Positions 1 to 64,000 of a stretch of DNA of 64,000 bases are shown piece by piece. The stretch comes from Dasania marina DSM 21967. GTDB taxonomy: Bacteria; Pseudomonadota; Gammaproteobacteria; Pseudomonadales; Dasaniaceae. How positions within the stretch are numbered: position 1 is the stretch's first letter; each line of letters begins with the position of its first letter. Location: assembly GCF_000373485.1 (NCBI RefSeq), contig NZ_KB891575.1, forward strand, positions 124,001 to 188,000, written 5' to 3'. The notes beneath the pieces are model-generated. The model saw only the letters and a list, made by a program, of their open reading frames with translations. It searched no databases and was not told the DNA's origin. The translations under genes were made by a program, and so were the position numbers.

Positions 1-1
1 T

Positions 2-1201
2 ATGTTTGAAACTCTCTCTCTTTTACCTGACGACCCTATATTAAGCTTAGTCACCGCTTTTCAGCAGGATAATAACCGTCACAAAATCGACCTAGGAGCG
101 GGTGTCTACAAGGATGAAACCGGCACAGCGCCTATACTAAACAGCGTAAAAGACGCCGAGAACCGTTATTTAAGCGTGCAAAAAACCAAGAACTACACCG
201 GTATAGCCGGTGATCCCGATTTTAATCGCTGCATGGAAAATCTGTTATTCGGCAATCAACACCCCGCCCAGCAAGCGCAGCGCCTCAGCACCCTGCAAAC
301 GCCTGGCAGTAGCGGCGGCTTATATTTGGCCGCGCAACTGATAGCCCGCAGCAACCCTAAAACTACGGTATGGATGAGCAACCCCACCTGGGATAATCAC
401 TATGCTATTTTTGCAGCCGCCGGTTTACGCACCGCAGCCTACCCATACTATCGTATAGGGCAGCAAGCAGTGGACTTTGCAGAAATGCTAGAAACACTAA
501 ACAGCCAAGCCCAGGCGGGCGATGTGGTGTTATTACACGGCTGCTGCCATAACCCTTCGGGTTCCGACTTATCGGCGCAGCAATGGCGCGAGCTAACCAC
601 ACTAGTACTAGCAAAAGGCTTAGTACCGGTAATCGATCAAGCCTACCAAGGCTTTGGTCAGGGCCTACAAGAAGACGCCTACGGCATACGCTATATGGCG
701 GAACACTTGCCCGAATTAATTATCAGCGCCTCCTGCTCGAAAAACTTTACCCTTTACCGTGAGCGCACTGGCTGTATTAGCGTTCTCAGTAGCAATAGCA
801 GCCAAAAGCTACAGATCGTCAGCCAACTGCAAGCCATAGCCAGATCCTGCTACTCCATCCCCCCCGCCAACGGCGCGGCCATCGTCAAAACCATTTTGAT
901 GGATAGCAGCTCAACACAGGCTTGGCAGGATGAAGTAGAGACGATGCGCTTACGCCTATTAGCCATGCGTACCCAGTTAGCGGCACAACTGCAGCAAAAA
1001 CAACAGCGGGTAGACTTTAGCTATTTGCTAAAACAACAGGGCATGTTTTCATTTTTGCCCTTGAGCACACCACAAATTACCGCGCTGCGCGAACAGCACG
1101 GTATCTATATGTTGGTATCGGGTAGAATCAGTTTTACAGGCCTAACAACGGCCAATATAGGCTACACCGCCGACGCTATTGCGGCGGCAGTGATGCAATA
1201 A
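2..1201 (+). CDS. Aromatic/aspartate aminotransferase (class I, PLP)
   Basis: This 399-residue protein has the length and layout of the AspC/TyrB group of class I aminotransferases, which exchange the amino group of aspartate or aromatic amino acids with 2-oxoglutarate in the cytoplasm. The N-terminus carries the DLGAGVYKDE motif typical of the group. VIDQAYQGF near residues 212-220 holds the PLP-ring aspartate, and the Schiff-base lysine is K247 in SCSKNF. An arginine in SGRIS near the C-terminus would bind the substrate carboxylate. ATG lies at base 2, so the upstream ribosome site is outside the window. The family usually has SKNFGLY at the lysine; here it is SKNFTLY. Whether aspartate or aromatic substrates are preferred cannot be decided from sequence alone. 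The stop codon touches a heptamer repeat array. Confidence 0.9.
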   Translation: MFETLSLLPDDPILSLVTAFQQDNNRHKIDLGAGVYKDETGTAPILNSVKDAENRYLSVQKTKNYTGIAGDPDFNRCMENLLFGNQHPAQQAQRLSTLQTPGSSGGLYLAAQLIARSNPKTTVWMSNPTWDNHYAIFAAAGLRTAAYPYYRIGQQAVDFAEMLETLNSQAQAGDVVLLHGCCHNPSGSDLSAQQWRELTTLVLAKGLVPVIDQAYQGFGQGLQEDAYGIRYMAEHLPELIISASCSKNFTLYRERTGCISVLSSNSSQKLQIVSQLQAIARSCYSIPPANGAAIVKTILMDSSSTQAWQDEVETMRLRLLAMRTQLAAQLQQKQQRVDFSYLLKQQGMFSFLPLSTPQITALREQHGIYMLVSGRISFTGLTTANIGYTADAIAAAVMQ

Positions 1202-1308
1202 GCTGCAAGCCACAAGTTTCAAGCTACAAGAGCAAACCCACAACACGTGAGCCTTATATCTTGTAGCTTACCTCTTACCTCTTACAGCTTGAGGCTTAAA
1301 GCTTAAAG
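1202..1308. repeat. Inverted pair of degenerate heptamer arrays at a convergent junction
   Basis: Five 7-bp units of the form GCNNCAA (GCTGCAA, GCCACAA, GTTTCAA, GCTACAA, GAGCAAA) fill 1202-1236. After 23 bases, seven units of the opposite orientation (CTTGTAG, CTTACCT twice, CTTACAG, CTTGAGG, CTTAAAG twice) fill 1260-1308. The two arrays are reverse complements in pattern and can pair as an imperfect hairpin. The right array overlaps the last codons of orn. It lies between two converging genes, so a bidirectional terminator role is plausible but inferred. Confidence 0.75.
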
Positions 1309-1838
1309 AAATGTTCACGATAGTATTGCAACTCGGCGATAGACTCACGTATATCGTCCAAGGCTAGGTGAGCACCTTTTTTAGTGAAACCCGCCTCCAA
1401 ATCTGGGCGCCAGCGCCGCATCAGTTCTTTAGGGGTGCTGACATCTAAATTGCGATAGTGAAAGTAGGCCTCCAGCGCTTTCATTTCACGCACCATAAAG
1501 CGCCTATCTTGGCCCACGCTATTACCACACATAGGCGACACCCCTGACTCTACATAGGGCTTTAAGAACTCTATGGTTTGTTGCTCGGCTTCGGCAGCGC
1601 TAATGGTGCTTTTGCGCACCCGCTCAACTAAGCCAGAAGCGCCGTGATGGCTGGTATTCCACTCATCCATTGCCGCCAACACATCATCGGGCTGGTGTAT
1701 GGCCATCACCGGACCTTCGGCGAGGATGTTTAAATCACTGTCGGTGACGATGGTGGCGATCTCAATAATACGATCAGTTTCGGGCTCTAGGCCCGTCATT
1801 TCTAGGTCTATCCAAATTAAATTGAGGTTGTTAGACAT
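1296..1838 (-). CDS. orn: Oligoribonuclease
   Basis: Orn is a 3'-5' exonuclease of the DEDDh family that degrades 2-5 nucleotide RNAs, including pGpG from c-di-GMP breakdown, in the cytoplasm. The sequence shows [20 protein letters not shown] at the N-terminus (ExoI motif with D and E), [12 protein letters not shown] in the middle (ExoII) and [11 protein letters not shown] near the end (ExoIII). The chosen ATG gives 180 residues, equal to the usual size; an upstream in-frame ATG would add four residues. It converges with the aminotransferase and is divergent from rsgA, the same orn/rsgA pair seen in Pseudomonas and Escherichia. The final codons lie inside a heptamer repeat. Confidence 0.95.
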
Positions 1839-1947
1839 GTATAATTCCAAGTATTTGTGCGCTTAGGCCATTAAATCAGGGTTAAGTGTAGCAAAGCACA
1901 GCCTAAGGATTAATAATACGCCCATCTATTTTTGCAATGAGCACTTA

Positions 1948-2964
1948 ATGTCCAAGCGCAAACTCAATCGCCGTCAAAACTGGCGCATACAGAAAATCCA
2001 AAATGAACGCAGCGAGCGCGCCAACAAACGCAGCCTACGCATAGATGAACAAATTAATGAAGGCGAGCTGGGGCCAGAGCAAAATGGCCTAATCATCGCC
2101 CATTACGGCCAGCAAGTGGACGTAGAATTGATAGGTCAACCCGGAGTGGTACAACGCTGCCACCTGCGCGCCAACCTAGGCTCTTTGGTGACCGGCGATA
2201 AGATTATCTGGCGCGAGGGCAAACCCACCGGTGTAGTCGTCGCCACCACTGATCGCAACAGCGAACTGTCACGCCCCGATAGCCACGGCAACCTGCGCCC
2301 CATCGCCGCCAACATCGATTATATTGTCATCGTGCTGGCCCTACACCCCGAGCCCCACGCCAACTTAATCAACCGCTACTTGGTAGCTGCCGAGGCAGTC
2401 AATATAGAGCCGTTAATCTTGCTCAACAAAGTTGATCTGTTAGATGAAACCGGCCGCCAGCAAATGGATGAGCTGCTGCATATTTATCCACACATAGGTT
2501 ACAAAATTTTAGAAGCGTCTACTAAAAATCAGGATGGCCTCAGCGCGTTAAAAGCCACACTCAAAGATCGCACCAGCGTGTTTGTTGGGCAATCGGGTGT
2601 CGGTAAATCATCGTTGATTAACGCCCTACTGCCGGGCGTGGATATAAAAGTGGGTGAACTGTCACCGTCTCGCAACAAAGGCGTGCACACCACCACTACC
2701 GCTAAGTTATTTCACTTCCCCGAAGGCGGCGACTTAATCGATTCACCGGGTATACGCGAGTTTGGCCTATGGCATATGAGCCGAGAGCAAGTGGCCGACG
2801 GTTTTATAGAATTTCGCCCCCACTTAAACATCTGCAAGTTTAGAGACTGCAAACATGAAGGGGAGCCAGGCTGCTCGTTGCAAGCAGCTATAGATGAGGG
2901 CAAGATCAGCAAAAAAAGAATCGACAGCTATATATCTATTGCCAATTCTTTAGAGCAGCTGTAA
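1948..2964 (+). CDS. rsgA: Ribosome small-subunit biogenesis GTPase RsgA
   Basis: RsgA is a circularly permuted GTPase that helps late maturation of the 30S subunit. In the 338-residue protein the order of GTPase motifs is permuted as expected: G4 NKVD at 160-163, the P-loop GQSGVGKSS at 214-222 and G3 DSPG at 265-268. An OB fold precedes the GTPase domain (about 45-110). A C-terminal zinc site follows, with C296, C301, H303 and C309. The basic N-terminus (KRKLNRRQNWRIQK) is also typical. The start is an ATG at 1948. The gene is divergent from orn, a widely conserved arrangement. Confidence 0.96.
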   Translation: MSKRKLNRRQNWRIQKIQNERSERANKRSLRIDEQINEGELGPEQNGLIIAHYGQQVDVELIGQPGVVQRCHLRANLGSLVTGDKIIWREGKPTGVVVATTDRNSELSRPDSHGNLRPIAANIDYIVIVLALHPEPHANLINRYLVAAEAVNIEPLILLNKVDLLDETGRQQMDELLHIYPHIGYKILEASTKNQDGLSALKATLKDRTSVFVGQSGVGKSSLINALLPGVDIKVGELSPSRNKGVHTTTTAKLFHFPEGGDLIDSPGIREFGLWHMSREQVADGFIEFRPHLNICKFRDCKHEGEPGCSLQAAIDEGKISKKRIDSYISIANSLEQL

Positions 2965-3057
2965 ACATCGAACTAACTGAAAAAAATAAAACCTGAACCA
3001 CATGCGCTCTAACCATCGAAAATCGGTATCAGGAACACTTACAAAAACTACAGACCA

Positions 3058-3552
3058 CTACACATGGCATAACTCTTTCAATTCACACTCCACCATTTCG
3101 GCAAAGCTGGCTAGCAACTCTCTGCTTTCACTGTCAAAGCTGCGCGGCTTATCATCAATAATACACAGGGTACCCAGCTTATGCCCTTGGCTAGAGCTTA
3201 ATGGGCAACCCGCATAAAAACGTATATTGGGCGGACCCGTGACTAAAGGGTTGTCGCTAAAACGCTCATCTTCCAGCGCATTCTCAACCACAAAAACAGC
3301 GTCGCCCAAAATGGCATGGCCACAAAAAGAGATATCCCTAGAGGTTTGCTCAGCGTCTAAGCCACAGCGTGATTTAAACCACTGCCTATCCTTATCAACA
3401 ATACTGACTAAAGCGATAGGCACGTTAAAAGTACGCTGCGCTAAGCGGGCAATACGATCAAAGCGCTCGTCAGCCTTAGTGTCGAGTATATTATGCGCAA
3501 CTAAATCCAGTAAGCGCTGCGCTTCGTTGTCAGGAGAATCTGGCGTTTTCAT
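3058..3552 (-). CDS. Single-domain GAF protein
   Basis: This 164-residue soluble protein consists almost entirely of one GAF domain of the type often found at the front of sensor kinases and diguanylate cyclases (N-terminal RLxxLxxxxILDT, then FDRIARLAQRTFNVPIALVS, DRQWFKS, SFCGHAI and FYAGCPL). No output domain is attached, so it probably acts by binding a small ligand or a partner protein. The cysteines in SRCGL, SFCGH and AGCPL are common in this subgroup and could be redox-active. The gene stands alone between rsgA and psd, convergent with rsgA and divergent from psd. Plus-strand open frames over the same bases are shadows. The ligand is unknown. Confidence 0.8.
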   Translation of the reverse strand: MKTPDSPDNEAQRLLDLVAHNILDTKADERFDRIARLAQRTFNVPIALVSIVDKDRQWFKSRCGLDAEQTSRDISFCGHAILGDAVFVVENALEDERFSDNPLVTGPPNIRFYAGCPLSSSQGHKLGTLCIIDDKPRSFDSESRELLASFAEMVECELKELCHV

Positions 3553-3720
3553 GGGCTATCCCTATTTATCAATAATGGCCCTGGTGGCCTTGAGACACAA
3601 TCAACGTCCAATAACTATAAACTATAAGCCCGTATTCGCCACCGCCTTGCATGTGCTTTTAAAGCTACATTTAGTACAATCACCGCCCTTGTTATCAACA
3701 GCCATCACTAAGGATGCTTT

Positions 3721-4584
3721 GTGAACGTACTTTTCATTATCGCTCAATATCTTACCCCCCAACATTTACTGTCTCGCTTGGTAGGTAATATCGCCGACTG
3801 CGAATGGCCTTGGGTAAAAAACACCTTTATTACTCGCTTTATCAGCCATTACGGAGTGAATATGAGTGAGGCCGCCGACCCCGAGCCGCTCAATTACAAA
3901 AACTTTAATGCTTTTTTTACCCGCGCCCTAGCCCCTGATGCCCGCCCCATCGTTGCCGGTGACAACAGCATCGCCTGCCCAGCCGATGGCTCCATTAGCC
4001 AGCTAGGCGATATTGAAAATGGCCGTATTTTTCAGGCCAAGGGTCAAAGCTATAGCTTGCTAGAGCTATTAGGCGGTGATGTAGAAACGGCCCAGCCCTT
4101 TGAGGGCGGTAAATTCGCTACGGTTTACCTATCCCCCAAGGATTACCACCGCGTGCATATGCCCATGGCCGGCACGCTTAGGTCCATGACTTACGTACCC
4201 GGTGATTTATTCTCGGTTAACGGCACCACCGCCGATAACGTTCCGCGCCTATTTGCCCGCAACGAACGTGCTGTATGCATCTTCGACACCGAAATAGGCC
4301 CCATGGCCGTTGTGTTAGTGGGCGCCATGATAGTGGCTGGTATAGAAACAACTTGGGCCGGCCAAGTTGCACCGCTTAAGCGCCAAATTCAAACCCATAA
4401 CTATCAACAAGACAGCCAGCAACAGAGCATACGTCTAGAAAAAGGCCAAGAGATGGGCCGCTTTAAGCTAGGCTCTACCGCGATTGTTATCTTCCCGAAA
4501 GGTGTGATGGAGTGGGATGATAAATTCTCAGCGGAATACCCTACCGTGATGGGCGAGCTGTTCGGCGAAATCACCCCAGCGTAA
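3721..4584 (+). CDS. psd: Phosphatidylserine decarboxylase
   Basis: Psd makes phosphatidylethanolamine from phosphatidylserine at the inner membrane. It is a proenzyme that cleaves itself at an LGST motif to make a pyruvoyl prosthetic group. Here the motif is L250-G251-S252-T253, so S252 would become the pyruvoyl residue and the alpha subunit would hold the last 36 residues. KDYHRVHMP in the middle is the conserved catalytic-histidine region. At 287 residues the protein is close to the usual 285-320. The start is GTG at 3721, chosen because it places the amphipathic N-terminal helix correctly. The downstream permease follows after 25 bases and may be cotranscribed. Confidence 0.94.
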
Positions 4585-4609
4585 AAGCTACGCAATTTAG
4601 GTAGTTATC

Positions 4610-5386
4610 TTGGCTGAACTCAGCGACCTGCAATACGGGCTTATTGCCCTTAGCTTTATTTGGAGCGGCTTTGTACGCTCCGGCTTAGGCTTTGGTGGGG
4701 CAGTGCTATCACTGCCTTTTATGTTGTTTATACACAATGACCCGCTGATTTTTCTGCCGTTAATTTCCGTGCATTTATTGTTTTTTTCGGCCTTAAGTAT
4801 TTGGCAGGATCAACGCCAACTCAATAAATCAGTCGTTGCCACCCACAGCAGCACTATCGATTGGGCCTATTTAAAAAAATCCCTGTCGATAATGATAGTG
4901 CCCAAGTTAATTGGCGTGTTTGGCTTAATCACCCTGCCTAGCAATATACTCAGCGGCATTATTTTTATAATCGTCGCCAGCTATGCCATTACCTATATTA
5001 TTAACAAACCCTTTAGCAGCAATAATAAATGGTTGGATATTTTCTTCTTGTGCCTGGGCGCTTACGTTAGTGGCACCTCGCTAATAGGCGCGCCCTTAAT
5101 TATTGTCGCCTTTGTCAATCACGTCGCCAAAGAGCAGCTGCGCAATACGCTGTTTATGCTGTGGTTTATTTTAGTGGCGATTAAACTGGCGGCGTTTATT
5201 GTTGCGGACGTGGACCTGCAATTAATTCACCACCTGTGGCTACTGCCTTGCGCAGGTTTGGGCCACTGGCTGGGTTTGCTATTGCACAAAAAATTATTAC
5301 AGGCCGAAACCCAGGTTTTTTTTCGGGTGGTGGGCTGCGCCCTATTGCTGGTTAGCCTTATAGGCTTATGGCAGATGTTTGCTTAA
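4610..5386 (+). CDS. TauE/SafE-type membrane permease
   Basis: This 258-residue, very hydrophobic protein has about eight predicted membrane segments. The N-terminal half carries the small-residue-rich stretch GLGFGGAVLSLPFM characteristic of the TauE/SafE family, whose members export sulfite or sulfoacetate or move other organic anions. A second repeat unit begins around SGTSLIGAPLIIVAF. The start is TTG at 4610, 25 bases after psd; no ATG lies close by. The substrate cannot be inferred from the sequence, and neither neighbour concerns sulfur. Its 3' end runs into a heptamer repeat. Confidence 0.7.
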   Translation: MAELSDLQYGLIALSFIWSGFVRSGLGFGGAVLSLPFMLFIHNDPLIFLPLISVHLLFFSALSIWQDQRQLNKSVVATHSSTIDWAYLKKSLSIMIVPKLIGVFGLITLPSNILSGIIFIIVASYAITYIINKPFSSNNKWLDIFFLCLGAYVSGTSLIGAPLIIVAFVNHVAKEQLRNTLFMLWFILVAIKLAAFIVADVDLQLIHHLWLLPCAGLGHWLGLLLHKKLLQAETQVFFRVVGCALLLVSLIGLWQMFA

Positions 5387-5387
5387 T

Positions 5388-5415
5388 TTGTAGCTTGTAG
5401 CTTGTAGCTTGTAGC
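5388..5415. repeat. Four perfect copies of TTGTAGC at a convergent junction
   Basis: The 7-bp unit TTGTAGC is repeated four times without error between the permease stop and the epmA stop, two convergent genes. The unit is the same as the outermost heptamer of the array at 1260-1308 and is related to the units at 18890-18917. It contains no obvious hairpin of its own. Confidence 0.9.
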
Positions 5416-5423
5416 TAAAAAGC

Positions 5424-6383
5424 CTAAGCCCTATCACTAGTAAAACTCAATACATCACTGATATTATTTTGCTGCAAAGCCAACATCACCAAGCGGTCAA
5501 AACCTAAAGCCACCCCAGCACACTCAGGCAAGCCCGACTCTAGCGCCGCTAATAAATAGCTATCGCTGGCCATGACGGGCCTAGCTAATTGCTGGCGTTG
5601 TTGCTGCTCTTGCTGAAAACGCCTAGCCTGCTCGGCACTGTCGGTTAGCTCAAAATAGCCATTCGCCAACTCTATACCCTGCACATATAACTCAAAGCGC
5701 TGCGCCACGGCGTGGCCGTTAGCATCCATCGCCACCTTGGCCAAGGCAGCTTGGCTAGCGGGGTAATCATAAATAAATAGCGGCGCAGCAAAGCCCAGCT
5801 TGGGCTCTATCACCTCGGCAATTAATAGGTTTAACCAATCGTCGCACTGATCGCTGTGCATTTGTATATCGATGTGCTGGCGCGCAACTTGCTCCAGTTC
5901 TTTAGCCGTTGCGGTGTGCGGGTTAATCGCCAAATACTGTTGAAATAACTCACCATAAGCAATCTGCTGCGCGGCAGGGGCAGCCATTACCGCTACCAAT
6001 AAATCAGAGATTTCAGCCATCAACTGAAAATGGTCAAAGCCGGGCCTATACCATTCCAGCATAGTAAATTCAGGGTTGTGCCTACGACTTTGCTCGCCCC
6101 CTCGAAACGCTTTGCACAGCTGGTAAATAGGACCGCTGCCCGCTGCCAGCAAACGCTTCATGGCATATTCGGGAGAGCTTTGTAGGTAGTAAGGCTGCTC
6201 GCCTAATAGCGGATTATCCGCCGTTAAAATAGGCATATGCGGGTCGGTAACCGCGTGGCTACACAACAAAGGCGTTTCCACTTCCAGCACATTGCGCTGA
6301 GCAAAAAACTGCCGCACCTGCGTCAATAATTGTGCACGTTGGGTTAATTGCTGAATACTTGCGGAGGGCTGCCAAACTGACAT
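5424..6383 (-). CDS. epmA: EF-P--lysine lysyltransferase EpmA
   Basis: EpmA (PoxA/GenX/YjeA) is a truncated class II lysyl-tRNA synthetase paralogue that attaches (R)-beta-lysine to Lys34 of elongation factor P. The 319-residue protein has only the catalytic core: motif 2 with FRGGEQSRRHNPEFTMLEWY and motif 3 with GVALGFDRLVML. The anticodon-binding domain of LysRS is missing, as expected. The start was set at the ATG at 6383 because this matches the roughly 325-residue family length; an upstream in-frame extension has no support. It lies 63 bases downstream of efp on the same strand, so substrate and modifying enzyme probably form one transcript. The partner EpmB is encoded 7 kb away in this window. 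Confidence 0.94.
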   Translation of the reverse strand: MSVWQPSASIQQLTQRAQLLTQVRQFFAQRNVLEVETPLLCSHAVTDPHMPILTADNPLLGEQPYYLQSSPEYAMKRLLAAGSGPIYQLCKAFRGGEQSRRHNPEFTMLEWYRPGFDHFQLMAEISDLLVAVMAAPAAQQIAYGELFQQYLAINPHTATAKELEQVARQHIDIQMHSDQCDDWLNLLIAEVIEPKLGFAAPLFIYDYPASQAALAKVAMDANGHAVAQRFELYVQGIELANGYFELTDSAEQARRFQQEQQQRQQLARPVMASDSYLLAALESGLPECAGVALGFDRLVMLALQQNNISDVLSFTSDRA

Positions 6384-6446
6384 AAACGTTACTAACAAAA
6401 AAGAATAACGGCTCCGCTGCAATCAGCAGAGCCATAGAGGAAGGGC

Positions 6447-7016
6447 TTAGCTTTTTGCACGGCTAACGTATTCGCCGGTGCGGGTATCTATGCGCAACAC
6501 TTCACCTATATTGATAAACAAGGGCACACGTACAACCGCACCGGTGGTGAGGGTTGCAGGCTTGCTACCACCTTGGGCGGTGTCGCCTTTTTCACCTGGG
6601 TCGGTGTCGGCCACTTCCAAGTCCACAAAGTTAGGCACCTGTACTACTAAAGGCGCGCCGTTAAACAAGGTCACCACACACTTATCTTGTTCTTTTAACC
6701 AATCTTTAACATCAGCAACAGCATTGGCGTCGGCCTGATACTGCTCAAACGTATCGGGCTCCATGAAATGCCAAAACTCACCGTCGCTATAAAGGTACTC
6801 GGCATCGACATCCAGTACATCGGCGCCTTCCAGCTTCTCGCCAGACTTTAATGAACGCTCCCAGACACGGCCGGTTTTTAAGTTGCGAAACTTAACGCGG
6901 CTAAAGGCTTGACCCTTGCCCGGGCGTACAAATTCGTTCTCAAGAATGGTACAGGGGTCGCCCTCTAACATTAGTTTCAGACCATTTTTGAATTCGTTGG
7001 TTGAGTACGTAGCCAT
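6447..7016 (-). CDS. efp: Translation elongation factor P
   Basis: EF-P relieves ribosomes stalled at polyproline stretches. The 189-residue protein has the KOW-like N-terminal domain followed by two OB folds. The loop VRPGKGQAF places the modified residue at K34, the position beta-lysylated in Escherichia coli. epmA lies downstream and epmB at 13684, so the Lys34 beta-lysine pathway is complete. The ATG at 7016 was preferred over an in-frame codon three residues upstream because it gives the usual [10 protein letters not shown] start. An AT-rich stretch just upstream (7030-7060) may hold the promoter. Confidence 0.96.
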
Positions 7017-7608
7017 TTTGCACACTGCCTTTACATATATATTTATAGTTTATGTAAGGTGTTGATTTTCAACAACTTACTGGTATTTTTGATGCCAGCC
7101 CTGCGCTCAAGATTGCGATAAGCTGGGCGATAACGCCTCTTTGCACTTGTGGGCCTAGACATACAGGGCTGGAATTACAGAGCGTTAACAACCTTTGGGG
7201 TTATCCAATTGCGGGCAATTATACCGTAGTCTTGCCTCAAGTTTAACCAAGGCCACACTAGCAAATACTTATTTACAGGAAGGAGGGGCAGAAAGGGCAG
7301 AGGCGCAGGCTAAAGGCGGGCCATTTTAGGCCCGCCTTTAGCTGAAACTTAACGAGCCAACGGTCAATAACAAGTTACGATGGTAGATATCTAAGGGGGC
7401 ACATAGCACCTCAGCCAAGTAAGGTAATCTTGCTGAGTAGACTCAAGGTAGCCGTTAAAATCGGCAGGAGTGGTGCTGACTAAAATCATGGAGTGCAGCG
7501 ACTAACATCTCGCCGAAATAGCGACACTGGCCAGTGTTTTTCACAGACCTAGCGCATTGATAAATAAGCGCTGAATCAACACCATTCAACTAAACATTAA
7601 TGCGCTGC
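7017..7608. other. 592-base gene-free stretch with two inverted repeats
   Basis: No convincing gene was found here. The part next to efp is AT-rich and should contain its promoter. CCAGCCCTG at 7095-7103 pairs with CAGGGCTGG at 7164-7172 across about 60 bases, and within that loop GCGATAA occurs twice. A perfect 14-bp hairpin lies at 7309-7342. On the minus strand a 33-codon frame (7489 to 7391) ending in a proline-rich tail may be a gene remnant. The stretch marks the left boundary of the island inserted between efp and epmB. Confidence 0.5.
7309..7342. other. Perfect 14-bp hairpin, GC-rich
   Basis: GCTAAAGGCGGGCC at 7309-7322 is followed by a 6-base loop and its exact complement at 7329-7342. 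There is no T-run on either side, so it is not a standard intrinsic terminator. It could be an RNA processing or stability element, or a scar of insertion. It lies about 270 bases beyond the stop codon of the minus-strand MFS gene. Confidence 0.7.
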
Positions 7609-8763
7609 TTAGCCCTCCTGCTGGGCCATAACGCATCCATGTTTACGCTTGCCGATCGCAAGAACAAAAAATAACAGGCTCAGTAATACCGCAACAGCAG
7701 CCAGTATATTCACAGCAATATAGTCATTAGCGGTAATAAATAACGCCGCAAGGCTAGGCCCTATAGCCGCGCCAGTGGCATGAAATGCCGGAGCAATAGC
7801 TACCGCACGCCCCCCTTTGTCTACCGCATTAACTGCCGCGTATTGAAAAGCTAAAGAAAAGTTCCACGCAAAATTGTATAGCGCAAGCGCAAGCACAAAC
7901 TGCAACAGGCTCATTCCCGCTAATAATAAACATAGTGATAACAAGGTAATAACCGCCCCTATAGTCAAAGGCCGCACATAACCCCATCTATCCCCACACC
8001 ATGCTGCAGCTAGCGCCCCCAGCACGCCTAAAGAAACACCTGCCGAGAGAGCCATACCAATAAATTTGGCGGAAAAGCCATTGGCATAGGCCATTCTTTC
8101 TATAAAGGTCCACACCACCCCCACATTAAAAAAGAACAGCAAACATCCGCCCAAAGCCCATAGCGCTGCGGATGTTGGTAATATTTTTTTAACCGGCGGC
8201 TGAGTCACTGCCATACCCGCTTGCGGCAAAGCCGAAACCAAACATAGGCCCACAACAGCCAACACACTAAACAAAATAAGCCCAGCCTTGGCACCAGCTA
8301 CCGCCGTTAGTGTCGGTAAAAAAAACAAACCTATAACCTGAAAAAGAACTTGGGCCGCTAGCGAGAACCCAAAGCAACGCTCTGAATTGCGATTATCCGA
8401 TAGCGCGGTTAGCACTAATGAATAAGCTGACCCCCCACCTAAGCCTCCTAGAAACACTAAAAGAAAAAAAACCAGTAAGCCATCAGCAAATATAGCGCCA
8501 AAGAAAATCACCGCAACCACACTCAGCGCTATATAAGCCGCTTTATGCCAATCAACTTTACGCACCCAAAACATCGCCAGCACTGAGCTAATCGCTGACC
8601 CCAACATAAGCGTAGAAGCCAGCCAAGCTATCTGCGGGCTGTTTAATCCCCTGTCACTAGCGACGGCACCAACAAACAAGGGAAGAACTAAAAACGGTGC
8701 CATCGAAATAAAACTTATAGCAACGGCGGCTGCGACGGCTGAGCGATCATTGACGGTAGTCAT
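7609..8763 (-). CDS. MFS transporter of accessory island 1
   Basis: This 384-residue protein has about twelve membrane segments and the general layout of the major facilitator superfamily. Its sequence is clearly related along its whole length to the transporter at 28340-29542: both have FWVR(R/K) after the third segment, FFFN(I/V)G.VWT(F/Y)IERM in the middle, a GDR(W/Y)G loop between segments 8 and 9, and NFS..(F/Y)QYAAVN near segment 10. It lies 56 bases downstream of the TonB receptor on the same strand, so the two are likely cotranscribed. The probable job is moving across the inner membrane a compound brought in by the receptor. Substrate and direction are unknown. Confidence 0.8.
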   Translation of the reverse strand: MTTVNDRSAVAAAVAISFISMAPFLVLPLFVGAVASDRGLNSPQIAWLASTLMLGSAISSVLAMFWVRKVDWHKAAYIALSVVAVIFFGAIFADGLLVFFLLVFLGGLGGGSAYSLVLTALSDNRNSERCFGFSLAAQVLFQVIGLFFLPTLTAVAGAKAGLILFSVLAVVGLCLVSALPQAGMAVTQPPVKKILPTSAALWALGGCLLFFFNVGVVWTFIERMAYANGFSAKFIGMALSAGVSLGVLGALAAAWCGDRWGYVRPLTIGAVITLLSLCLLLAGMSLLQFVLALALYNFAWNFSLAFQYAAVNAVDKGGRAVAIAPAFHATGAAIGPSLAALFITANDYIAVNILAAVAVLLSLLFFVLAIGKRKHGCVMAQQEG

Positions 8764-8819
8764 GCTTAGGGTTGACCTCTGTTAATTTTCAAATAAACAC
8801 CACAAACCGCCACTATACT

Positions 8820-10991
8820 TTAAAACCTGTAGGTAGCCTCTATGCCATAAGTACGTGGCATAGAAGGTATTCCCTGCAGGCCACTGAACTCAGAACCAAA
8901 GAACAGGCCAGTAATGGGGTACTTCCACAATACCGAGTCACTTTTTTTATCTGCTAGGTTTTTACCCCACAAATACACACTATAACTTTCATCGGCAGAT
9001 ACATAACCTATACGCGCGTTAACTAAAGTTAAGCCTTCCACTAACAAGTCTTTATCATTAACCGCATCGGTATAGGAGTCATCTTTGGTAGAACCATCAA
9101 CATGAAGTTCCAACACCGCACCAGAATTTAATGGGTACCAGTAATCCATATTGGCCGCGGCAGTCCAGTCAGACACTAATTGCAGCTTGTTACCATCGCA
9201 GTCCACACCTACACCATTGCAATCATCGTAAGAGGTGTATTCGTGATCCAACACGCCAGCGCTAAAGCCAAAGGATAAATTATCGGTAGCCACCCAGCGC
9301 AGCTCCAACTCTATACCGTTAATTTCTGACTCACCGGCATTAGTAGTGGTAAACCCTATGCCTAATAGCTGGCCGACTTGCATATCTTCATAATCGGTGC
9401 GGAAGATAGAGGCATTAACCTCCATGCTTCTTTCAAAGAAGGAACCTTTCAAGCCCAACTCATAGGAGGTAGCGGTTTCAGCGCCAAATTCAAATAGCTC
9501 GGGACTGGTAAAATCAATCACATCAGTTTGAAAACCACCACTTTTCGTCCCCCTACGTATAGAGCTGTAAACCTTGATGTTTTCATCAATGGCATAGCTA
9601 GCGCTAACATCACCAGACCATGATTGGTCACTGATATCAGGTGAGAAAGATACCGTAGGGAAACCTATACCCGCATTTTCTAGCTGGCTAAACTGACTGC
9701 TTTTATCTTCATCGGTGTAACGCAGCCCTAGGGTTAAGGTTAAATCTTCAGTGGGGTACACATTTAAAGTACCAAACGCAGCCCAAGCTTTGGTATCGAC
9801 TTCGCTTTCGCTAAGAATACCAATAGTATTTTCAGGGTAAGGTAAAACCGATGTTACCCTAGCAGCCTCTATCGATTGGTCTAAATAGTAAAGCCCTGCC
9901 ACATAGTCGTAGCTGTCATAAGATGGCGAAACTATTTTAAACTCCTGACTAAAGGTGTCGGAGTCATCTTGAAACTCTGAATAGGTTAACGTTAATGGCC
10001 CAGCATCATCATCGGCCAACAACTCAAAGTCTGCAAAACGCTTGGCGGTAATAGAGCTTAAGATAAATTCCGACTCCGTTTCAAAATTTACTGTTAGGCT
10101 GCTACCGCCACTTTTTATCTTTTCGCTATTTGGATCGTTGCTGTTAATTTTATGCGAGCTACTTTGATACCATCCGGCAGCAATATCGTTTAGCCCTGGC
10201 TCTCTAGTAGCACCAAAAATCTGTCTATTATCCTGCTCTAAATAATCGCCAGAAAAAATAATTTCTGTGCGGTCGTTAGGCGTCCAATACAAGCCCATGC
10301 GCCCACCTACACGATCTTCACTCATCTGATCTTTACCATCGCTAATGTTTTTAACATAACCATCACGCTGAAAAGAAAAGCCACTAATTTTACCGTTAAG
10401 CGTGCCTTCGACTATTGCGCCTGAAACACCAGCCTCAACATTAACTTTCGAGTAGTTACCTAAAGTGGTTTTAATCTGGCCTTGAAATTCGTCATAGGGC
10501 ATTTTCGTTGTAATATTAATAGCCCCGGCAATAGTATTGCGGCCAAATAAAGACCCCTGTGGACCACGCAGCACTTCAACCTGCTGTATATCACTGAGCG
10601 GGAAATTAAACGAAGCCGGACGACCCGCATAAACACCGTCTATATATACCCCCAAGCCACTTTCCTGGCCTGCATTTCTGGACACACTGACGATGCCGCG
10701 TAAGCCCCATGAGTTAAGCGAGTTGCCATTGGGGTCCATCGCCAGGTTAGGCACGTTAGTGACTAAGTCACTAACCGATGTAGCACCTAAATTCTCTATT
10801 GTGGTCTCTCCTAAGGCGGTAATAGCTACAGGTATATCCTGTACATTTTCCTGACGCTTTCGTGAGGTTACAATTAACTCTTCAATAGTGGCGTTCTGGC
10901 CTAAAGCCGGCGTGGCCACAGCGCCCATACCCGCACCGGCAATAGCGGCACAGATTGCGGTAGTTTTAAACCTAGACGATATTGTTTTCAT
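8820..10991 (-). CDS. TonB-dependent outer-membrane receptor, island 1
   Basis: This 723-residue outer-membrane receptor has a signal peptide (positive N-terminus, hydrophobic core, cleavage after TPALGQ near residue 32) and a TonB box EELIVTSRKR. The plug domain carries GVYIDGVYAGR and QVEVLRGPQGSLFGRNTIAGAINI, and a long beta-barrel follows with a terminal aromatic residue (TYRF). The plug sequence belongs to the large group annotated as iron-complex receptors, but that group in marine bacteria often takes up organic nutrients, and no siderophore genes are nearby. The neighbouring MFS transporter, S58 peptidase and AraC regulator suggest import of an organic amide or peptide. A motif shared with the AraC promoter lies 156-172 bases upstream. 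Confidence 0.9.
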   Translation of the reverse strand: MKTISSRFKTTAICAAIAGAGMGAVATPALGQNATIEELIVTSRKRQENVQDIPVAITALGETTIENLGATSVSDLVTNVPNLAMDPNGNSLNSWGLRGIVSVSRNAGQESGLGVYIDGVYAGRPASFNFPLSDIQQVEVLRGPQGSLFGRNTIAGAINITTKMPYDEFQGQIKTTLGNYSKVNVEAGVSGAIVEGTLNGKISGFSFQRDGYVKNISDGKDQMSEDRVGGRMGLYWTPNDRTEIIFSGDYLEQDNRQIFGATREPGLNDIAAGWYQSSSHKINSNDPNSEKIKSGGSSLTVNFETESEFILSSITAKRFADFELLADDDAGPLTLTYSEFQDDSDTFSQEFKIVSPSYDSYDYVAGLYYLDQSIEAARVTSVLPYPENTIGILSESEVDTKAWAAFGTLNVYPTEDLTLTLGLRYTDEDKSSQFSQLENAGIGFPTVSFSPDISDQSWSGDVSASYAIDENIKVYSSIRRGTKSGGFQTDVIDFTSPELFEFGAETATSYELGLKGSFFERSMEVNASIFRTDYEDMQVGQLLGIGFTTTNAGESEINGIELELRWVATDNLSFGFSAGVLDHEYTSYDDCNGVGVDCDGNKLQLVSDWTAAANMDYWYPLNSGAVLELHVDGSTKDDSYTDAVNDKDLLVEGLTLVNARIGYVSADESYSVYLWGKNLADKKSDSVLWKYPITGLFFGSEFSGLQGIPSMPRTYGIEATYRF

Positions 10992-11146
10992 AATACTTTC
11001 CCCACTAGTTTTGAGACTAAAATACTTACATTATTTATTTTTGTTTTACTCAGAAAAATGTACTGGCTGACTTAATAAGCTTCAGTATTCATTAAGCAGC
11101 GCCGTCAATAATGACGTTTCCTTACAGCGTTTGCATTGACACTGAA

Positions 11147-11163
11147 TGACAATTGTTGACGCA
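11147..11163. promoter_or_regulatory. Candidate operator upstream of the TonB receptor
   Basis: TGACAATTGTTGACGCA here matches 13 of 17 bases, counted by eye, with the sequence at 12500-12516 in front of the AraC-type gene. A nearby inverted repeat, CGTCA and TGACG separated by four bases, lies at 11104-11117. Binding by the AraC-type protein encoded in the island is inferred from the shared motif and the neighbourhood. Confidence 0.4.
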
Positions 11164-11168
11164 GATGG

Positions 11169-11190
11169 AAAAAAGGCAGCCGAAGCTGCC
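11169..11190 (-). terminator. Intrinsic terminator after the S58 peptidase gene
   Basis: On the minus strand GGCAGC, the tetraloop TTCG and GCTGCC are followed directly by six T. It lies 24 bases beyond the peptidase stop codon, so the peptidase transcript probably ends here and the TonB-MFS pair has its own promoter. Confidence 0.85.
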
Positions 11191-11213
11191 AAGGAGACCA
11201 GAAAAAAGTATTA

Positions 11214-12350
11214 CTACTCACGCAATCTAGAATAACTAGCCATTACACGACACAAGGCATCGTGGTCTATAGCCTCTAAAACACGACCAGCAGGTTTTAT
11301 AGTTGCCACTGACTCTGCCGCTATCATGGCATTTAACACTGATTCCTCTACCGCCTGCACGGTCGCCAAGTAAAGCGTGTCGCAGTGAGCATCGTTCAAA
11401 CACTCAAGATTAAAGCTGGTGGGCTGCTCTGCCCCCAATGGCGGCATAATGATGTCGTTAGCGGTAGAAAAAGCCATCATAATATCGCCAGAAAAATGGC
11501 CACCATAGGTGCCAGTACGCCCTATACCCAAGGCCCCACGTTTAGCTAAACGCTTAAGCTGAGCGGGCAGTAATGGCGCATCGGTAGCTATAATAACCAC
11601 TATAGATCCCTGCTCATGGCCACTGCTTTCAGTAATAATGGCGTTTTCAGTAATATGCTGGCCCACCGGCACACCACATACGGAAAATTCCGGCCGCAAA
11701 CCAAAGTTTGATTGCACCAAAGCCGCCACCGTATATTGTGTGCCCTGCACCTCTACCACACGCGAACTGGTACCCGTGCCACCTTTAAACTCATAGCTTT
11801 GCATACCAGCACCGCCGCCCACGTTCCCCTCAGCCACAGGGCCAGTAGTTGCGGAATCTAGCGCTGCCAAAACATGTTCTTCTTTAATATGTCGGCCGCA
11901 AATATCGTTTAATAAGCCATCGTAAGTCTCGGCAATCACCGGCATGGCCCAAGAGTGATACTGCTCAAAATAGTCCTTATGCTGTTCCAACATCCAGCCG
12001 ACGGTAGCGTGATGAGCCATACCTACGGAATGCGTATTGGTTATGCAAATAGGGCTGATAAAATAGCCTGCGTCCTCTATCCAGTGTGAGCCCGTCAGCT
12101 CACCATTGCCGTTCAAATCATAAAGCCCTGCCCATACCGGCCGAGGCAGCTCTTGTCGGCCCCTAGGCAATATTGCTGTCACGCCGGTATAGACCGGCCC
12201 ACTACCTACCTTTAGTGGGCCATCCCCGCTATTCAAAGTGCAATACCCCACCTCTACGCCAGACACGTCAGTAATGGCATTCCATTTTCCCGGCGTCCCC
12301 TCTAATGGCAAGCCCAAATCTCTAGCTCTTGGGGGGGCAACTTTTTTCAT
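11214..12350 (-). CDS. S58 family aminopeptidase/amidase (DmpA/BapA/NylC-like)
   Basis: The protein belongs to peptidase family S58, N-terminal nucleophile enzymes that include the L-aminopeptidase/D-esterase DmpA, beta-peptidyl aminopeptidases and nylon-oligomer hydrolase NylC. The precursor cuts itself to expose a catalytic serine. Family landmarks are GVTAILPRG, NVGGGAGM, FKGGTGTSSR, and GSIVVIIATDAPLL, where cleavage would occur between G248 and S249, close to Gly249-Ser250 of DmpA. The C-terminal part has the expected RTG and AFSTAN elements. The ATG at 12350 was chosen because GAGGAT sits 7 bases upstream; an in-frame GTG nine codons earlier is less likely. No signal peptide is present, so it acts in the cytoplasm. 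It is divergent from the AraC regulator. The exact substrate is unknown. Confidence 0.88.
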   Translation of the reverse strand: MKKVAPPRARDLGLPLEGTPGKWNAITDVSGVEVGYCTLNSGDGPLKVGSGPVYTGVTAILPRGRQELPRPVWAGLYDLNGNGELTGSHWIEDAGYFISPICITNTHSVGMAHHATVGWMLEQHKDYFEQYHSWAMPVIAETYDGLLNDICGRHIKEEHVLAALDSATTGPVAEGNVGGGAGMQSYEFKGGTGTSSRVVEVQGTQYTVAALVQSNFGLRPEFSVCGVPVGQHITENAIITESSGHEQGSIVVIIATDAPLLPAQLKRLAKRGALGIGRTGTYGGHFSGDIMMAFSTANDIIMPPLGAEQPTSFNLECLNDAHCDTLYLATVQAVEESVLNAMIAAESVATIKPAGRVLEAIDHDALCRVMASYSRLRE

Positions 12351-12499
12351 TTCAACATCCTCATAAAAGCGGGGCACTGTTTATTAATCACATGCTGTAG
12401 CTCTCTGCTATAGTTACCAAATAATCGTTGGTTATCAGCACTACTATTTAGTAAGGTTGAATTATGAAAGAATAATCTAACGGTGACATTGACGCCCCA

Positions 12500-12516
12500 C
12501 GACAACTTATGACGCA
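12500..12516. promoter_or_regulatory. Candidate operator in front of the AraC-type gene
   Basis: CGACAACTTATGACGCA lies 24-40 bases before the AraC-type start codon and resembles the 17-base motif at 11147-11163. A related TGACATTGACG occurs at 12484-12494. It sits in the divergent intergenic region shared with the S58 peptidase gene, so one protein could control both directions. Confidence 0.4.
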
Positions 12517-12540
12517 TTTTGCGCAAAGCGCTTACATACC

Positions 12541-13590
12541 ATGCCCCAAGCCAACTTAAACCAGCCTATTATCAGTACCGTTTATTCCAAAATATTAATC
12601 GATTTTTTAAGCGGGAAAGGCGTTGATGTGGATCAGTTTTTAACACAGCTTTCGCTACAAAAATACTCACTAACACAGCCCGACACCATCTTACCCATGG
12701 CCACGTTTCAAATGATGATGGAAGAAGCTGCACGCTTTACCGGCGACGAAAATATTGGCTTACATTATTATGAAAATATCGAACTACAAGATTTAGGCGT
12801 TTTAGGTTACGCACAAATGAATAGCAAAAGTATTCGTGATGCTTTGAATATAATTACACGCTACTACAAACTTTTTCAAAGTGACAACGAAATGCTGCTC
12901 AGCGAAAATAACGGCAATATTCATTTATCTTATAGAATATTATCTAAAAAAATCATTCCCAGTCGACAAGACTCTGAAATGACAATCATGGCTTTTGTTG
13001 CGACTATTTCCGCACTATTAGGTAAGCCTTGGCGGCCTATAGAAGTACACCTGCAACACCCCCAGCCCACAGATATAAGCGAACATCAACGATTGCTATG
13101 CAATAAAATCTTCTTCAGTAGCCCAACCAATAAAATCGTTTTTGACTCATCGCTATTAGACACAGCCATCGCTGGTGCCGACTTAAAACTTAGTAGTTCT
13201 TTAGAAGACGCCTTAGAGCAATTGCTCAGTTTTAAAATTCCTGCCCCTAACGACCAATGGCTACATGAGGTACAGGACGCCATTATCGAATCGCTGAGCA
13301 ATGGCCCACCTAATATCAATGAAATCGCCGAGAAGTTTCATATGAGTGGCCGAACCCTGCAAAGACGATTGGAAAAATACGACCTTAGCTTTAAGGAAAT
13401 GCTAGAGCAAATACGCCTACAAATTGCCACCAATTTCCTAGAGGCAACAGACTTATCATTGCTGGATATCGCATTTATGCTCGGTTACTCCGAACTCAGC
13501 TCCTTTACCCGCGCCTTTCGCCGCTGGACCAATCACCCCCCCTTAGAATTTCGCCTGCTACACCGCGCCCAACCGTCAGATAACGGCTAA
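12541..13590 (+). CDS. AraC-family transcriptional regulator
   Basis: This 349-residue regulator has an N-terminal domain of the arabinose-binding type found in OruR/ArgR-like AraC proteins (TVYSKILIDFLSGKGVDVDQFL onward, about 10-200). A C-terminal pair of helix-turn-helix motifs follows (about 245-345), with MSGRTLQRRLEKYDLSFKEML and DIAFMLGYSELSSFTRAFRRWT, the AraC signature. It is divergent from the S58 peptidase gene and probably activates the island in response to its substrate. The start is an ATG at 12541, without a strong ribosome site. The inducer is unknown. Confidence 0.9.
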   Translation: MPQANLNQPIISTVYSKILIDFLSGKGVDVDQFLTQLSLQKYSLTQPDTILPMATFQMMMEEAARFTGDENIGLHYYENIELQDLGVLGYAQMNSKSIRDALNIITRYYKLFQSDNEMLLSENNGNIHLSYRILSKKIIPSRQDSEMTIMAFVATISALLGKPWRPIEVHLQHPQPTDISEHQRLLCNKIFFSSPTNKIVFDSSLLDTAIAGADLKLSSSLEDALEQLLSFKIPAPNDQWLHEVQDAIIESLSNGPPNINEIAEKFHMSGRTLQRRLEKYDLSFKEMLEQIRLQIATNFLEATDLSLLDIAFMLGYSELSSFTRAFRRWTNHPPLEFRLLHRAQPSDNG

Positions 13591-13683
13591 TCCACACCCA
13601 GCCCACCACAACGACTACTAGCCTCCATGCTTATCTTGGTATAATGCTAAGCGTTTAAGCCCTAACCTTGGCCACAGCTGGCT

Positions 13684-14727
13684 ATGAGCAGTACATCTAT
13701 GACAGCCCCTACCGACTTAATTTGGCAGAGCAAAAAACCAGCAACCGCTAACTGGCAACAACAGCTGAAAACACTGATACGCGAGCCTGCCCAGCTATTT
13801 GCCCTGCTGGGCCTACAAGCCGAGGATATGCCCGCACACCTAGCGGCCTGCCAGGACTTTTCCCTGCGCGTGCCCATGGCTTTTGTCGATAAAATGCAGC
13901 CCGGCGACTGGAACGACCCTTTATTGCTGCAAGTGCTGCCACAAGGGGCCGAACTGCTAGCGCAACCGGGCTTTATCGCCGACCCCCTGCAAGAGCAGAG
14001 CAACAACCCCCACCCCGGCTTGATACACAAATACCATGGCCGGGTGCTATTGGTGGTGAGCGGCGGCTGCGCCATCAACTGCCGCTACTGCTTTAGACGT
14101 CACTTTCCCTATGAGGATAACAACCCCAGCCGCAAGGAGTGGCAAACCGCACTGGACTATATCGCCGCCGACAGCAGCATAACTGAGGTGATACTTAGCG
14201 GCGGCGATCCGCTGGTCGCCAGTGACAAGCAATTGGCCGAGCTAGTCGAAAATATAGCCGCCATCCCCCATGTGCACACCCTGCGGGTTCACAGCCGCCT
14301 GCCACTGGTCATCCCCGAACGGATTAGCGATGAATTCGTCACCCTGCTCACCAGCAGCCGCTTACAAACCGTGTTTGTGATTCACTGCAACCACGCCAAC
14401 GAATTAGACAGCCGCGTACAGCAAGCCATGGCCAAGCTCAAGGCGGCAGGCGTTACTTTACTCAACCAGTCGGTATTACTAGCGCAGGTCAATGACAACA
14501 GCGCAGCGCTGCAGGCACTAAACGAAAAACTCTTCGCTATGGGCGTACTACCCTATTACTTACATGTGCTTGATAAGGTGCAAGGGGCGGCCCATTTTGA
14601 TGTAGCCGAAAGCCACGCCATAGACCTGATTGAGTCACTGCGGGCCAAGCTGCCCGGCTACTTAGTGCCTAAATTGGTAAGGGAATTACCCCAACAAGCT
14701 TCAAAAACCCCCATCCCTGCACATTAA
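13684..14727 (+). CDS. epmB: EF-P beta-lysylation enzyme, lysine 2,3-aminomutase EpmB
   Basis: EpmB (YjeK) is a radical-SAM enzyme that converts L-lysine to (R)-beta-lysine for transfer to EF-P by EpmA. The 347-residue protein has the iron-sulfur motif C129-x3-C133-x2-C136 in SGGCAINCRYCFRRHFPY, followed by the LSGGDPL and LRVHSRLP elements of the KamA family. It is shorter than true lysine 2,3-aminomutases of clostridia (over 410 residues), as expected for EpmB. Either of two ATGs (13684 or 13699) could start it. In Escherichia coli epmB sits directly beside efp; here 6.7 kb of accessory genes lies between them. Confidence 0.93.
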   Translation: MSSTSMTAPTDLIWQSKKPATANWQQQLKTLIREPAQLFALLGLQAEDMPAHLAACQDFSLRVPMAFVDKMQPGDWNDPLLLQVLPQGAELLAQPGFIADPLQEQSNNPHPGLIHKYHGRVLLVVSGGCAINCRYCFRRHFPYEDNNPSRKEWQTALDYIAADSSITEVILSGGDPLVASDKQLAELVENIAAIPHVHTLRVHSRLPLVIPERISDEFVTLLTSSRLQTVFVIHCNHANELDSRVQQAMAKLKAAGVTLLNQSVLLAQVNDNSAALQALNEKLFAMGVLPYYLHVLDKVQGAAHFDVAESHAIDLIESLRAKLPGYLVPKLVRELPQQASKTPIPAH

Positions 14728-14842
14728 GCTTGTTTATAAGGTCAAAAAAGCGGATTCTTCTATCGAAATATCAACAAGTTAGCGAACTCTGCTACACTTG
14801 ATGCTTAGCCTAATGACCCATTTAAAATTGTAATAGCGCCTT

Positions 14843-16630
14843 ATGAGCAGTGATGATCAAATAAGAATTAGAGTTCCTCGACAAGACTTGGAAAATTCTA
14901 GTTTTTTTACATGCAAAGAAACCGCCGTTATAGAGTGGGTAGCGCAACTCCCTAAAGCCAATATAGGGCAAACAACTAGGCAATTATTTCAAGCCATTAG
15001 CGAACTTAATCGTGTGCGATTGCTGCCCGAAGAACGCTTTAAAATACTGGAACAATTGCGCGCGCAAATACATTTTGTTAGCCGCTCGCTAAGCAAGCAC
15101 TATTTAAATCAACCTATTATACTACCCAAACAGTCCAAACAGGTCGCCAACCTCAGCCATACCTTGCACCAGCAAATGGTCATAGGCTATACCATAGTCG
15201 CCAGCCATGCGTCAGCACTGGGCAAGCGCATCGTCGGCGGCAAGCCCGAACAGCTGATCGCCAAATCGCTATACCGCGCCATTACTGAAAGCACGCTCAA
15301 CTTAGTACGCCACTACCAACTGTATGAGTCGGCAGAAAAACAACTGTGGCAGCAACTACATCAATTTTATCTACTCGCCAAACAGCACAATGCGCTTAAC
15401 ACCCCTGTTAGCGACAAAGAAGTTAACGACGGCAGCGTGCTTAATGGCTATATACGCGCTTTATTACTAGGCGCAGCCAAACCCAAACAGCTACGGCAGG
15501 AAGATTTCAAGCACTTACTAGCACCGCTTACTCGCTGGGGGGAACTCTGCCAAATAGAGCATGCCAGTCAGGACAGCCTGTTTGTAATTAACCCCTTGTC
15601 GGATTCCTCACCGCTGTATAGGGAAGCCTACGAGTCTGCTATCGATAGCAACTGGCTAAGCCTAGATACCCGCCGCCTTACTCAGCACATTGAAAACCTA
15701 AGGCAGCAACAAAGCGGGCTTATGATCACTGACGGCGCCTTTATTATTTCCAACGATTTACTGGGTCATTTGCTATTAGCCTGGAGCGAAATGAGCAAGC
15801 GCACCTTTATGCGCCTAGAGAGCAATGACGAACTGAATATCAGCGTGGGCTTAAGCTCTACCCATCACTTCTCCTCTGGTGAAATGAGTTTTGAGGCCCT
15901 GCTGTCAGATAGCAACTCCGGCTCTATCGTGATGGAAAAAACCAACCGCTTTATGCGCCCACCAACCATAGAAGCCCGGCATAAAGATGTATGGGATAGC
16001 CCCTACGAATCTAATGTAGGCCAAACCAATGTCGCCATGGAGTCTATAGATTTTCATATCAACAAAAGCCTGCAAGACGATAAAGAAACGTCCAAGTATA
16101 AAGACCACCAGGTTAGCGCACTCAACTCCAGCCCTAAAGGCTATTGTATAGAATGGCCCGATGACAACCCCATATCGATTAAGGCCGGCGAAATCGTCGG
16201 CATACAAGAACCCCACGGCCACAACTGGAGCGTAGGGGTCATCCGTTGGATAGATCACCAACACGATAAGAGCACCCAGCTAGGGCTAGAATTAATCAGC
16301 CCCACCGCCTCGCCTTATGGCGCGCGCATAGTACAAAAAACCGGGCCACAAAATGAATATTTACGCGTGCTAGTACTGCCTGAAATGGCCAGCCTCAACA
16401 TACCCGTTACGCTTATCACGCCCAGAGTACCTTTTAAAGAAGGTCAAAAAGTTACCCTCAACCAGCAGGGTAAAGAAGTGCAAATTCAACTTACCAAAAA
16501 ACTCAATGAAACCGGCGCCTATAACCGCTTTGAATTTAGAAAAATTAGCTCGGTAGCTAGCAACAGTAAAAAAGCTGCACCCGGCACTACGCATGACGGA
16601 GATCTAGACTCTTTGTGGAATAATTTATAA
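14843..16630 (+). CDS. Large protein with PilZ-like C-terminus, neighbour of FimX-like gene
   Basis: This 595-residue soluble protein is mostly helical in its first 400 residues and ends in a beta-rich segment (about 430-580). SVGVIRWIDH followed by TQLGLELIS resembles the strand pattern of PilZ-type domains. The RxxxR and D/NxSxxG motifs that bind c-di-GMP are not evident, so binding is doubtful. It lies 105 bases upstream of the FimX-like gene on the same strand. In Pseudomonas a long uncharacterised gene occupies the equivalent place before fimX (from memory). A role in type IV pilus control or c-di-GMP response is inferred from this context only. The start is an ATG at 14843. Confidence 0.6.
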   Translation: MSSDDQIRIRVPRQDLENSSFFTCKETAVIEWVAQLPKANIGQTTRQLFQAISELNRVRLLPEERFKILEQLRAQIHFVSRSLSKHYLNQPIILPKQSKQVANLSHTLHQQMVIGYTIVASHASALGKRIVGGKPEQLIAKSLYRAITESTLNLVRHYQLYESAEKQLWQQLHQFYLLAKQHNALNTPVSDKEVNDGSVLNGYIRALLLGAAKPKQLRQEDFKHLLAPLTRWGELCQIEHASQDSLFVINPLSDSSPLYREAYESAIDSNWLSLDTRRLTQHIENLRQQQSGLMITDGAFIISNDLLGHLLLAWSEMSKRTFMRLESNDELNISVGLSSTHHFSSGEMSFEALLSDSNSGSIVMEKTNRFMRPPTIEARHKDVWDSPYESNVGQTNVAMESIDFHINKSLQDDKETSKYKDHQVSALNSSPKGYCIEWPDDNPISIKAGEIVGIQEPHGHNWSVGVIRWIDHQHDKSTQLGLELISPTASPYGARIVQKTGPQNEYLRVLVLPEMASLNIPVTLITPRVPFKEGQKVTLNQQGKEVQIQLTKKLNETGAYNRFEFRKISSVASNSKKAAPGTTHDGDLDSLWNNL

Positions 16631-16735
16631 ACACAATAAGCAAGCTTTAAGTCGTTCACAAAAATAATAAACGCCCTTTGTGATTAACTTTAGCTTCAAA
16701 GATAATAGTTTTTAAAACGGTGATTATTAGAAATT

Positions 16736-18817
16736 ATGGCAAGAAAAAGCACCATCAAGCTGCTACTGGTTAATGAATCAGATAATGCCGGCGAACAACT
16801 CATTAGCATTTTTCGCAATGCCGGCCGCGTAGCCAGAGCTCATAGAGCTGCATCTGCAGAAGAGCTTTTTACCGCCCTCAAAGACAAGGATGACTGGGAT
16901 TTATTGATCGCCGATGACTACCATCCCGAAATAAAACCCGAGCAATGCCTAGAGCAGTGTAAAAAAGCCAAGCTCAGCCTGCCGGTGATTATTCTGCGCG
17001 AGAACAGCGGCAACCTCGCCGAGTTATTTGAGGCTGGCGCCAGCGATGTAATAGACCCCAGCGACCATGCCAGGCTGTGCCACGCCACCTTCAGGGAAGT
17101 CTCTAGGCACAATATTGTTCGCAAAAATCACAGCTTAAGCGAACACTTGGCCGAAGCCGAACAGCGCTGCGAAATGCTGCTGGACCAATCTCAGGACGCC
17201 ATTGCCTATATCTCTGATGGCATGATCATCGGCAGCAATCAATTGTTTGCAGAAATATTTGGTTACAGTTCACCCGAGGAATTGGATTGCCTGCCTATAG
17301 TCGACATGATTGCCGACGGCGATCAAGACAAGTTTAAGGGCTTATTAAAAAACCAATTAAAAAGCGATGACAGCACCCAGTTTAATTTTTCTGGCTGCAA
17401 AGAAAATGGCGAACACTTTGACAGCCATGTGCAACTCAGCCGTGCAGCTTACGACGACGAACAATGCGTACAGCTCACCATAGGGCAACAAAGTAATGGC
17501 GGTGAAAATGCCGTCAGCATGGATCACGACCCCGCTACCGGCCTCTATAGCCACGACTATTTTATTGCTCAGCTAGATTCCCATATTAAACAAGCTGCTG
17601 CTGGCACCACTATCAGCACTGCCATGTTTATCAGCATTGACCAATTTGGCTCGCTGCGCCGTCGCATAGGCATTAGCAGTATAGAGACGGTGATTATCGA
17701 TATAGCCCAACATATACAAAGCCACACCCAGCAAGAAAATTGCCTAGCCCACTATTGCGATGACGGCTACACCATACTGTTATCAGATACCGGCATACAA
17801 AAAGCTCTAGAACTAGCCGAAGCGCTATGCAAAAGCATAGAGGCGCATATTATTGAAGTGCGCGGGCAATCACTGCAGTGCACCGTAAGCATAGGCGTAG
17901 TCGCTTTAGACGGTAAAGCCTCAGACCCTTATCGTATTATCGATGGTGCCTTTGAAACCTGCGAGCAAATTCGCAGCGAGGCTAATAACAAACACATAGG
18001 CAATAGCGCAAAAATCCATATCCCTGAACGAGAACGTAAGTCAGTGGGCGACGCCAGCGGCGATATCGAACTGGATCAAATGCTAGAAGAGGCCTTGGAA
18101 GACAACCTCTTCTCACTACTATTCCACCCTATAGTCAGCTTGCGGGGCAGCAGTGGCGACCACTACGAAGTACTGGTCAACTACAAAGATGAGAACGAGC
18201 AGCTATTGCCCGCTAATAAATTTTTAAACCAGCTTAATTTTCAAGCCACCAACACACGGGTGGATCGCTGGATTATTTTAGAGGCCACCAAGTTGCTTTC
18301 CGCAGAGCGCGACAAAGGCCAAAACATATGCATGTTAATTAATTTAAGTGCCCACGCCTTGCACGATGACGGTTTAATCCCCTGGCTGAGCGTGGCCTTA
18401 AAAGCCGGCGACCTACCCGCCGAAGCTATAGCCTTTCAATTTGACGAGCAAGATTTAAACAATAACTTAAGCGCCGCCATTAGTTTTGCTGAAGCCTTAC
18501 AAAAATCCGGCTGCCGCTTATCGGTTAATGACTTTGGCAGCAGTGACGAGCCCATCAAATTACTAAAACACACCAACGCCAACTATGTGCGCCTCAGCAA
18601 CGCTTACGCCGAACAGCTGCAAAGCAGTAATGACACCGAAGCACTCAAAGCCATGGTGAGCAGCATTAACGAAAATAACTGCAAAGCCATTATCCCCGAT
18701 ATACAAAACGCCTCAGCCCTAGCAGTGCTATGGCAAATAGGCGCAGATTTTATCCAAGGGGATTACTTGGCTGGACCCAGCTCAGAAATGGACCACGAGT
18801 TTACGGATATAGCTTAA
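16736..18817 (+). CDS. FimX-like degenerate REC-PAS-GGDEF-EAL protein
   Basis: The 693-residue protein has four domains: a receiver-like domain (about 8-125), a PAS domain (about 145-255), a GGDEF domain (about 265-425) and an EAL domain (about 445-690). The output domains are degenerate. The GGDEF site reads CDDGY, and the EAL motif is EVL near residue 479, the same substitution recalled for FimX of Pseudomonas aeruginosa, a c-di-GMP-binding protein at the cell pole that promotes type IV pilus assembly. Catalytic activity is therefore unlikely, and c-di-GMP sensing by the EAL domain is more probable. Its position next to serB agrees with the Pseudomonas fimX locus. No membrane segment is seen. 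The stop codon is followed by a 7-bp hairpin at 18817-18833. Confidence 0.8.
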   Translation: MARKSTIKLLLVNESDNAGEQLISIFRNAGRVARAHRAASAEELFTALKDKDDWDLLIADDYHPEIKPEQCLEQCKKAKLSLPVIILRENSGNLAELFEAGASDVIDPSDHARLCHATFREVSRHNIVRKNHSLSEHLAEAEQRCEMLLDQSQDAIAYISDGMIIGSNQLFAEIFGYSSPEELDCLPIVDMIADGDQDKFKGLLKNQLKSDDSTQFNFSGCKENGEHFDSHVQLSRAAYDDEQCVQLTIGQQSNGGENAVSMDHDPATGLYSHDYFIAQLDSHIKQAAAGTTISTAMFISIDQFGSLRRRIGISSIETVIIDIAQHIQSHTQQENCLAHYCDDGYTILLSDTGIQKALELAEALCKSIEAHIIEVRGQSLQCTVSIGVVALDGKASDPYRIIDGAFETCEQIRSEANNKHIGNSAKIHIPERERKSVGDASGDIELDQMLEEALEDNLFSLLFHPIVSLRGSSGDHYEVLVNYKDENEQLLPANKFLNQLNFQATNTRVDRWIILEATKLLSAERDKGQNICMLINLSAHALHDDGLIPWLSVALKAGDLPAEAIAFQFDEQDLNNNLSAAISFAEALQKSGCRLSVNDFGSSDEPIKLLKHTNANYVRLSNAYAEQLQSSNDTEALKAMVSSINENNCKAIIPDIQNASALAVLWQIGADFIQGDYLAGPSSEMDHEFTDIA

Positions 18818-18830
18818 GCGCCCGCAGGGC

Positions 18831-18917
18831 GCTGCAAGCTGCAAAATTCTGGAGACGACCTCACAGCCAGCAAGCTTTTTTTGTTTTTTCTTACAGCTTG
18901 TCACTTGCCGCTTGCGG
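18831..18917. repeat. Heptamer arrays at the fimX-like/serB convergent junction
   Basis: Two GCTGCAA units fill 18831-18844. After 45 bases the opposite-orientation units CTTACAG, CTTGTCA, CTTGCCG and CTTGCGG fill 18890-18917. This repeats the architecture at 1202-1308: GCNNCAA units on the left, CTTNNNG units on the right, between convergent genes. The right array lies within the last codons of serB. A hairpin AGCGCCC-GCA-GGGCGCT at 18817-18833 abuts the left array. Confidence 0.75.
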
Positions 18918-20138
18918 CTGCTCTTTTATAGCGTAGCGATCCCCTATCCCCAGCAAATATAAAATACCATCTAAGCCCAAGGTTGAGATAGATTGCTTGG
19001 CCGATTCTTTTACTAAGGGCTTGGCTCTAAAAGCGATACCCAAACCGGCTATGCTTAACATAGGTAAATCATTAGCACCGTCACCCACCGCTATTGATTG
19101 ATCTAGGCTAATACCTTCGCGCTGAGCGATCTCGCGTAATAGCTCGGCCTTGCGCGCACCGTCCACTACCGTGCCGGTTACATTACCGGTTACCTTGCCA
19201 TCAACAATTTCTAGGTCATTGGCGTAGACATAATCTATGCCTAATTTTTGCTGCAAGTGACGACCAAAATAGTTGAAACCGCCGCTTAAAATAGCGGTTT
19301 TATAGCCCAACTGCTTTAAGGTGCTGACTAGCTTTTCGGCACCTTCGGTAATCGGCAGATTTTGGGCTATGCCTGCTAATACACTTTCGTCCAAACCTTT
19401 TAATAGCGCCACCCGCTCTTTAAAACTGGCGATAAAATCTAGCTCACCTAGCATGGCCCGCTCGGTAATCGCTGCCACTTGCTCGCCCACCCCGGCGGCC
19501 TTGGCTAGCTCGTCTATCACCTCAGCTTCTATCAAGGTGGAGTCCATATCAAACACTACTAGACGACGGTTGCGACGGAACATATTGTCCTCTTGTATCG
19601 CCACATCCACATCATACTTATTCGCTAACTGCATCAGCTCGCCGCGAAAACTCGCCATATCGGCCAGGCTGCCCCGCACCGAAAATTCCACACAGGCTTT
19701 GCTCTTTTCGCTGTTTTCATGGGTTAGCGATACCCGGCCCGACAAGCGCTCTATGCGATCGATGTTTAAATCGTGCTTAGCGACAATGTCGGTTAAGGCC
19801 GAGATATGCAGCGCGGTAATTTGCCGCGACAACAAGGTAATAATATGACGCGCCTTACCTTGCCCCTGCACCCAGTGCTCGTAATCTTCTATATCTATAG
19901 GCGAAAAACGCACCGAAAAACCCAGTTCGTGCACCTTAAATAAAATATCTTTTAATATAGGCGAGGATTCAGCCGCGGCAGGCACCTCCACCAATATCCC
20001 CAAGGACAGCGTGTCGTGTATAACCGACTGACCTATATCCAAGACATTAACGTCATAGGTCGAGAGTATGCCGGTAATAGAGGCGGTTAAGCCGGGCTTA
20101 TCATCGCCGGCAATATTAATCAGAATGATTTCTTTCAC
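18891..20138 (-). CDS. serB: Phosphoserine phosphatase
   Basis: SerB performs the last step of serine synthesis, dephosphorylating phosphoserine in the cytoplasm. Two ACT-like regulatory domains (about 1-180) come first, then a HAD phosphatase domain with VVFDMDSTLIEAEVID near 196-210 (nucleophile aspartate in DxDxT), LSGGFNYF and AVGDGANDLPML. The GTG at 20138 gives 415 residues and the usual VKEIILINIAGDDKPGLTA start; longer in-frame starts have no support, although no clear ribosome site is seen. The last ten or so residues are encoded by a heptamer repeat array and look appended to the normal family end. It is divergent from a ytjB-like gene, as serB is in Escherichia coli. Confidence 0.92.
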   Translation of the reverse strand: MKEIILINIAGDDKPGLTASITGILSTYDVNVLDIGQSVIHDTLSLGILVEVPAAAESSPILKDILFKVHELGFSVRFSPIDIEDYEHWVQGQGKARHIITLLSRQITALHISALTDIVAKHDLNIDRIERLSGRVSLTHENSEKSKACVEFSVRGSLADMASFRGELMQLANKYDVDVAIQEDNMFRRNRRLVVFDMDSTLIEAEVIDELAKAAGVGEQVAAITERAMLGELDFIASFKERVALLKGLDESVLAGIAQNLPITEGAEKLVSTLKQLGYKTAILSGGFNYFGRHLQQKLGIDYVYANDLEIVDGKVTGNVTGTVVDGARKAELLREIAQREGISLDQSIAVGDGANDLPMLSIAGLGIAFRAKPLVKESAKQSISTLGLDGILYLLGIGDRYAIKEQPQAASDKL

Positions 20139-20306
20139 AGAGGGGTATCCACACAACACAGAGAATGTCGCCATTGTAGCGGAGGAAACAAACGCTATCC
20201 ACGCTAAATATTCGGCTGCGCCAAAAAATGGCTGCCCTGCCACAAGGCATAGTTTATACTCGCCATATAACAATAAACCCCCGCAGCAACCGGTTGTCGC
20301 ATTATT

Positions 20307-21488
20307 TTGATTAGCTCACTACTTCAACAACCCTTTATACGCAAACTACCTTTTGCCAACAAGTTGGCCGCCTGCGGTGCAGCGCTTTGCCTAGGCAGCT
20401 GCCTAGCGCTGATTGCTATTAGCCAACAATCTATACAGGCGCTTAACAACGCCAACCTAGAGCAACTGGGTAACCAGCTCAGCCAACAACTGGCGATCAG
20501 CGCCAGGCCAGCGTTAGTGCAGGGCGACACCCTCAGCCTACAGTCACTATTAGTCGAGTTAGCCAACAGCGAAGCCATACACCAAGCCGCTATTTACAAT
20601 GTAGAAAACAAACCCATAGCCGAAGCGGGGGAACGCATAGACGGCAAAGCCTATATGGCCCCCATACACTACCAAGACAGCATTGCCGGCCACAGCTTAG
20701 TGGTAATTAACAACCATCCCTTTGACGCCCGCGCCAATGGTTTATTGCTACAGCTACTCTTGCTAAGCCTGTTACTCAGCGCCTGCTGCTATGCATTATG
20801 CCTGTGGTTAGGCGGCAAACTCAGCCAACTCTTTAATGAACTACAGACACTTATCGCCGCAGCTAACTATCCCGCTAATACCCGCCGAAAAAACCTACCC
20901 TACAGCGGCGAAGACGAACTACAGCAACTGATACAGCAAACCTTAAAAGGCCCCAACCCGGCGCCACTGCAAAATTGCAGCAACGAGCTAGCCCTACTAC
21001 ACATACAATTTGAAAGCCACGAAACGACACTCAGCCAGCAGCAACTAAAACACTATCAGCAACAACTCAACACCATAGGCAAGCTCTACGACGGCCGCGT
21101 TGAAATCACCAGACCCTATAGTTTTAGCGCCAGCTTTTATCAGAACAAAGACGAAAACGATCATCCCTTTAAAGCCCTGTGCTGCGGAAAAATTATTGAA
21201 CAATTATTTTCCAGCGACAACAACAAGCCTGTATTTTATGCCAGCGTCAGCATGGCCGAACACAGCGACGACTTTAGCAAACAGCAATTAATTGCCCAGG
21301 CTTGTGAACAACAAATAGGCGAGCAGCGCCTAAGCATAGATCAAAGCATACTAGAACATGCCAGCGTCAATGGCCGCATAGAAACCGCCGAAGGCCGCGA
21401 CGGTAGCGGCATAGAATTTAGCCCGCCCTATAATGAGCTGATAGAGCGCCAATTTAGCGCCCTGCAATTACAGTTTCAGCGCAACTAG
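20307..21488 (+). CDS. YtjB/AhpA-family membrane protein
   Basis: The 393-residue protein has an N-terminal membrane segment (about 20-45), a periplasmic stretch, a second membrane segment (about 147-168, QLLLLSLLLSACCYALCLWL) and a cytoplasmic part. This two-segment layout and its place divergent from serB match the YtjB (SMP/AhpA) family of Escherichia coli and Pseudomonas. The function is not established; the topology resembles a sensor lacking its output domain. The start is TTG at 20307, the only codon that includes the positively charged N-terminus before the first membrane segment. The predicted 168-base gap to serB should hold both promoters. Confidence 0.65.
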   Translation: MISSLLQQPFIRKLPFANKLAACGAALCLGSCLALIAISQQSIQALNNANLEQLGNQLSQQLAISARPALVQGDTLSLQSLLVELANSEAIHQAAIYNVENKPIAEAGERIDGKAYMAPIHYQDSIAGHSLVVINNHPFDARANGLLLQLLLLSLLLSACCYALCLWLGGKLSQLFNELQTLIAAANYPANTRRKNLPYSGEDELQQLIQQTLKGPNPAPLQNCSNELALLHIQFESHETTLSQQQLKHYQQQLNTIGKLYDGRVEITRPYSFSASFYQNKDENDHPFKALCCGKIIEQLFSSDNNKPVFYASVSMAEHSDDFSKQQLIAQACEQQIGEQRLSIDQSILEHASVNGRIETAEGRDGSGIEFSPPYNELIERQFSALQLQFQRN

Positions 21489-21520
21489 TTAGCGCGTATC
21501 ACAAAAAAAGCAACGCCCCT

Positions 21521-22186
21521 CTAACGATCTATCAACCGCAACAACAAGGCAGAAACTGCAAACTTGAGATTTTTAATCACCTGCTCGCTATTAGCCACAT
21601 GCCTAACATAGACATCTATCAGCACGTAATGCGACATAGTAAACAAGGTTTGCGCCAAAGCCTGTAACTCCACCTCATCAACATCCGGGTAAAAATATTT
21701 AAACCCCTCCGCCGACTGTTCAACAACAAACTGATCATGCTTCAAGTCATGCTGATGCAGCTCCGGGCTAGTGCGCAATACGTGCAGCACTTCAGGTAAG
21801 CCAGGCTGGTTGGCGTAGAGCGCAACCGTGCCTCGCCCCACCTGCTCCAACCAAGCCATGCAGTTATCGTAGTGTTTTTCATGGGGCGAGTTACTCAGAA
21901 AATTGTCTTTATGAGAATCCAGCCACTGGTCGGCAATCAGATAAATGATCGACTCTTTATTGGGGAAGTACTCATAGAGCGAGCCCTTAGACATACCTAA
22001 GCGCTCGGCTACCTTTTGCATGGTAAAGCCATCCACTCCTTCGCTTTGCAATATCTCCCTAGTGGCCGCCAAGATGCGCTCAACGGTTTTAATCCCCCGC
22101 GGCTGCGAAGGCTTTTTTCTCACTTTTATCTCTTTCGAAGAGTCCTCAGACACCATCTTAGTCAAACTGCTACCTCCTTCACTCAT
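21521..22186 (-). CDS. TetR-family regulator of accessory island 2
   Basis: The 221-residue protein has a TetR DNA-binding domain at about 35-80, with RILAATREILQSEGVDGFTM, the recognition-helix region MSKGSLYEYFPNKESIIYLIAD, and a variable C-terminal ligand domain. It is divergent from the amine-oxidase gene across a 371-base control region and is probably the local repressor of the catabolic genes. The first 30 residues, rich in Lys and Ser, form a long tail before the helix-turn-helix. The ligand is unknown but is likely the substrate or a product of the island. Confidence 0.88.
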   Translation of the reverse strand: MSEGGSSLTKMVSEDSSKEIKVRKKPSQPRGIKTVERILAATREILQSEGVDGFTMQKVAERLGMSKGSLYEYFPNKESIIYLIADQWLDSHKDNFLSNSPHEKHYDNCMAWLEQVGRGTVALYANQPGLPEVLHVLRTSPELHQHDLKHDQFVVEQSAEGFKYFYPDVDEVELQALAQTLFTMSHYVLIDVYVRHVANSEQVIKNLKFAVSALLLRLIDR

Positions 22187-22269
22187 AAACTCCTGTCACC
22201 GCCAAGCTAACTGACCACTCTGTAATGCAGGCCAATACTGCCCCATAAGCTCTGCTAAAGCCAAGCAGA

Positions 22270-22287
22270 TATACACTCAGCCGTATA
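22270..22287. promoter_or_regulatory. Candidate TetR-type operator
   Basis: TATAC, eight bases, then GTATA form an inverted repeat about 85-100 bases upstream of the TetR-type start codon. The spacing suits a TetR dimer, and autoregulation by TetR proteins is common. This is a short repeat in AT-rich DNA, so chance is a real alternative. Confidence 0.3.
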
Positions 22288-22426
22288 ATCCGACCCTGAG
22301 CACACAGAAATTAGGCAGCAATAAACACGCACAAAGCCGACTTACAAGTCATAAGCAAGAAAATAAGAGCTTACAATAGCCCAGAAAACATTAAAAACGG
22401 CTAAACAATGATCTTTAAAAAGCGTA

Positions 22427-22455
22427 TTGACACACAATAATCCAGATAGTATAAA
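22427..22455 (+). promoter_or_regulatory. Sigma-70 promoter of the amine-oxidase operon
   Basis: TTGACA at 22427-22432 and TATAAA at 22450-22455 are separated by 17 bases, a close match to the sigma-70 consensus. Transcription should begin near 22461, at the base of the hairpin CCCGAC-TAAAGG-GTCGGG (22461-22478). The hairpin may protect the 5' end or serve as a repressor site. Confidence 0.7.
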
Positions 22456-22557
22456 TACTGCCCGACTAAAGGGTCGGGTTTGTGGTGTGTTAATAGCTGT
22501 CTCGCCATAAGCGTTTTGCTTTACACCAATAACGATAGCAAGTAGCAGGAGACACGT

Positions 22558-24237
22558 ATGGCGTATTCACCCATTAGCAAGATTATTAGCAAGATCATCC
22601 ATGTAGGCGAGAGCGGCCAGCAGCAAGGCATTCCCCTCAAAGAAGCCTTAGAAATACATGACGAGCAAGCCTTAATTCTGGCAAAACAACAAAAACAACA
22701 GCAGTTAGAAAACCAGGACCGCAGAAACTTTTTGCAAAAAACCGGCGTAGCAGCGGCCGTGGCAACGGTAGCTGCAGGCGGTATATTATCGCCACTTTCA
22801 GCTAAGGCCCAGGGCGGCCCACCTTCGTCATCTGACCCGCGCGTGGCCGTAATAGGTGCAGGGCTGGCCGGCTTACGCTGCGCCCACAGGCTCAATAAGC
22901 TAGGCAGCGGTTTTAATATCAGCGTATACGAGGCCTCTACCCGCTTAGGCGGCCGCTGTTATACCGCCAGAGGTTATTTTGATGACGGCCAGATCACCGA
23001 ATGGGGTGGCGAGTTTATCAACACCTCACAAACCGAAATCCGCAACCTCGCCCACAAACTGGGGCTAACACTGGATGACGAACATGCCTCCCCCCCAGAC
23101 GGCAAGCAATGGATGGGCTATGTGGATGGCCAGTACTACACCGAAAGCCAAATCGGCAGCGACTGGGATATAGAGCTAATCCTAACCCTTAACAACGCCC
23201 TACAGGCCGCCCCCAACCCTGGCCAAGTCACCTACGAAAACTACAATGCAGAGCACCTGCGCTTAGACAATATGCTAGCCGCCGACTGGATGGATGAAAT
23301 AGGCCTAGGCCGCAACAGCTCTATAGGCAGGCTAATGCTAGGCCTAGGGGTAAGCGAATTAGGCGTAGACCCCAATGAGCAATCAGCTCTCAATATGCTG
23401 GGCATTATGGGCACTAGGCCACAGCCTGCCGCTGAACGCTTCCGCATACGCGGCGGCGCCGATCAACTCATCACCGGCATGGAACAAGAACTACCCAGCG
23501 GCACGGTGGTTACCGATAAAGCCCTTACCGCCATACAAGGTGACTCCAACGGCCCTTACACCCTCAGCTTTAACGATGGCAGCTCCGCCGTGTGCGACGC
23601 CCTAGTATTGGCACTGCCCTTCACCACCTTGCGCGATGTCGATATAGCCCCCGCTATTTGGAATGCCTTCCGCCCGCAAAAACGTCAGGCCATCAACGAG
23701 CTAGGCATGGGTCACAACGCCAAAGTACAGGTGCAATGTAACAGCCGCACTTGGCACAACCCCATCAATGTAGGCGGTGAAATTATCAGCTGTAATGGCA
23801 GCACCCTAACCGACCCCGACAGCCATATCGTTAGCTGGGATCCAACCTCCAACCAAGCGGGCAGCAAAGGCGTACTGGCTAATTACTTAGGGGGCAGCAA
23901 AGGCTTAAACCTTAGCAGCACCCAGCCATTCCAAGTTTCACACGCCAATGATGTCAGTAACTTTTTAAATAGCGTAAACAATGTTTTCCCGGGTACTGCT
24001 GCCGCCTTTAATGGCAAAGCGTTAACCTCAGACTGGACGATTAACCCTTGGTCTAAAGGCTCTTACTCTAGCTTTTGGCAGGGCCAGTACACCAGCTTTG
24101 GTGGTGCGCCAGCCAAACCGGAAGGCAATATATTCTTTGCCGGTGAACATACCGACAGCAAAGACCATGGTTACCTTAACGGTGCCGTACGCTCGGGGGA
24201 GCGCGCCGCGATAGAAGTACTACACACCTTCTATTAA
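22558..24237 (+). CDS. Tat-exported flavin monoamine oxidase
   Basis: The 559-residue flavoprotein belongs to the amine oxidase family (monoamine, polyamine and L-amino-acid oxidases). The FAD-binding motif VAVIGAGLAGLRCAHRL begins near residue 95, followed by LGGRCYTAR; the C-terminal FAD region reads FFAGEHT. A twin-arginine signal, RRNFLQK at 55-61, precedes a hydrophobic stretch and the cleavage region AKAQ, so the folded protein should reach the periplasm. The Tat motif sits after an unusually long 54-residue, Gln-rich n-region. AGGAG lies 8 bases before the ATG. The product would be an aldehyde or imine with ammonia and hydrogen peroxide, and an aldehyde dehydrogenase gene follows. The substrate is unknown. 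Confidence 0.85.
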   Translation: MAYSPISKIISKIIHVGESGQQQGIPLKEALEIHDEQALILAKQQKQQQLENQDRRNFLQKTGVAAAVATVAAGGILSPLSAKAQGGPPSSSDPRVAVIGAGLAGLRCAHRLNKLGSGFNISVYEASTRLGGRCYTARGYFDDGQITEWGGEFINTSQTEIRNLAHKLGLTLDDEHASPPDGKQWMGYVDGQYYTESQIGSDWDIELILTLNNALQAAPNPGQVTYENYNAEHLRLDNMLAADWMDEIGLGRNSSIGRLMLGLGVSELGVDPNEQSALNMLGIMGTRPQPAAERFRIRGGADQLITGMEQELPSGTVVTDKALTAIQGDSNGPYTLSFNDGSSAVCDALVLALPFTTLRDVDIAPAIWNAFRPQKRQAINELGMGHNAKVQVQCNSRTWHNPINVGGEIISCNGSTLTDPDSHIVSWDPTSNQAGSKGVLANYLGGSKGLNLSSTQPFQVSHANDVSNFLNSVNNVFPGTAAAFNGKALTSDWTINPWSKGSYSSFWQGQYTSFGGAPAKPEGNIFFAGEHTDSKDHGYLNGAVRSGERAAIEVLHTFY

Positions 24238-24292
24238 GGCCTTTGAGCCTCGCTAAATAGACTATTTGCTCTTTCAAAATAGTAGTGACAGC

Positions 24293-24338
24293 AAAAAAAC
24301 TATGCCGCTAAGCGGCCCAGCTCCTCGGCATAGTTTTT
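24293..24338 (+). terminator. Terminator after the amine-oxidase gene
   Basis: ACTATGCCG at 24299-24307 pairs with CGGCATAGT at 24326-24334, followed by T5. A run of A precedes it, so it may work in both directions. Partial termination here would lower expression of the aldehyde dehydrogenase relative to the oxidase, unless a promoter lies in 24340-24405. Confidence 0.75.
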
Positions 24339-24409
24339 ACAGCCTAACAAATAGTCTTTTAGCGCGGCTCTTTTTTAAATCATTACTACCAATACAAGTT
24401 AATTATTTT

Positions 24410-25873
24410 ATGCAAATGTATCTCAACGGCGAATGGCTAGACGCTCAGGACGGCGAACAAATACCTGTTATCAACCCTGCCACCGAATCCCTTATAGACA
24501 CGGTACCCAATGCCGGCCCCAGCGATGTGGAACTCGCGGTGCAATCCTCAGCACAGGCCTTTCAGCTTTGGAAAAAAACCGTTGTGCCTGTTAGAAGTCA
24601 ATTTTTACAGGGCATGGCGCAAAAACTTGCCCAGCATAAAGAAGCATTAGCTCAGCAAATAACCCTAGAACAAGGTAAAACCCTATTCGAGTCCCGCTGC
24701 GAAATCGACTGGTCTATAGAATGTATAGAGTATTATGCGCAGCTGATAAAAAACGGCATAGGCCGTGTGGTACCCCCCATTTACGACTCAGCGTTTAATT
24801 TTGTAATTAAAGAACCCTATGGCGTCACCGCCTGCATTATTCCGTTTAATTATCCTTTTCTGTTAATGTTCTGGAAGATTGCCCCGGCACTCGCCGCAGG
24901 CAATACCGTAATCATTAAACCTTCAGAAAAAACACCACTGGCCACCTTAATGCTGGCCAAAATGGTGTTTAGTGATTTCCCCAAAGGGGTGATCAACATT
25001 ATTACCGGCCTAGGTGAAAAAATGGGGGACGCCCTCACCTGCCACCCCGACGTACCCACCATAGCCTTCACCGGCTCTACCGCAACCGGCGCAAGAATCG
25101 CGCAAAAAACCGCGGGCATGGTTAAAAACCTACACTTGGAACTAGGCGGTAAAGACGCCGCCGTGGTGGCCCCCGATGCCGATATCCAGTTGGCCGCCAG
25201 AGCCTTCGCCAGCTCATCACTGTGGAATGCCGGACAAATCTGCACCTCAACGGAACGCATCTACGTGCCGCGGCAAGCCTACCCACAATTTATCAAAGCC
25301 CTGCTTGCGGTATACACAAATATACAAGTAGGCCACGGCAATGATGACAGCACCCAAATGGGGCCGCTATGCGATGAAAATAGCATACATAAAATCAACG
25401 CCCACGTAGCAGACGCCATCGCCAAGGGCGGGACATTACTAATAGGCGGTCAAAAATGCCCGCAATTTGAGCAAGGATTTTTTTATCAGCCCACCATTAT
25501 TAGCAACGCCAACCACAGCATGAAATGCATGAACGAAGAATCCTTTGGCCCCCTAGTGGCAGTGATGCCCTATGACGATTTTGCTGAGGCCATCGCCTAT
25601 GTCAATGCCACAGACTACGGCCTAGGCGCCTGCCTAATGAGTAACGACATGCACCTTATTCGTCAGTTTTACCAAGAGGTTAAGGCCGGCACCATTTGGA
25701 TTAACGACACTCTACCCGACAATGTCGCGGCCCCTTTTGGCGGCATGAAAAAAAGCGGCACAGCTAGCAGAGAGCTAGGCCCTGAAGGCTTAGAAAGCTT
25801 TCAAGAAAGCAAACACGTGCACTGGGAATTTGACCCTAGGCAACGGCAAGAAAATTGGTTTTATGGCGAATAA
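24410..25873 (+). CDS. NAD(P)-dependent aldehyde dehydrogenase
   Basis: This 487-residue enzyme oxidises an aldehyde to a carboxylic acid. It has the family glutamate E244 in LELGGK and the nucleophile C278 in NAGQICTSTE, 34 residues apart as usual. FTGST and EESFGPLVAV are also present. The ATG at 24410 was chosen because it gives the normal family start (YLNGEWLDAQDGE); a 48-residue in-frame extension covers the terminator hairpin and is not protein-like. No signal peptide is seen, so it works in the cytoplasm while the amine oxidase is exported; the aldehyde would have to cross the membrane. It resembles the succinate-semialdehyde/lactaldehyde/betaine aldehyde group, but the substrate cannot be fixed. 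Confidence 0.9.
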   Translation: MQMYLNGEWLDAQDGEQIPVINPATESLIDTVPNAGPSDVELAVQSSAQAFQLWKKTVVPVRSQFLQGMAQKLAQHKEALAQQITLEQGKTLFESRCEIDWSIECIEYYAQLIKNGIGRVVPPIYDSAFNFVIKEPYGVTACIIPFNYPFLLMFWKIAPALAAGNTVIIKPSEKTPLATLMLAKMVFSDFPKGVINIITGLGEKMGDALTCHPDVPTIAFTGSTATGARIAQKTAGMVKNLHLELGGKDAAVVAPDADIQLAARAFASSSLWNAGQICTSTERIYVPRQAYPQFIKALLAVYTNIQVGHGNDDSTQMGPLCDENSIHKINAHVADAIAKGGTLLIGGQKCPQFEQGFFYQPTIISNANHSMKCMNEESFGPLVAVMPYDDFAEAIAYVNATDYGLGACLMSNDMHLIRQFYQEVKAGTIWINDTLPDNVAAPFGGMKKSGTASRELGPEGLESFQESKHVHWEFDPRQRQENWFYGE

Positions 25874-25931
25874 AACCAACTAAGCAGTAACCTTACGCAA
25901 ACCTACACCACAATAATAATGGAGAACAGCC

Positions 25932-28220
25932 ATGCACTATAAAAAACGCTTAGCCGCCGCCATCACCGCCGCGGTCGCAATCAACTGCCCCATAAGCCAC
26001 GCTGCCGTGTTAGAAGAAGTCATAGTCAGTGCGCAAAAACGTAATGAAAGCCTACAGGATGTGCCGATTGCGGTAGCCGCTTTTTCGCAGGAGGAATTAA
26101 AAAAATCCGGCGCCAATGCGGTGCAAGATTTAATCGAATTTGTACCCGGCGTAGAATTATTTGATGATCGCGGTGCCGGCCAACCCACTTGGGTTATACG
26201 TGGCGTAGGCCTGGCGGATTTCAACTCCAACAACACCCCCGCCTCTGCCATTTATTACGATGATTTTTACCTAAGTTCCAATGTAATGGGCGGTATAGGC
26301 TTATTTGATATAGAGCGGGTAGAAATTCTTAAAGGCCCGCAAGGCGGCCTCTACGGTAAAAACACCAGCGGCGGTGCAATACTCATACATTCACAAGCCC
26401 CCTCACTACAAGATGGCAATAACGGTTACCTGAAAGCCTCTTACGGCAAATGGAATAGCAGCACACTGGAAGGCGCTGTAGGCACAGCCCTTAGCGATAA
26501 AGTAGCCATACGTTTAGCGGCCACCACCCACCAGGGCGGCGGCTGGCAGGACTCTTTAGCCACCGCTAAAGATGACGAATGGGGCGACAGTGATTTTAGT
26601 GCCTACCGCGCACAATTATTATTTCAAGCCAACGAAAATGTGGATGTGCTATTTAAAATCGATGGCGGCTACGACCGTTCCGAAACCACCCTGCTATACA
26701 ACCAACCGGTATACGACGCGGTCGGTGATTTTTGTCAGGCCGCCATTAATGGCAAGGCCGATGAGGATAGCTGCTTTACCTTTGGTAATGTACTAGATCC
26801 CAGCCTACCGCTACCCTCAGAGCAAAACAAAGATGGCACCAAAGTGTTAGCGCCACCGACTAATGAGTTAGATAACGCATGGCAGGCGCTCTCTATGCGT
26901 ATTAACTGGGATATGGATTTTGCCACCTTTACCGCCATCACTGGCTATATCGATTACGAGAATAAACAAGAGTTTGATTTTGATGCCGAAGCGCCCAACT
27001 TTTTAAATGAAAGAGAGGGTGATGCCGAAATTAAATCTTGGTCACAAGAATTTAGGCTCACCTCTAACAGCAGTAACAAGTTGGAATGGTTAGTGGGCTT
27101 CACCTATGCCGAAGATGAGATATCCGATAACCGTAAAGGCGATTTAACCGACTTTCCTTTTTTCCAAACCTCTAGCGAAAGAGGCTTTGAGCAGGAAAAT
27201 AAATCCTGGTCTACCTATGTGCAGTTGAAATACCAACTTAACGACTACTTGGCCGCCAATGGCTCGCTGCGCTACACTGACGAAGAAAAAGAGATCTTTA
27301 ACGTCTTCCATTACAACGTAGATCCACTCAACAACTTCGGCGGCCCTAGCTATTTTATTAATAATGTAAAAACCGACTATGAACTGGATAATAATTATTC
27401 TGGCCACTTAGGCTTAGATTGGACCCCCAATGAAGATGTACTGGTGTACGGTAAAATAACTCAAGGCTTTAAATCCGGTGGTTTCTTTGGCGGCTTCGCC
27501 TTTTATGAAAGCGATGTACAACCTTATAAAGAAGAGCGCGTGCTCTCCTATGAAGTAGGCTTTAAAAGCAATTGGCTAGACAACACCCTACGGGTTAACG
27601 GTGATATCTTCTTTTACGATTATCAGGAAGTACAAGGATTTATAATAATCGAAAGTGATGTCACCAACACCCAGCTGTCGAAGCTGGATAATATGGGCGA
27701 TGCCGAACACTTAGGCTATGAGCTAGATATTATTTGGTTGCCACAAGCGGTAGAGGGCTTAAAACTAGCCGGCAGCTTTACGTGGTTGAACGCCAAATTT
27801 ACCGAAGCCGATAAAACTCCGGTATTCGACCCCGCTGGTAATACCCAAACCCTAGACGGCTTAGACAGAACCTTTGCCCCTGACTTTAGCTATACCTTGC
27901 AAGCCAATTACAGCTGGATGCTTAACGACGCTTACGAGGCCGAGGCCGAGCTAGGTTACAACTGGCGCGATGATATCGTCTCTAAAGACTCAACTATCAG
28001 CCCATTAGATCACGCAACAAAAGGCCAAGATGGGTACGGCCTGCTAAACGCGCGCTTATCTATCGCTGATGTAGAGGGACGTTGGGAGCTTGCTCTAGCT
28101 GGCAAAAACTTAGCCAACGAAGAGTATGCCGCCCGTGTTACCACCGACGATGTTGTTACCTACCCGCTAGTACCTGGGCAACCCCGTAGCTGGTCTATAG
28201 AAGCGCTGTATAACTGGTAG
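25932..28220 (+). CDS. TonB-dependent outer-membrane receptor, island 2
   Basis: The 762-residue receptor has a signal peptide (KKRLAAAITAAVAINCPISHA, cleavage near residue 25) and a TonB box LEEVIVSAQKR. The plug has YYDDFYLSS and RVEILKGPQGGLYGKNTSGGAILI, and the beta-barrel ends in YNW. GGAG lies about 8 bases before the ATG. The plug fingerprint is of the same broad class as the receptor at 8820-10991, and both are followed by a related MFS transporter. The protein probably carries the island's substrate across the outer membrane using TonB energy. Confidence 0.9.
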   Translation: MHYKKRLAAAITAAVAINCPISHAAVLEEVIVSAQKRNESLQDVPIAVAAFSQEELKKSGANAVQDLIEFVPGVELFDDRGAGQPTWVIRGVGLADFNSNNTPASAIYYDDFYLSSNVMGGIGLFDIERVEILKGPQGGLYGKNTSGGAILIHSQAPSLQDGNNGYLKASYGKWNSSTLEGAVGTALSDKVAIRLAATTHQGGGWQDSLATAKDDEWGDSDFSAYRAQLLFQANENVDVLFKIDGGYDRSETTLLYNQPVYDAVGDFCQAAINGKADEDSCFTFGNVLDPSLPLPSEQNKDGTKVLAPPTNELDNAWQALSMRINWDMDFATFTAITGYIDYENKQEFDFDAEAPNFLNEREGDAEIKSWSQEFRLTSNSSNKLEWLVGFTYAEDEISDNRKGDLTDFPFFQTSSERGFEQENKSWSTYVQLKYQLNDYLAANGSLRYTDEEKEIFNVFHYNVDPLNNFGGPSYFINNVKTDYELDNNYSGHLGLDWTPNEDVLVYGKITQGFKSGGFFGGFAFYESDVQPYKEERVLSYEVGFKSNWLDNTLRVNGDIFFYDYQEVQGFIIIESDVTNTQLSKLDNMGDAEHLGYELDIIWLPQAVEGLKLAGSFTWLNAKFTEADKTPVFDPAGNTQTLDGLDRTFAPDFSYTLQANYSWMLNDAYEAEAELGYNWRDDIVSKDSTISPLDHATKGQDGYGLLNARLSIADVEGRWELALAGKNLANEEYAARVTTDDVVTYPLVPGQPRSWSIEALYNW

Positions 28221-28241
28221 TACGCCTTTATAGAAAAACCT

Positions 28242-28292
28242 AGGTGCATTTATTATCGGCAATAACCACTGATATAAATGCACCTTCTTTTT
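28242..28292 (+). terminator. Terminator between TonB receptor and MFS genes
   Basis: AGGTGCATTTAT at 28242-28253 pairs exactly with ATAAATGCACCT at 28274-28285, with a 20-base loop, followed by TCTTTTT. It should end or thin the receptor transcript before the MFS gene, so receptor and transporter levels can differ. Confidence 0.8.
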
Positions 28293-28339
28293 AACAACGG
28301 CCTGCAGCTTGTCGCTGCATCGCCTCCTACGGCAAAGTT

Positions 28340-29542
28340 ATGAACACATCTTATGTTGAAGAAACGCTTGCAGAAACTATAGCGCCTACTCACAACCCTA
28401 ATGCTACTAGTATTTTTCGTCCAAAATCGATTGCAGCAGCGCTGTGGCTTAATCTTGTAGCCTCACTAATGGTGCTAATACAGCCCGTCATTATTGGCGC
28501 TACCGCCAACCAATTCAGCCTTAACAATCAACAGCTGGGTTATTTTTCTGCCGCTTTATTATTACTGTATAGCCTAAGCTCTACCTCTGCTTTATTTTGG
28601 GTACGACGCTATAACTGGCAGTACAGCGCGGCGATTAGCTTAGCGCTATTTATTAGCGGTTTTTTTATTGCCATGTCATCCGAGCAATATCTCATTAAAT
28701 TCATTGCCTTTGGCTTTATTAGTTTGGGCAGCGGCGCCTTATATTCGCTGACCCTAATTATTTTATCTGACGCTCCCAACCCTGATCGTGCTTTTGCTTA
28801 CGCCATATCTATGCAGGTTGTGGGTTCTAGTCTACTTATTTTTCTCATTCCGCAAGCTGTTAACCTGTGGGGCTTTGACAGTATTTACAGCCTAATGGCA
28901 GGTATGGCGCTATCGGGGCTGGCTGTTATTTACTGGTTGCCATGCGCCGGTAGAAACGTTGAGAATCTTAGCCCTAACGCACTAAGCGTATTAACTAACC
29001 CCAAAGCCTTGCTCTCTGTTGCCGGCTGCTTTTTGTTTTTCTTCAATATAGGTTGTGTGTGGACCTATATAGAAAGAATGGGCGTGGCCTCAGACTTAAC
29101 CACTGAAAGCGCCAGCACCTTACTCGCTATAGCTGCCATGATAGCCATCATAGGCTCTTTGGCAGCATCCTTTTTAGGCGATCGCTACGGCAGGCTTAAG
29201 CCTTTATGTTTAGCAACCGCAGGCATAGTGTTAGCGGTTTATGGCTTGTCTTTTACCATCTCCGCAGAGTTTTATTTTGTTTCCGCACTGCTATACGCCG
29301 CCATGTGGAACTTCTCCATGCCTTACCAATATGCGGCGGTTAATCAATGCGACCCCTCAGGTAAAGCAGTAGCACTAACACCGGCCTTTCAAACTCTGGG
29401 CGGCGCGTTAGGCCCAGCCGTCGCAGGCTTATTAATTTCTAACAGCGATTTTATTGCGGTAGGGCATTTAGCCACAGCCGGCGTAGTACTGAGCTTATGC
29501 CTGTTTGCTTTTGCCTTAAAAAACGCTAAACAAACCGCTTAA
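28340..29542 (+). CDS. MFS transporter of accessory island 2
   Basis: This 400-residue protein has about twelve membrane segments and is a paralogue of the island 1 transporter at 7609-8763 (shared FFFNIGCVWTYIERM, GDRYGRLKPL, NFSMPYQYAAVNQ and a TP.FQTLG.ALGP element near segment 11). A hydrophilic N-terminal tail of about 35 residues comes before the first segment. It sits between the receptor and the two amidases and probably imports their substrate from the periplasm. Direction and substrate are inferred only from context. Confidence 0.82.
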   Translation: MNTSYVEETLAETIAPTHNPNATSIFRPKSIAAALWLNLVASLMVLIQPVIIGATANQFSLNNQQLGYFSAALLLLYSLSSTSALFWVRRYNWQYSAAISLALFISGFFIAMSSEQYLIKFIAFGFISLGSGALYSLTLIILSDAPNPDRAFAYAISMQVVGSSLLIFLIPQAVNLWGFDSIYSLMAGMALSGLAVIYWLPCAGRNVENLSPNALSVLTNPKALLSVAGCFLFFFNIGCVWTYIERMGVASDLTTESASTLLAIAAMIAIIGSLAASFLGDRYGRLKPLCLATAGIVLAVYGLSFTISAEFYFVSALLYAAMWNFSMPYQYAAVNQCDPSGKAVALTPAFQTLGGALGPAVAGLLISNSDFIAVGHLATAGVVLSLCLFAFALKNAKQTA

Positions 29543-29595
29543 TTTTAATCAGCAAAACCCTATGTATTAACATTTATGTATTGAAGGAAAGTATT

Positions 29596-31023
29596 ATGTC
29601 TAATGAATTGTGTTATTTATCGGCGGTAGACGCCATACAATTATTTAGCTCTGGAGAACTATCGCCAGTAGAAGTATTACAGGCGCAAATCGACCGCGCC
29701 CAGCAAGTGGAGCCCGAGGTAAATGCCTTAGTGTTTACCTTTTACGACGAAGCTATGGACATGGCTAAAGCTGCCGAAAAAGCCTATCGAAATGGCACGG
29801 CTAGGCCCTTAGAAGGTATCACCGTGGCCATAAAAGATGAGCTAGCCCACAAGGGTAAACCTAGCACCCATGGCTCGTTATTATTGAAAGATCATATAGC
29901 CGATAACAATGCTCCAATGATGCAACGCTTACTCGATGCTGGCGCCATACCCCATGCCCGCACCGCCACCCCTGAATTTTGTATGCACTCCTGCACCATG
30001 TCGAAATTATGGGGCGTTACTCGCAACCCATGGAACTTGGCCTATAGCCCCGGCGGTTCATCGGGCGGTTCTGGTGCGGCATTAGCCTCAGGCACCACCA
30101 CCCTAGCCACCGGCAGCGATATTGCAGGATCTATACGCATACCCGCGTCGCAAAATGGCATAGTTGGTTACAAACCGCCTTTTGGCCGCGTACCGCAGTC
30201 GCCACCCTGGAGCTTTGACACTTACTGCCACGAAGGCCCCATGGCTAGAACTGTTGCCGACACCATCTTATTTCAAAACCAAATTAACGGCCCCCACCCC
30301 AGTGACATTGCCAGCTTAAGCCCCAAACTTATTCTGCCTAACAGCTACGACAATATCGCCGGTATGCGCATAGCCTACAGCTTAGATTTTGAGCATCGTG
30401 TAGTGGATAATGATATACGTGAAAACACCTTAGTTGCGCTACAGAAATTTCGCGATCTAGGCGCTATCGTTGAAGAAGTCTCTATAGGCTGGACTTCACG
30501 CTGCCGCCAAACCTATTTAACCCACTTATATTTTTATGCCATGGGTATACTAAAAAAATCCCTTACCGACCCTGCCGAGCACGAACAACTCACCACCTAT
30601 GTACGCTTTTTATTAGAGCAGTCTAACGGTGTTAGCATTCCCGACATTATTGATTCTAAGCAACATGAAGGTGAAATGTACCAACAGTTTACTCACGCAA
30701 CCGCAGACTATGATTTATTTATCTGCCCCACCATGGCAACCGCTAGCTTTGCCGCCGATTGGGATTTTAGTACTACCCCACTAGAAATAAATGGCAAAAC
30801 ATTAAATGTTAATTTTGTAACGGAAATGCTGACCTATTACTTCAATATACTCAGCCGCTGCCCGGTATTAAACATGCCAGCGGGTAAAGATAGAAATAAT
30901 GTGCCCACCGGCATACAAATTGTAGGCAAGGCTTACGACGAACACAGTGTGTTTAAAGCGGCTAGCGCCTATGAATCCGTCAATAAACCATTTTTTGCTA
31001 CCGGTGATTATCCCAAGCTTTAA
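29596..31023 (+). CDS. Amidase signature enzyme, first of tandem pair
   Basis: The 475-residue enzyme belongs to the amidase signature family, which hydrolyses carboxamides using a Ser-cisSer-Lys triad. The triad is complete and spaced as in GatA-type enzymes: K80 in IKDE, cis-S155 in GGSSGGSG and nucleophile S179 in GSDIAGSI. AAGGAAAG precedes the ATG at 29596; an upstream in-frame TTG would add only five residues. No GatB or GatC gene is near, so this is not the tRNA amidotransferase. No signal peptide is seen. The next gene encodes a same-length paralogue. The family also includes NylA, fatty-acid amide hydrolase and aryl-amidases; the substrate here is unknown. A perfect 30-bp palindrome covers its stop codon. 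Confidence 0.9.
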   Translation: MSNELCYLSAVDAIQLFSSGELSPVEVLQAQIDRAQQVEPEVNALVFTFYDEAMDMAKAAEKAYRNGTARPLEGITVAIKDELAHKGKPSTHGSLLLKDHIADNNAPMMQRLLDAGAIPHARTATPEFCMHSCTMSKLWGVTRNPWNLAYSPGGSSGGSGAALASGTTTLATGSDIAGSIRIPASQNGIVGYKPPFGRVPQSPPWSFDTYCHEGPMARTVADTILFQNQINGPHPSDIASLSPKLILPNSYDNIAGMRIAYSLDFEHRVVDNDIRENTLVALQKFRDLGAIVEEVSIGWTSRCRQTYLTHLYFYAMGILKKSLTDPAEHEQLTTYVRFLLEQSNGVSIPDIIDSKQHEGEMYQQFTHATADYDLFICPTMATASFAADWDFSTTPLEINGKTLNVNFVTEMLTYYFNILSRCPVLNMPAGKDRNNVPTGIQIVGKAYDEHSVFKAASAYESVNKPFFATGDYPKL

Positions 31024-31036
31024 AGCTTGGGATAAT
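31007..31036. repeat. Perfect 30-bp palindrome over the stop codon of amidase 1
   Basis: The left arm ATTATCCCAAGCTTT is mirrored exactly by its complement with no spacer. The TAA stop (31021-31023) sits at the centre, and the next amidase starts 24 bases beyond. No T-run follows, so it is not a classical terminator. It could stabilise the upstream message, be an RNase site, or bind a dimeric protein. Confidence 0.9.
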
Positions 31037-31059
31037 AGTGAGCGTAAGGCTACTCAATA

Positions 31060-32487
31060 ATGTCTGAACAACTTTGCTATTTATCGGCAACAACGGCAAT
31101 CAAACACTTTTCATCGGGCGAGCTATCGCCCGTAGATATTCTGCAAGCACAAATTGCCCGGGCAGAAAAAGTGGAACCTACCGTTAACGCTTTAGCTTTT
31201 CAGTTTTATGAAGAAGCCTTACAGGCCGCGCAAGCGGCCGAGCTCGCTTATAGGCAAGGCCGCGCCAAACCCTTAGAAGGTATCACCCTAGGGGTAAAAG
31301 ATGAAACTGCGCAACAGGGCAAGCCTTGCACCCAGGGCTCGCTATTATTAAAAGATGCTATCGCTGACCACACTTCACCGATGTTACAGCGCTTGCTAAA
31401 CGCTGGCGCTATTGCCCACGTACGCACCACCACCCCTGAATTTTGCATGCACTCCAACACCCTCTCTAAACTATGGGGCGTTACCCGCAATCCTTGGAAT
31501 AGTGCCTACAGTGCTGGCGGCTCATCGGGCGGCTCAGGCGCTGCCCTAGCTTCTGGCACAGCCACCCTAGCTACCGGCAGTGACATAGGCGGCTCTATTC
31601 GTATACCCGCTTCACACAATGGCATAGTCGGTTATAAACCGCCCTATGGTCGTGTGCCGCAATCACCGCCATGGAATTTCGATACTTACTGCCACGAAGG
31701 ACCTATGGCGAGATCGGTAGCTGATATTATTTCATTTCAAAATCAAATCGCCGGCCCTCACCCCAGCGATATTACCAGCCTCAGCCCCAAGCTTATTCTG
31801 CCCAACAGCTATGACAATATCGTCGGCATGCGCATAGCTTATAGCTTGAACTTAGGCCATAGGGAAGTGGATGTAGACGTACAACAGAACACCTTGGCCG
31901 CCGTCAAAAAATTTCAGGACTTAGGCGCCATCGTAGAAGAAGTGACTATAGACTGGACTGAACAATGCATAGAGACATTTTTCACCCACATCTATTTTTA
32001 TGCTATCACTGTTTTAAAACAACAGTTTGGTTCGCCCGCACAGTTAGAACAGTTAACGCCTTATGTGCAATCACTGTTTGCCGACAGCAAAGTGATTAGT
32101 ATAGATGACCTACTCAACGCCAAAGCGCATGAGGCTGAAATGTATCAGGCCTTTACCCGCGCTATGGCATCTTATGACGTGCTGATATGCCCCACCGCAG
32201 CTACCGCAAAAGTGCCCGCCGACTGGGACTACAGTGTTAACTCGCTATGCATCAACGGCAAGTTGATTAGTCCCAATTTTGGCTCCGACTCTATGACTTA
32301 TTATTTTAATAGCCTAAGCCGCTGCCCAGTGCTGAGCATGCCCTCCGGTAAAGATAGTAATAAGGTGCCTACCGGCATACAAATTGTGGGCAAGGCCTAC
32401 GACGAGCACAGTGTGCTTAAAGCGGCTAGCGCTTATGAAACGCTGCAAAAGCCGTTTTTTGAATGCGGGGATTATCCTAGATTTTAA
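31060..32487 (+). CDS. Amidase signature enzyme, second of tandem pair
   Basis: Like its upstream neighbour this protein has 475 residues and aligns with it without gaps; by eye about two thirds of residues are identical. The triad K80 (VKDE), S155 (GGSSGGSG) and S179 (GSDIGGSI) is intact. The core around the triad and HEGPMAR is nearly unchanged. Most differences fall at about 310-420, where side chains that shape the substrate pocket are expected. The pair therefore looks like a tandem duplication whose copies have diverged in substrate range. It is the last gene of the island on this strand; a hairpin at 32516-32545 follows. Confidence 0.9.
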   Translation: MSEQLCYLSATTAIKHFSSGELSPVDILQAQIARAEKVEPTVNALAFQFYEEALQAAQAAELAYRQGRAKPLEGITLGVKDETAQQGKPCTQGSLLLKDAIADHTSPMLQRLLNAGAIAHVRTTTPEFCMHSNTLSKLWGVTRNPWNSAYSAGGSSGGSGAALASGTATLATGSDIGGSIRIPASHNGIVGYKPPYGRVPQSPPWNFDTYCHEGPMARSVADIISFQNQIAGPHPSDITSLSPKLILPNSYDNIVGMRIAYSLNLGHREVDVDVQQNTLAAVKKFQDLGAIVEEVTIDWTEQCIETFFTHIYFYAITVLKQQFGSPAQLEQLTPYVQSLFADSKVISIDDLLNAKAHEAEMYQAFTRAMASYDVLICPTAATAKVPADWDYSVNSLCINGKLISPNFGSDSMTYYFNSLSRCPVLSMPSGKDSNKVPTGIQIVGKAYDEHSVLKAASAYETLQKPFFECGDYPRF

Positions 32488-32515
32488 ATACCGTTGGGGC
32501 AATAAGATATAAGTA

Positions 32516-32545
32516 GGTTTAGCGCTGAATCATCATCGCTAAACC
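32516..32545. terminator. Hairpin at the amidase/DUF2798 convergent junction
   Basis: GGTTTAGCG at 32516-32524 pairs with CGCTAAACC at 32537-32545 around a 12-base loop. CTAAACC recurs at 32554-32560. No long T-run follows, so a terminator function is only probable from its place between converging genes. Confidence 0.45.
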
Positions 32546-32609
32546 CTTCATTGCTAAACCTGTGACAGCAATGTAAAGCTAGCAGCACGTTTATTTAAAT
32601 CACAGCTCA

Positions 32610-32834
32610 CTATTGTTCAATCACTACATCAACTAGCTTTTTAACTAGCGGCGCAACAACAATAATCGTCGGGAAAGCAATCACAAAAGAAATGCTCCAC
32701 GCCCGCAACCAGATAGTAAGAAGATTATCGACCAAGCCCATATTGATCAAAGTCACCACCATAGACATAATCGATGACATTAATAATGACATAAAAAACG
32801 AAAACACATAGCTCGTGTATTTTTTAGCTATCAC
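32610..32834 (-). CDS. Small DUF2798-type membrane protein
   Basis: This 74-residue protein has two membrane segments (about 8-30 and 43-65). The pattern FxxFMSLLMSSIMS followed by W..AW.ISFVIAFP..IVVAP matches DUF2798, a family of tiny inner-membrane proteins of unknown role. The start is a GTG. It lies downstream of the EamA transporter on the same strand with a 53-base gap and may be cotranscribed. Confidence 0.75.
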   Translation of the reverse strand: MIAKKYTSYVFSFFMSLLMSSIMSMVVTLINMGLVDNLLTIWLRAWSISFVIAFPTIIVVAPLVKKLVDVVIEQ

Positions 32835-32887
32835 TCACCACTCCCCCAATATAAGCAATAACATCACTGCCCACGGTAACACATTCT

Positions 32888-33841
32888 TTATCCTTGCACT
32901 TTCTCCGGCACTAAAGCACTGCCGTTATCGTCCAACTTATCGCCCTCCATCAGCTCTGCCACTAACATGCCCGCGATAATAAAACCTGCTCCCAACCAAG
33001 CATAGTTGCTTAGAGTTTCCGACAATATCCAAAAACCACCTAATGCGGCAAACAAAGGTTCGGTGGCATAAATCACCCCTACCCGCCAAGCATCCAAATA
33101 TTGCTGGCCTATAGTTTGTGCCACATAGGCCAAACTGGTCCCGACCGTGCCGCCTAACAACAGCGCCAGCCACAAAGTCTGCCCCACCTCAGTACCCGCT
33201 TGGTAAATTAAATGTTCGGGCAGAGCAAGCAAGGAGCTTTGCTCGTAGTAAATGGCAGCTAATAAACTCAACACGGTTACGGTGATTAATTGCACTTGGG
33301 TTAGCGCCAGAGCATCGACCTCCCGTGCATAAACACCGGTGTAAACAATATGCACAGCAAACATCAGGGCACACAGTAATACCAGCAGCTCGCCAACACC
33401 AAAGCCAGATACCCCGCCGGTTAACAACAAGGTACCGACAATAGCTAAAGCCACCCCCATCCAAACAAACCACTGCTGCGGCTGCTTTAACCACAACAAG
33501 GCAATGATGGGCACCAAAAGCACATTTAACCCGGTAATAAAGCCGGCATTACTGGCCGTGGTGTATTGCAGGCCTATCGTTTGTCCGGCGAAGCCGATAA
33601 ACAACATAGCCCCTAAAACAATGCCATGATGTAACACGTTTTTCGTCAACTTGGCCCACAGTTTTTTCCGGGCTAGCACGAAGTAAAGCGACAAGCTAAG
33701 CACTGCAATCGCAAAACGTAAGGTGTTAAAGGTATGGGGGCCTAAGGTATCTAGCGACATATGCACTAACGAAAACTCTATACCCCAGACAAAACTAATA
33801 AAGAGTAAAACCCAACCCCAAAAATGCGCCTTTGACTGCAT
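32888..33841 (-). CDS. EamA/DMT-family transporter
   Basis: The 317-residue protein has ten hydrophobic segments in two homologous halves, as in the drug/metabolite transporter (EamA) superfamily of inner-membrane exporters of amino acids and other metabolites. WGIEFSLVHMSL in the first segment and the C-terminal ATEPLFAALGGFWILSE are typical. The tail after the last segment is acidic and hydrophilic. The substrate is unknown. The ATG at 33841 is the first in frame. Confidence 0.85.
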   Translation of the reverse strand: MQSKAHFWGWVLLFISFVWGIEFSLVHMSLDTLGPHTFNTLRFAIAVLSLSLYFVLARKKLWAKLTKNVLHHGIVLGAMLFIGFAGQTIGLQYTTASNAGFITGLNVLLVPIIALLWLKQPQQWFVWMGVALAIVGTLLLTGGVSGFGVGELLVLLCALMFAVHIVYTGVYAREVDALALTQVQLITVTVLSLLAAIYYEQSSLLALPEHLIYQAGTEVGQTLWLALLLGGTVGTSLAYVAQTIGQQYLDAWRVGVIYATEPLFAALGGFWILSETLSNYAWLGAGFIIAGMLVAELMEGDKLDDNGSALVPEKVQG

Positions 33842-33991
33842 ACAACTACCACTAAATACATTAAAAAGAGCGCGCAGTTTAACAGTGCCTATTATTTACA
33901 CAACGCCGATTTGAGAAACAATAGGGTGACAGCGCAATAAAGCCCTGCATCGAACTATGGCGTTGTCATCTAAGACATAAACTCAATTCAT

Positions 33992-34024
33992 AAAAAAGGC
34001 GAGACTTGCCAGCAAGCCCCGCCT
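33992..34024 (-). terminator. Terminator after the SIMPL-domain gene
   Basis: On the minus strand AGGCGGGGCTTGC and GCAAGTCTCGCCT form a stem with a short loop and small mismatches, followed by six T. It lies about 20 bases beyond the stop codon of the SIMPL gene. Confidence 0.85.
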
Positions 34025-34044
34025 TACTCAACACAAGGTTAACA

Positions 34045-34836
34045 TTAATTTTTAGCCGCTTTGGGCTCTATTTTAAAGTCCACGGTTAAGTCTGCCCGGT
34101 ATTCCACCTCATCAAAAGAAGCTTCTTCTTTGGGCTGCCCCATATAGCTCATAGCGGCATCTTGCACCGTGCGCTTGGCTTTTTGTGCGCTAAGCACCAC
34201 CCCTTCCATCATCGCCGCCCCCCGAGTAGCTGCGCGTACCATACCCCCTTCTCGGAAATTAACAGGGGTTAAGATCACCCCTAAGGAGCTTTCATAAAAG
34301 GCTTTTTGCTGCATTACTTTTTTTAGCGCTAGCTGCTTCACTTTGTTATTGAATTCATCTTTTTGGCTGTGCTTAAAGCTGGTATCCGATAAATCTATAG
34401 CCGCGTTTTCATCAGCCACCGTCGCTAAGGTTTTTAAATGTGACTCCTCAGAGATTTCCACCGCCATGCGGTTAATCACTTTATAGCTACTGGGCTTGCT
34501 GCCAAACCAGCCAAACTGCGGCGAGGTGGAAAACTTGGCGCTATTGATCTTATCGGCCGCTATACCGGCGGCCAGTAACTGTTGGCTGACCTGCGCCCGC
34601 AATGCGCTGTTATTGGCCAATGCCTGTGACAGTGATTTTTCTTCAGTAGTGAACACCAGATTAACTATCGCCATATCGGAATAGGCGGTTTGCTCGGCGC
34701 TAGCATAGATACTGACCACGCTATCTTTAGGGTGTAAAAAACGGCGCAGTTCTTCTGGCCCACCTTTTACTTCGGGCTCGGCGCTGGCCGCCACGCTAAA
34801 CATGACTGCCAGCAAACTCATTGCTATTGTTTTCAT
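34045..34836 (-). CDS. Periplasmic SIMPL-domain (DUF541) protein
   Basis: The 263-residue protein starts with a signal peptide (MKTIAMSLLAVMFSVAASA, cleavage before EPE). It then shows the SIMPL/DUF541 pattern: an N-terminal strand with SAEQTAYSDMAIVNLVFTTEEKSLSQAL, a repeated alternating alpha/beta core, and a C-terminal strand (VEYRADLTVDFKI). Members such as YggE are linked to oxidative-stress tolerance, but the biochemical role is not settled. It follows the FAD oxidoreductase after 45 bases on the same strand, so the two may share a transcript. Confidence 0.8.
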   Translation of the reverse strand: MKTIAMSLLAVMFSVAASAEPEVKGGPEELRRFLHPKDSVVSIYASAEQTAYSDMAIVNLVFTTEEKSLSQALANNSALRAQVSQQLLAAGIAADKINSAKFSTSPQFGWFGSKPSSYKVINRMAVEISEESHLKTLATVADENAAIDLSDTSFKHSQKDEFNNKVKQLALKKVMQQKAFYESSLGVILTPVNFREGGMVRAATRGAAMMEGVVLSAQKAKRTVQDAAMSYMGQPKEEASFDEVEYRADLTVDFKIEPKAAKN

Positions 34837-34881
34837 AGTTGTTTCCTTTGATTGAATAACGGTGAAAAACCAGGCCTAGGC

Positions 34882-36189
34882 TTAACGCAAGGAGGCCCAT
34901 AAATCTTGTAAGTAAAAAAAGCTAGACCCTAATAGAAAACCCGGTTTGCGCAATAAAGTTCCGCCGGGAAAGCTGTAGTGTTTGATTTGCTGCCATACAT
35001 CGTAGCGTTCTGTGTTGCCCATCACCTTTTCAGCCAGCACTCTGCCGGCAATATGAGCAGGCACTACACCGTGGCCAGAAAAGCCCTGGGCAAAATAAAC
35101 ATTGGCCTCATACTCACCCACAGAAGGCATGCGGTTTACCGATAAATCGATATGGCCGCCCCAGGCGTAATCAACATTTACATCCGCCAGCTGCGGAAAC
35201 ACTTTCAGCATATCCTTGCGCATCACCTTGGCGATATCTTTGGGGTCTACGCCTCTATAAATAGTTTTGCCACCAAATAATAAACGGCCATCCACCGATA
35301 GGCGAAAATAATCCAATATATGGCGTAAATCACACACCGCCGCATCACTGGGCATGAGTTGCTTTGCGCGCTCGGCGCCTAAAGGCTCAGTGGCGATAAC
35401 AAGGGTGCTGGAGGGCATAATTTTCTTTTGTAGCTTGGCCGCGGTTTTACCCAAATAACAATTGCCCGCCAAAATAATTTGCTTGGCTTTAACTCTGCCC
35501 TTAGCTGTGTAAACAGTAGGTTCGTCGCCAGATTCTATCTTTAGCACCGCTGAGTTTTCAAAAATGCGTACACCTATGCTGGCCGCCGCTTTAGCCTCGC
35601 CTATGGCGTAATTTAAAGGATGAAAGTGGCCACTGCCCTCATCATATAAGCCGCCTATGTAGCGATCGCTGGCAACATGCTGTTGCATATCCTGCTGTGA
35701 TAGCACGGTTACTGCATGAGGGTAATGCCATTGGCTCAGTTCCTCCGCATAATGCTGCACATCGGCCAAGTGCGGCTGGTACATAGCGGCGGTAACGTAA
35801 CCCTTTTTAATATCCGCGTTAATACCGTATTTTTCGGCGCGCTGATAAATTATCCGTTTACCTTCCTCGCTCAAGTCGGCAAATAATTTAGCGGTCTCGT
35901 AGCCAAAGCTATTGGCTAGGCCATCGTAGCCTGCATTCCAGCCGCCAATAATCTGGCCGCCGTTGCGCCCCGAGGCCGCCCAGCCCATTTTAACCGCCTC
36001 TAACAACACCACGCTGTAGCCCTGCTCGGCCAATTCTATCGCCGCTGACATACCGGCATAGCCACCGCCCACCACGCAGACATCGGCTTCGACATTATCA
36101 TTAAGTGTGGGAAAGTCTGTCGCGCCATTGGCACTGGCGGCGTAATAGGAATTAATGTGTTGGCCTCGGGCCTGCTCAAAAACGCTCAT
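34882..36189 (-). CDS. FAD-dependent oxidoreductase, PuuB/OrdL-like
   Basis: This 435-residue cytoplasmic flavoenzyme of the DAO family has the dinucleotide motif VCVVGGGYAGMSAAIEL at about 34-50, then WAASGRNGGQI, the signature of gamma-glutamylputrescine oxidase (PuuB) and related amine/amino-acid oxidases. YAWGGHIDLSVNRMPSVG and FSGHGV near the C-terminus also match this group. It would oxidise a C-N bond, giving an aldehyde, ammonia and hydrogen peroxide. No other puu gene is near, but island 2 with its aldehyde dehydrogenase lies only a few kb away, so a shared amine pathway is possible. A strong hairpin is found in its leader (36218-36256). Confidence 0.82.
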   Translation of the reverse strand: MSVFEQARGQHINSYYAASANGATDFPTLNDNVEADVCVVGGGYAGMSAAIELAEQGYSVVLLEAVKMGWAASGRNGGQIIGGWNAGYDGLANSFGYETAKLFADLSEEGKRIIYQRAEKYGINADIKKGYVTAAMYQPHLADVQHYAEELSQWHYPHAVTVLSQQDMQQHVASDRYIGGLYDEGSGHFHPLNYAIGEAKAAASIGVRIFENSAVLKIESGDEPTVYTAKGRVKAKQIILAGNCYLGKTAAKLQKKIMPSSTLVIATEPLGAERAKQLMPSDAAVCDLRHILDYFRLSVDGRLLFGGKTIYRGVDPKDIAKVMRKDMLKVFPQLADVNVDYAWGGHIDLSVNRMPSVGEYEANVYFAQGFSGHGVVPAHIAGRVLAEKVMGNTERYDVWQQIKHYSFPGGTLLRKPGFLLGSSFFYLQDLWASLR

Positions 36190-36217
36190 GAATTTACCTC
36201 AATTTTTTGCTGCACAG

Positions 36218-36256
36218 CCACTCAACGCTATGTTTGAGCATAGCGTAAGAGAGTGG
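36218..36256. other. Two-part hairpin upstream of the FAD oxidoreductase
   Basis: CCACTC (36218-36223) pairs with GAGTGG (36251-36256), and inside it CGCTATG (36226-36232) pairs with CATAGCG (36239-36245). On the minus strand it lies between parC and the oxidoreductase start. There is no T-run after it, so it may be a leader structure or a weak terminator for parC. A single CTTGTAG heptamer sits nearby at 36280-36286. Confidence 0.55.
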
Positions 36257-36430
36257 TGATATTAAAAATATTATATCTTGTAGCTAAGCAGCCGCCACCA
36301 AAGAATAGAAAACATGATAGGCCACAGAGTGAACTACAGTGCGGCCGTCATATTGAGGTAGGCTTTGACGAAAACAAAACCTAGATAATGTAGAGGTGCA
36401 GGTCTAGTCATAAAAACCGTTTAAATAGTG

Positions 36431-36450
36431 GTGCTGGATTAATCCAGCAC
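36431..36450. repeat. Perfect 20-bp palindrome over the parC stop codon
   Basis: GTGCTGGATT is followed directly by its exact reverse complement. The parC stop (36439-36441, minus strand) lies at the centre. No T-run follows on the minus strand. This is the same arrangement as the 30-bp palindrome over the amidase stop codon at 31007-31036. Confidence 0.85.
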
Positions 36451-38688
36451 TTCTATGCGATCCACTTTTTGGAAGCCTCTAGGTAATTTATTACCGCGAC
36501 GACCGCGTTCACCAGCGTAGTGATCCAGCTCGTTAAACTTCATATTGAGGTAGCGCTTACCGGCATGTACCCGTAAGCTTTGGCCTGCGCGTATCACCTG
36601 CACCCCTACCATAAATTCTTCGCGGGCCTGCAAACGCGCCGAGGGTATACCAATAATTTTATTACCCTTACCGCGCGCCATCACCGGCAAATCGGCGATG
36701 GGGAATAATAGCATGCGGCCTTCATTGCTCACTGCTACCACGCTAGCCCCTGCTACCTCACCTACGGCTGAGGGCTGTAACACTCGGCCACCTTTGGGTA
36801 GGCTTAAGGCTGCTTTACCGGCTTTGTTTTTGCTTTGTAAGTCTTCAAACTTAACCACAAAACCATAACCGGCGTCAGAGGCGACCAAGTATATATCGTC
36901 GGCCTTACCCATCAACAAACCTTCAAAGCGCACGCCTGAAGCTGGGTTAATGCGTCCCGTTAAGGGCTCACCTTGGCCGCGGGCCGAGGGTAGGCTGTGG
37001 GCCGCCACGGTATAGGAGCGACCACTGGAGTCCAGTATCACCACCGCTTGATTAGACTTACCTCTGGCGGCCAAGTGCAGGTTATCCCCCGACTTATAGC
37101 TTAGCGTGGCCGGGTCTAGCTCGTGGCCCTTGCCTGAGCGTATCCAGCCTTTTTCGGAGAGCACTACCGTAACCGGCTCGGTAGTCATTAAATCTTCTTC
37201 GCTATAAGCCTTGGCTTCCACACGGCTAACAATAGGCGAGCGCCTATCATCGCCATATTCATCCACCACCGCTTGCAGCTCTTTTTTAATTAAGGTTTTT
37301 AAACGGCGCGGTGAGCCTAAGGTAGCCTCTAGGTTTTCACGCTCTTTGTTTAGCTCATCTTGCTCGGCACGAATTTTGACTTCTTCTAAGCGCGCTAATT
37401 GGCGCAGCTTGGTATCAAGTACATATTCTGCTTGAATTTCACTTAATTCAAAACGCGCCATTAACACTTTTTTAGGCTCGTCTTCGGTGCGAATAATATG
37501 GATAACTTCATCTATATTTAAGAAGGCGATTAATAAACCGTCTAATTTGTGCAAGCGCTCTGACACTTTATCTAAGCGATACTGCAAACGGCGGGTGGTG
37601 GTTTCCAACCTGAATTCCAGCCACTCCGAGATGATACGATTAAGGGCTTTTACTTGCGGGCGACCATCTATGCCTATCATATTCATATTAATACGATAGC
37701 TGCGCTCTAAATCAGTAGAGGCAAATAGGTGGTTCATCATGGGCTCTAGGTCTACGCGATTAGAACGCGGCACTATCACTAGGCGCGTAGGATTTTCGTG
37801 ATCCGACTCATCCCGTAAATCCGCCACCATGGGCAGTTTTTTCGCCTGCATTTGGCCGGCAATTTGTTCTAATATTTTTGAACCCGACACCTGATGCGGT
37901 AAAGCAGTAATCACCACATCGGGGCCTTCTTTTTGCCAAATTGCCCGCATCCGCATGCTGCCTTTGCCGGTCTCATACATTTTCTGTATGTCGGCGGGAG
38001 CGGTAATAATTTCAGCTTCGGTGGGGTAATCAGGGCCTTGTACGAATGCCATTAAATCCGTCACGGTGGCCTTAGGATTTTCTAACATATGAATAGTGGC
38101 GCCTATCACCTCACGCACATTGTGCGGGGGGATGTCGGTGGCCATGCCTACCGCGATACCGGTTACGCCGTTTAGCAATACCGAGGGCGCCCGAGAAGGC
38201 AGCACCTTAGGCTCATCCATAGTGCCATCAAAGTTAGGCTGCCAATCTACCGTGCCCTGGGCCAACTCGGACAACAGCACATCGGCAAAGCCGTGTAGCT
38301 TAGACTCGGTGTAACGCATAGCGGCGAAAGACTTAGGATCATCCTGCGAGCCCCAGTTACCCTGGCCGTCTATCAACGGGTAGCGATAGGAAAAAGGCTG
38401 CGCCATCAACACCATGGCTTCATAGGCGGCGCTATCACCGTGCGGGTGAAACTTACCGATGACGTCACCCACAGTACGAGCAGACTTTTTGTATTTAGCG
38501 CCGGCTTTTAGGCCCAACTCGCTCATGGCATAAATAATACGGCGCTGCACCGGCTTGAGGCCATCAGCTATGTTTGGCAGCGCCCGGTCGAGAATAACGT
38601 ACATGGAATAATCGAGGTATGCTTTTTCGGTGTAGCTCTTTAGGGAGAATTGCTCTACCCCATCTTCACCAATAATAACCTGTGACAT
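36439..38688 (-). CDS. parC: DNA topoisomerase IV subunit A
   Basis: ParC is the DNA-breaking subunit of topoisomerase IV, which unlinks daughter chromosomes. The 749-residue length fits ParC rather than GyrA (about 850 or more), and the C-terminal GyrA-box is absent or degenerate. The N-terminal region has [21 protein letters not shown] and the quinolone-resistance region [16 protein letters not shown]. The catalytic tyrosine is in [10 protein letters not shown], and a beta-pinwheel fills the C-terminal 250 residues. parE is not in this window. In Pseudomonas parC also lies near the serB-fimX locus. Confidence 0.94.
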
Positions 38689-38916
38689 AGGCGGTTCCTG
38701 ACTTGCGTAGTTCTAAGTATGTAGCTGCTGCGGCATAAGATGGATTACACAGCAAAAAATTAGCCCCGATTATCTCTGAGAAATCAGCCAGTTACCAGCC
38801 ATCATAAGTGTTTTACGCAAGCGGGGAGGGGTAATTACCTAGTTTCAAGGCTGTCACAAAAACCTATACTGCACAGCAATTGACCAGCATCACCGCCAAC
38901 CTTTAGGAACAACCCC

Positions 38917-39174
38917 ATGCCACCGATTAGCAATGTTGTTGAAATAGAGCATTTTCGTCATTCTGATGCCACCATGACCGAGCAAGAGCAAATAGACGAC
39001 ATAGGCGCCAGTGCCTTTTTATTACTGCGCGATCGGGCTGAAGCCCAAAGGCTGTCGGTTAAACAAGTGATAGCCGAGCATATCCTAGGCCTAGCCATGG
39101 TTATAGAATCGGTGGAAGGTGGCGAGGAAGTACGTCGACTACTGGCCGATATAGAGAGCAAACTTAGCAGCTAA
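38917..39174 (+). CDS. Small acidic helical protein, unknown
   Basis: This 85-residue protein is not recognised. It is acidic, predicted to be almost all helix, and has no signal peptide, membrane segment or cysteine. The ribosome site TAGGAAC lies about 8 bases before the ATG, which supports it as a real gene. It is divergent from parC across 228 bases and converges with the Kazal-type lipoprotein gene 24 bases away. Confidence 0.6.
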   Translation: MPPISNVVEIEHFRHSDATMTEQEQIDDIGASAFLLLRDRAEAQRLSVKQVIAEHILGLAMVIESVEGGEEVRRLLADIESKLSS

Positions 39175-39198
39175 GCTAACACCAGCACTTTCAGCCGC

Positions 39199-39456
39199 TT
39201 AACGAGGCGCACGCCCCTTACACGCCCCCTCCAAGTAATAAACCACCTGCGCATCGGCACAAGCCGTGCAGGCATTGCCATAACTCTTCGCCAAGCTATT
39301 CTGCTGCACCCCGCATACCGGGCGATATTCGCGGGTACAGATTTGTGGCCGTGGCTCAGCACAGCCGCCAGCGCTATCGGGCACACTGCGCTCAGCCGAG
39401 GCACAGCCCAATAGCGCCGCAGCGCAGGCTATATGCAACATTATCCTTTTTATCAT
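39199..39456 (-). CDS. Kazal-like small lipoprotein
   Basis: The 85-residue protein begins with a lipoprotein signal: a hydrophobic stretch and the lipobox LLGC with the cysteine near residue 18. The rest holds six cysteines in a Kazal-type pattern, with CTREYRPVCGV, SYGNACTACADA and EGAC. Kazal domains inhibit serine proteases by presenting a loop after the second cysteine. Here it would sit on a membrane facing the periplasm or the outside. GGGA precedes the ATG closely. The target is unknown, and some bacterial members of this fold may not be inhibitors. Confidence 0.72.
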   Translation of the reverse strand: MIKRIMLHIACAAALLGCASAERSVPDSAGGCAEPRPQICTREYRPVCGVQQNSLAKSYGNACTACADAQVVYYLEGACKGRAPR

Positions 39457-39507
39457 TTCCCTACCCCTTGTTTACTACTATTAAACCTCAGCACCTTGCT
39501 AACCCTA

Positions 39508-39693
39508 CTACAGCAGCTTGGTTTTATGCTTGTGGCAACGCTCACACTCATAGGCCGTCACCAGTTTGCCCTGCTGCACATCGAATTTGCGCTCGGTGAC
39601 TATGCGCCACTTGTGGTGGCCCTGCTTACACAGGGTATGGCCCTTAAATTTTTGTTTTAGCGGCACTTTTTTAAAGGGTAAAATGTCGGCCAC
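39508..39693 (-). CDS. Small conserved cysteine/histidine protein
   Basis: This is a short basic protein of about 61 residues with LCKQGHHKWRIVTERKFDVQQGK and YECERCHKHKTKLL. The C-x-x-C and C-x-x-x-H pairs suggest a small zinc site. Similar short proteins, with HKW followed by FDVKQGKLVT and a CERC tail, occur in pseudomonads and relatives (recalled, not searched); their function is unknown to me. The GTG at 39693 gives VADILPFKK, a start that fits those relatives; a further in-frame GTG at 39732 would add 13 residues. Confidence 0.6.
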   Translation of the reverse strand: MADILPFKKVPLKQKFKGHTLCKQGHHKWRIVTERKFDVQQGKLVTAYECERCHKHKTKLL

Positions 39694-39806
39694 AGAAGCC
39701 CCCGGATAGCTATTCAGGCTGATTAAAAACACGTACCATAGCGCCCCTTTACACGTAAATCACCTACTATTACCCACTGTCACCTACTTAATTGTTGAGT
39801 TTAATC

Positions 39807-40289
39807 ATGCAAGCCACTAAAGACACTGTTGTTAGCTTTCACTACAGCTTATTCGACGCCCAAGGCGAAAAAATTGAAAGCAGCTTGGACGCGGAACCCA
39901 ATCTATTTTTATTTGGCTATAACAATGTTTTAGCCGGTGTTGAGAACGCCATAGAGGGCAAGTCGACAGGCGACAAGCTAGAGATAGAGTTAGCCCCTGA
40001 AGATGCCTTTGGCGCACGCAAAGCAGACATGCAGCAGCGGGTGCCTTCAAAATACCTCAAACACGAAGGCAAAATGAAACCCGGCCAAACCGTGCGCATT
40101 AATACCGAGCAAGGTATGCAGGTAGGCACTGTAGTAAAGGTGGGTAAATTTAATGTCGACGTAGACTTAAACCACCCACTGGTCGACCAGGCCGTACGCT
40201 TTGAAATAGAAGTGATGGACGTGCGCGCCGCCACCGAAGACGAAATCACCCATGGCCATGCCCACGGCAAAGGTGGTCACGATCACTAA
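39807..40289 (+). CDS. FKBP-type peptidyl-prolyl isomerase, SlyD-like
   Basis: The 160-residue cytoplasmic protein has the SlyD layout. A split FKBP domain (VVSFHYSLFDAQGEKIESSLDAEPNLFLFG and LAPEDAFGARK) surrounds an insert-in-flap chaperone domain (about 70-125). The C-terminal tail is short and histidine-rich (THGHAHGKGGHDH) and would bind nickel or other divalent metals. SlyD assists folding and supplies nickel to hydrogenases; no hydrogenase gene is near. The tail is shorter than in Escherichia coli SlyD. The ATG at 39807 is preferred over an upstream TTG. Confidence 0.88.
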   Translation: MQATKDTVVSFHYSLFDAQGEKIESSLDAEPNLFLFGYNNVLAGVENAIEGKSTGDKLEIELAPEDAFGARKADMQQRVPSKYLKHEGKMKPGQTVRINTEQGMQVGTVVKVGKFNVDVDLNHPLVDQAVRFEIEVMDVRAATEDEITHGHAHGKGGHDH

Positions 40290-40319
40290 ACTCAGCTACT
40301 GGCACTAAGACCCAGAACG

Positions 40320-41192
40320 CTAAAGACCAGTAACTTCACCCGCCGCAGCTTGCTCAAAAAATCGCAGTACATACTCGCGGTTGGCGGGCTGCTGAAAGGT
40401 GGCAATATGCGGGCCCTCGTATTGTAATAAGCGCTTGGGCTGCCCCGCCAACTCATACAACCGCTGTATTTGCCCTGCCGCAACAATCGCATCCTGTTTG
40501 CCGTGAATCAACAATAAAGGGGTGGGCTGTATCTGCGCCACCACCTTCTCTAAATCGTATTCATCCCCCAGCAAACCCGCCGCCACCCACTGCCAAGGCC
40601 AGGTTAGCCAGTGCTTGGCAGCCGTCTCTTTCGCCATCTGCGGATAACTGGCAAAGCCGGCATCCAGCACTACCGCACTTAAGGATTGCTTTAGCTCAGG
40701 CTCAGTAGCCACCACATAACCCGCCATGGCGGCCCCCAAGCTCTGGCCCAAAATATAAACTGGCCGCTGCTGCGTTTGCGGCTGCTGTAGCAACCACTGC
40801 CAGCCCTTTTTAATATCCACCAATACCGCTGGCAAAGTAGGCACACCCGTGGACAGGCCATAGCCGCGGTAGTCCAACATAAACACTTGATAGCCACGCT
40901 GGGGCAGCCAATAAACGCTGGCGATGTGGGTACTAATGTTTTCGGCATTGCCGTGTAAGAAATACACCGTGCCTTTGGCGGGGCCTACTGCCGGTAAAAA
41001 CCAGCCGTGTAAACTCGCCCCATCGCTGCTGTTTATACGCACATCCGTATAAGCCAAATCGATATCGTCCGGGCTGCGCACATGCTCTTTCATAGGATAA
41101 AAAAACAGGCTCTCGCAGCCTGCCAAGCACAGGCTTAAAGCTAGCAAACATAGCAAGCGCCTAGGTTTAAAAATAATGTCTAAAAGAAACAC
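40320..41192 (-). CDS. Alpha/beta-hydrolase lipoprotein
   Basis: The 290-residue protein has a lipoprotein signal (RRLLCLLALSLCLAGC, lipidated cysteine near residue 26) followed by an alpha/beta-hydrolase fold. FLHGNAEN forms the oxyanion region, GQSLGAAMAG holds the nucleophile serine, HGKQDAIV the acid and GPHIATF the histidine. It is therefore a membrane-anchored esterase or lipase facing the periplasm. The chosen GTG lies 26 bases inside the end of the upstream DUF4105 gene, so the two are translationally coupled. The substrate is unknown. Confidence 0.82.
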   Translation of the reverse strand: MFLLDIIFKPRRLLCLLALSLCLAGCESLFFYPMKEHVRSPDDIDLAYTDVRINSSDGASLHGWFLPAVGPAKGTVYFLHGNAENISTHIASVYWLPQRGYQVFMLDYRGYGLSTGVPTLPAVLVDIKKGWQWLLQQPQTQQRPVYILGQSLGAAMAGYVVATEPELKQSLSAVVLDAGFASYPQMAKETAAKHWLTWPWQWVAAGLLGDEYDLEKVVAQIQPTPLLLIHGKQDAIVAAGQIQRLYELAGQPKRLLQYEGPHIATFQQPANREYVLRFFEQAAAGEVTGL

Positions 41193-43092
41193 TGGCTTCG
41201 TTTACCTGTTGCGAGGATTGCAGACGACGATTAAACATAAAGCGCACGGCATTGTTTACATCGAGTGACCAGTTATAGCCCAAGCTCACGCTATTGCGCT
41301 CTACGCCATCGAGAAAACGGTAATGCTCTGCAGCCAATAAGGCTTGGTGCTTACCATTCCCCCACAATAAACCTAGTGCTGCGCCGGGGGCAAGATCCAG
41401 CTTTCTCTCCAAGCCATTATTATATTCCAAACGCAAGGTGGCCAAGGTATAAGCCGAGAGATCGCCATAAATCGTATAGGACAAACCCGCGCCGCCATTC
41501 ACTTGGCTGGCCAACTCATCTTTCCCCCCCACCCACTGCCGCTCTAAACCGGCGTTGACCCGCCACGACAAGGGTTTGAAAAATTGATCTCTGGGCGCCA
41601 GCGATGCGATTTCTATGATATCCAAACGCTGCAACTGCACAGATTCATCTTCCTTAGCCCGTAATACTATGCGGCCCATATTTAATGAGGCTTTGGCGGG
41701 ATAGCCATCTTGATTATCCAACAGGTCGTGGTAACTCATGTGAAATTCTATATCGGTATAGGTCTTGCTCTCCTCTTCACCCACCGCGACTGCCCACATT
41801 TTTGTTTTGTGGCCCAGCTCGGGCGCCACCGGCGTAACAATGGGCGGTAATTTTATAGGCGCATCGCCCTGTTTTATCGCGCGCAATAAGGCTAAGTTTC
41901 TACGGCTTACATGCTCATCGCGCGGCAAGCTATTGGTTTTATAACGCAGGTAACTGTAAGCGGTGTGTGCTACTAATTGCTGACGCCCCTCTGGCAATGC
42001 AAGATAATCCAAGCCTTGCAATAAGGCTTCATCTTCAGCTAAGGTCGCTGCTAAGTTTTGCTCCTCATCACTTAACGCCGCTAGCGCATGTTGCAATTTT
42101 ACTTGGTTGGAGGGGCGATAATGCACGTCACTGATTAAACCCGCTTCGCTAACCACCCGCACGGTATCTATGGGTATGGCGACATCAGTAAATTGCGCGG
42201 TGAGCTCTAAACCGGGGCGGGCAATATCGAGTAGCTCCATTAACCGCAGCGCGCAGTTTTCATCAAAAAAATAATAATCAAAATTAACTAAGTTTAATTC
42301 CCAAGCGTGAGCCATAAACATAGCCAGCTCTGGCTCGGTAAAATCTAGGCGATATTCCCACAGGTCGCGGTTATCCATGCGCGAGTATTCTTTTACTTTT
42401 TCGTAATAGGGCTTGGCATCAAAGGTACCAGGGTAGCCGCCAAATAAACCGCGGTAGGCGTAGAGCAAGCCGTTTTCATTATCGGGAATATTGGCGCCAA
42501 AACTCAGCGCGTAAGACAGCAAGGTGGTGCCCTGTTCTATATTGCCGGGATCTACCCGTAAAAAAGTATGGCCGTACATGGATGAAGGGCTGTTGATATA
42601 ACTAGAGGCAAACACTAACACCAACTGCGTTGCATCTATATTGCTGCGCCATTGTTCGTATTCATCACACGCTATCGCTGGTAACTGTTGTTTCAACTGC
42701 GGGTAATGTTTTAACAGCCACAGCTTTCTGGCGGGGTATTTACATTGGCTTTGTGGGTTTGCAACAAAAGCCTTCAGTGTCGCAGCTAACTCTGACTTAG
42801 GATCACTATGGCCGCTATCGCTAATAAAAAATGTTTTGTCATCCACATAGCTGTGAAATTGATTATGCCAAACGTTGGTGGGCTGCTTACTTTTATAATG
42901 CAGTAAATTTAACCACTGGCCGTCATGCGCCGCGTGTGCAAGCTCTTGTTCTGATAACTGATGGGTTAACTCAGCTGGCAATTCATTCGACTGCTCATTC
43001 GGCTGTTCATTCGACAATAAAGGCTGCCCAGCCATGGTTGCAGAATAAGCACAGCATAAGCCGACAACGACGAGCAATTTGGCAAAGCTCAT
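41167..43092 (-). CDS. DUF4105 (Lnb-type) periplasmic protein
   Basis: The 641-residue protein starts with a signal peptide (MSFAKLLVVVGLCCAYSATMA). The region around 150-260 has LVFASSYINSPSSMYGHTFLRVDP, RGLFGGYPG and NFDYYFFDENCALRL, the DUF4105/Lnb N-terminal domain. The conserved serine-rich, histidine and cysteine residues recall papain-like folds. The C-terminal 200 residues alternate polar and hydrophobic strands and end in RHYF, which suggests an outer-membrane barrel. It overlaps the downstream lipoprotein hydrolase, implying a joint role in the envelope. The function is not established. Confidence 0.8.
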   Translation of the reverse strand: MSFAKLLVVVGLCCAYSATMAGQPLLSNEQPNEQSNELPAELTHQLSEQELAHAAHDGQWLNLLHYKSKQPTNVWHNQFHSYVDDKTFFISDSGHSDPKSELAATLKAFVANPQSQCKYPARKLWLLKHYPQLKQQLPAIACDEYEQWRSNIDATQLVLVFASSYINSPSSMYGHTFLRVDPGNIEQGTTLLSYALSFGANIPDNENGLLYAYRGLFGGYPGTFDAKPYYEKVKEYSRMDNRDLWEYRLDFTEPELAMFMAHAWELNLVNFDYYFFDENCALRLMELLDIARPGLELTAQFTDVAIPIDTVRVVSEAGLISDVHYRPSNQVKLQHALAALSDEEQNLAATLAEDEALLQGLDYLALPEGRQQLVAHTAYSYLRYKTNSLPRDEHVSRRNLALLRAIKQGDAPIKLPPIVTPVAPELGHKTKMWAVAVGEEESKTYTDIEFHMSYHDLLDNQDGYPAKASLNMGRIVLRAKEDESVQLQRLDIIEIASLAPRDQFFKPLSWRVNAGLERQWVGGKDELASQVNGGAGLSYTIYGDLSAYTLATLRLEYNNGLERKLDLAPGAALGLLWGNGKHQALLAAEHYRFLDGVERNSVSLGYNWSLDVNNAVRFMFNRRLQSSQQVNEASVSFRHYF

Positions 43093-43161
43093 ACAGCAAC
43101 GATCCTAAAAGGGGTGAAATATTAGAAAGTAGTGACGGCCAGAACGGCCGTCACGAAGTGC

Positions 43162-43644
43162 TTATGATACGTATTTAGCTAATTGTGCATCACTTTGCAT
43201 CACTGACCACATAGAGGCTAAAACATGCTCAGTGGTCACATCTTCTGCGGGGAAAATTTTATCAAAGTTATTGTGCATGGCTAATTTAAAGGCCACGCGA
43301 TCTTCAGCGTTAACACCTAAAGAAACCGCCACAGCATTTAAAACTTCGCCGTCACCGCGAGCAACATCTTCGCTAAATTCATCCAGCAAAGCGCCAACAT
43401 TAATCATCTCTTTACCGCCATAGGTCAGCGTGCCGGAGGTGTTACAACCATTGGTGCCTGAAGTCATACCAAAGGTGGCGTTACCGCTAGTGCCGTTAGT
43501 AATAGAAGCCACTATATGCGAAGGTAAACCTGACTGACCGTCAAACAACATATTACCCCAACCGCAGTTTGGACCGCCGGGTGCCTCGGCCATGGCTACT
43601 GTTGAGCCTGCTAATAATATTGCGCTTACTATAATCCGTTTCAT
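43162..43644 (-). CDS. DUF3015 periplasmic protein
   Basis: The 160-residue protein has a clear signal peptide (MKRIIVSAILLAGSTVAMAEA). The mature part begins GGPNCGWGNMLFDGQSG and contains SGTNGCNTSGTLT, the pattern of DUF3015, a family of small exported proteins in marine gammaproteobacteria with unknown role. The two cysteines (in NCGWG and NGCNTS) could form a disulfide. The gene lies 69 bases upstream of the DUF4105 gene on the same strand. Confidence 0.8.
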   Translation of the reverse strand: MKRIIVSAILLAGSTVAMAEAPGGPNCGWGNMLFDGQSGLPSHIVASITNGTSGNATFGMTSGTNGCNTSGTLTYGGKEMINVGALLDEFSEDVARGDGEVLNAVAVSLGVNAEDRVAFKLAMHNNFDKIFPAEDVTTEHVLASMWSVMQSDAQLAKYVS

Positions 43645-43778
43645 AATTGCCCCCTAATGGGATAGTGTTTATAAGTGTATTAATTGCGGTTTTTAAACAT
43701 GAAGTAAAATGCCCCATTGCCGCTACCCAAAAAGACTATCACAGCTTTAGCAAAGATCAATCAATAAGAGCGTTAATG

Positions 43779-44216
43779 TTAAGCCTCTAATAAAAATGTG
43801 ACGGGGCCGTCATTGGTTAAGCTCACTTGCATGTTGGCGCCAAACTGACCCGTTTGTATTTTAATCGATTTAGCTTTTAAGGCCGCAATCATATACTGGT
43901 ATAATTCTTGAGCTAAGTCGGGTGGTGCGGCAGTAGAAAAGCCCGGCCGCAAGCCCTTATTAGTTTCCGCCGCCAAGGTGAATTGCGACACTAATAATAA
44001 TTCGCCATTAATATCTTTAAGGCTGCAATTCATTTTGCCAGCCTCATCCGAAAAAATTCTATAGGCAATTAATTTATTTACCAGCTTATCGGCTTTGGCG
44101 GTGTCGTCGTCGCGCTCCACCCCCAATAACACCAATAAACCTTGTTGAATTTCGCCTACGGTTTCACCCGCCACAGTAACGCGCGCCTGCGTCACCCGCT
44201 GTAGTAATGCTTTCAA
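43779..44216 (-). CDS. dtd: D-aminoacyl-tRNA deacylase
   Basis: Dtd removes D-amino acids (and glycine from tRNA-Ala) wrongly attached to tRNA. The 145-residue protein has the full family length and both signature motifs: LLLVSQFTLAA in the middle and NDGPVTFLLE at the C-terminus, which form the cross-subunit active site. It starts with the usual MKALLQRVTQARVTV. It lies 20 bases downstream of the prolyl iminopeptidase gene, a pairing common in gammaproteobacteria. Confidence 0.96.
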   Translation of the reverse strand: MKALLQRVTQARVTVAGETVGEIQQGLLVLLGVERDDDTAKADKLVNKLIAYRIFSDEAGKMNCSLKDINGELLLVSQFTLAAETNKGLRPGFSTAAPPDLAQELYQYMIAALKAKSIKIQTGQFGANMQVSLTNDGPVTFLLEA

Positions 44217-44236
44217 TGCGTATGCTCGTAATAGTG

Positions 44237-45202
44237 TTATGGATTATCTTCAGGGCGTAGCCTTATCGCCATATCTTCAGTGGCGCGCACTAGCGCATCG
44301 GCAATACTGGGCTCGCCAGCTGAATGACCGGCATCACGAATAATATGCAGCTCGCTATCCTGCCAGGCCGCGTTTAAAGCCACCGCGCTATCTAGCGGAC
44401 ACACCATATCGTAGCGGCCGTGCACAATAATACCGGGGATGCCGTTTAACTTATCGATATTCTCAAGAATTTGATTGTCACCAATAAAAGCGCCATTTAT
44501 AAAATAATGTGCCTCTATACGTGCCATGGCTAAGGCCTTGTGTGGCTCGCCAAAGCTCTCAGCTAAATCGGGGTTGGGCCGCAAGGTGGAGCAACGCCCC
44601 TCCCAAACCGACCAAGCTTTAGCGGCCTCCATACGTTTAATTTCATTACTGCCGGTTAATAATTCATAGTAAGCGCTAATAAAATCCTCGCGCTTATCCT
44701 CGGCAATAGGCTTGATATAGTCTTTCCAGTAATCGGGGAATACGTGATGAGCACCGCCTTGATAAAACCACTGCAACTCTTGCGGCCGGCACAAAAAGAT
44801 ACCGCGCAACACTAAACCCAACACACGCTCAGGGTAAGCTTGTGCATACAGTAAGCTCAGGGTAGAGCCCCAGGATCCGCCAAACAATACCCACTGTTCG
44901 ATTTTTAAAAACACGCGTATCGCTTCTATATCGGCGATTAAGTGTGGCGTGGTATTAAGACTCAGCTCGGCATGAGGCGTAGAGCGCCCTGCGCCGCGCT
45001 GATCAAAGGTAATAATGCGGTATTTTTCGGGGTCGTAAAAACGACGACTATTGCCATCGCAACCACCACCCGGGCCACCGTGCACAAACAACACCGGTAT
45101 ACCATCGGGGCTACCGCTTTCATCGATATAAAGTAGATGGGGCTCATCAACTGCGAGCTGGTGGCGAGCATAGGGTTTGATTTCAGGGTAAAGAGGCAGC
45201 AC
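44237..45202 (-). CDS. pip: Prolyl iminopeptidase
   Basis: This 321-residue cytoplasmic serine peptidase of family S33 removes N-terminal proline from peptides. HGGPGGG near residue 40 forms the oxyanion hole, FGGSWGSTLSL holds the nucleophile serine, and HGRYDMVCP and AGHSAGEP hold the aspartate and histidine. The length and motifs match the bacterial Pip group exactly. It probably forms an operon with dtd. Confidence 0.93.
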   Translation of the reverse strand: MLPLYPEIKPYARHQLAVDEPHLLYIDESGSPDGIPVLFVHGGPGGGCDGNSRRFYDPEKYRIITFDQRGAGRSTPHAELSLNTTPHLIADIEAIRVFLKIEQWVLFGGSWGSTLSLLYAQAYPERVLGLVLRGIFLCRPQELQWFYQGGAHHVFPDYWKDYIKPIAEDKREDFISAYYELLTGSNEIKRMEAAKAWSVWEGRCSTLRPNPDLAESFGEPHKALAMARIEAHYFINGAFIGDNQILENIDKLNGIPGIIVHGRYDMVCPLDSAVALNAAWQDSELHIIRDAGHSAGEPSIADALVRATEDMAIRLRPEDNP

Positions 45203-45279
45203 AGCTATATCCTTATTAGAACGAACCGGCTAAGTATCACCCATATTAGCTGCATTGCCCATAACTAAGTCGCTTAGCG

Positions 45280-46461
45280 CTAGGCGTAAACGATACAGTC
45301 GCGCCCTTTGTGTTTGGCTTGGTATAAGCAGTGATCTGCCTGACATATTAAGTCTTGAACTTTTTGGTGTTGATCTCCAGACACCACGCCAAAACTCAAA
45401 GTGGGATGAACCTGATGACCCTCATACTGCAAGCTCAAATCTGCCACAGCCTCGCGCAGCTTTTGGGCCACTAACCTAGCGCTCTCGCTGTCGGTATCGG
45501 GCAGCACCACCAAAAACTCCTCACCACCCCAGCGTGCAACTACGTCTTCGTCACGCAGGGCGCTGCGCAGAGCATCGGCCACTGCGGCAATGACACAGTC
45601 ACCACAGTCGTGGCCAAACTGGTCATTAATCTGCTTAAAGCGATCGATATCAGCCAGTATTAAACCGTAGCGCTCTTGCCGCTGCTGGCTGCGACGCTCT
45701 TGTTGCGACAGACACTCACGCATATGGTGGCGATTGGCTAGGCCCGTTAGCTCATCGGTGCTGGCCTGTATACGCAGGCGGTCGCGACTGGATAATAGCG
45801 AGCCTATAACTCGGCTGCGATCGTACTCCAGCAAAAAACTATACATACCCAACAGCATAAAAATACCTAAGAAACGCTCCTTGGCAATATACTCGCCGGC
45901 TATCAAAGGCGCAGCAATAAACATAGAGACAGTGGAGGGTGCAAAAAACACCACTATGCTCGCGGCTAACGCCACAGCAAAGCACAGCCCGCCCCAAAAA
46001 TGCCCTAATAAAAAGAAAAAGGTGGGGGCCATGGTTAAAGCCCACAGCACATCGCCCTGCAAGTCGCCGCCCTTCAGCAGCAAATAGACATATAAACTGA
46101 GTATGGCTATAGCCACTATCAATTGCGAAGGCCAGTTCAATACGGAATCCGCATACCTACGGACTACCACGACATGCAAAGCCATTAATACTAATAAGCC
46201 GACACCGGCCAAGGTACGGCCAGCCATTAATAACTCGAAGGATAAAAAACCACAGTAAATGGCCATGCCAGTCAATAAGATAACGGCTAGATGGCGCTGC
46301 TGATCTACCTTGAGGCTCCAGTTGCTAAAACCGGGCTCAGAACCATAGCCAGAGCTAGCACTAGGGCGCCGCAGATAACGGGATAAGTGATAAGGACTGG
46401 TAGCAGTGCGCTGCTTGTCCTCATCGGCTGTCGATAGGGGGCTAAATTTATGTACTGTCAC
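45280..46461 (-). CDS. Membrane diguanylate cyclase
   Basis: The 393-residue protein has about six membrane segments (roughly 50-205) and a C-terminal GGDEF domain (about 225-390). The active-site motif is GGEEF in ARWGGEEFLVVL, and RDED five residues before it provides an intact inhibitory site, so it should make c-di-GMP and be subject to product inhibition. The membrane part is not a recognised sensor domain. The start is a GTG with AGAGG upstream. Together with the FimX-like and PilZ-like proteins it adds to the c-di-GMP network in this window. Confidence 0.9.
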   Translation of the reverse strand: MTVHKFSPLSTADEDKQRTATSPYHLSRYLRRPSASSGYGSEPGFSNWSLKVDQQRHLAVILLTGMAIYCGFLSFELLMAGRTLAGVGLLVLMALHVVVVRRYADSVLNWPSQLIVAIAILSLYVYLLLKGGDLQGDVLWALTMAPTFFFLLGHFWGGLCFAVALAASIVVFFAPSTVSMFIAAPLIAGEYIAKERFLGIFMLLGMYSFLLEYDRSRVIGSLLSSRDRLRIQASTDELTGLANRHHMRECLSQQERRSQQRQERYGLILADIDRFKQINDQFGHDCGDCVIAAVADALRSALRDEDVVARWGGEEFLVVLPDTDSESARLVAQKLREAVADLSLQYEGHQVHPTLSFGVVSGDQHQKVQDLICQADHCLYQAKHKGRDCIVYA

Positions 46462-46688
46462 CTCAAAACCTCTATGTTCTGGGGGGCCTTTTACCGCTAA
46501 CAGGCGTCCATTTATAATTTTTATTGGCCATCTCCTGATGGCTGCTTTGCTCTAACACTTCTGTGCTCTAACACTTTCACAAAGTGTGACGAGCATCACA
46601 CTGCAGGAAGCATAGAGACTGCGCTGGTGCCAAGCAAGCGTTAACTTAGCACCAATTGCACTATCAAATAAGCAAATTGCCCTTTTGG

Positions 46689-48494
46689 TTATTTGGAGCG
46701 CTTACGCTCATTTTCCGTCAATAACTTTTTGCGTATGCGTATGCTTTTAGGGGTAACTTCTACCAACTCATCATCCTCGATGAATTCTAGAGCCTGCTCT
46801 AAGGTGTGCTTAATGGGCGGCACTAGCGTTAAGGCTTCGTCAGTACCTGAGGCACGTACGTTAGTCAGCTGCTTACCTTTTATGGGGTTAACCGCTAAAT
46901 CGTTGTCGCGAGAATGAATGCCGACAATTTGGCCTTCATAAACTTCTACCGCATGCCCTAAGAATAAACGCCCACGGCTCTGTAGGTTAAACAAGGCAAA
47001 AGCCGCTGTTTTACCTTTAACCATGCTGACTAGTACGCCATTTTGACGCTTACCTACATCACCAATTTTAACCGGGCCGTAATGATCGAAGATACCGGTC
47101 ATGATGCCTGAACCCGATGTCATGGTTAAAAACGCACCACGGAAACCAATTAAGCCACGCGAAGGCATAATAAATTCTAAGCGTACGCGACCTTTGCCGT
47201 CGGGCTCCATGTTAGTCATCTCGGCTTTACGCAAGCCCAGCTCTTCCATGATGGCACCTTGATGCTGTTCTTCAACATCGATAACCACTTGCTCGTAAGG
47301 CTCTAAGATTTCGCCATCCACTTCTTTTTGCACAACTTCAGGGCGAGACACAGCAAACTCAAAACCTTCGCGGCGCATGGTTTCTATTAATACCGACAAG
47401 TGCAATTCACCACGACCCGATACCACAAACTTATCAGGGGTGTCGCCAGCCGATACCCGCAGGGCTACGTTATGAATTAACTCTTGGTCTAGTCTGTCTT
47501 TAATATTACGGGTAGTAACAAACTTACCTTCTTTACCGGCGAAAGGTGAGTTGTTAACAATAAAGTTCATGCTAACGGTAGGCTCATCCACGCTTAATGC
47601 AGGTAATGCCTCAACCAGATCGGGGTCACACAAGGTGTCTGAAATACTCAAGCCATCGATACCGTTAATACAAACGATATCGCCAGCGGTGGCTTCTTGG
47701 GTTTCTACTTGCTCAAGGCCTAAGTAACCTTTTACGTTTAAAACTTTACCTCTACGCTCGTCGCCATTGGCGCTCTTAACAGTCACTTGCTGGTTAGGCT
47801 TTAACTTACCGCGGGTAATACGGCCTACACCGATAACGCCTAAATAGCTGTCATACGCTAGAGCAGATATCTGCATTTGAAATGCACCGTCAGGGTCTAC
47901 CTGTGGCGCAGGCACTTGCTCGGCAATCATTTCATATAAAGGTGTCATATCTTCAGCCATAGCTTCCGGGTCGGTACCGGCAATACCATTAATGGCTGAA
48001 GTGTAAATAACAGGGAAATCTAACTGTTCATCGGTGGCGCCTAAAGAGTCAAACAAATCAAATACTTGATCCATAACCCAATCAGGGCGAGCACCGGGCC
48101 TATCGATCTTGTTGATAACAACAATGGGACGCAGGCCTTGCTCGAAAGCCTTAGAGGTAACAAAGCGGGTTTGTGGCATGGGGCCATCTACCGCGTCTAC
48201 CAATAGTAATACCGAATCGACCATAGAGAGTACGCGCTCTACTTCGCCACCAAAGTCGGCGTGCCCGGGGGTGTCGACGATGTTGATGCGGTAGTCTTTC
48301 CACTCAATGGCGGTGTTCTTAGCCAGGATGGTGATACCACGCTCTTTCTCCTGATCGTTTGAGTCCATGAGGCGTTCAGTGCCTTCATCACGGCGAGCCA
48401 CTGTGCCCGATTGGCTTAATAACTTATCAACCAAGGTAGTCTTACCGTGGTCAACGTGGGCAATAATGGCGATATTACGTAGATTCTCAATCAC
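46689..48494 (-). CDS. typA: Ribosome-associated GTPase TypA/BipA
   Basis: TypA is a translational GTPase of the EF-G family that assists 50S assembly and growth under stress. The protein has the P-loop [27 protein letters not shown], then domains II, III and V, and the TypA-specific C-terminus, ending in [13 protein letters not shown]. The GTG at 48494 gives 601 residues and the usual [19 protein letters not shown] start; an upstream TTG would add eight residues. Confidence 0.95.
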
Positions 48495-48695
48495 AAGAGG
48501 GTACCTAAAGCTGGTCAAAAAGGGCGCAAATTATACACGAAAGCCGGTTAACAGATAGTATTTATTCACCAATCGCTGCCGGCAACGCATTAATTTATAG
48601 GGATTAGCCTCCGCGCAGCACTTCTGCAGCGCTACAATTGCCGTTAGAATAGCGCACAACCCCTTTTTATTACTCTTTATAAAGCAGAGCTCAAC

Positions 48696-49157
48696 ATGTC
48701 TAAGCCCGTACTTATACGCCTAGTAATTATTAGCTTTTTAGCCATAGTGGCTGGGCTATTTGTTTACACTGATAGACAAGAGGCCCACTATCAGGCCACG
48801 GCCCCTGATCAAATCAGCGCCATGCTGCAGGATATAGACAGCTGGCAGGCGGCCGACCTTAGCCAACATCTTTCCAGCGCCGCCAAAAGTGTGGTTAGCC
48901 CTCAGCAGCTTAGCAATGTGCTAGACCTTTACCGCCCGCTAGGCCAATTTGAGCGCATAGAAGAGCTGCATTTTTCACGCCTAGCCAGCGCTTTAAGCCT
49001 GCTAGGCACCCGCTACATCAGTTATAGCGGCATAGTTCAATACAGCCGCGGCCACGCCGAGCTAACCATCACCCTAGTGCACGATGAAACCGCCCCTGAC
49101 AGCGATAAGCTAAAAATATCCAATATCAATATGAGCAGCCCCGCCCTTGGGCTTTAG
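48696..49157 (+). CDS. Single-pass membrane protein, unknown
   Basis: This 153-residue protein has one N-terminal membrane segment (about 7-24, LIRLVIISFLAIVAGLFVYT) and a periplasmic domain of about 125 residues. No family was recognised. The outer part is amphipathic helix followed by beta strands (YISYSGIVQYSRGHAELTITLVHDE), somewhat like a DUF4019 or NTF2-type fold. It is divergent from typA and convergent with thiI. Confidence 0.65.
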   Translation: MSKPVLIRLVIISFLAIVAGLFVYTDRQEAHYQATAPDQISAMLQDIDSWQAADLSQHLSSAAKSVVSPQQLSNVLDLYRPLGQFERIEELHFSRLASALSLLGTRYISYSGIVQYSRGHAELTITLVHDETAPDSDKLKISNINMSSPALGL

Positions 49158-49205
49158 GGGTTGGTCGACAATAGCCAACGCCCATAGCGTAAAACAACTA
49201 CCCAT

Positions 49206-49243
49206 AAAAAAACTCCCTCAGCCCCATCAGGCTGAGAGAGTTT
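49206..49243 (-). terminator. Terminator after thiI
   Basis: On the minus strand ACTCTCTCAGCC and GGCTGAGGGAGT form a 12-bp stem with one mismatch around a short loop, followed by seven T. It lies about 40 bases past the thiI stop codon. Confidence 0.9.
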
Positions 49244-49280
49244 AACGATTTATTTGTTTGCTATAACCGGCAGCTAGAAA

Positions 49281-50735
49281 CTACAGCGGGCGATACACCT
49301 TAACATTGCTATAGCCTTGCTCCACTAAGTGTGAGGCATGCAGGCGGCTCATCACACCTTTATCGCAATACAATAAATACACTTTGTTTTTATCCAGCTC
49401 GGCAAACTTGCCGTGCAATTCATAGAAAGGTATTTTTTCTACTGTCACATTGTTAATTTTTAAAGGCTTGCGCTCTTCTTCGCTGGGGTGACGCACATCA
49501 ATAATAATGCCGTCTTGTATAGGTACGTTTAGTACCTCTACCTCAGTACTAGCCATTTCAGCTAAGTCAATTTTATCGATATTGACGAACTGGGCATTGG
49601 CCACAGCCTCATCAATTAAATCAAAGTTAAACTTTTCTTCCTGATTAACTATCCTATCCATCTTGGCTCTAGTGGTAGGCTTTACCGAAATCACGCCGCA
49701 GTACTCGGGCATCACAGCAGCAAAAGGCTCAGTGCCAATTTTTCTAGAGAGATCGATAATATCGCCCTTATCCATGGTAATTAGCGGCCGCAGCACCAGC
49801 ATATCGGTAGCAGCATCCACCACTGTTAGGTTGGTCAGGGTTTGGCTGGACACCTGCGCAACACTGTCGCCAGTAACGAGAGCCTGCACGTTTAAAGACT
49901 CAGCCACTTTGGTGCCCGCACGCAGCATCATGCGCTTTAACACCACGCCCATTTGCGAATCATCTATGTTTTGTAAAATTTCTGATACCACCCCCTCAAA
50001 AGGCACGGTTACAAAACGCACCCGCGAAGTGGAGCCATACTTCAGCCACAAATACAGGGCGACTTCTTTCACTCCTATTTCGTGATCGCGACCACCTAAA
50101 TTGAAAAAACAAAAATGGGTACGCATACCGCGCTTCATGGTGAGGTAGGTTGAAACCGTAGAGTCGAAACCGCCAGAAATCAAACTCAGTACCGGGTCTA
50201 TGCTGCCTAGTGGAAAGCCTCCCAGACCGGCGTGCTTGTCGTTGACCACATAGAGCTTATCGTCGCGCACCTCTAAGTTTACCGTTACATCGGGGTCGCG
50301 CAGCCTTACCCCTGCCGCCGCAGTGTGCTGCAACAAGCCGCCGCCCACATAACGCTCTAAATCAGTGGAGTTAAAATCGTGCTTGCCCGCCCGCTTACAG
50401 CGCACCACAAAAGTCTTGCCCGTTAGCCGCTCACCCCAAATCTGCTGCGTTTTTTCATACACATCCTGCATATCCCCCAAGGGGAATTCCACCACATCCA
50501 AGAAGTAGGCAATGCCGGGGGTGCAAGCCAAGGTATCTATCATCTGCCCGCGCAGCTGCTCATCATTAGAGCTGCAGTGCACCACCAGCTTATCCCAGTC
50601 TTTTTGTATACGCACCGACTCATGCAACGGGCCTAGTAACTTTTTAAGGTTATCGCTAAGGTTCTTCACAAACTGCTTGCGCACCGGCTTGCTCTTAATC
50701 GTAATCTCGGGGAAAAACTTAACGATAAACTTCAT
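49281..50735 (-). CDS. thiI: tRNA 4-thiouridine synthetase ThiI with rhodanese domain
   Basis: ThiI makes 4-thiouridine at position 8 of tRNA and, in many bacteria, passes sulfur to thiazole synthesis. The 484-residue protein has an N-terminal ferredoxin-like/THUMP region (about 1-165), the PP-loop SLISGGFDSTVS near 180, the family cysteine in MPEYCGVIS and a C-terminal rhodanese domain with the active cysteine in LYCDKGVMS. The ATG at 50735 matches the normal family start; an upstream in-frame start is less likely. The gene is divergent from glnA. Confidence 0.94.
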   Translation of the reverse strand: MKFIVKFFPEITIKSKPVRKQFVKNLSDNLKKLLGPLHESVRIQKDWDKLVVHCSSNDEQLRGQMIDTLACTPGIAYFLDVVEFPLGDMQDVYEKTQQIWGERLTGKTFVVRCKRAGKHDFNSTDLERYVGGGLLQHTAAAGVRLRDPDVTVNLEVRDDKLYVVNDKHAGLGGFPLGSIDPVLSLISGGFDSTVSTYLTMKRGMRTHFCFFNLGGRDHEIGVKEVALYLWLKYGSTSRVRFVTVPFEGVVSEILQNIDDSQMGVVLKRMMLRAGTKVAESLNVQALVTGDSVAQVSSQTLTNLTVVDAATDMLVLRPLITMDKGDIIDLSRKIGTEPFAAVMPEYCGVISVKPTTRAKMDRIVNQEEKFNFDLIDEAVANAQFVNIDKIDLAEMASTEVEVLNVPIQDGIIIDVRHPSEEERKPLKINNVTVEKIPFYELHGKFAELDKNKVYLLYCDKGVMSRLHASHLVEQGYSNVKVYRPL

Positions 50736-50879
50736 AATGTCACTAGCCCTGTCAGGGGGATAAAAAATGGCCGGCAATTATACCCAGTTTAGCCCACAAC
50801 AAAACGCTTAGCGGCCTAGACCCTTGCTAGAAAGATCCCAAAACCTCTTCACACAAAGCGCACCAATATCAGGCACAAC

Positions 50880-50896
50880 CGCACCATGATGGTGCG
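50880..50896. promoter_or_regulatory. NtrC binding site upstream of glnA
   Basis: CGCACCATGATGGTGCG is a perfect palindrome and matches the NtrC consensus (GCACC, five bases, GGTGC) exactly. It lies about 90 bases upstream of the sigma-54 promoter, the usual enhancer distance. ntrC itself is encoded in the same gene group. Confidence 0.85.
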
Positions 50897-50967
50897 CATG
50901 CAACTATCACGAAATGTGGAGGTAAAATAATCTCCTTATTAATCAGTTGGTTAGCAGGCCGCACAAG

Positions 50968-50984
50968 CTGGCATAGCGATTGCT
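50968..50984 (+). promoter_or_regulatory. Sigma-54 promoter of glnA
   Basis: CTGGCATAGCGATTGCT has the invariant GG (50970-50971) and GC (50982-50983) of -24/-12 promoters at the correct spacing and matches the consensus YTGGCACGNNNNTTGCW at nearly every defined position. Transcription should start near 50995, leaving a leader of about 140 bases before the glnA ATG. Confidence 0.85.
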
Positions 50985-51134
50985 AATAGCAAGCTATAGC
51001 CTGAACTTAGCTCGATGGCGAGGGAGCTGAGGTAAGCCAAGGCAAAACCCTATATACTCACTCGCAATCGAAACGACTACAGCTATAGTTGTAAACCATA
51101 GTTAATTAACAACCTTATAGAGAGGAAGCTCAAC

Positions 51135-52541
51135 ATGTCAGAGAACACTCTGAACCTAATTAAAGACAACGATGTACGCTGGGTAGACCTGCGCTTTACC
51201 GACACCAACGGTAAAGAGCATCACGTCACCATACCAGCTTCAGAAGTAGACGAAGGCTTTTTCGAAGAAGGCAAAATGTTTGACGGATCCTCTATAGGCG
51301 GCTGGAAAGGTATTAACGACTCAGACATGATTTTAATGCCTGACGACTCTACCGCCGTTATCGACCCCTTCACCGACGACGTCACCCTAAACTTGCGTTG
51401 CAATATTGTTGAGCCCACTACCGGTCAAGGCTATAGCCGCGACCCTCGCTCTATAGCGGAGCGTGCCGAATCCTATATGCGTGCCACCGGCATCGCCGAT
51501 GCAGCCCTATTTGGCCCAGAGCCTGAGTTTTTCGTTTTTGACGACGTTAAATGGCATACCGAAATGTCTGGCGTAGGCTTTGAAATCAACTCTGAAGAAG
51601 CGGCTTGGTCCTCTAACAAAACCTTCACCGATGGCAACACTGGCCACCGCCCGGGTGTTAAAGGCGGCTATTTCCCAGTGCCTCCGGTCGATTCTTTACA
51701 CGACCTACGTGGCGCCATGTGTAACGCTATGGAGGCCATGGGCCTAACCATAGAAGTACATCACCACGAAGTCGGCACCGCTGGCCAATGTGAGATAGGC
51801 GTAGGCCCTAACAGCATCGTACCTAAAGCCGATGAAGTTCAAATTTTAAAATACTGTGTACACAATGTGGCGCACGCCTACGGCAAAACGGCTACCTTTA
51901 TGCCTAAGCCAGTAGTGGGCGATAACGGCTCTGGCATGCACGTACACATGTCTTTATCCAAAGACGGTAAAAACCTAATGTCTGGTGATGCCTACGCAGG
52001 TATGTCAGAAGAAGCTTTATTCTGCATAGGCGGCATTATCAAGCACGCCCGCGCCATTAACGCCTTTGCCAACCCAGCAACCAACTCTTACAAGCGTTTG
52101 GTTCCCGGTTTTGAAGCCCCTGTTATGCTGGCCTATTCGGCACGTAACCGCTCGGCCTCTATACGCATTCCTTATGTACCCAATCCTAAGGCCCGTCGTA
52201 TAGAAGCGCGCTTCCCCGACCCCGCGGCCAACCCTTACTTATGCTTCACCGCATTGTTAATGGCGGCGCTAGACGGCATCCAAAACAAAATACACCCTGG
52301 CGATGCAGCCGATAAAGACTTATACGACCTACCGCCAGAAGAAGCCGCTGAAATCCCAACGGTTGCCTCTAGCCTAGAGCAAGCGCTAGAAGCCTTAGAT
52401 GTAGACCGTGAATTCTTAACCGCTGGCGGCGTTATGGACAACGACATGATCGACGCTTACATAAAGCTGAAGAAAGAAGAGATACAGCGCTTAAACATGA
52501 CGACTCACCCTGTTGAGTTCGCCATGTACTACAGCTGCTAA
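51135..52541 (+). CDS. glnA: Glutamine synthetase type I
   Basis: GlnA makes glutamine from glutamate, ammonia and ATP in a dodecamer. The 468-residue protein has [12 protein letters not shown], the ATP region [21 protein letters not shown] and NRSASIRIP. The adenylylation tyrosine is Y397 in [11 protein letters not shown], the same position as in Escherichia coli, so activity is probably controlled by GlnE. AGAGAGGAAG is the ribosome site just before the ATG. Transcription is controlled by a sigma-54 promoter and NtrC site upstream, and a strong terminator follows. ntrB and ntrC come next, after a DUF4124 gene. Confidence 0.97.
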
Positions 52542-52566
52542 TCACGGCTGTTAAGTGCTAAGCTAA

Positions 52567-52600
52567 AGCCCGCACCATCTCATGGTGCGGGCTTTTTTTT
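52567..52600 (+). terminator. Strong terminator after glnA
   Basis: AGCCCGCACCAT at 52567-52578 pairs exactly with ATGGTGCGGGCT at 52582-52593 around a three-base loop, followed by eight T. It should separate glnA from ntrB-ntrC transcription. Confidence 0.95.
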
Positions 52601-52658
52601 GCCTTGTATTTCACCCTAATGACGCCCGCCCTGACACAGGCTTATGCTTTACTCGCAG

Positions 52659-52680
52659 CTACACCACAACTACACCACAA
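52659..52680. repeat. Two 11-bp direct repeats
   Basis: CTACACCACAA occurs twice in tandem in the intergenic region between the glnA terminator and the DUF4124 gene. No function is apparent. Confidence 0.7.
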
Positions 52681-52788
52681 CAACCGCCACAGCGAGCCAT
52701 AAGCACTATGAACAAATACAGCACTAGCGAGTCTATAACGCTATGCTACAAGTAAGTGTTAATTACCCAACTTATGAAGAGAGCCGCC

Positions 52789-53346
52789 ATGCACAGCAAC
52801 CTACGCCACCACCTATTGACCGCCGGCTTGTTGCTTACCAGCCTAGCACTGTGCAGCCAAGGCTATGCCGAGGTGTATAAAACCATAGACGAACACGGTA
52901 ACCCCCAGTTTAGCGATCAACCCCAACCTGACGCCCAGCCGGTGGAGATAAAACAAACTAACACTGTTAAGCCCGTAACCGTATCCCCTGTTCGACCCAG
53001 CACTAAGCCGCAAAAACCCGATGCGATCTACCGCAACTTTGCCATTACCAGCCCCCGCGATGGCAGCCATATAGGTAACGGCTTGGCCCCCTTTAACGTT
53101 AGCCTTAGCGTGCAACCCAAGCTGCTGCAAGGCCACAAAATTCAGCTATTTATAAACGGCCAACTGCATAGCGCTGGCCGCGGCTTAAGCCGCCAAGTCG
53201 CTAGCATAGAGCGCGGCGAGCACAGCCTTAGCGCCACCATAGTCGACCAAAAAGGGAATGTGCTGATCAGCAGTGCCCCGGTAAACCTTACCGCCCAGCG
53301 CCCCAGCCTACTCAACCCCGGTAGAAATAGCCGCTCTGCACCCTGA
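52789..53346 (+). CDS. DUF4124 periplasmic protein
   Basis: The 185-residue protein starts with a signal peptide (hydrophobic LLTAGLLLTSLALCSQGYA, cleavage before EVYKTI). The mature N-terminus EVYKTIDEHGNPQFSDQP is the DUF4124 signature, found in small exported proteins next to glnA-ntrBC in many gammaproteobacteria. The C-terminal half, from about residue 80, has beta strands resembling an immunoglobulin-like fold (ITSPRDGSHIGNGLAPFNVSLSVQP). The function is unknown; the conserved position suggests a link to the nitrogen genes. The start at 52789 is preferred for its nearby AAGAGAG; ATG at 52774 is possible. Confidence 0.82.
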   Translation: MHSNLRHHLLTAGLLLTSLALCSQGYAEVYKTIDEHGNPQFSDQPQPDAQPVEIKQTNTVKPVTVSPVRPSTKPQKPDAIYRNFAITSPRDGSHIGNGLAPFNVSLSVQPKLLQGHKIQLFINGQLHSAGRGLSRQVASIERGEHSLSATIVDQKGNVLISSAPVNLTAQRPSLLNPGRNSRSAP

Positions 53347-53390
53347 GTCGCCCCTCCACACACCCAGCTCCATGCGCAACCCAATCATAA

Positions 53391-53407
53391 CGCACCACTT
53401 TAGTGCG
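53391..53407. promoter_or_regulatory. NtrC-like site upstream of ntrB, inside a 13-bp hairpin
   Basis: CGCACCACTTTAGTGCG fits the NtrC consensus GCACC-N5-GGTGC with one mismatch. It is the centre of a larger inverted repeat: AATCATAACGCAC (53383-53395) and its exact complement (53403-53415). No T-run follows, and TATACT at 53416-53421 could be a -10 element, so an operator controlling ntrB-ntrC is more likely than a terminator. Confidence 0.6.
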
Positions 53408-53577
53408 TTATGATTTATACTGCCCATTAGCATCTGCCCCGCATAGCACAGAGCAGCACTAAACCCGTGCCCTGCGCCGCTGGCAACAAGCTGGATTGAA
53501 TATTGCAAGGTTGTCTATTTCAAAATAGCGTTAGGTATTACCACAACCACCTGTCACCCCTACAAGTATCCAAGACT

Positions 53578-54729
53578 ATGTCGGCATCGCAGCTAAATAT
53601 TAATATTCTCGATAATCTCAAAACCGCCATCGTGGTGGTGCGCCCCGATTTGTCCGTCAATTATATTAATACCGCCGCCGAAGCGCTGCTGGAGATTAGC
53701 GGCCGCCGAGTGATAGGTGAGGCCATCGATAGCTTATTTACCGAACTGGACCCCAGCGATAATGGCCTGCTGCATGCCATGCGCAGCTACAACACCTTTA
53801 CCAAGCGCGAAGCCAAACTACAGCTCAATAACCGCAGCCTGATTACGGTGGACTGCGTAGTCACCCCCACTTACAAACAAGATCAAGTCAGCGCACTTAT
53901 CGTCGAGCTACAACCGCTGGATTTAGTGCTGCGCATCAACCGCGAAGAGGCCTTGCTGGCAGCGCAGGAAAACGCCCACACCTTAGTGAAAGGCATGGCC
54001 CACGAAATCAAAAATCCTCTAGGTGGCCTGCGTGGCGCGGCACAACTACTGGCCAAGCAATTACCCAATAATGAGCTACAGGATTACACCAATATTATTA
54101 TTGATGAGGCCGACCGACTCAGCAATTTGGTAGATCGCATGCTGGGCTCCAACGCCCTGCCCAATTTACAGGCCATTAATATTCACGAGATTTTAGAGCA
54201 CGTAAAGCAGTTAATCGATGCTGAAACCAATCAACAAATCACCCTACTGCGCGACTACGACCCCAGCACCCCCGACATTACCGGCGACAAAGAACAGCTC
54301 ATCCAAGCCGTGCTAAATGTCGCCCGCAACGCCATGCAAGCCCTGCAACGCCAAGCCATAACACCAGCAGAGCCGCAACCAGATCCAGAACTACAAGCAG
54401 ATCAAAAACCACAGCCGCAAATTATTTTTAAAACACGGGTGCTGCGCCAATTTACGATAGGCAGCCATCGCCATCGCCTGGTCTGCCATGTAGAAATTAG
54501 TGATAACGGCCCCGGCATAGAGGAGCCACTACTCAGCCGCATCTTTTTGCCCATGGTCAGCGGCCAAGCTAACGGCACAGGCTTAGGTTTATCGCTGGCG
54601 CAAAATATTATCAACCAACACAAAGGCTTAATTGAATGCCATAGCCGAGCCGGTGAAACACTTTTTTCTTTATACATCCCCATAACCCAGAGCCGCAATA
54701 GCAATAACAACAACAAGGACTACGCATGA
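53578..54729 (+). CDS. ntrB: Nitrogen regulation sensor kinase NtrB
   Basis: NtrB (GlnL) phosphorylates NtrC under nitrogen shortage and dephosphorylates it when GlnB is bound. The 383-residue soluble protein has a PAS domain (about 8-115), the H-box KGMAHEIKNPLGGLRGAAQLL with H142, the N-box NVARNAMQAL, and DNGPGIEEP and GTGLGLSLAQNII of the ATP-binding domain. A proline/glutamine-rich insert of about 20 residues follows the N-box. The ATG at 53578 gives the usual family length. Its stop overlaps the ntrC start by four bases (ATGA). Confidence 0.94.
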   Translation: MSASQLNINILDNLKTAIVVVRPDLSVNYINTAAEALLEISGRRVIGEAIDSLFTELDPSDNGLLHAMRSYNTFTKREAKLQLNNRSLITVDCVVTPTYKQDQVSALIVELQPLDLVLRINREEALLAAQENAHTLVKGMAHEIKNPLGGLRGAAQLLAKQLPNNELQDYTNIIIDEADRLSNLVDRMLGSNALPNLQAINIHEILEHVKQLIDAETNQQITLLRDYDPSTPDITGDKEQLIQAVLNVARNAMQALQRQAITPAEPQPDPELQADQKPQPQIIFKTRVLRQFTIGSHRHRLVCHVEISDNGPGIEEPLLSRIFLPMVSGQANGTGLGLSLAQNIINQHKGLIECHSRAGETLFSLYIPITQSRNSNNNNKDYA

Positions 54730-56138
54730 ATGACGCCAGCACCGTTTGGGTAGTGGATGACGACCGCTCTATACGCTGGGTATTAGAAAAAGCCCTTAAC
54801 CAAGCTGACATCAGCACCCAATGTTTTAGCTGCGCAGAAGATTTACTACAGCAACTCAAACAGCAACAACCCCAAGCCATTATTAGCGACATACGCATGC
54901 CCGGCTTAGACGGCATAGCCCTGCTGGATCAACTCAGCAGTAGCCACCCTCACTTACCGGTGATTATCACTACCGCCCATTCCGATCTAGACAGCGCAGT
55001 TAGCTCTTACCAAAGCGGTGCCTTTGAATACCTACCCAAACCCTTTGATGTAGACGATGCCGTGGCCGTCACTCAACGTGCTCTTATTCACGCCCAGCAA
55101 CACAGCCAGCCACCGGCAGTCGCCAAGAACAGTGGCAGCAGTAAAATTATCGGCGCAGCCCCCGCCATGCAAGAAGTATTTAGAGCCATAGGGCGCTTGT
55201 CACAATCTAATATCACCGTTCTCATTAACGGCGAGTCGGGCACCGGTAAAGAACTGGTGGCCCACGCCTTGCACACCCACAGCCCGCGCACGCAAAAAAA
55301 CTTTATCGCCCTCAACATGGCCGCCATACCCAAAGACTTAATGGAGTCGGAATTATTCGGCCACGAAAAAGGCGCGTTTACCGGCGCCAATGCCGTGCGG
55401 CAGGGGCGCTTTGAGCAAGCCAATAACGGCACCTTATTTTTAGATGAAATAGGCGACATGCCCGCCGATACCCAAACCCGTTTATTGCGGGTATTAGCCG
55501 ATGGGATTTTTTACCGGGTAGGTGGCCACATTCCTATACAAGTGGATGTACGTATTATTGCCGCCACCCACCAAAACTTGGAGCAGCTAGTCGCCGCAGG
55601 AAAATTTCGCGAAGACTTATTTCACCGCCTTAACGTGATACGTATACACCTGCCGCGCCTCAGTGAAAGACGTGAAGACTTACCGCAACTGATCACACAT
55701 TTTTTACAACAGGCCGCCAAAGAACTAAACAGTGAAACCAAAACACTCAGCCCGGAAGCCGAACAGTTTTTATGTTCACTGGATTGGCCGGGCAATGTGC
55801 GACAACTAGAAAACACCTGCCGCTGGATTACGGTAATGGCCGCCAGTAATGAAATATATCTTAGCGACCTGCCCCCCGAGCTAACCAGCCCCAACCGCCT
55901 AAACAGCCACACGGCAGCTACTACTAGTAGCTGGCAGCAAAGCCTTAGTCTATGGGCACAGCAAGCGCTAAGCTCGGGCCAGCAGGATATACTCAAACTG
56001 GCACTGCCCGAATTTGAAACCTTAATGATTACTGCAGCGCTAAACCACAGCAAGGGCAAAAAACAAGAAGCAGCAAAACTACTAGGCTGGGGGCGTAACA
56101 CCCTTACCCGAAAAATGCAGGAATTAAACATGAGCTAA
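54726..56138 (+). CDS. ntrC: Nitrogen regulation response regulator NtrC
   Basis: NtrC activates sigma-54 promoters when phosphorylated. The 470-residue protein has a receiver domain (about 1-120, acidic D11-D13, phosphorylated D55 in ISDIRMPG), an AAA+ domain (about 140-380) with Walker A GESGTGKE and the sigma-54 contact loop GAFTGAN, and a C-terminal Fis-type helix-turn-helix (KKQEAAKLLGWGRNTLTRKM). It is translationally coupled to ntrB. Likely targets in this window are the sites at 50880 (glnA) and 53391 (its own operon). Confidence 0.96.
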   Translation: MNDASTVWVVDDDRSIRWVLEKALNQADISTQCFSCAEDLLQQLKQQQPQAIISDIRMPGLDGIALLDQLSSSHPHLPVIITTAHSDLDSAVSSYQSGAFEYLPKPFDVDDAVAVTQRALIHAQQHSQPPAVAKNSGSSKIIGAAPAMQEVFRAIGRLSQSNITVLINGESGTGKELVAHALHTHSPRTQKNFIALNMAAIPKDLMESELFGHEKGAFTGANAVRQGRFEQANNGTLFLDEIGDMPADTQTRLLRVLADGIFYRVGGHIPIQVDVRIIAATHQNLEQLVAAGKFREDLFHRLNVIRIHLPRLSERREDLPQLITHFLQQAAKELNSETKTLSPEAEQFLCSLDWPGNVRQLENTCRWITVMAASNEIYLSDLPPELTSPNRLNSHTAATTSSWQQSLSLWAQQALSSGQQDILKLALPEFETLMITAALNHSKGKKQEAAKLLGWGRNTLTRKMQELNMS

Positions 56139-56205
56139 CCGGCAAGCAAGCTAACTATAGCTATACTACAGGCATCACTTCACCCTATTGCCCATAGGTG
56201 GTTAC

Positions 56206-56850
56206 ATGAAAAAGGCCCTACTGCCCCTTCTGCTTTGCTCAGCCTTAACTAACGTCACCCTAGCTGCCGAGCCAGGAAATTCCCGCACTAACACCCACAA
56301 AGGGGCTTATGCAGGTTTGGCTTTTGGCGCTAGCGACTATGATGATGGCGAGTTATTCGAGCAGCTGCGAGTGAGTAAAAGCCACAACCTCACACGCTTA
56401 TACGGCGGCTATCAATTTAACCGCTACTTCATGGCCGAAGCCGCACTGACCAGCTTAGGTGAACATGAAGCCAAAAATACCCAAGTCGATATAGACACCA
56501 CCTTTAGCGCGTTAATGTTTTCTGTGATCGCCCAGTACCCCAGCGATTTTGGCTTAGCGGTTTATGGCCAACTAGGGCTGGGCTTGGTGAGTGTTTATCA
56601 GGAGTATCACTACATCAACCCTAACACCAACTTAATAGAAGGTGATGATGACGAAAGCGATGGCGCTTGGCTGACTGGGGCTGGGCTTAGCTATAGCGCG
56701 CCACAACTTGAAAAACTGCGCTTTCGTTTAGGCTGGGAGCGCTATTACCACGACACCGATATTATCACCGCCAAAAATGGCTATATCTTTAGAGATAGCC
56801 AACAACAAAAAATTGATGTGTACTACTTAGGCGTTAGCTATCGCTTTTAA
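56206..56850 (+). CDS. Small outer-membrane beta-barrel protein
   Basis: The 214-residue protein begins with a signal peptide (MKKALLPLLLCSALTNVTLAAE). GAYAGLAFGASDYDD and LTRLYGGYQFNRYFMAEAAL follow, then further alternating strands, ending in VSYRF, typical of the OmpA-like/OmpX-like eight-stranded barrel group. AGGTGG lies before the ATG at 56206. No specific function can be assigned; it stands alone after ntrC. Confidence 0.8.
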   Translation: MKKALLPLLLCSALTNVTLAAEPGNSRTNTHKGAYAGLAFGASDYDDGELFEQLRVSKSHNLTRLYGGYQFNRYFMAEAALTSLGEHEAKNTQVDIDTTFSALMFSVIAQYPSDFGLAVYGQLGLGLVSVYQEYHYINPNTNLIEGDDDESDGAWLTGAGLSYSAPQLEKLRFRLGWERYYHDTDIITAKNGYIFRDSQQQKIDVYYLGVSYRF

Positions 56851-56859
56851 CGGCTAGCG

Positions 56860-57282
56860 TTATTTTTTGCGACGTTCGCAGCGCTCACGGCGATCATCAT
56901 CATGCATTTGCTGGCTAAGGCCAAAGTTTAAACGCCTATCCAACTCCTGCTCGCGCCTGTCATCGTGATGTTGATAACGGCATGCACAACGCGCAACCGA
57001 ACAACCCGCCAAAGGCAGCGAGGGCACATCCCCCACCAAGTAACGCTTACTCTGATTAGCCATTGCCGCCGCACAGGCATGCTCCTCGCAACAGACACTA
57101 ATGGCATGATATGGATTAGCTGGTGCTTTTTCGGCGGGGCTAATTCCTGCACGCACTCCTACACGCCCCGCTGCACGCTTGGGTGATTTTTGACTTCTTG
57201 TAACGGGAGCTTTAAGGTTTTTTTTATTATTAAGGGTAAAAAATACTGCTGCGGCCAATACTGCACATAACAACCACCACAT
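56860..57282 (-). CDS. Conserved cysteine-rich membrane-anchored protein
   Basis: The 140-residue protein has one N-terminal membrane segment (MWWLLCAVLAAAVFFTL) and a basic linker. A cytoplasmic or periplasmic domain follows with cysteines in SVCCEEHACAAA and AGCSVARCACRYQHHDDRR; the C-terminus is rich in Arg and Asp. The pattern of YHAISV, then LPLAGC..C.C.Y.H.DRR recalls a family widespread in proteobacteria (from memory) with no known role; the cysteines could bind metal. It lies 31 bases beyond the last msh gene on the same strand. Confidence 0.65.
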   Translation of the reverse strand: MWWLLCAVLAAAVFFTLNNKKNLKAPVTRSQKSPKRAAGRVGVRAGISPAEKAPANPYHAISVCCEEHACAAAMANQSKRYLVGDVPSLPLAGCSVARCACRYQHHDDRREQELDRRLNFGLSQQMHDDDRRERCERRKK

Positions 57283-57313
57283 AATACATCCTCATTTTTA
57301 TTGTTTATTGTTT

Positions 57314-57709
57314 TTATAGGTTTTTAGCTTGTACTTCTATGCTGCGAAATGCCTGCTCAGTCGCCGGGCCGCAAACGCCCTCGCTGGTAATCGTATAATA
57401 AATATCGCCAGCAATCTCTCTAAAAATGCATTCACCCTCAACTACACCGCAACCTTCTAGAGCCAAGAATGTAAAACTAAAAGGAGCTGCACAGGCATTC
57501 TTACCCGTAGTGCTAATATCATTTAACATCCGCTGAGCACCACTTTCAGCAGCCATAAAAGCGCGTGCCGATAATACCTCACGCGCCACCGACGCACTAC
57601 TGGCGGTAAGCACCTGCACCATGGCCGCCGCTAAAATGCTAAGTGCCACTAAAATAAACACCACAATAATAAGAGATATACCCTGTTGTGCTTTTTTGTT
57701 ACTCATCAC
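57314..57709 (-). CDS. mshP: MSHA biogenesis protein MshP
   Basis: This 131-residue prepilin-like protein has an N-terminal hydrophobic segment ([25 protein letters not shown]) and the R-A-x-x-A-A-x-x-G-A-x-x element ([16 protein letters not shown]) of MshP/PilX-type minor pilins. It is the last gene of the msh group here and its ATG overlaps the stop of the large MshQ-like gene (ATGA). In Vibrio mshP precedes mshQ; here the order is reversed. Confidence 0.75.
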
Positions 57710-60663
57710 TCAGTCTCGCGCCAATAAATAATTTTGTCATGGCCACGATAAGAACCAAAAGTAACGCGGGCGCTAGGGTTATCGGAAAAAGTACCGTCGG
57801 CATCCCAGTCGTATTGCAACCAACTATCGACTGTGAGAGTAAACTCTAAACTGCCGGTATTACCTGCACCCGGCCTAGTAATAGTGATGTGCTTGGCGCT
57901 GTCAGGCAGGCCTCCACTCACCGTAGCGGGCGCACCGGGAATAATGAGCGGCGCATCAACATAACATTCTAAGGTATCCGCAGTAGGCGGGTCAGGGTCA
58001 TCACAAGTATAAGTCCAAGCATCGTACCGGCTGTCACTATCATTAGTGTTAGTCACAAAGGCCGTGCCATCCCAATACTGCAGCTCAAAAGGTAGGTCCA
58101 AGCTACCTGCAGGCGTTTCGGGGCCGTAGGCGGGCGGTATATACACACGGCCGTAGTATAAATCCATGGGTGTACTACCCAATTGCTGGTGGTCATCCCC
58201 GGTTGGAGCAACTGTATCTATATCTAAAGCCGTAGCCAGCTGGCTAATGCCATCGCTATCGGTAATCAGCAAACCCACTACCACATCATTGAAAGGGTCA
58301 TCAACGGCACTGGCATTGCGCGCAATGGTTAGGGGCACACTAATCACACCCGATTTACCGTCAGCCATGGTGGCAATAATCGCTGACGGTGTTAACCGTG
58401 AGTTTAAAGAGACGCCTACATCATCTACTGCGCCATAACTAATCTGGCTATTAATATCGAGTTTATTGTAAAGGCCGGTATAGTTTTTGGTGCGTACGCC
58501 ATTGGCATTCACCGCATGAATTTCATACTGGGCGATAAACTCTTGGCCTAAATAGGAGTAACCACTGCCGCCTGGCAATATGGCGTCTGTATCCACGATA
58601 AAGTGATGAGGGGTGAAGCGGCCGACATAATCTAAGGTGGTGGTAACATTACCAGCGCCCAAATAATCACTACTGGCCACACCCGCAGTAAGCGCAATAA
58701 TACCGACCTCATCCCAACTGTAATTACCGGTGTAAGTACCGTCAGCTGTTTTTGTTAAAGAGCCGCTTAAAATACCCGCCTCGGCAGCTATCGGCCCCGG
58801 TCCCACCAAGGCGTGACTGAGGCTAACTGATTCTGGCGCACTCTCGTTACCGTAATTAGGAGTAATATCACCCTCCGCGTCCAACACTAATACCGTTACT
58901 GGAAAATCAGTGCCTGCGGTTATAAACGCGTTACCTGATGCATCGGTGGCCGCTGGATTACCTGCTATTTGTATTTCAAAACTTGCTGGTTTAACAACAA
59001 ACGGATTGCTGCTACCCGCGGTACTGCCATCAGTAACAGTTAATAGTATTTGACCTACATCTTTATATTTTTCGGTAATAGAAGCCTGACCACTTACAAA
59101 AGTTACATCTATAGCTGAGCTAATAGCATTGCCATTAATAGTCGGCAATAAGCTACCGGTAGTAGGGTCGGCGTAGCTATGGGCAAAGTTTAAACTTTTA
59201 ACACCTTGGTAAGACTCAATCACACCACAGCTTGGATCTGAAGGAGTAGTGCCAAAGGCGGCAATGTGAATAGCAAAATCACTGCCCGCCGTTTGAGCAA
59301 CCACAGAAAGATTTGTATCTATGGTATTAGGTGGGTTATTCACCAAAGCACTGCCGGTAATAGTAAAACCACTTTCAGAAAAGTTAAGGTTGCCCTCTAG
59401 GTCATCATCACTGGCACTGCCATCGTCCGCTGAAATATTAATACTTAAAGGTACCGTAGTATCGGTGTCGCCGTGATCTAAATTAAACACCGCGACGCCA
59501 TTATCATCAGCGCCTATGACATTGCTATAAGTGTAGGTCGCTATGCCATCGTTAGCTGTAGCATCGTTAAAGCTGCCCTCACCTGTTAACAACGTCCAAG
59601 TACCTATGCCACTATTGGTATCTAATGTGATCGTCCCGTTATAATCTTCGTAAGTTGTATTATCTGCATTCTCAGCAGTAACCGTTACCGGAGTGTTGAG
59701 GCAATAAATAGCATTAGTGTTGTGATCTATATCAAAGTGATCGGGACCGGAAGGGACATCTATAGTCGCCTCTGCTATTTGATCGGTAATCACCGCCGCG
59801 CTGGCATTGCTGATTAATAAGCGAAATACACCGCTGCCCGCGCTTGCTGTAGGAATAGAAATTGTTGTCGTAGTGCTGCCTGCCGGTATGGTAACGGTTT
59901 GAGTAGTCGTAGTGCCGGTATAGTCCACACCCGATATTGCCGTGCCATCTACCGTTTCATAGTCAACGGTAATATTACTGCCGTAGCTAGCATCCAGCGT
60001 TAAGGTAAATACGGCCGTATCACCAGCGGCCACGGTAATATCGGCGACAGTTAAACTAGGTGCATTTGAAGGTACGTCATCATTGGTATCGTCTTCGGTA
60101 TCACCGGTAGACTGCGCCGTTACAAAATCCCAATCGCCAGTACCATCGGGTTTGCGGCGTATACGCTTTTCACCGCCACCGGATTTACCACTGGCCGTAT
60201 CGTAAGGCAAAGTGGCAAAACAGCTACTGTCTTTTTGCGGCTGATAACTATCATAGGTTAAGTAGTCAATGGTATTACCACTGGCATCGGTGAATAAAAT
60301 ATCAAAGCCGTCATCAAAGCTTATATAGTCACCGGGTAAGGTTGCACCTTTCAACACTAACCAAGGAGGTGTGGTATCGGAAAAACTGCTTACACTAATT
60401 TGGCTGGTACAGCCTGAGCCACTATTTTCGCAAATTCGTATACGCCAATTTGAATACACGCTGTAAGGTATATTGGTGTCTAGTAATTTAAGCTCGACTA
60501 AGTCATTGGCATGATTACGGCCATTTGATCTATATTTACTAACTTCATTAATGCTAGCTAAGCCTACATAAGAAGAGCAGGCCGCAAATAATTGCTGCGA
60601 AATAAATAACAACATCAAACTAATGACAGCGGTATATTTATTTAAGCGCTGAGCATTTCTCAC
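57706..60663 (-). CDS. mshQ: MshQ-like large pilus-associated protein
   Basis: The 985-residue exported protein has a signal peptide (about 1-28). A lamin-tail-like domain (about 35-185, with [26 protein letters not shown] and PDGTGDWD) comes first, then a Calx-beta-type domain (about 200-310, with [16 protein letters not shown]) and a long beta-rich region ending in the DUF6701-type C-terminus common to MshQ. It is probably the tip adhesin or a surface component of the mannose-sensitive haemagglutinin pilus. It overlaps mshO and mshP by four bases on each side. Confidence in MSHA membership is high; the exact role is inferred. Confidence 0.8.
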
Positions 60664-61475
60664 GGCACATTCCTCACAAACACTTCGTGGCTAAAGCGTA
60701 CCCATTCATTACTGGCTTGGGCATTGCTAAACCGAAAGTCCACATGTACAACAGCGCTTCTAGCCAACACCCCTGGCGTGTAAGTAAACGGCGTAACCGC
60801 ACTGATATCAACGAGCTGTATATCCACCGCCAAAGGGAACCCCACGCCTAGCGTGGCAACATCAGTGGCTTGGTTTTGTAGCCAGCCATAGCCATCGTGA
60901 CGAACCAGTTCCTTATTGCGCACACAAAAACTTACCGGTTCGTTGATTATATAAAAACGCTTAGAACTGGATTCACTGCGAAACTTATGGCCGGGCGGAG
61001 TGAAATTAGTAAAGTTAACTTGCCGCTGTAGATCGGTATAAGCACCCGCCACTGAACCCAAATCCACTACCGCTTTGCGGTTATATTGATAAACATCTTT
61101 GTTTTCTATGCTATGCACCGCCACTCGCTGATCAGTGTCTGCAGTATAGTTAAAACCCGCAGCCTGTAGCTGGGCATAGTGACCATCGGCCACAAAATTC
61201 AGATAAGAGGAGGCGGCAGCGATAGGGGCAAACTCTATGCACTCATCCTTTACCCTTATGCTACCGGGCAAGGCGCTGCGTAGTTCACGGCTCACCCGCT
61301 CTACCGCAAAGCGACCCTGCTGGGTTAATTCGGCGCGGCGCGTGCTGTCGTTATAAATACGTACACTATCGCCTATAAATATAGTCGCCCCGGCCGAGAG
61401 TAAGCCTAGCAATACAATCACTGAGACTAATTCGACTAAGGTAAAGCCCTGCGCTTTTTTTATAGTGGGGATCAT
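60660..61475 (-). CDS. mshO: MSHA minor pilin MshO
   Basis: The 271-residue prepilin has the type IV signal [21 protein letters not shown]: cleavage after G, methylated F, conserved E5. It then shows the MshO pattern ([27 protein letters not shown], and SFCVRNKEL) and a large globular domain. It is translationally coupled to the MshQ-like gene (ATGA overlap) and starts one base after mshD. Confidence 0.88.
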
Positions 61476-62057
61476 TTAAAAATTCCCCTTATACACCTTA
61501 AAGGTGATGGCCGTGCCTGCGCCAGATACGCCGGGGGGGAATACCTTAACGATAATTAATTTGGCGCTGTGATTAGTATCTGCTGTGCCGTCATAGTTGC
61601 CATCATATACAACACAGATATTCATTTGAAAGCGACCAAAATCTTCCAAGGCGTTACCGGCATCGGCAGTTTTATTTCCTAAGGCATCTTCAATATCAAA
61701 AAGGCCGCTGCAATAATCATTGTAATCATCAACATCGTCATAGGCAGCTCGGTTGGATTCACCTTCTGGGCCCATAGTGATGGTGCAAGGTGGTGCGCCT
61801 ACAGCATCGCAGGCGGGTACACCACCCACGGGGGTATTTTCATCAAAGGGACGGCCCAAAATTTCATCAACCAAAGCCTCGCCTAATTTGGCAGCGCGGG
61901 TTTGAAATATAGGCTCTATGGCACGCGGGGCTTGATTAAAGAAGAAGTTAGCCAAGGCAGTAAATGCTAAAGCGGTAACGACCATAGAAGCAATCACCTC
62001 GATAAGGGTAAAACCTCTCTCGCGCTTAGCGCGGCGCGCATTAACAGGCATGTACAT
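61476..62057 (-). CDS. mshD: MSHA minor pilin MshD
   Basis: The 193-residue prepilin has the signal ERGFTLIEVIASMVVTALAFTALANFFF and the MshD features RAAKLGEALVDEILGRPFDE and DVDDYNDYCSG. The start overlaps mshC by 17 bases, suggesting coupled translation. MshD is a minor component thought to prime pilus assembly. Confidence 0.9.
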   Translation of the reverse strand: MYMPVNARRAKRERGFTLIEVIASMVVTALAFTALANFFFNQAPRAIEPIFQTRAAKLGEALVDEILGRPFDENTPVGGVPACDAVGAPPCTITMGPEGESNRAAYDDVDDYNDYCSGLFDIEDALGNKTADAGNALEDFGRFQMNICVVYDGNYDGTADTNHSAKLIIVKVFPPGVSGAGTAITFKVYKGNF

Positions 62058-62526
62058 ACCCTACCGGATTGACACAAACCGCTAAGCCCATAGCTGCTAT
62101 GTTTATTTTTTGTTCAAGGGAAAATTGCGTACCGACCGAAGGGCAGCCATCAAGAGCATTGCCCAAGCCATCAAAAAATATTCGCGTATCCACTATGGCT
62201 ACATCGGCATCAACCACTATGCCATTGCGCCATTCTTCAGTGGGGCCAATTTTTTCAAAAATAGGGCCCGCTAAACGCACCACAGAAATGACGTTGCTGG
62301 TGATATCGAGAAAGTAACAAGAGCTGGGGTTTCTATCGTACATGGCACGCTGTTGCGCCATGCGAGCAGCGGCAATAATTTGATCTTGCGCGGAGTAAGC
62401 CGAGAAATCGTTAGTGCCAGTAAAGGAGGGAATAGCCGCAACGGCTAAAACACCTAGCAACACCATCACCGAAACGAGCTCGATGAGGGTGAAGCCAGAT
62501 TGGCTGGCTGCTTTTGGGTTTTTCAT
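62041..62526 (-). CDS. mshC: MSHA minor pilin MshC
   Basis: The 161-residue prepilin has SGFTLIELVSVMVLLGVLAVAAIPSF at the N-terminus and the MshC element AQDQIIAAARMAQQRAMYDRN. It has cysteines at the C-terminus that could form a loop. It lies 37 bases after the mshA-like gene. Confidence 0.88.
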   Translation of the reverse strand: MKNPKAASQSGFTLIELVSVMVLLGVLAVAAIPSFTGTNDFSAYSAQDQIIAAARMAQQRAMYDRNPSSCYFLDITSNVISVVRLAGPIFEKIGPTEEWRNGIVVDADVAIVDTRIFFDGLGNALDGCPSVGTQFSLEQKINIAAMGLAVCVNPVGYVHAC

Positions 62527-62563
62527 AGGCGGCCAACAAAAAAGAGCAAAAATTTGCTCTGAA

Positions 62564-63067
62564 TTAATTACAATTCGATTTTGTCACTACTACATCGGGA
62601 ATATCTGTTGCAGCTGTTGCCTCAGTAAACTCTAGACGGCAAGTTGCTGAATATCCCATGTAAACTGTTACACCACCAGCTGTAGTTGGAGGCGCAGCAG
62701 CCATTGTTGTATCTGTAGTCCACGCGCCACCAAGTAGAAAGCCTTCTCCATCTATATCAACAGCCGTCGGGGTACCTAAACCTAAAGAGTAAGCATTGAT
62801 GTGGCCATTAGTAACATAAATATCGAGGGTACCATCTGCATCGCTATCAATTTGGGCAACACCGCTTGTCTTAGAATCCAATAATGCTCTAGCAAAAATT
62901 TGCGTATCGGCTCCTTGAATAGCGCCTTTAATACCCTGCAAAGTTGCTTCCTTCGCATCCGCCTGCAAGTTAATAAAACGCGGCAAAGCCGTCACAGCCA
63001 ATATACCTAGTAACACAATAACGGCTACCAATTCGATTAGGGTAAAACCCGATTGTTGTTGTTTCAT
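62564..63067 (-). CDS. mshA: MSHA major pilin-type protein
   Basis: The 167-residue prepilin has QSGFTLIELVAVIVLLGILAVTALPRFINLQADA, the MshA signature, and two C-terminal cysteines (ATCRLEF and KSNC) forming the usual disulfide loop. It is the best candidate for the major subunit, since it is followed by mshC and preceded by a second MshA-like/MshB pilin. The mature domain is short with a DSDADGTLDI loop that could bind calcium. Confidence 0.82.
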   Translation of the reverse strand: MKQQQSGFTLIELVAVIVLLGILAVTALPRFINLQADAKEATLQGIKGAIQGADTQIFARALLDSKTSGVAQIDSDADGTLDIYVTNGHINAYSLGLGTPTAVDIDGEGFLLGGAWTTDTTMAAAPPTTAGGVTVYMGYSATCRLEFTEATAATDIPDVVVTKSNCN

Positions 63068-63100
63068 GGTGTTCCTCTCTTTCTTATAAAAATTATAATA

Positions 63101-63709
63101 CTAGTTAAGGTTGGGCTTGGTGATAATCACCTCGCCGTCTGCTAAATCATAATCAAAGTAATGGGTGGCCACGGCACTGGGCTTACCATTAACGATTAAT
63201 TCGTATCGGCATATATCGGCGGTATTGCCGGTGTCATCACCGCCCGCTTGATCGATTACCGAAGCAAAATATTTGGCATTCACCCTGTCGTTAGGGTTGG
63301 TGGTGATAGCTGGTGCGGTTTGCATCACGCTTAACCACACCTCTACACACTCGGTGGCGGTTTGGCTATCTTCCGAGGCGTCGCTGGCGGGATCAGTATT
63401 GGCAGGCCAGCCCGACTCATTCATATAAATAATTTTGCCATCCAGGTTAATAGCTACTTTATTGCTGGGCGAGGTATTGCTGCCGCCTTTAAAACCATCC
63501 ACCAACCACTTGGCGCGGGCAATATTGATGCCGGTGACAAAGCCTCCCGTCATGCCCTCTAAACTGGCAATTTCGGCCTGTTCGGTGACATCTAAAAACC
63601 GCGGTAGCGCCTGAGCCGCCAATAAACCAATAAGCACGATCACCACTACCATTTCGATAAGGGTAAAACCCGCTTGCTTTCGGCCTGCTGTAATCTTGTT
63701 TTTATTCAT
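63101..63709 (-). CDS. mshB: MSHA pilin-like protein MshB
   Basis: The 202-residue prepilin has QAGFTLIEMVVVIVLIGLLAAQALPRFLDVTEQAE and a C-terminal cysteine pair (ATECVEVW and ADICRYEL). Its place before mshA, and its greater length, agree with MshB. The ATG at 63709 was chosen because a TTG ten codons upstream lacks support. The (AGTCTCT)n array begins 85 bases upstream of the ATG. Confidence 0.82.
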   Translation of the reverse strand: MNKNKITAGRKQAGFTLIEMVVVIVLIGLLAAQALPRFLDVTEQAEIASLEGMTGGFVTGINIARAKWLVDGFKGGSNTSPSNKVAINLDGKIIYMNESGWPANTDPASDASEDSQTATECVEVWLSVMQTAPAITTNPNDRVNAKYFASVIDQAGGDDTGNTADICRYELIVNGKPSAVATHYFDYDLADGEVIITKPNLN

Positions 63710-63793
63710 TTTTTCATTGTACTCATCGCAATATTGCAAGTATAGACAATAATTTAGGGTTTACTTCTAATACTTTACATTAATTTGTAATTC

Positions 63794-63963
63794 AGTCTCT
63801 AGTCTCTAGTCTCTAGTCTCTAGTCTCTAGTCTCTAGTCTCTAGTCTCTAGTCTCTAGTCTCTAGTCTCTAGTCTCTAGTCTCTAGTCTCTAGTCTCTAG
63901 TCTCTAGTCTCTAGTCTCTAGTCTCTAGTCTCTAGTCTCTAGTCTCTAGTCTCTAGTCTCTAG
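63794..63963. repeat. Pure heptamer array, about 24 copies of AGTCTCT
   Basis: The 7-bp unit AGTCTCT is repeated without interruption for 170 bases, immediately upstream of the msh pilin genes. Each unit junction contains CTAG, a tetranucleotide usually rare in bacterial genomes. Such pure short repeats are prone to slippage. The 37 bases after it, to the window end, hold nothing recognisable. Confidence 0.95.
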
Positions 63964-64000
63964 AAAATTTTTGCTCGTGGCTAGCGCCTGTCAACTACTT

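Follow-up and report, generated by a model that had tools for sequence, protein, structure and literature searches.

Two TonB receptor islands of Dasania marina as probable amide-uptake members of a family of loci for organic nitrogen

Two gene islands of the gammaproteobacterium Dasania marina DSM 21967 (genome of 4.1 Mb), separated by 13 kb within the stretch of 64,000 nucleotides analyzed here (the window), most likely serve the uptake of amides or N-acylated compounds, as judged from their gene content. Their products probably bring in nitrogen compounds that contain an amide and cleave them. We regard them as members of a large family of loci for organic nitrogen that resemble the carbohydrate utilization (CUT) loci containing TonB receptors; the major facilitator (MFS) carriers of the two islands would descend from one amide-island ancestor, and the receptors and hydrolases would have been swapped in separately. 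We assign to this reading a probability of roughly 0.6.

The genes and the layout listed in the original prediction were all found where it had placed them, with strong scores in the family scans (MFS_1, TonB receptor, Peptidase_S58, AraC, TetR, Amino_oxidase, Aldedh and, twice, Amidase) and with intact hydrolases. Island 1 (7609-13590) carries MFS1, the receptor TBDR1, an S58 hydrolase and a divergent AraC regulator, and island 2 (21521-32487) a divergent TetR regulator, an amine oxidase, an aldehyde dehydrogenase (ALDH), the receptor TBDR2, MFS2 and two amidase-signature (AS) enzymes, AS1 and AS2:

6447..7025, minus strand: efp (PF09285/PF08207/PF01132), bordering the island 1 insertion site on the left
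7609..8763, minus strand: MFS1, inner-membrane carrier (PF07690, E 2e-17)
8820..10991, minus strand: TBDR1, TonB-dependent outer-membrane receptor (PF00593 and PF07715)
11214..12350, minus strand: S58 N-terminal-nucleophile hydrolase of the DmpA/BapA type (PF03576, E 1.6e-111; open frame to 12377)
12541..13590, plus strand: AraC-family regulator, divergent from the S58 gene (PF12625 and PF12833)
13684..14727, plus strand: epmB, radical SAM (PF04055), bordering the island 1 insertion site on the right
21521..22186, minus strand: TetR-family regulator of island 2 (PF00440)
22558..24237, plus strand: flavin amine oxidase with a twin-arginine export signal (PF01593, E 1.7e-52; TIGR01409)
24410..25873, plus strand: aldehyde dehydrogenase (PF00171, E 3.5e-156; open frame from 24266)
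25932..28220, plus strand: TBDR2, TonB-dependent receptor (NCBIfam TonB receptor models; plug domain)
28340..29542, plus strand: MFS2, inner-membrane carrier (PF07690, E 2.7e-16)
29596..31023, plus strand: AS1, amidase-signature hydrolase (PF01425, E 2.9e-89)
31060..32487, plus strand: AS2, amidase-signature hydrolase, tandem paralogue of AS1 (PF01425, E 7.8e-91)

In both islands the MFS gene lies directly 3' of the receptor gene on the same strand, as had been noticed before, at a distance of 56 bp in island 1 and 119 bp in island 2. The intergenic gaps are short (56-222 bp in island 1, 28-119 bp in island 2), which suggests that both islands are operon-like. From the sequence, the likelier start codons are the ATG at 12350 for the S58 gene, at 24410 for the ALDH gene and at 29596 for AS1; that of the ALDH gene is backed by the orthologue of the sister species, which begins at the matching ATG.

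The hydrolases come from unrelated folds, and both belong to amide-hydrolase families (PF03576 and PF01425), in agreement with the original prediction. Among solved structures, the S58 enzyme of the window best matched DmpA (1b65, 407 bits) and then BapA (3n2w, 311 bits), over its whole length. It shares with them the serine after glycine, at a predicted autoprocessing site G257/S258 (open-frame numbering; EQG/SIVVIIATD) where that serine would be the nucleophile, and the SGD/SGE motif, here S296-D298 in the SGD form of DmpA. Its placement next to a TonB receptor and an MFS gene sets it apart from these two enzymes, which use beta-alanyl amides (PMC9235088). No export signal is seen in the S58 sequence. 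A parallel with the nylon-oligomer hydrolase NylC had also been drawn for this enzyme, and it did not hold: DmpA/BapA types were the only matches in the PDB search, with no NylC chain at E 1e-3, such that the enzyme has the S58 superfamily fold in common with the NylC/Nyl12 hydrolases and no sequence match to them. This DmpA-type result of the structure-sequence search rules out NylC-type hydrolysis by the window enzyme. A NylC-like S58 protein, separate and exported, does lie elsewhere in the D. marina genome and matches the NylC chains.

AS1 and AS2 are tandem duplicates with 71% identity, and in both the Lys-Ser-Ser triad is intact (Lys85, GGSSGGS motif 158-164 and nucleophile Ser184 in AS1; Lys80, motif 153-159 and nucleophile Ser179 in AS2). 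This frame is common to the solved amidase-signature enzymes, which scored 145-154 bits: 8xac at 153.9, an aryl acylamidase (4yj6) at 148.4 and NylA (3a2p) at 145. NylA is thus not the closest characterized amidase, and the similarity to it covers mainly residues 8-243. What sets AS1 and AS2 apart from these amidases is that no NCBIfam equivalog model matched them above its cut-off and that they form a tandem pair adjoining a receptor and an MFS gene. Neither of them is exported, whereas the amine oxidase of island 2 is, by a twin-arginine signal (RRNFLQKTG; TIGR01409, 19.4 bits against a cut-off of 16.7) that the original prediction had not mentioned. Those monoamine, L-amino acid and nicotine oxidases that have solved structures are only distant relatives of this oxidase, too distant to point to a particular amine. 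A paralogous pair of this oxidase is found in another island of the same genome (L047).

From this gene content we infer the direction of transport and the substrate as follows. Every locus would place a TonB receptor in the outer membrane and a carrier of a single MFS subfamily in the inner one, with a local regulator and with enzymes opening C-N bonds. The receptor would bring an amide-containing or N-acylated compound across the outer membrane, and the MFS carrier would take it, or its periplasmic cleavage product, into the cytoplasm. In island 1, the unexported S58 enzyme, whose fold and active site are those described above, may remove an N-terminal residue, for example beta-alanine, from an amide or dipeptide; in island 2, one or both of the unexported AS enzymes would use their triad to split an amide. 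The exported amine oxidase and the ALDH, clear members of their families, could be coupled in converting the freed primary amine to an aldehyde and then to an acid, although the export of the oxidase but not of the amidases makes this order of steps tentative. AraC or TetR would sense an intermediate.

MFS1 and MFS2 are paralogues over their full length, as had been predicted (36% identity and 58% similarity over 379 residues, E = 8e-68). A profile of these two sequences defined the carrier subfamily, to which D. marina contributes 19 members, the sister species 14 and Parahaliea 3; these genome-wide counts rest on family searches. Receptor genes, counted by their plug domain, number 63 in D. 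marina and 52 in the sister species. A TonB receptor lies within 4 kb of 15 of the 19 subfamily carriers in D. marina versus 3 of 15 other MFS genes (Fisher p = 0.0014); the sister species gives 8/14 versus 4/17 (p = 0.075), and pooling both species gives p = 1.6e-4. Receptor and subfamily MFS recur together in about 15 islands of the D. marina genome, mostly beside other nitrogen-compound enzymes, so that the pair is a general layout there and not special to our two islands. The neighbours of subfamily carriers include HDAC-like hydrolases (L038, L045, L181), nitrilase-type CN hydrolases (L049, L050), the AAT/C45 acyltransferase family (L050), hydantoinase A (L048), class III aminotransferases with ALDH (L043, L051), paired amine oxidases with ALDH (L047), Rieske oxygenases (L045, L184), the arginase family (L185, L189) and sarcosine oxidase alpha.

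The sequences of our trees were chosen by hand, partly from match lists, and absent lineages could shift branches; in that of 43 carriers, MFS1, MFS2, two relatives from the sister species, one from Parahaliea and one from a further genome (G330) form one clade (ultrafast bootstrap 96/SH-aLRT 99), within which MFS1 is nearer to the Parahaliea carrier than to MFS2 (98/96). All six members have an S58 gene, an AS gene or both nearby: S58 for MFS1 and for a sister-species carrier (L059), AS for MFS2, for its counterpart in the sister island 2 and for G330, and both for Parahaliea. Near the G330 carrier, whose AS gene is about 4 kb away, genes for an AMP-binding enzyme and for malonyl-CoA decarboxylase were seen but no receptor gene. 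Across the three surveyed genomes, S58 or AS genes adjoin 5/5 carriers of the clade and 0 of about 31 other subfamily carriers. The random-draw probability of this association is 2.7e-6, a value that ignores shared descent; on the carrier tree it amounts to one change. Outside the three genomes, AS genes also accompany other subfamily carriers (L033, L035, L119, L120). By its gene neighbourhoods, the MFS1/MFS2 clade is tied to amide hydrolysis, on the strength of few independent events.

The AlphaFold2 model of MFS2 (mean pLDDT 88) has a generic MFS fold, and because importers (OxlT, FucP, XylE) and exporters (NorA, VMAT) rank alike among its nearest folds in the PDB, the search gives no help on the direction of transport. 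A search of the solved structures with the carrier profile gave no match.

The receptors have a different history. TBDR1 and TBDR2 share 24% identity, ordinary for the TonB receptor superfamily, and the closest relative of TBDR1 in its own genome is the receptor of a deacetylase-like island (L038, 43%). In a tree of 41 receptors, TBDR1 grouped with this L038 receptor and one from Parahaliea (99), and TBDR2 with those of L045a, Parahaliea L023 and L185 (93); a tree constrained to join TBDR1 and TBDR2 in one clade is worse by 106 log-likelihood units (AU p about 4e-93). Over 24 independent pairs, the distances among receptors agree only weakly with those among carriers (Mantel r = 0.13, p = 0.046). 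Given the joint carrier clade, the differing receptor lineages and this weak agreement, it appears that carriers of common ancestry recruited their receptors separately. The original prediction had seen in the islands two versions of one module, to be refuted if trees showed that the pairs were joined independently. In fact, the carriers are close kin, whereas the receptors are not and the hydrolases (PF03576 and PF01425) are not homologous; the receptor tree and the AU test rule out the islands as duplicates of one module.

The sister species (G001), the closest relative of D. marina and in the same genus, keeps one of the two islands in place and not the other. Island 2 is present there whole and in the same place, with identities of 77-93% (TBDR2 93%, AS 92-93%, amine oxidase 87%, MFS 84%, TetR 81%, ALDH 77%). 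Island 1 fills the efp-epmB gap, which measures 6.7 kb in the window and 23-355 bp in 12 of the 13 relatives outside the genus in which both genes were found; the exception is G004, with 7.3 kb and a recombinase-like gene. In the sister species the site, whose epmB orthologue is 88% identical, is taken by another island, 9.5 kb long, with AraC, TBDR and ALDH genes, the heavy and light chains of a tryptophan-tryptophylquinone (TTQ) amine dehydrogenase and cytochrome-like proteins. Its S58 (64%), MFS (47%, L059) and AraC (39%) genes are at another place, and no receptor was found within 19 kb of this S58-MFS pair, which also speaks against one module by descent; since the sister species keeps the pair without a receptor, the pairing does not need one.

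The genome survey proposed with the original prediction, for an orthologue of either MFS beside a receptor and an S58 or AS gene, found such cases in Parahaliea and, for MFS2, in the sister species; the sister S58-MFS pair and the G330 carrier have no receptor nearby. Searches for MFS1 and MFS2 orthologues in 116 relatives, and in 392 genomes from the order, gave only two weak matches beyond the genus; the Parahaliea carrier came from a separate scan of a genome collection. In Parahaliea mediterranea (L023), the genes for AraC, an exported amidohydrolase, a TBDR, an HDAC-like hydrolase, MFS, S58 and AS follow one another in one direction. The MFS is 51% identical to MFS1, the S58 enzyme 72% to that of the window and the receptor 30% to TBDR2; the HDAC-like hydrolase is closest to HDAH and to propanil and dimethoate hydrolases, and the AS enzyme carries a twin-arginine signal. 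A second receptor gene follows the AS gene on the opposite strand. On its AraC side the cluster is directly adjoined by genes for the light chain of a TTQ amine dehydrogenase, an ALDH and another subfamily MFS, so that amide hydrolysis again neighbours amine oxidation, as in island 2. This arrangement in one cluster is what most strongly supports a shared substrate class. Of the predicted amide link between the islands, the gene associations have thus held, through the six-member carrier clade and the union of both folds in Parahaliea, and the substrate class is something we infer from them. Beyond the genus, the amidases have their nearest homologues in G229 and G114 (45-46%), where a receptor and a subfamily MFS again lie within 8 kb. 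Among S58 homologues below about 60% identity in some 20 other genomes of the order, a receptor lies within 5 kb in two only and no subfamily MFS was found nearby, which rules out the S58-MFS link as a general rule.

Other explanations can be set against the one we prefer. One ancestral receptor-MFS pair could have been duplicated within the genome, each copy later gaining a different amide hydrolase, and the identical order of receptor and MFS, the distance of 13 kb and the joint carrier clade (96/99) would fit. We consider this very improbable: the receptors are not sisters (groupings of 99 and 93, AU p about 4e-93), MFS1 is nearer to the Parahaliea carrier than to MFS2 (98/96) and another island occupies the site of island 1 in the sister species. 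Neither do we expect the islands to be two unrelated catabolic loci that happen to be near each other, with an MFS similarity devoid of functional meaning. With 63 receptors and 19 MFS genes of the subfamily, a genome of 4.1 Mb offers room for such coincidence, and hydrolase folds, regulators and receptors are all unrelated between the islands; however, S58 and AS genes stand beside carriers of one clade only in the three genomes (5/5 versus 0 of about 31; 2.7e-6, with shared descent ignored), and Parahaliea joins both hydrolases in one cluster.

The islands might instead serve detoxification, with the MFS expelling toxic amides, the hydrolases inactivating those that enter and the receptors being chance neighbours or the door of the toxin. 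Amidases can inactivate antibiotics, the carriers are distantly related to multidrug MFS models (TIGR00880, E 2.6e-4), and the exporters NorA and VMAT are among the fold-search matches. The importers OxlT, FucP and XylE rank equally high, though, most islands pair subfamily carriers with catabolic enzymes (aminotransferases, ALDH, hydantoinase, amine oxidases) and the carriers keep close to receptors (15/19 versus 3/15), so that detoxification seems doubtful to us. Also unlikely is the scavenging of siderophores or peptides, in which ferric hydroxamate siderophores or peptides would enter through the receptors and be degraded by the hydrolases for iron or amino acids. Siderophores are the best-known cargo of TonB receptors, the best NCBIfam match is a TonB-siderophore model, below its cut-off, and three related islands (L119, L120, L033) combine AS, MFS and receptor genes with an M1-type peptidase. 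Against this, both islands lack genes for a ferric reductase, an ABC siderophore permease or a siderophore, and the amine oxidase and ALDH, like the TTQ amine dehydrogenase of related loci, indicate amine catabolism.

Uptake loci for organic nitrogen, our preferred reading, have a known model in the CUT loci, such as suxABCR of Xanthomonas (PMC1790865), and the earlier statement that no described system has this composition was too strong, since the architecture is theirs with nitrogen-compound enzymes replacing the carbohydrate ones. Both have a TonB receptor, an inner-membrane transporter, a degradative enzyme and a regulator side by side, occur as many paralogous loci in a receptor-rich genome and are present or absent between conserved flanking genes. 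Each of our islands shows the receptor gene, the adjoining transporter and the adjoining regulator (AraC or TetR) expected of a CUT locus. Unlike in CUT loci, the enzymes here belong to families for amides, amines and amino compounds, and one MFS subfamily serves most of the D. marina loci while receptors and enzymes are exchanged. Because carbohydrate enzymes and sugar-related regulators are absent, we regard the islands as a CUT-like variant and not as CUT members. A TonB receptor for a catabolic substrate that is neither carbohydrate nor iron is known in DdvT of Sphingobium SYK-6, which takes a lignin-derived biphenyl (PMC6874591), an aromatic acid and not an amide. A non-exhaustive literature search, which reached a minor part of the subscription journals, returned no described TonB locus of such composition for amides or amines.

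A narrower and quite tentative idea, to which we give a low probability, is that the carrier clade is dedicated to N-acylated amines and that receptors, hydrolases and amine-oxidizing enzymes are exchanged around it, forming a TonB-dependent pathway for conjugated biogenic amines. Beta-alanyl or other acyl conjugates of such amines are our guess because of the preference of S58 enzymes and the presence of amine oxidation; examples would be the beta-alanyl or acetyl conjugates of arylalkylamines, as in arthropod cuticle and nerve. The exchanged enzymes would include four amide-hydrolase folds (S58, AS, HDAC-like and amidohydrolase) and either a flavin oxidase or a TTQ dehydrogenase with ALDH. 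A search for bacterial catabolism of beta-alanyl amines returned mainly insect papers.

Within the literature searched, TonB loci for carbohydrates are well described and the same layout for organic nitrogen is not. The carrier clade, the one-cluster version of Parahaliea and the exchanged efp-epmB island offer handles for finding the substrate. The arrangement of about 15 islands of receptor and carrier around C-N chemistry in one genome suggests how marine gammaproteobacteria may organize their uptake of dissolved organic nitrogen.

At the site that island 1 occupies between efp and epmB, the sister species carries the gene series AraC, TonB receptor, ALDH and TTQ amine dehydrogenase, and in most other relatives the gap holds no insert. 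Elsewhere in the window's genome, an exported S58 protein matches the nylon hydrolases NylC and Nyl12 (190 bits), and its neighbours are a pair of TonB receptors, a PepSY protein and a large amidohydrolase that is exported and contains a beta-propeller.

L191, G001:C19:127000-146900: efp-epmB gap of the sister species
L053:9343-10722, G000:C11:259342-260721: exported NylC-like S58 protein

In four loci (L093, L094, L095 and L096), more distant DmpA-type S58 genes follow genes that resemble complete ABC importer operons; for L094, Pfam confirmed both a solute-binding protein and a TOBE-domain ATPase. In these loci, the putative ABC importer looks like another transport route for DmpA-type S58 enzymes.

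The carrier subfamily of MFS1 and MFS2 also includes a gene split into two frames in the window's genome (G000:C1:96916-97988, in loci L041 and L054), which is probably a pseudogene. A conserved cluster in Woeseiaceae and related MAGs (L026, L027, L029 and L030) comprises a sarcosine oxidase alpha-like protein, a TonB receptor, a protein of 650-670 aa, a Rieske oxygenase and a subfamily MFS. TPR-sulfotransferase proteins repeatedly adjoin TonB receptors (L051:4147-6165, L185, L120:5008-6582 and L182).

In three distant genomes (L119, L120 and L033), an amidase-signature enzyme is grouped with an M1-type peptidase, a subfamily MFS and a TonB receptor, with additional carboxyltransferase-domain (5-oxoprolinase-like) genes in L119. 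Within island 2, the tandem copies AS1 and AS2 (window 29596-32487) share 71% identity, and since both species retain the pair intact, two distinct roles are suggested for these enzymes.
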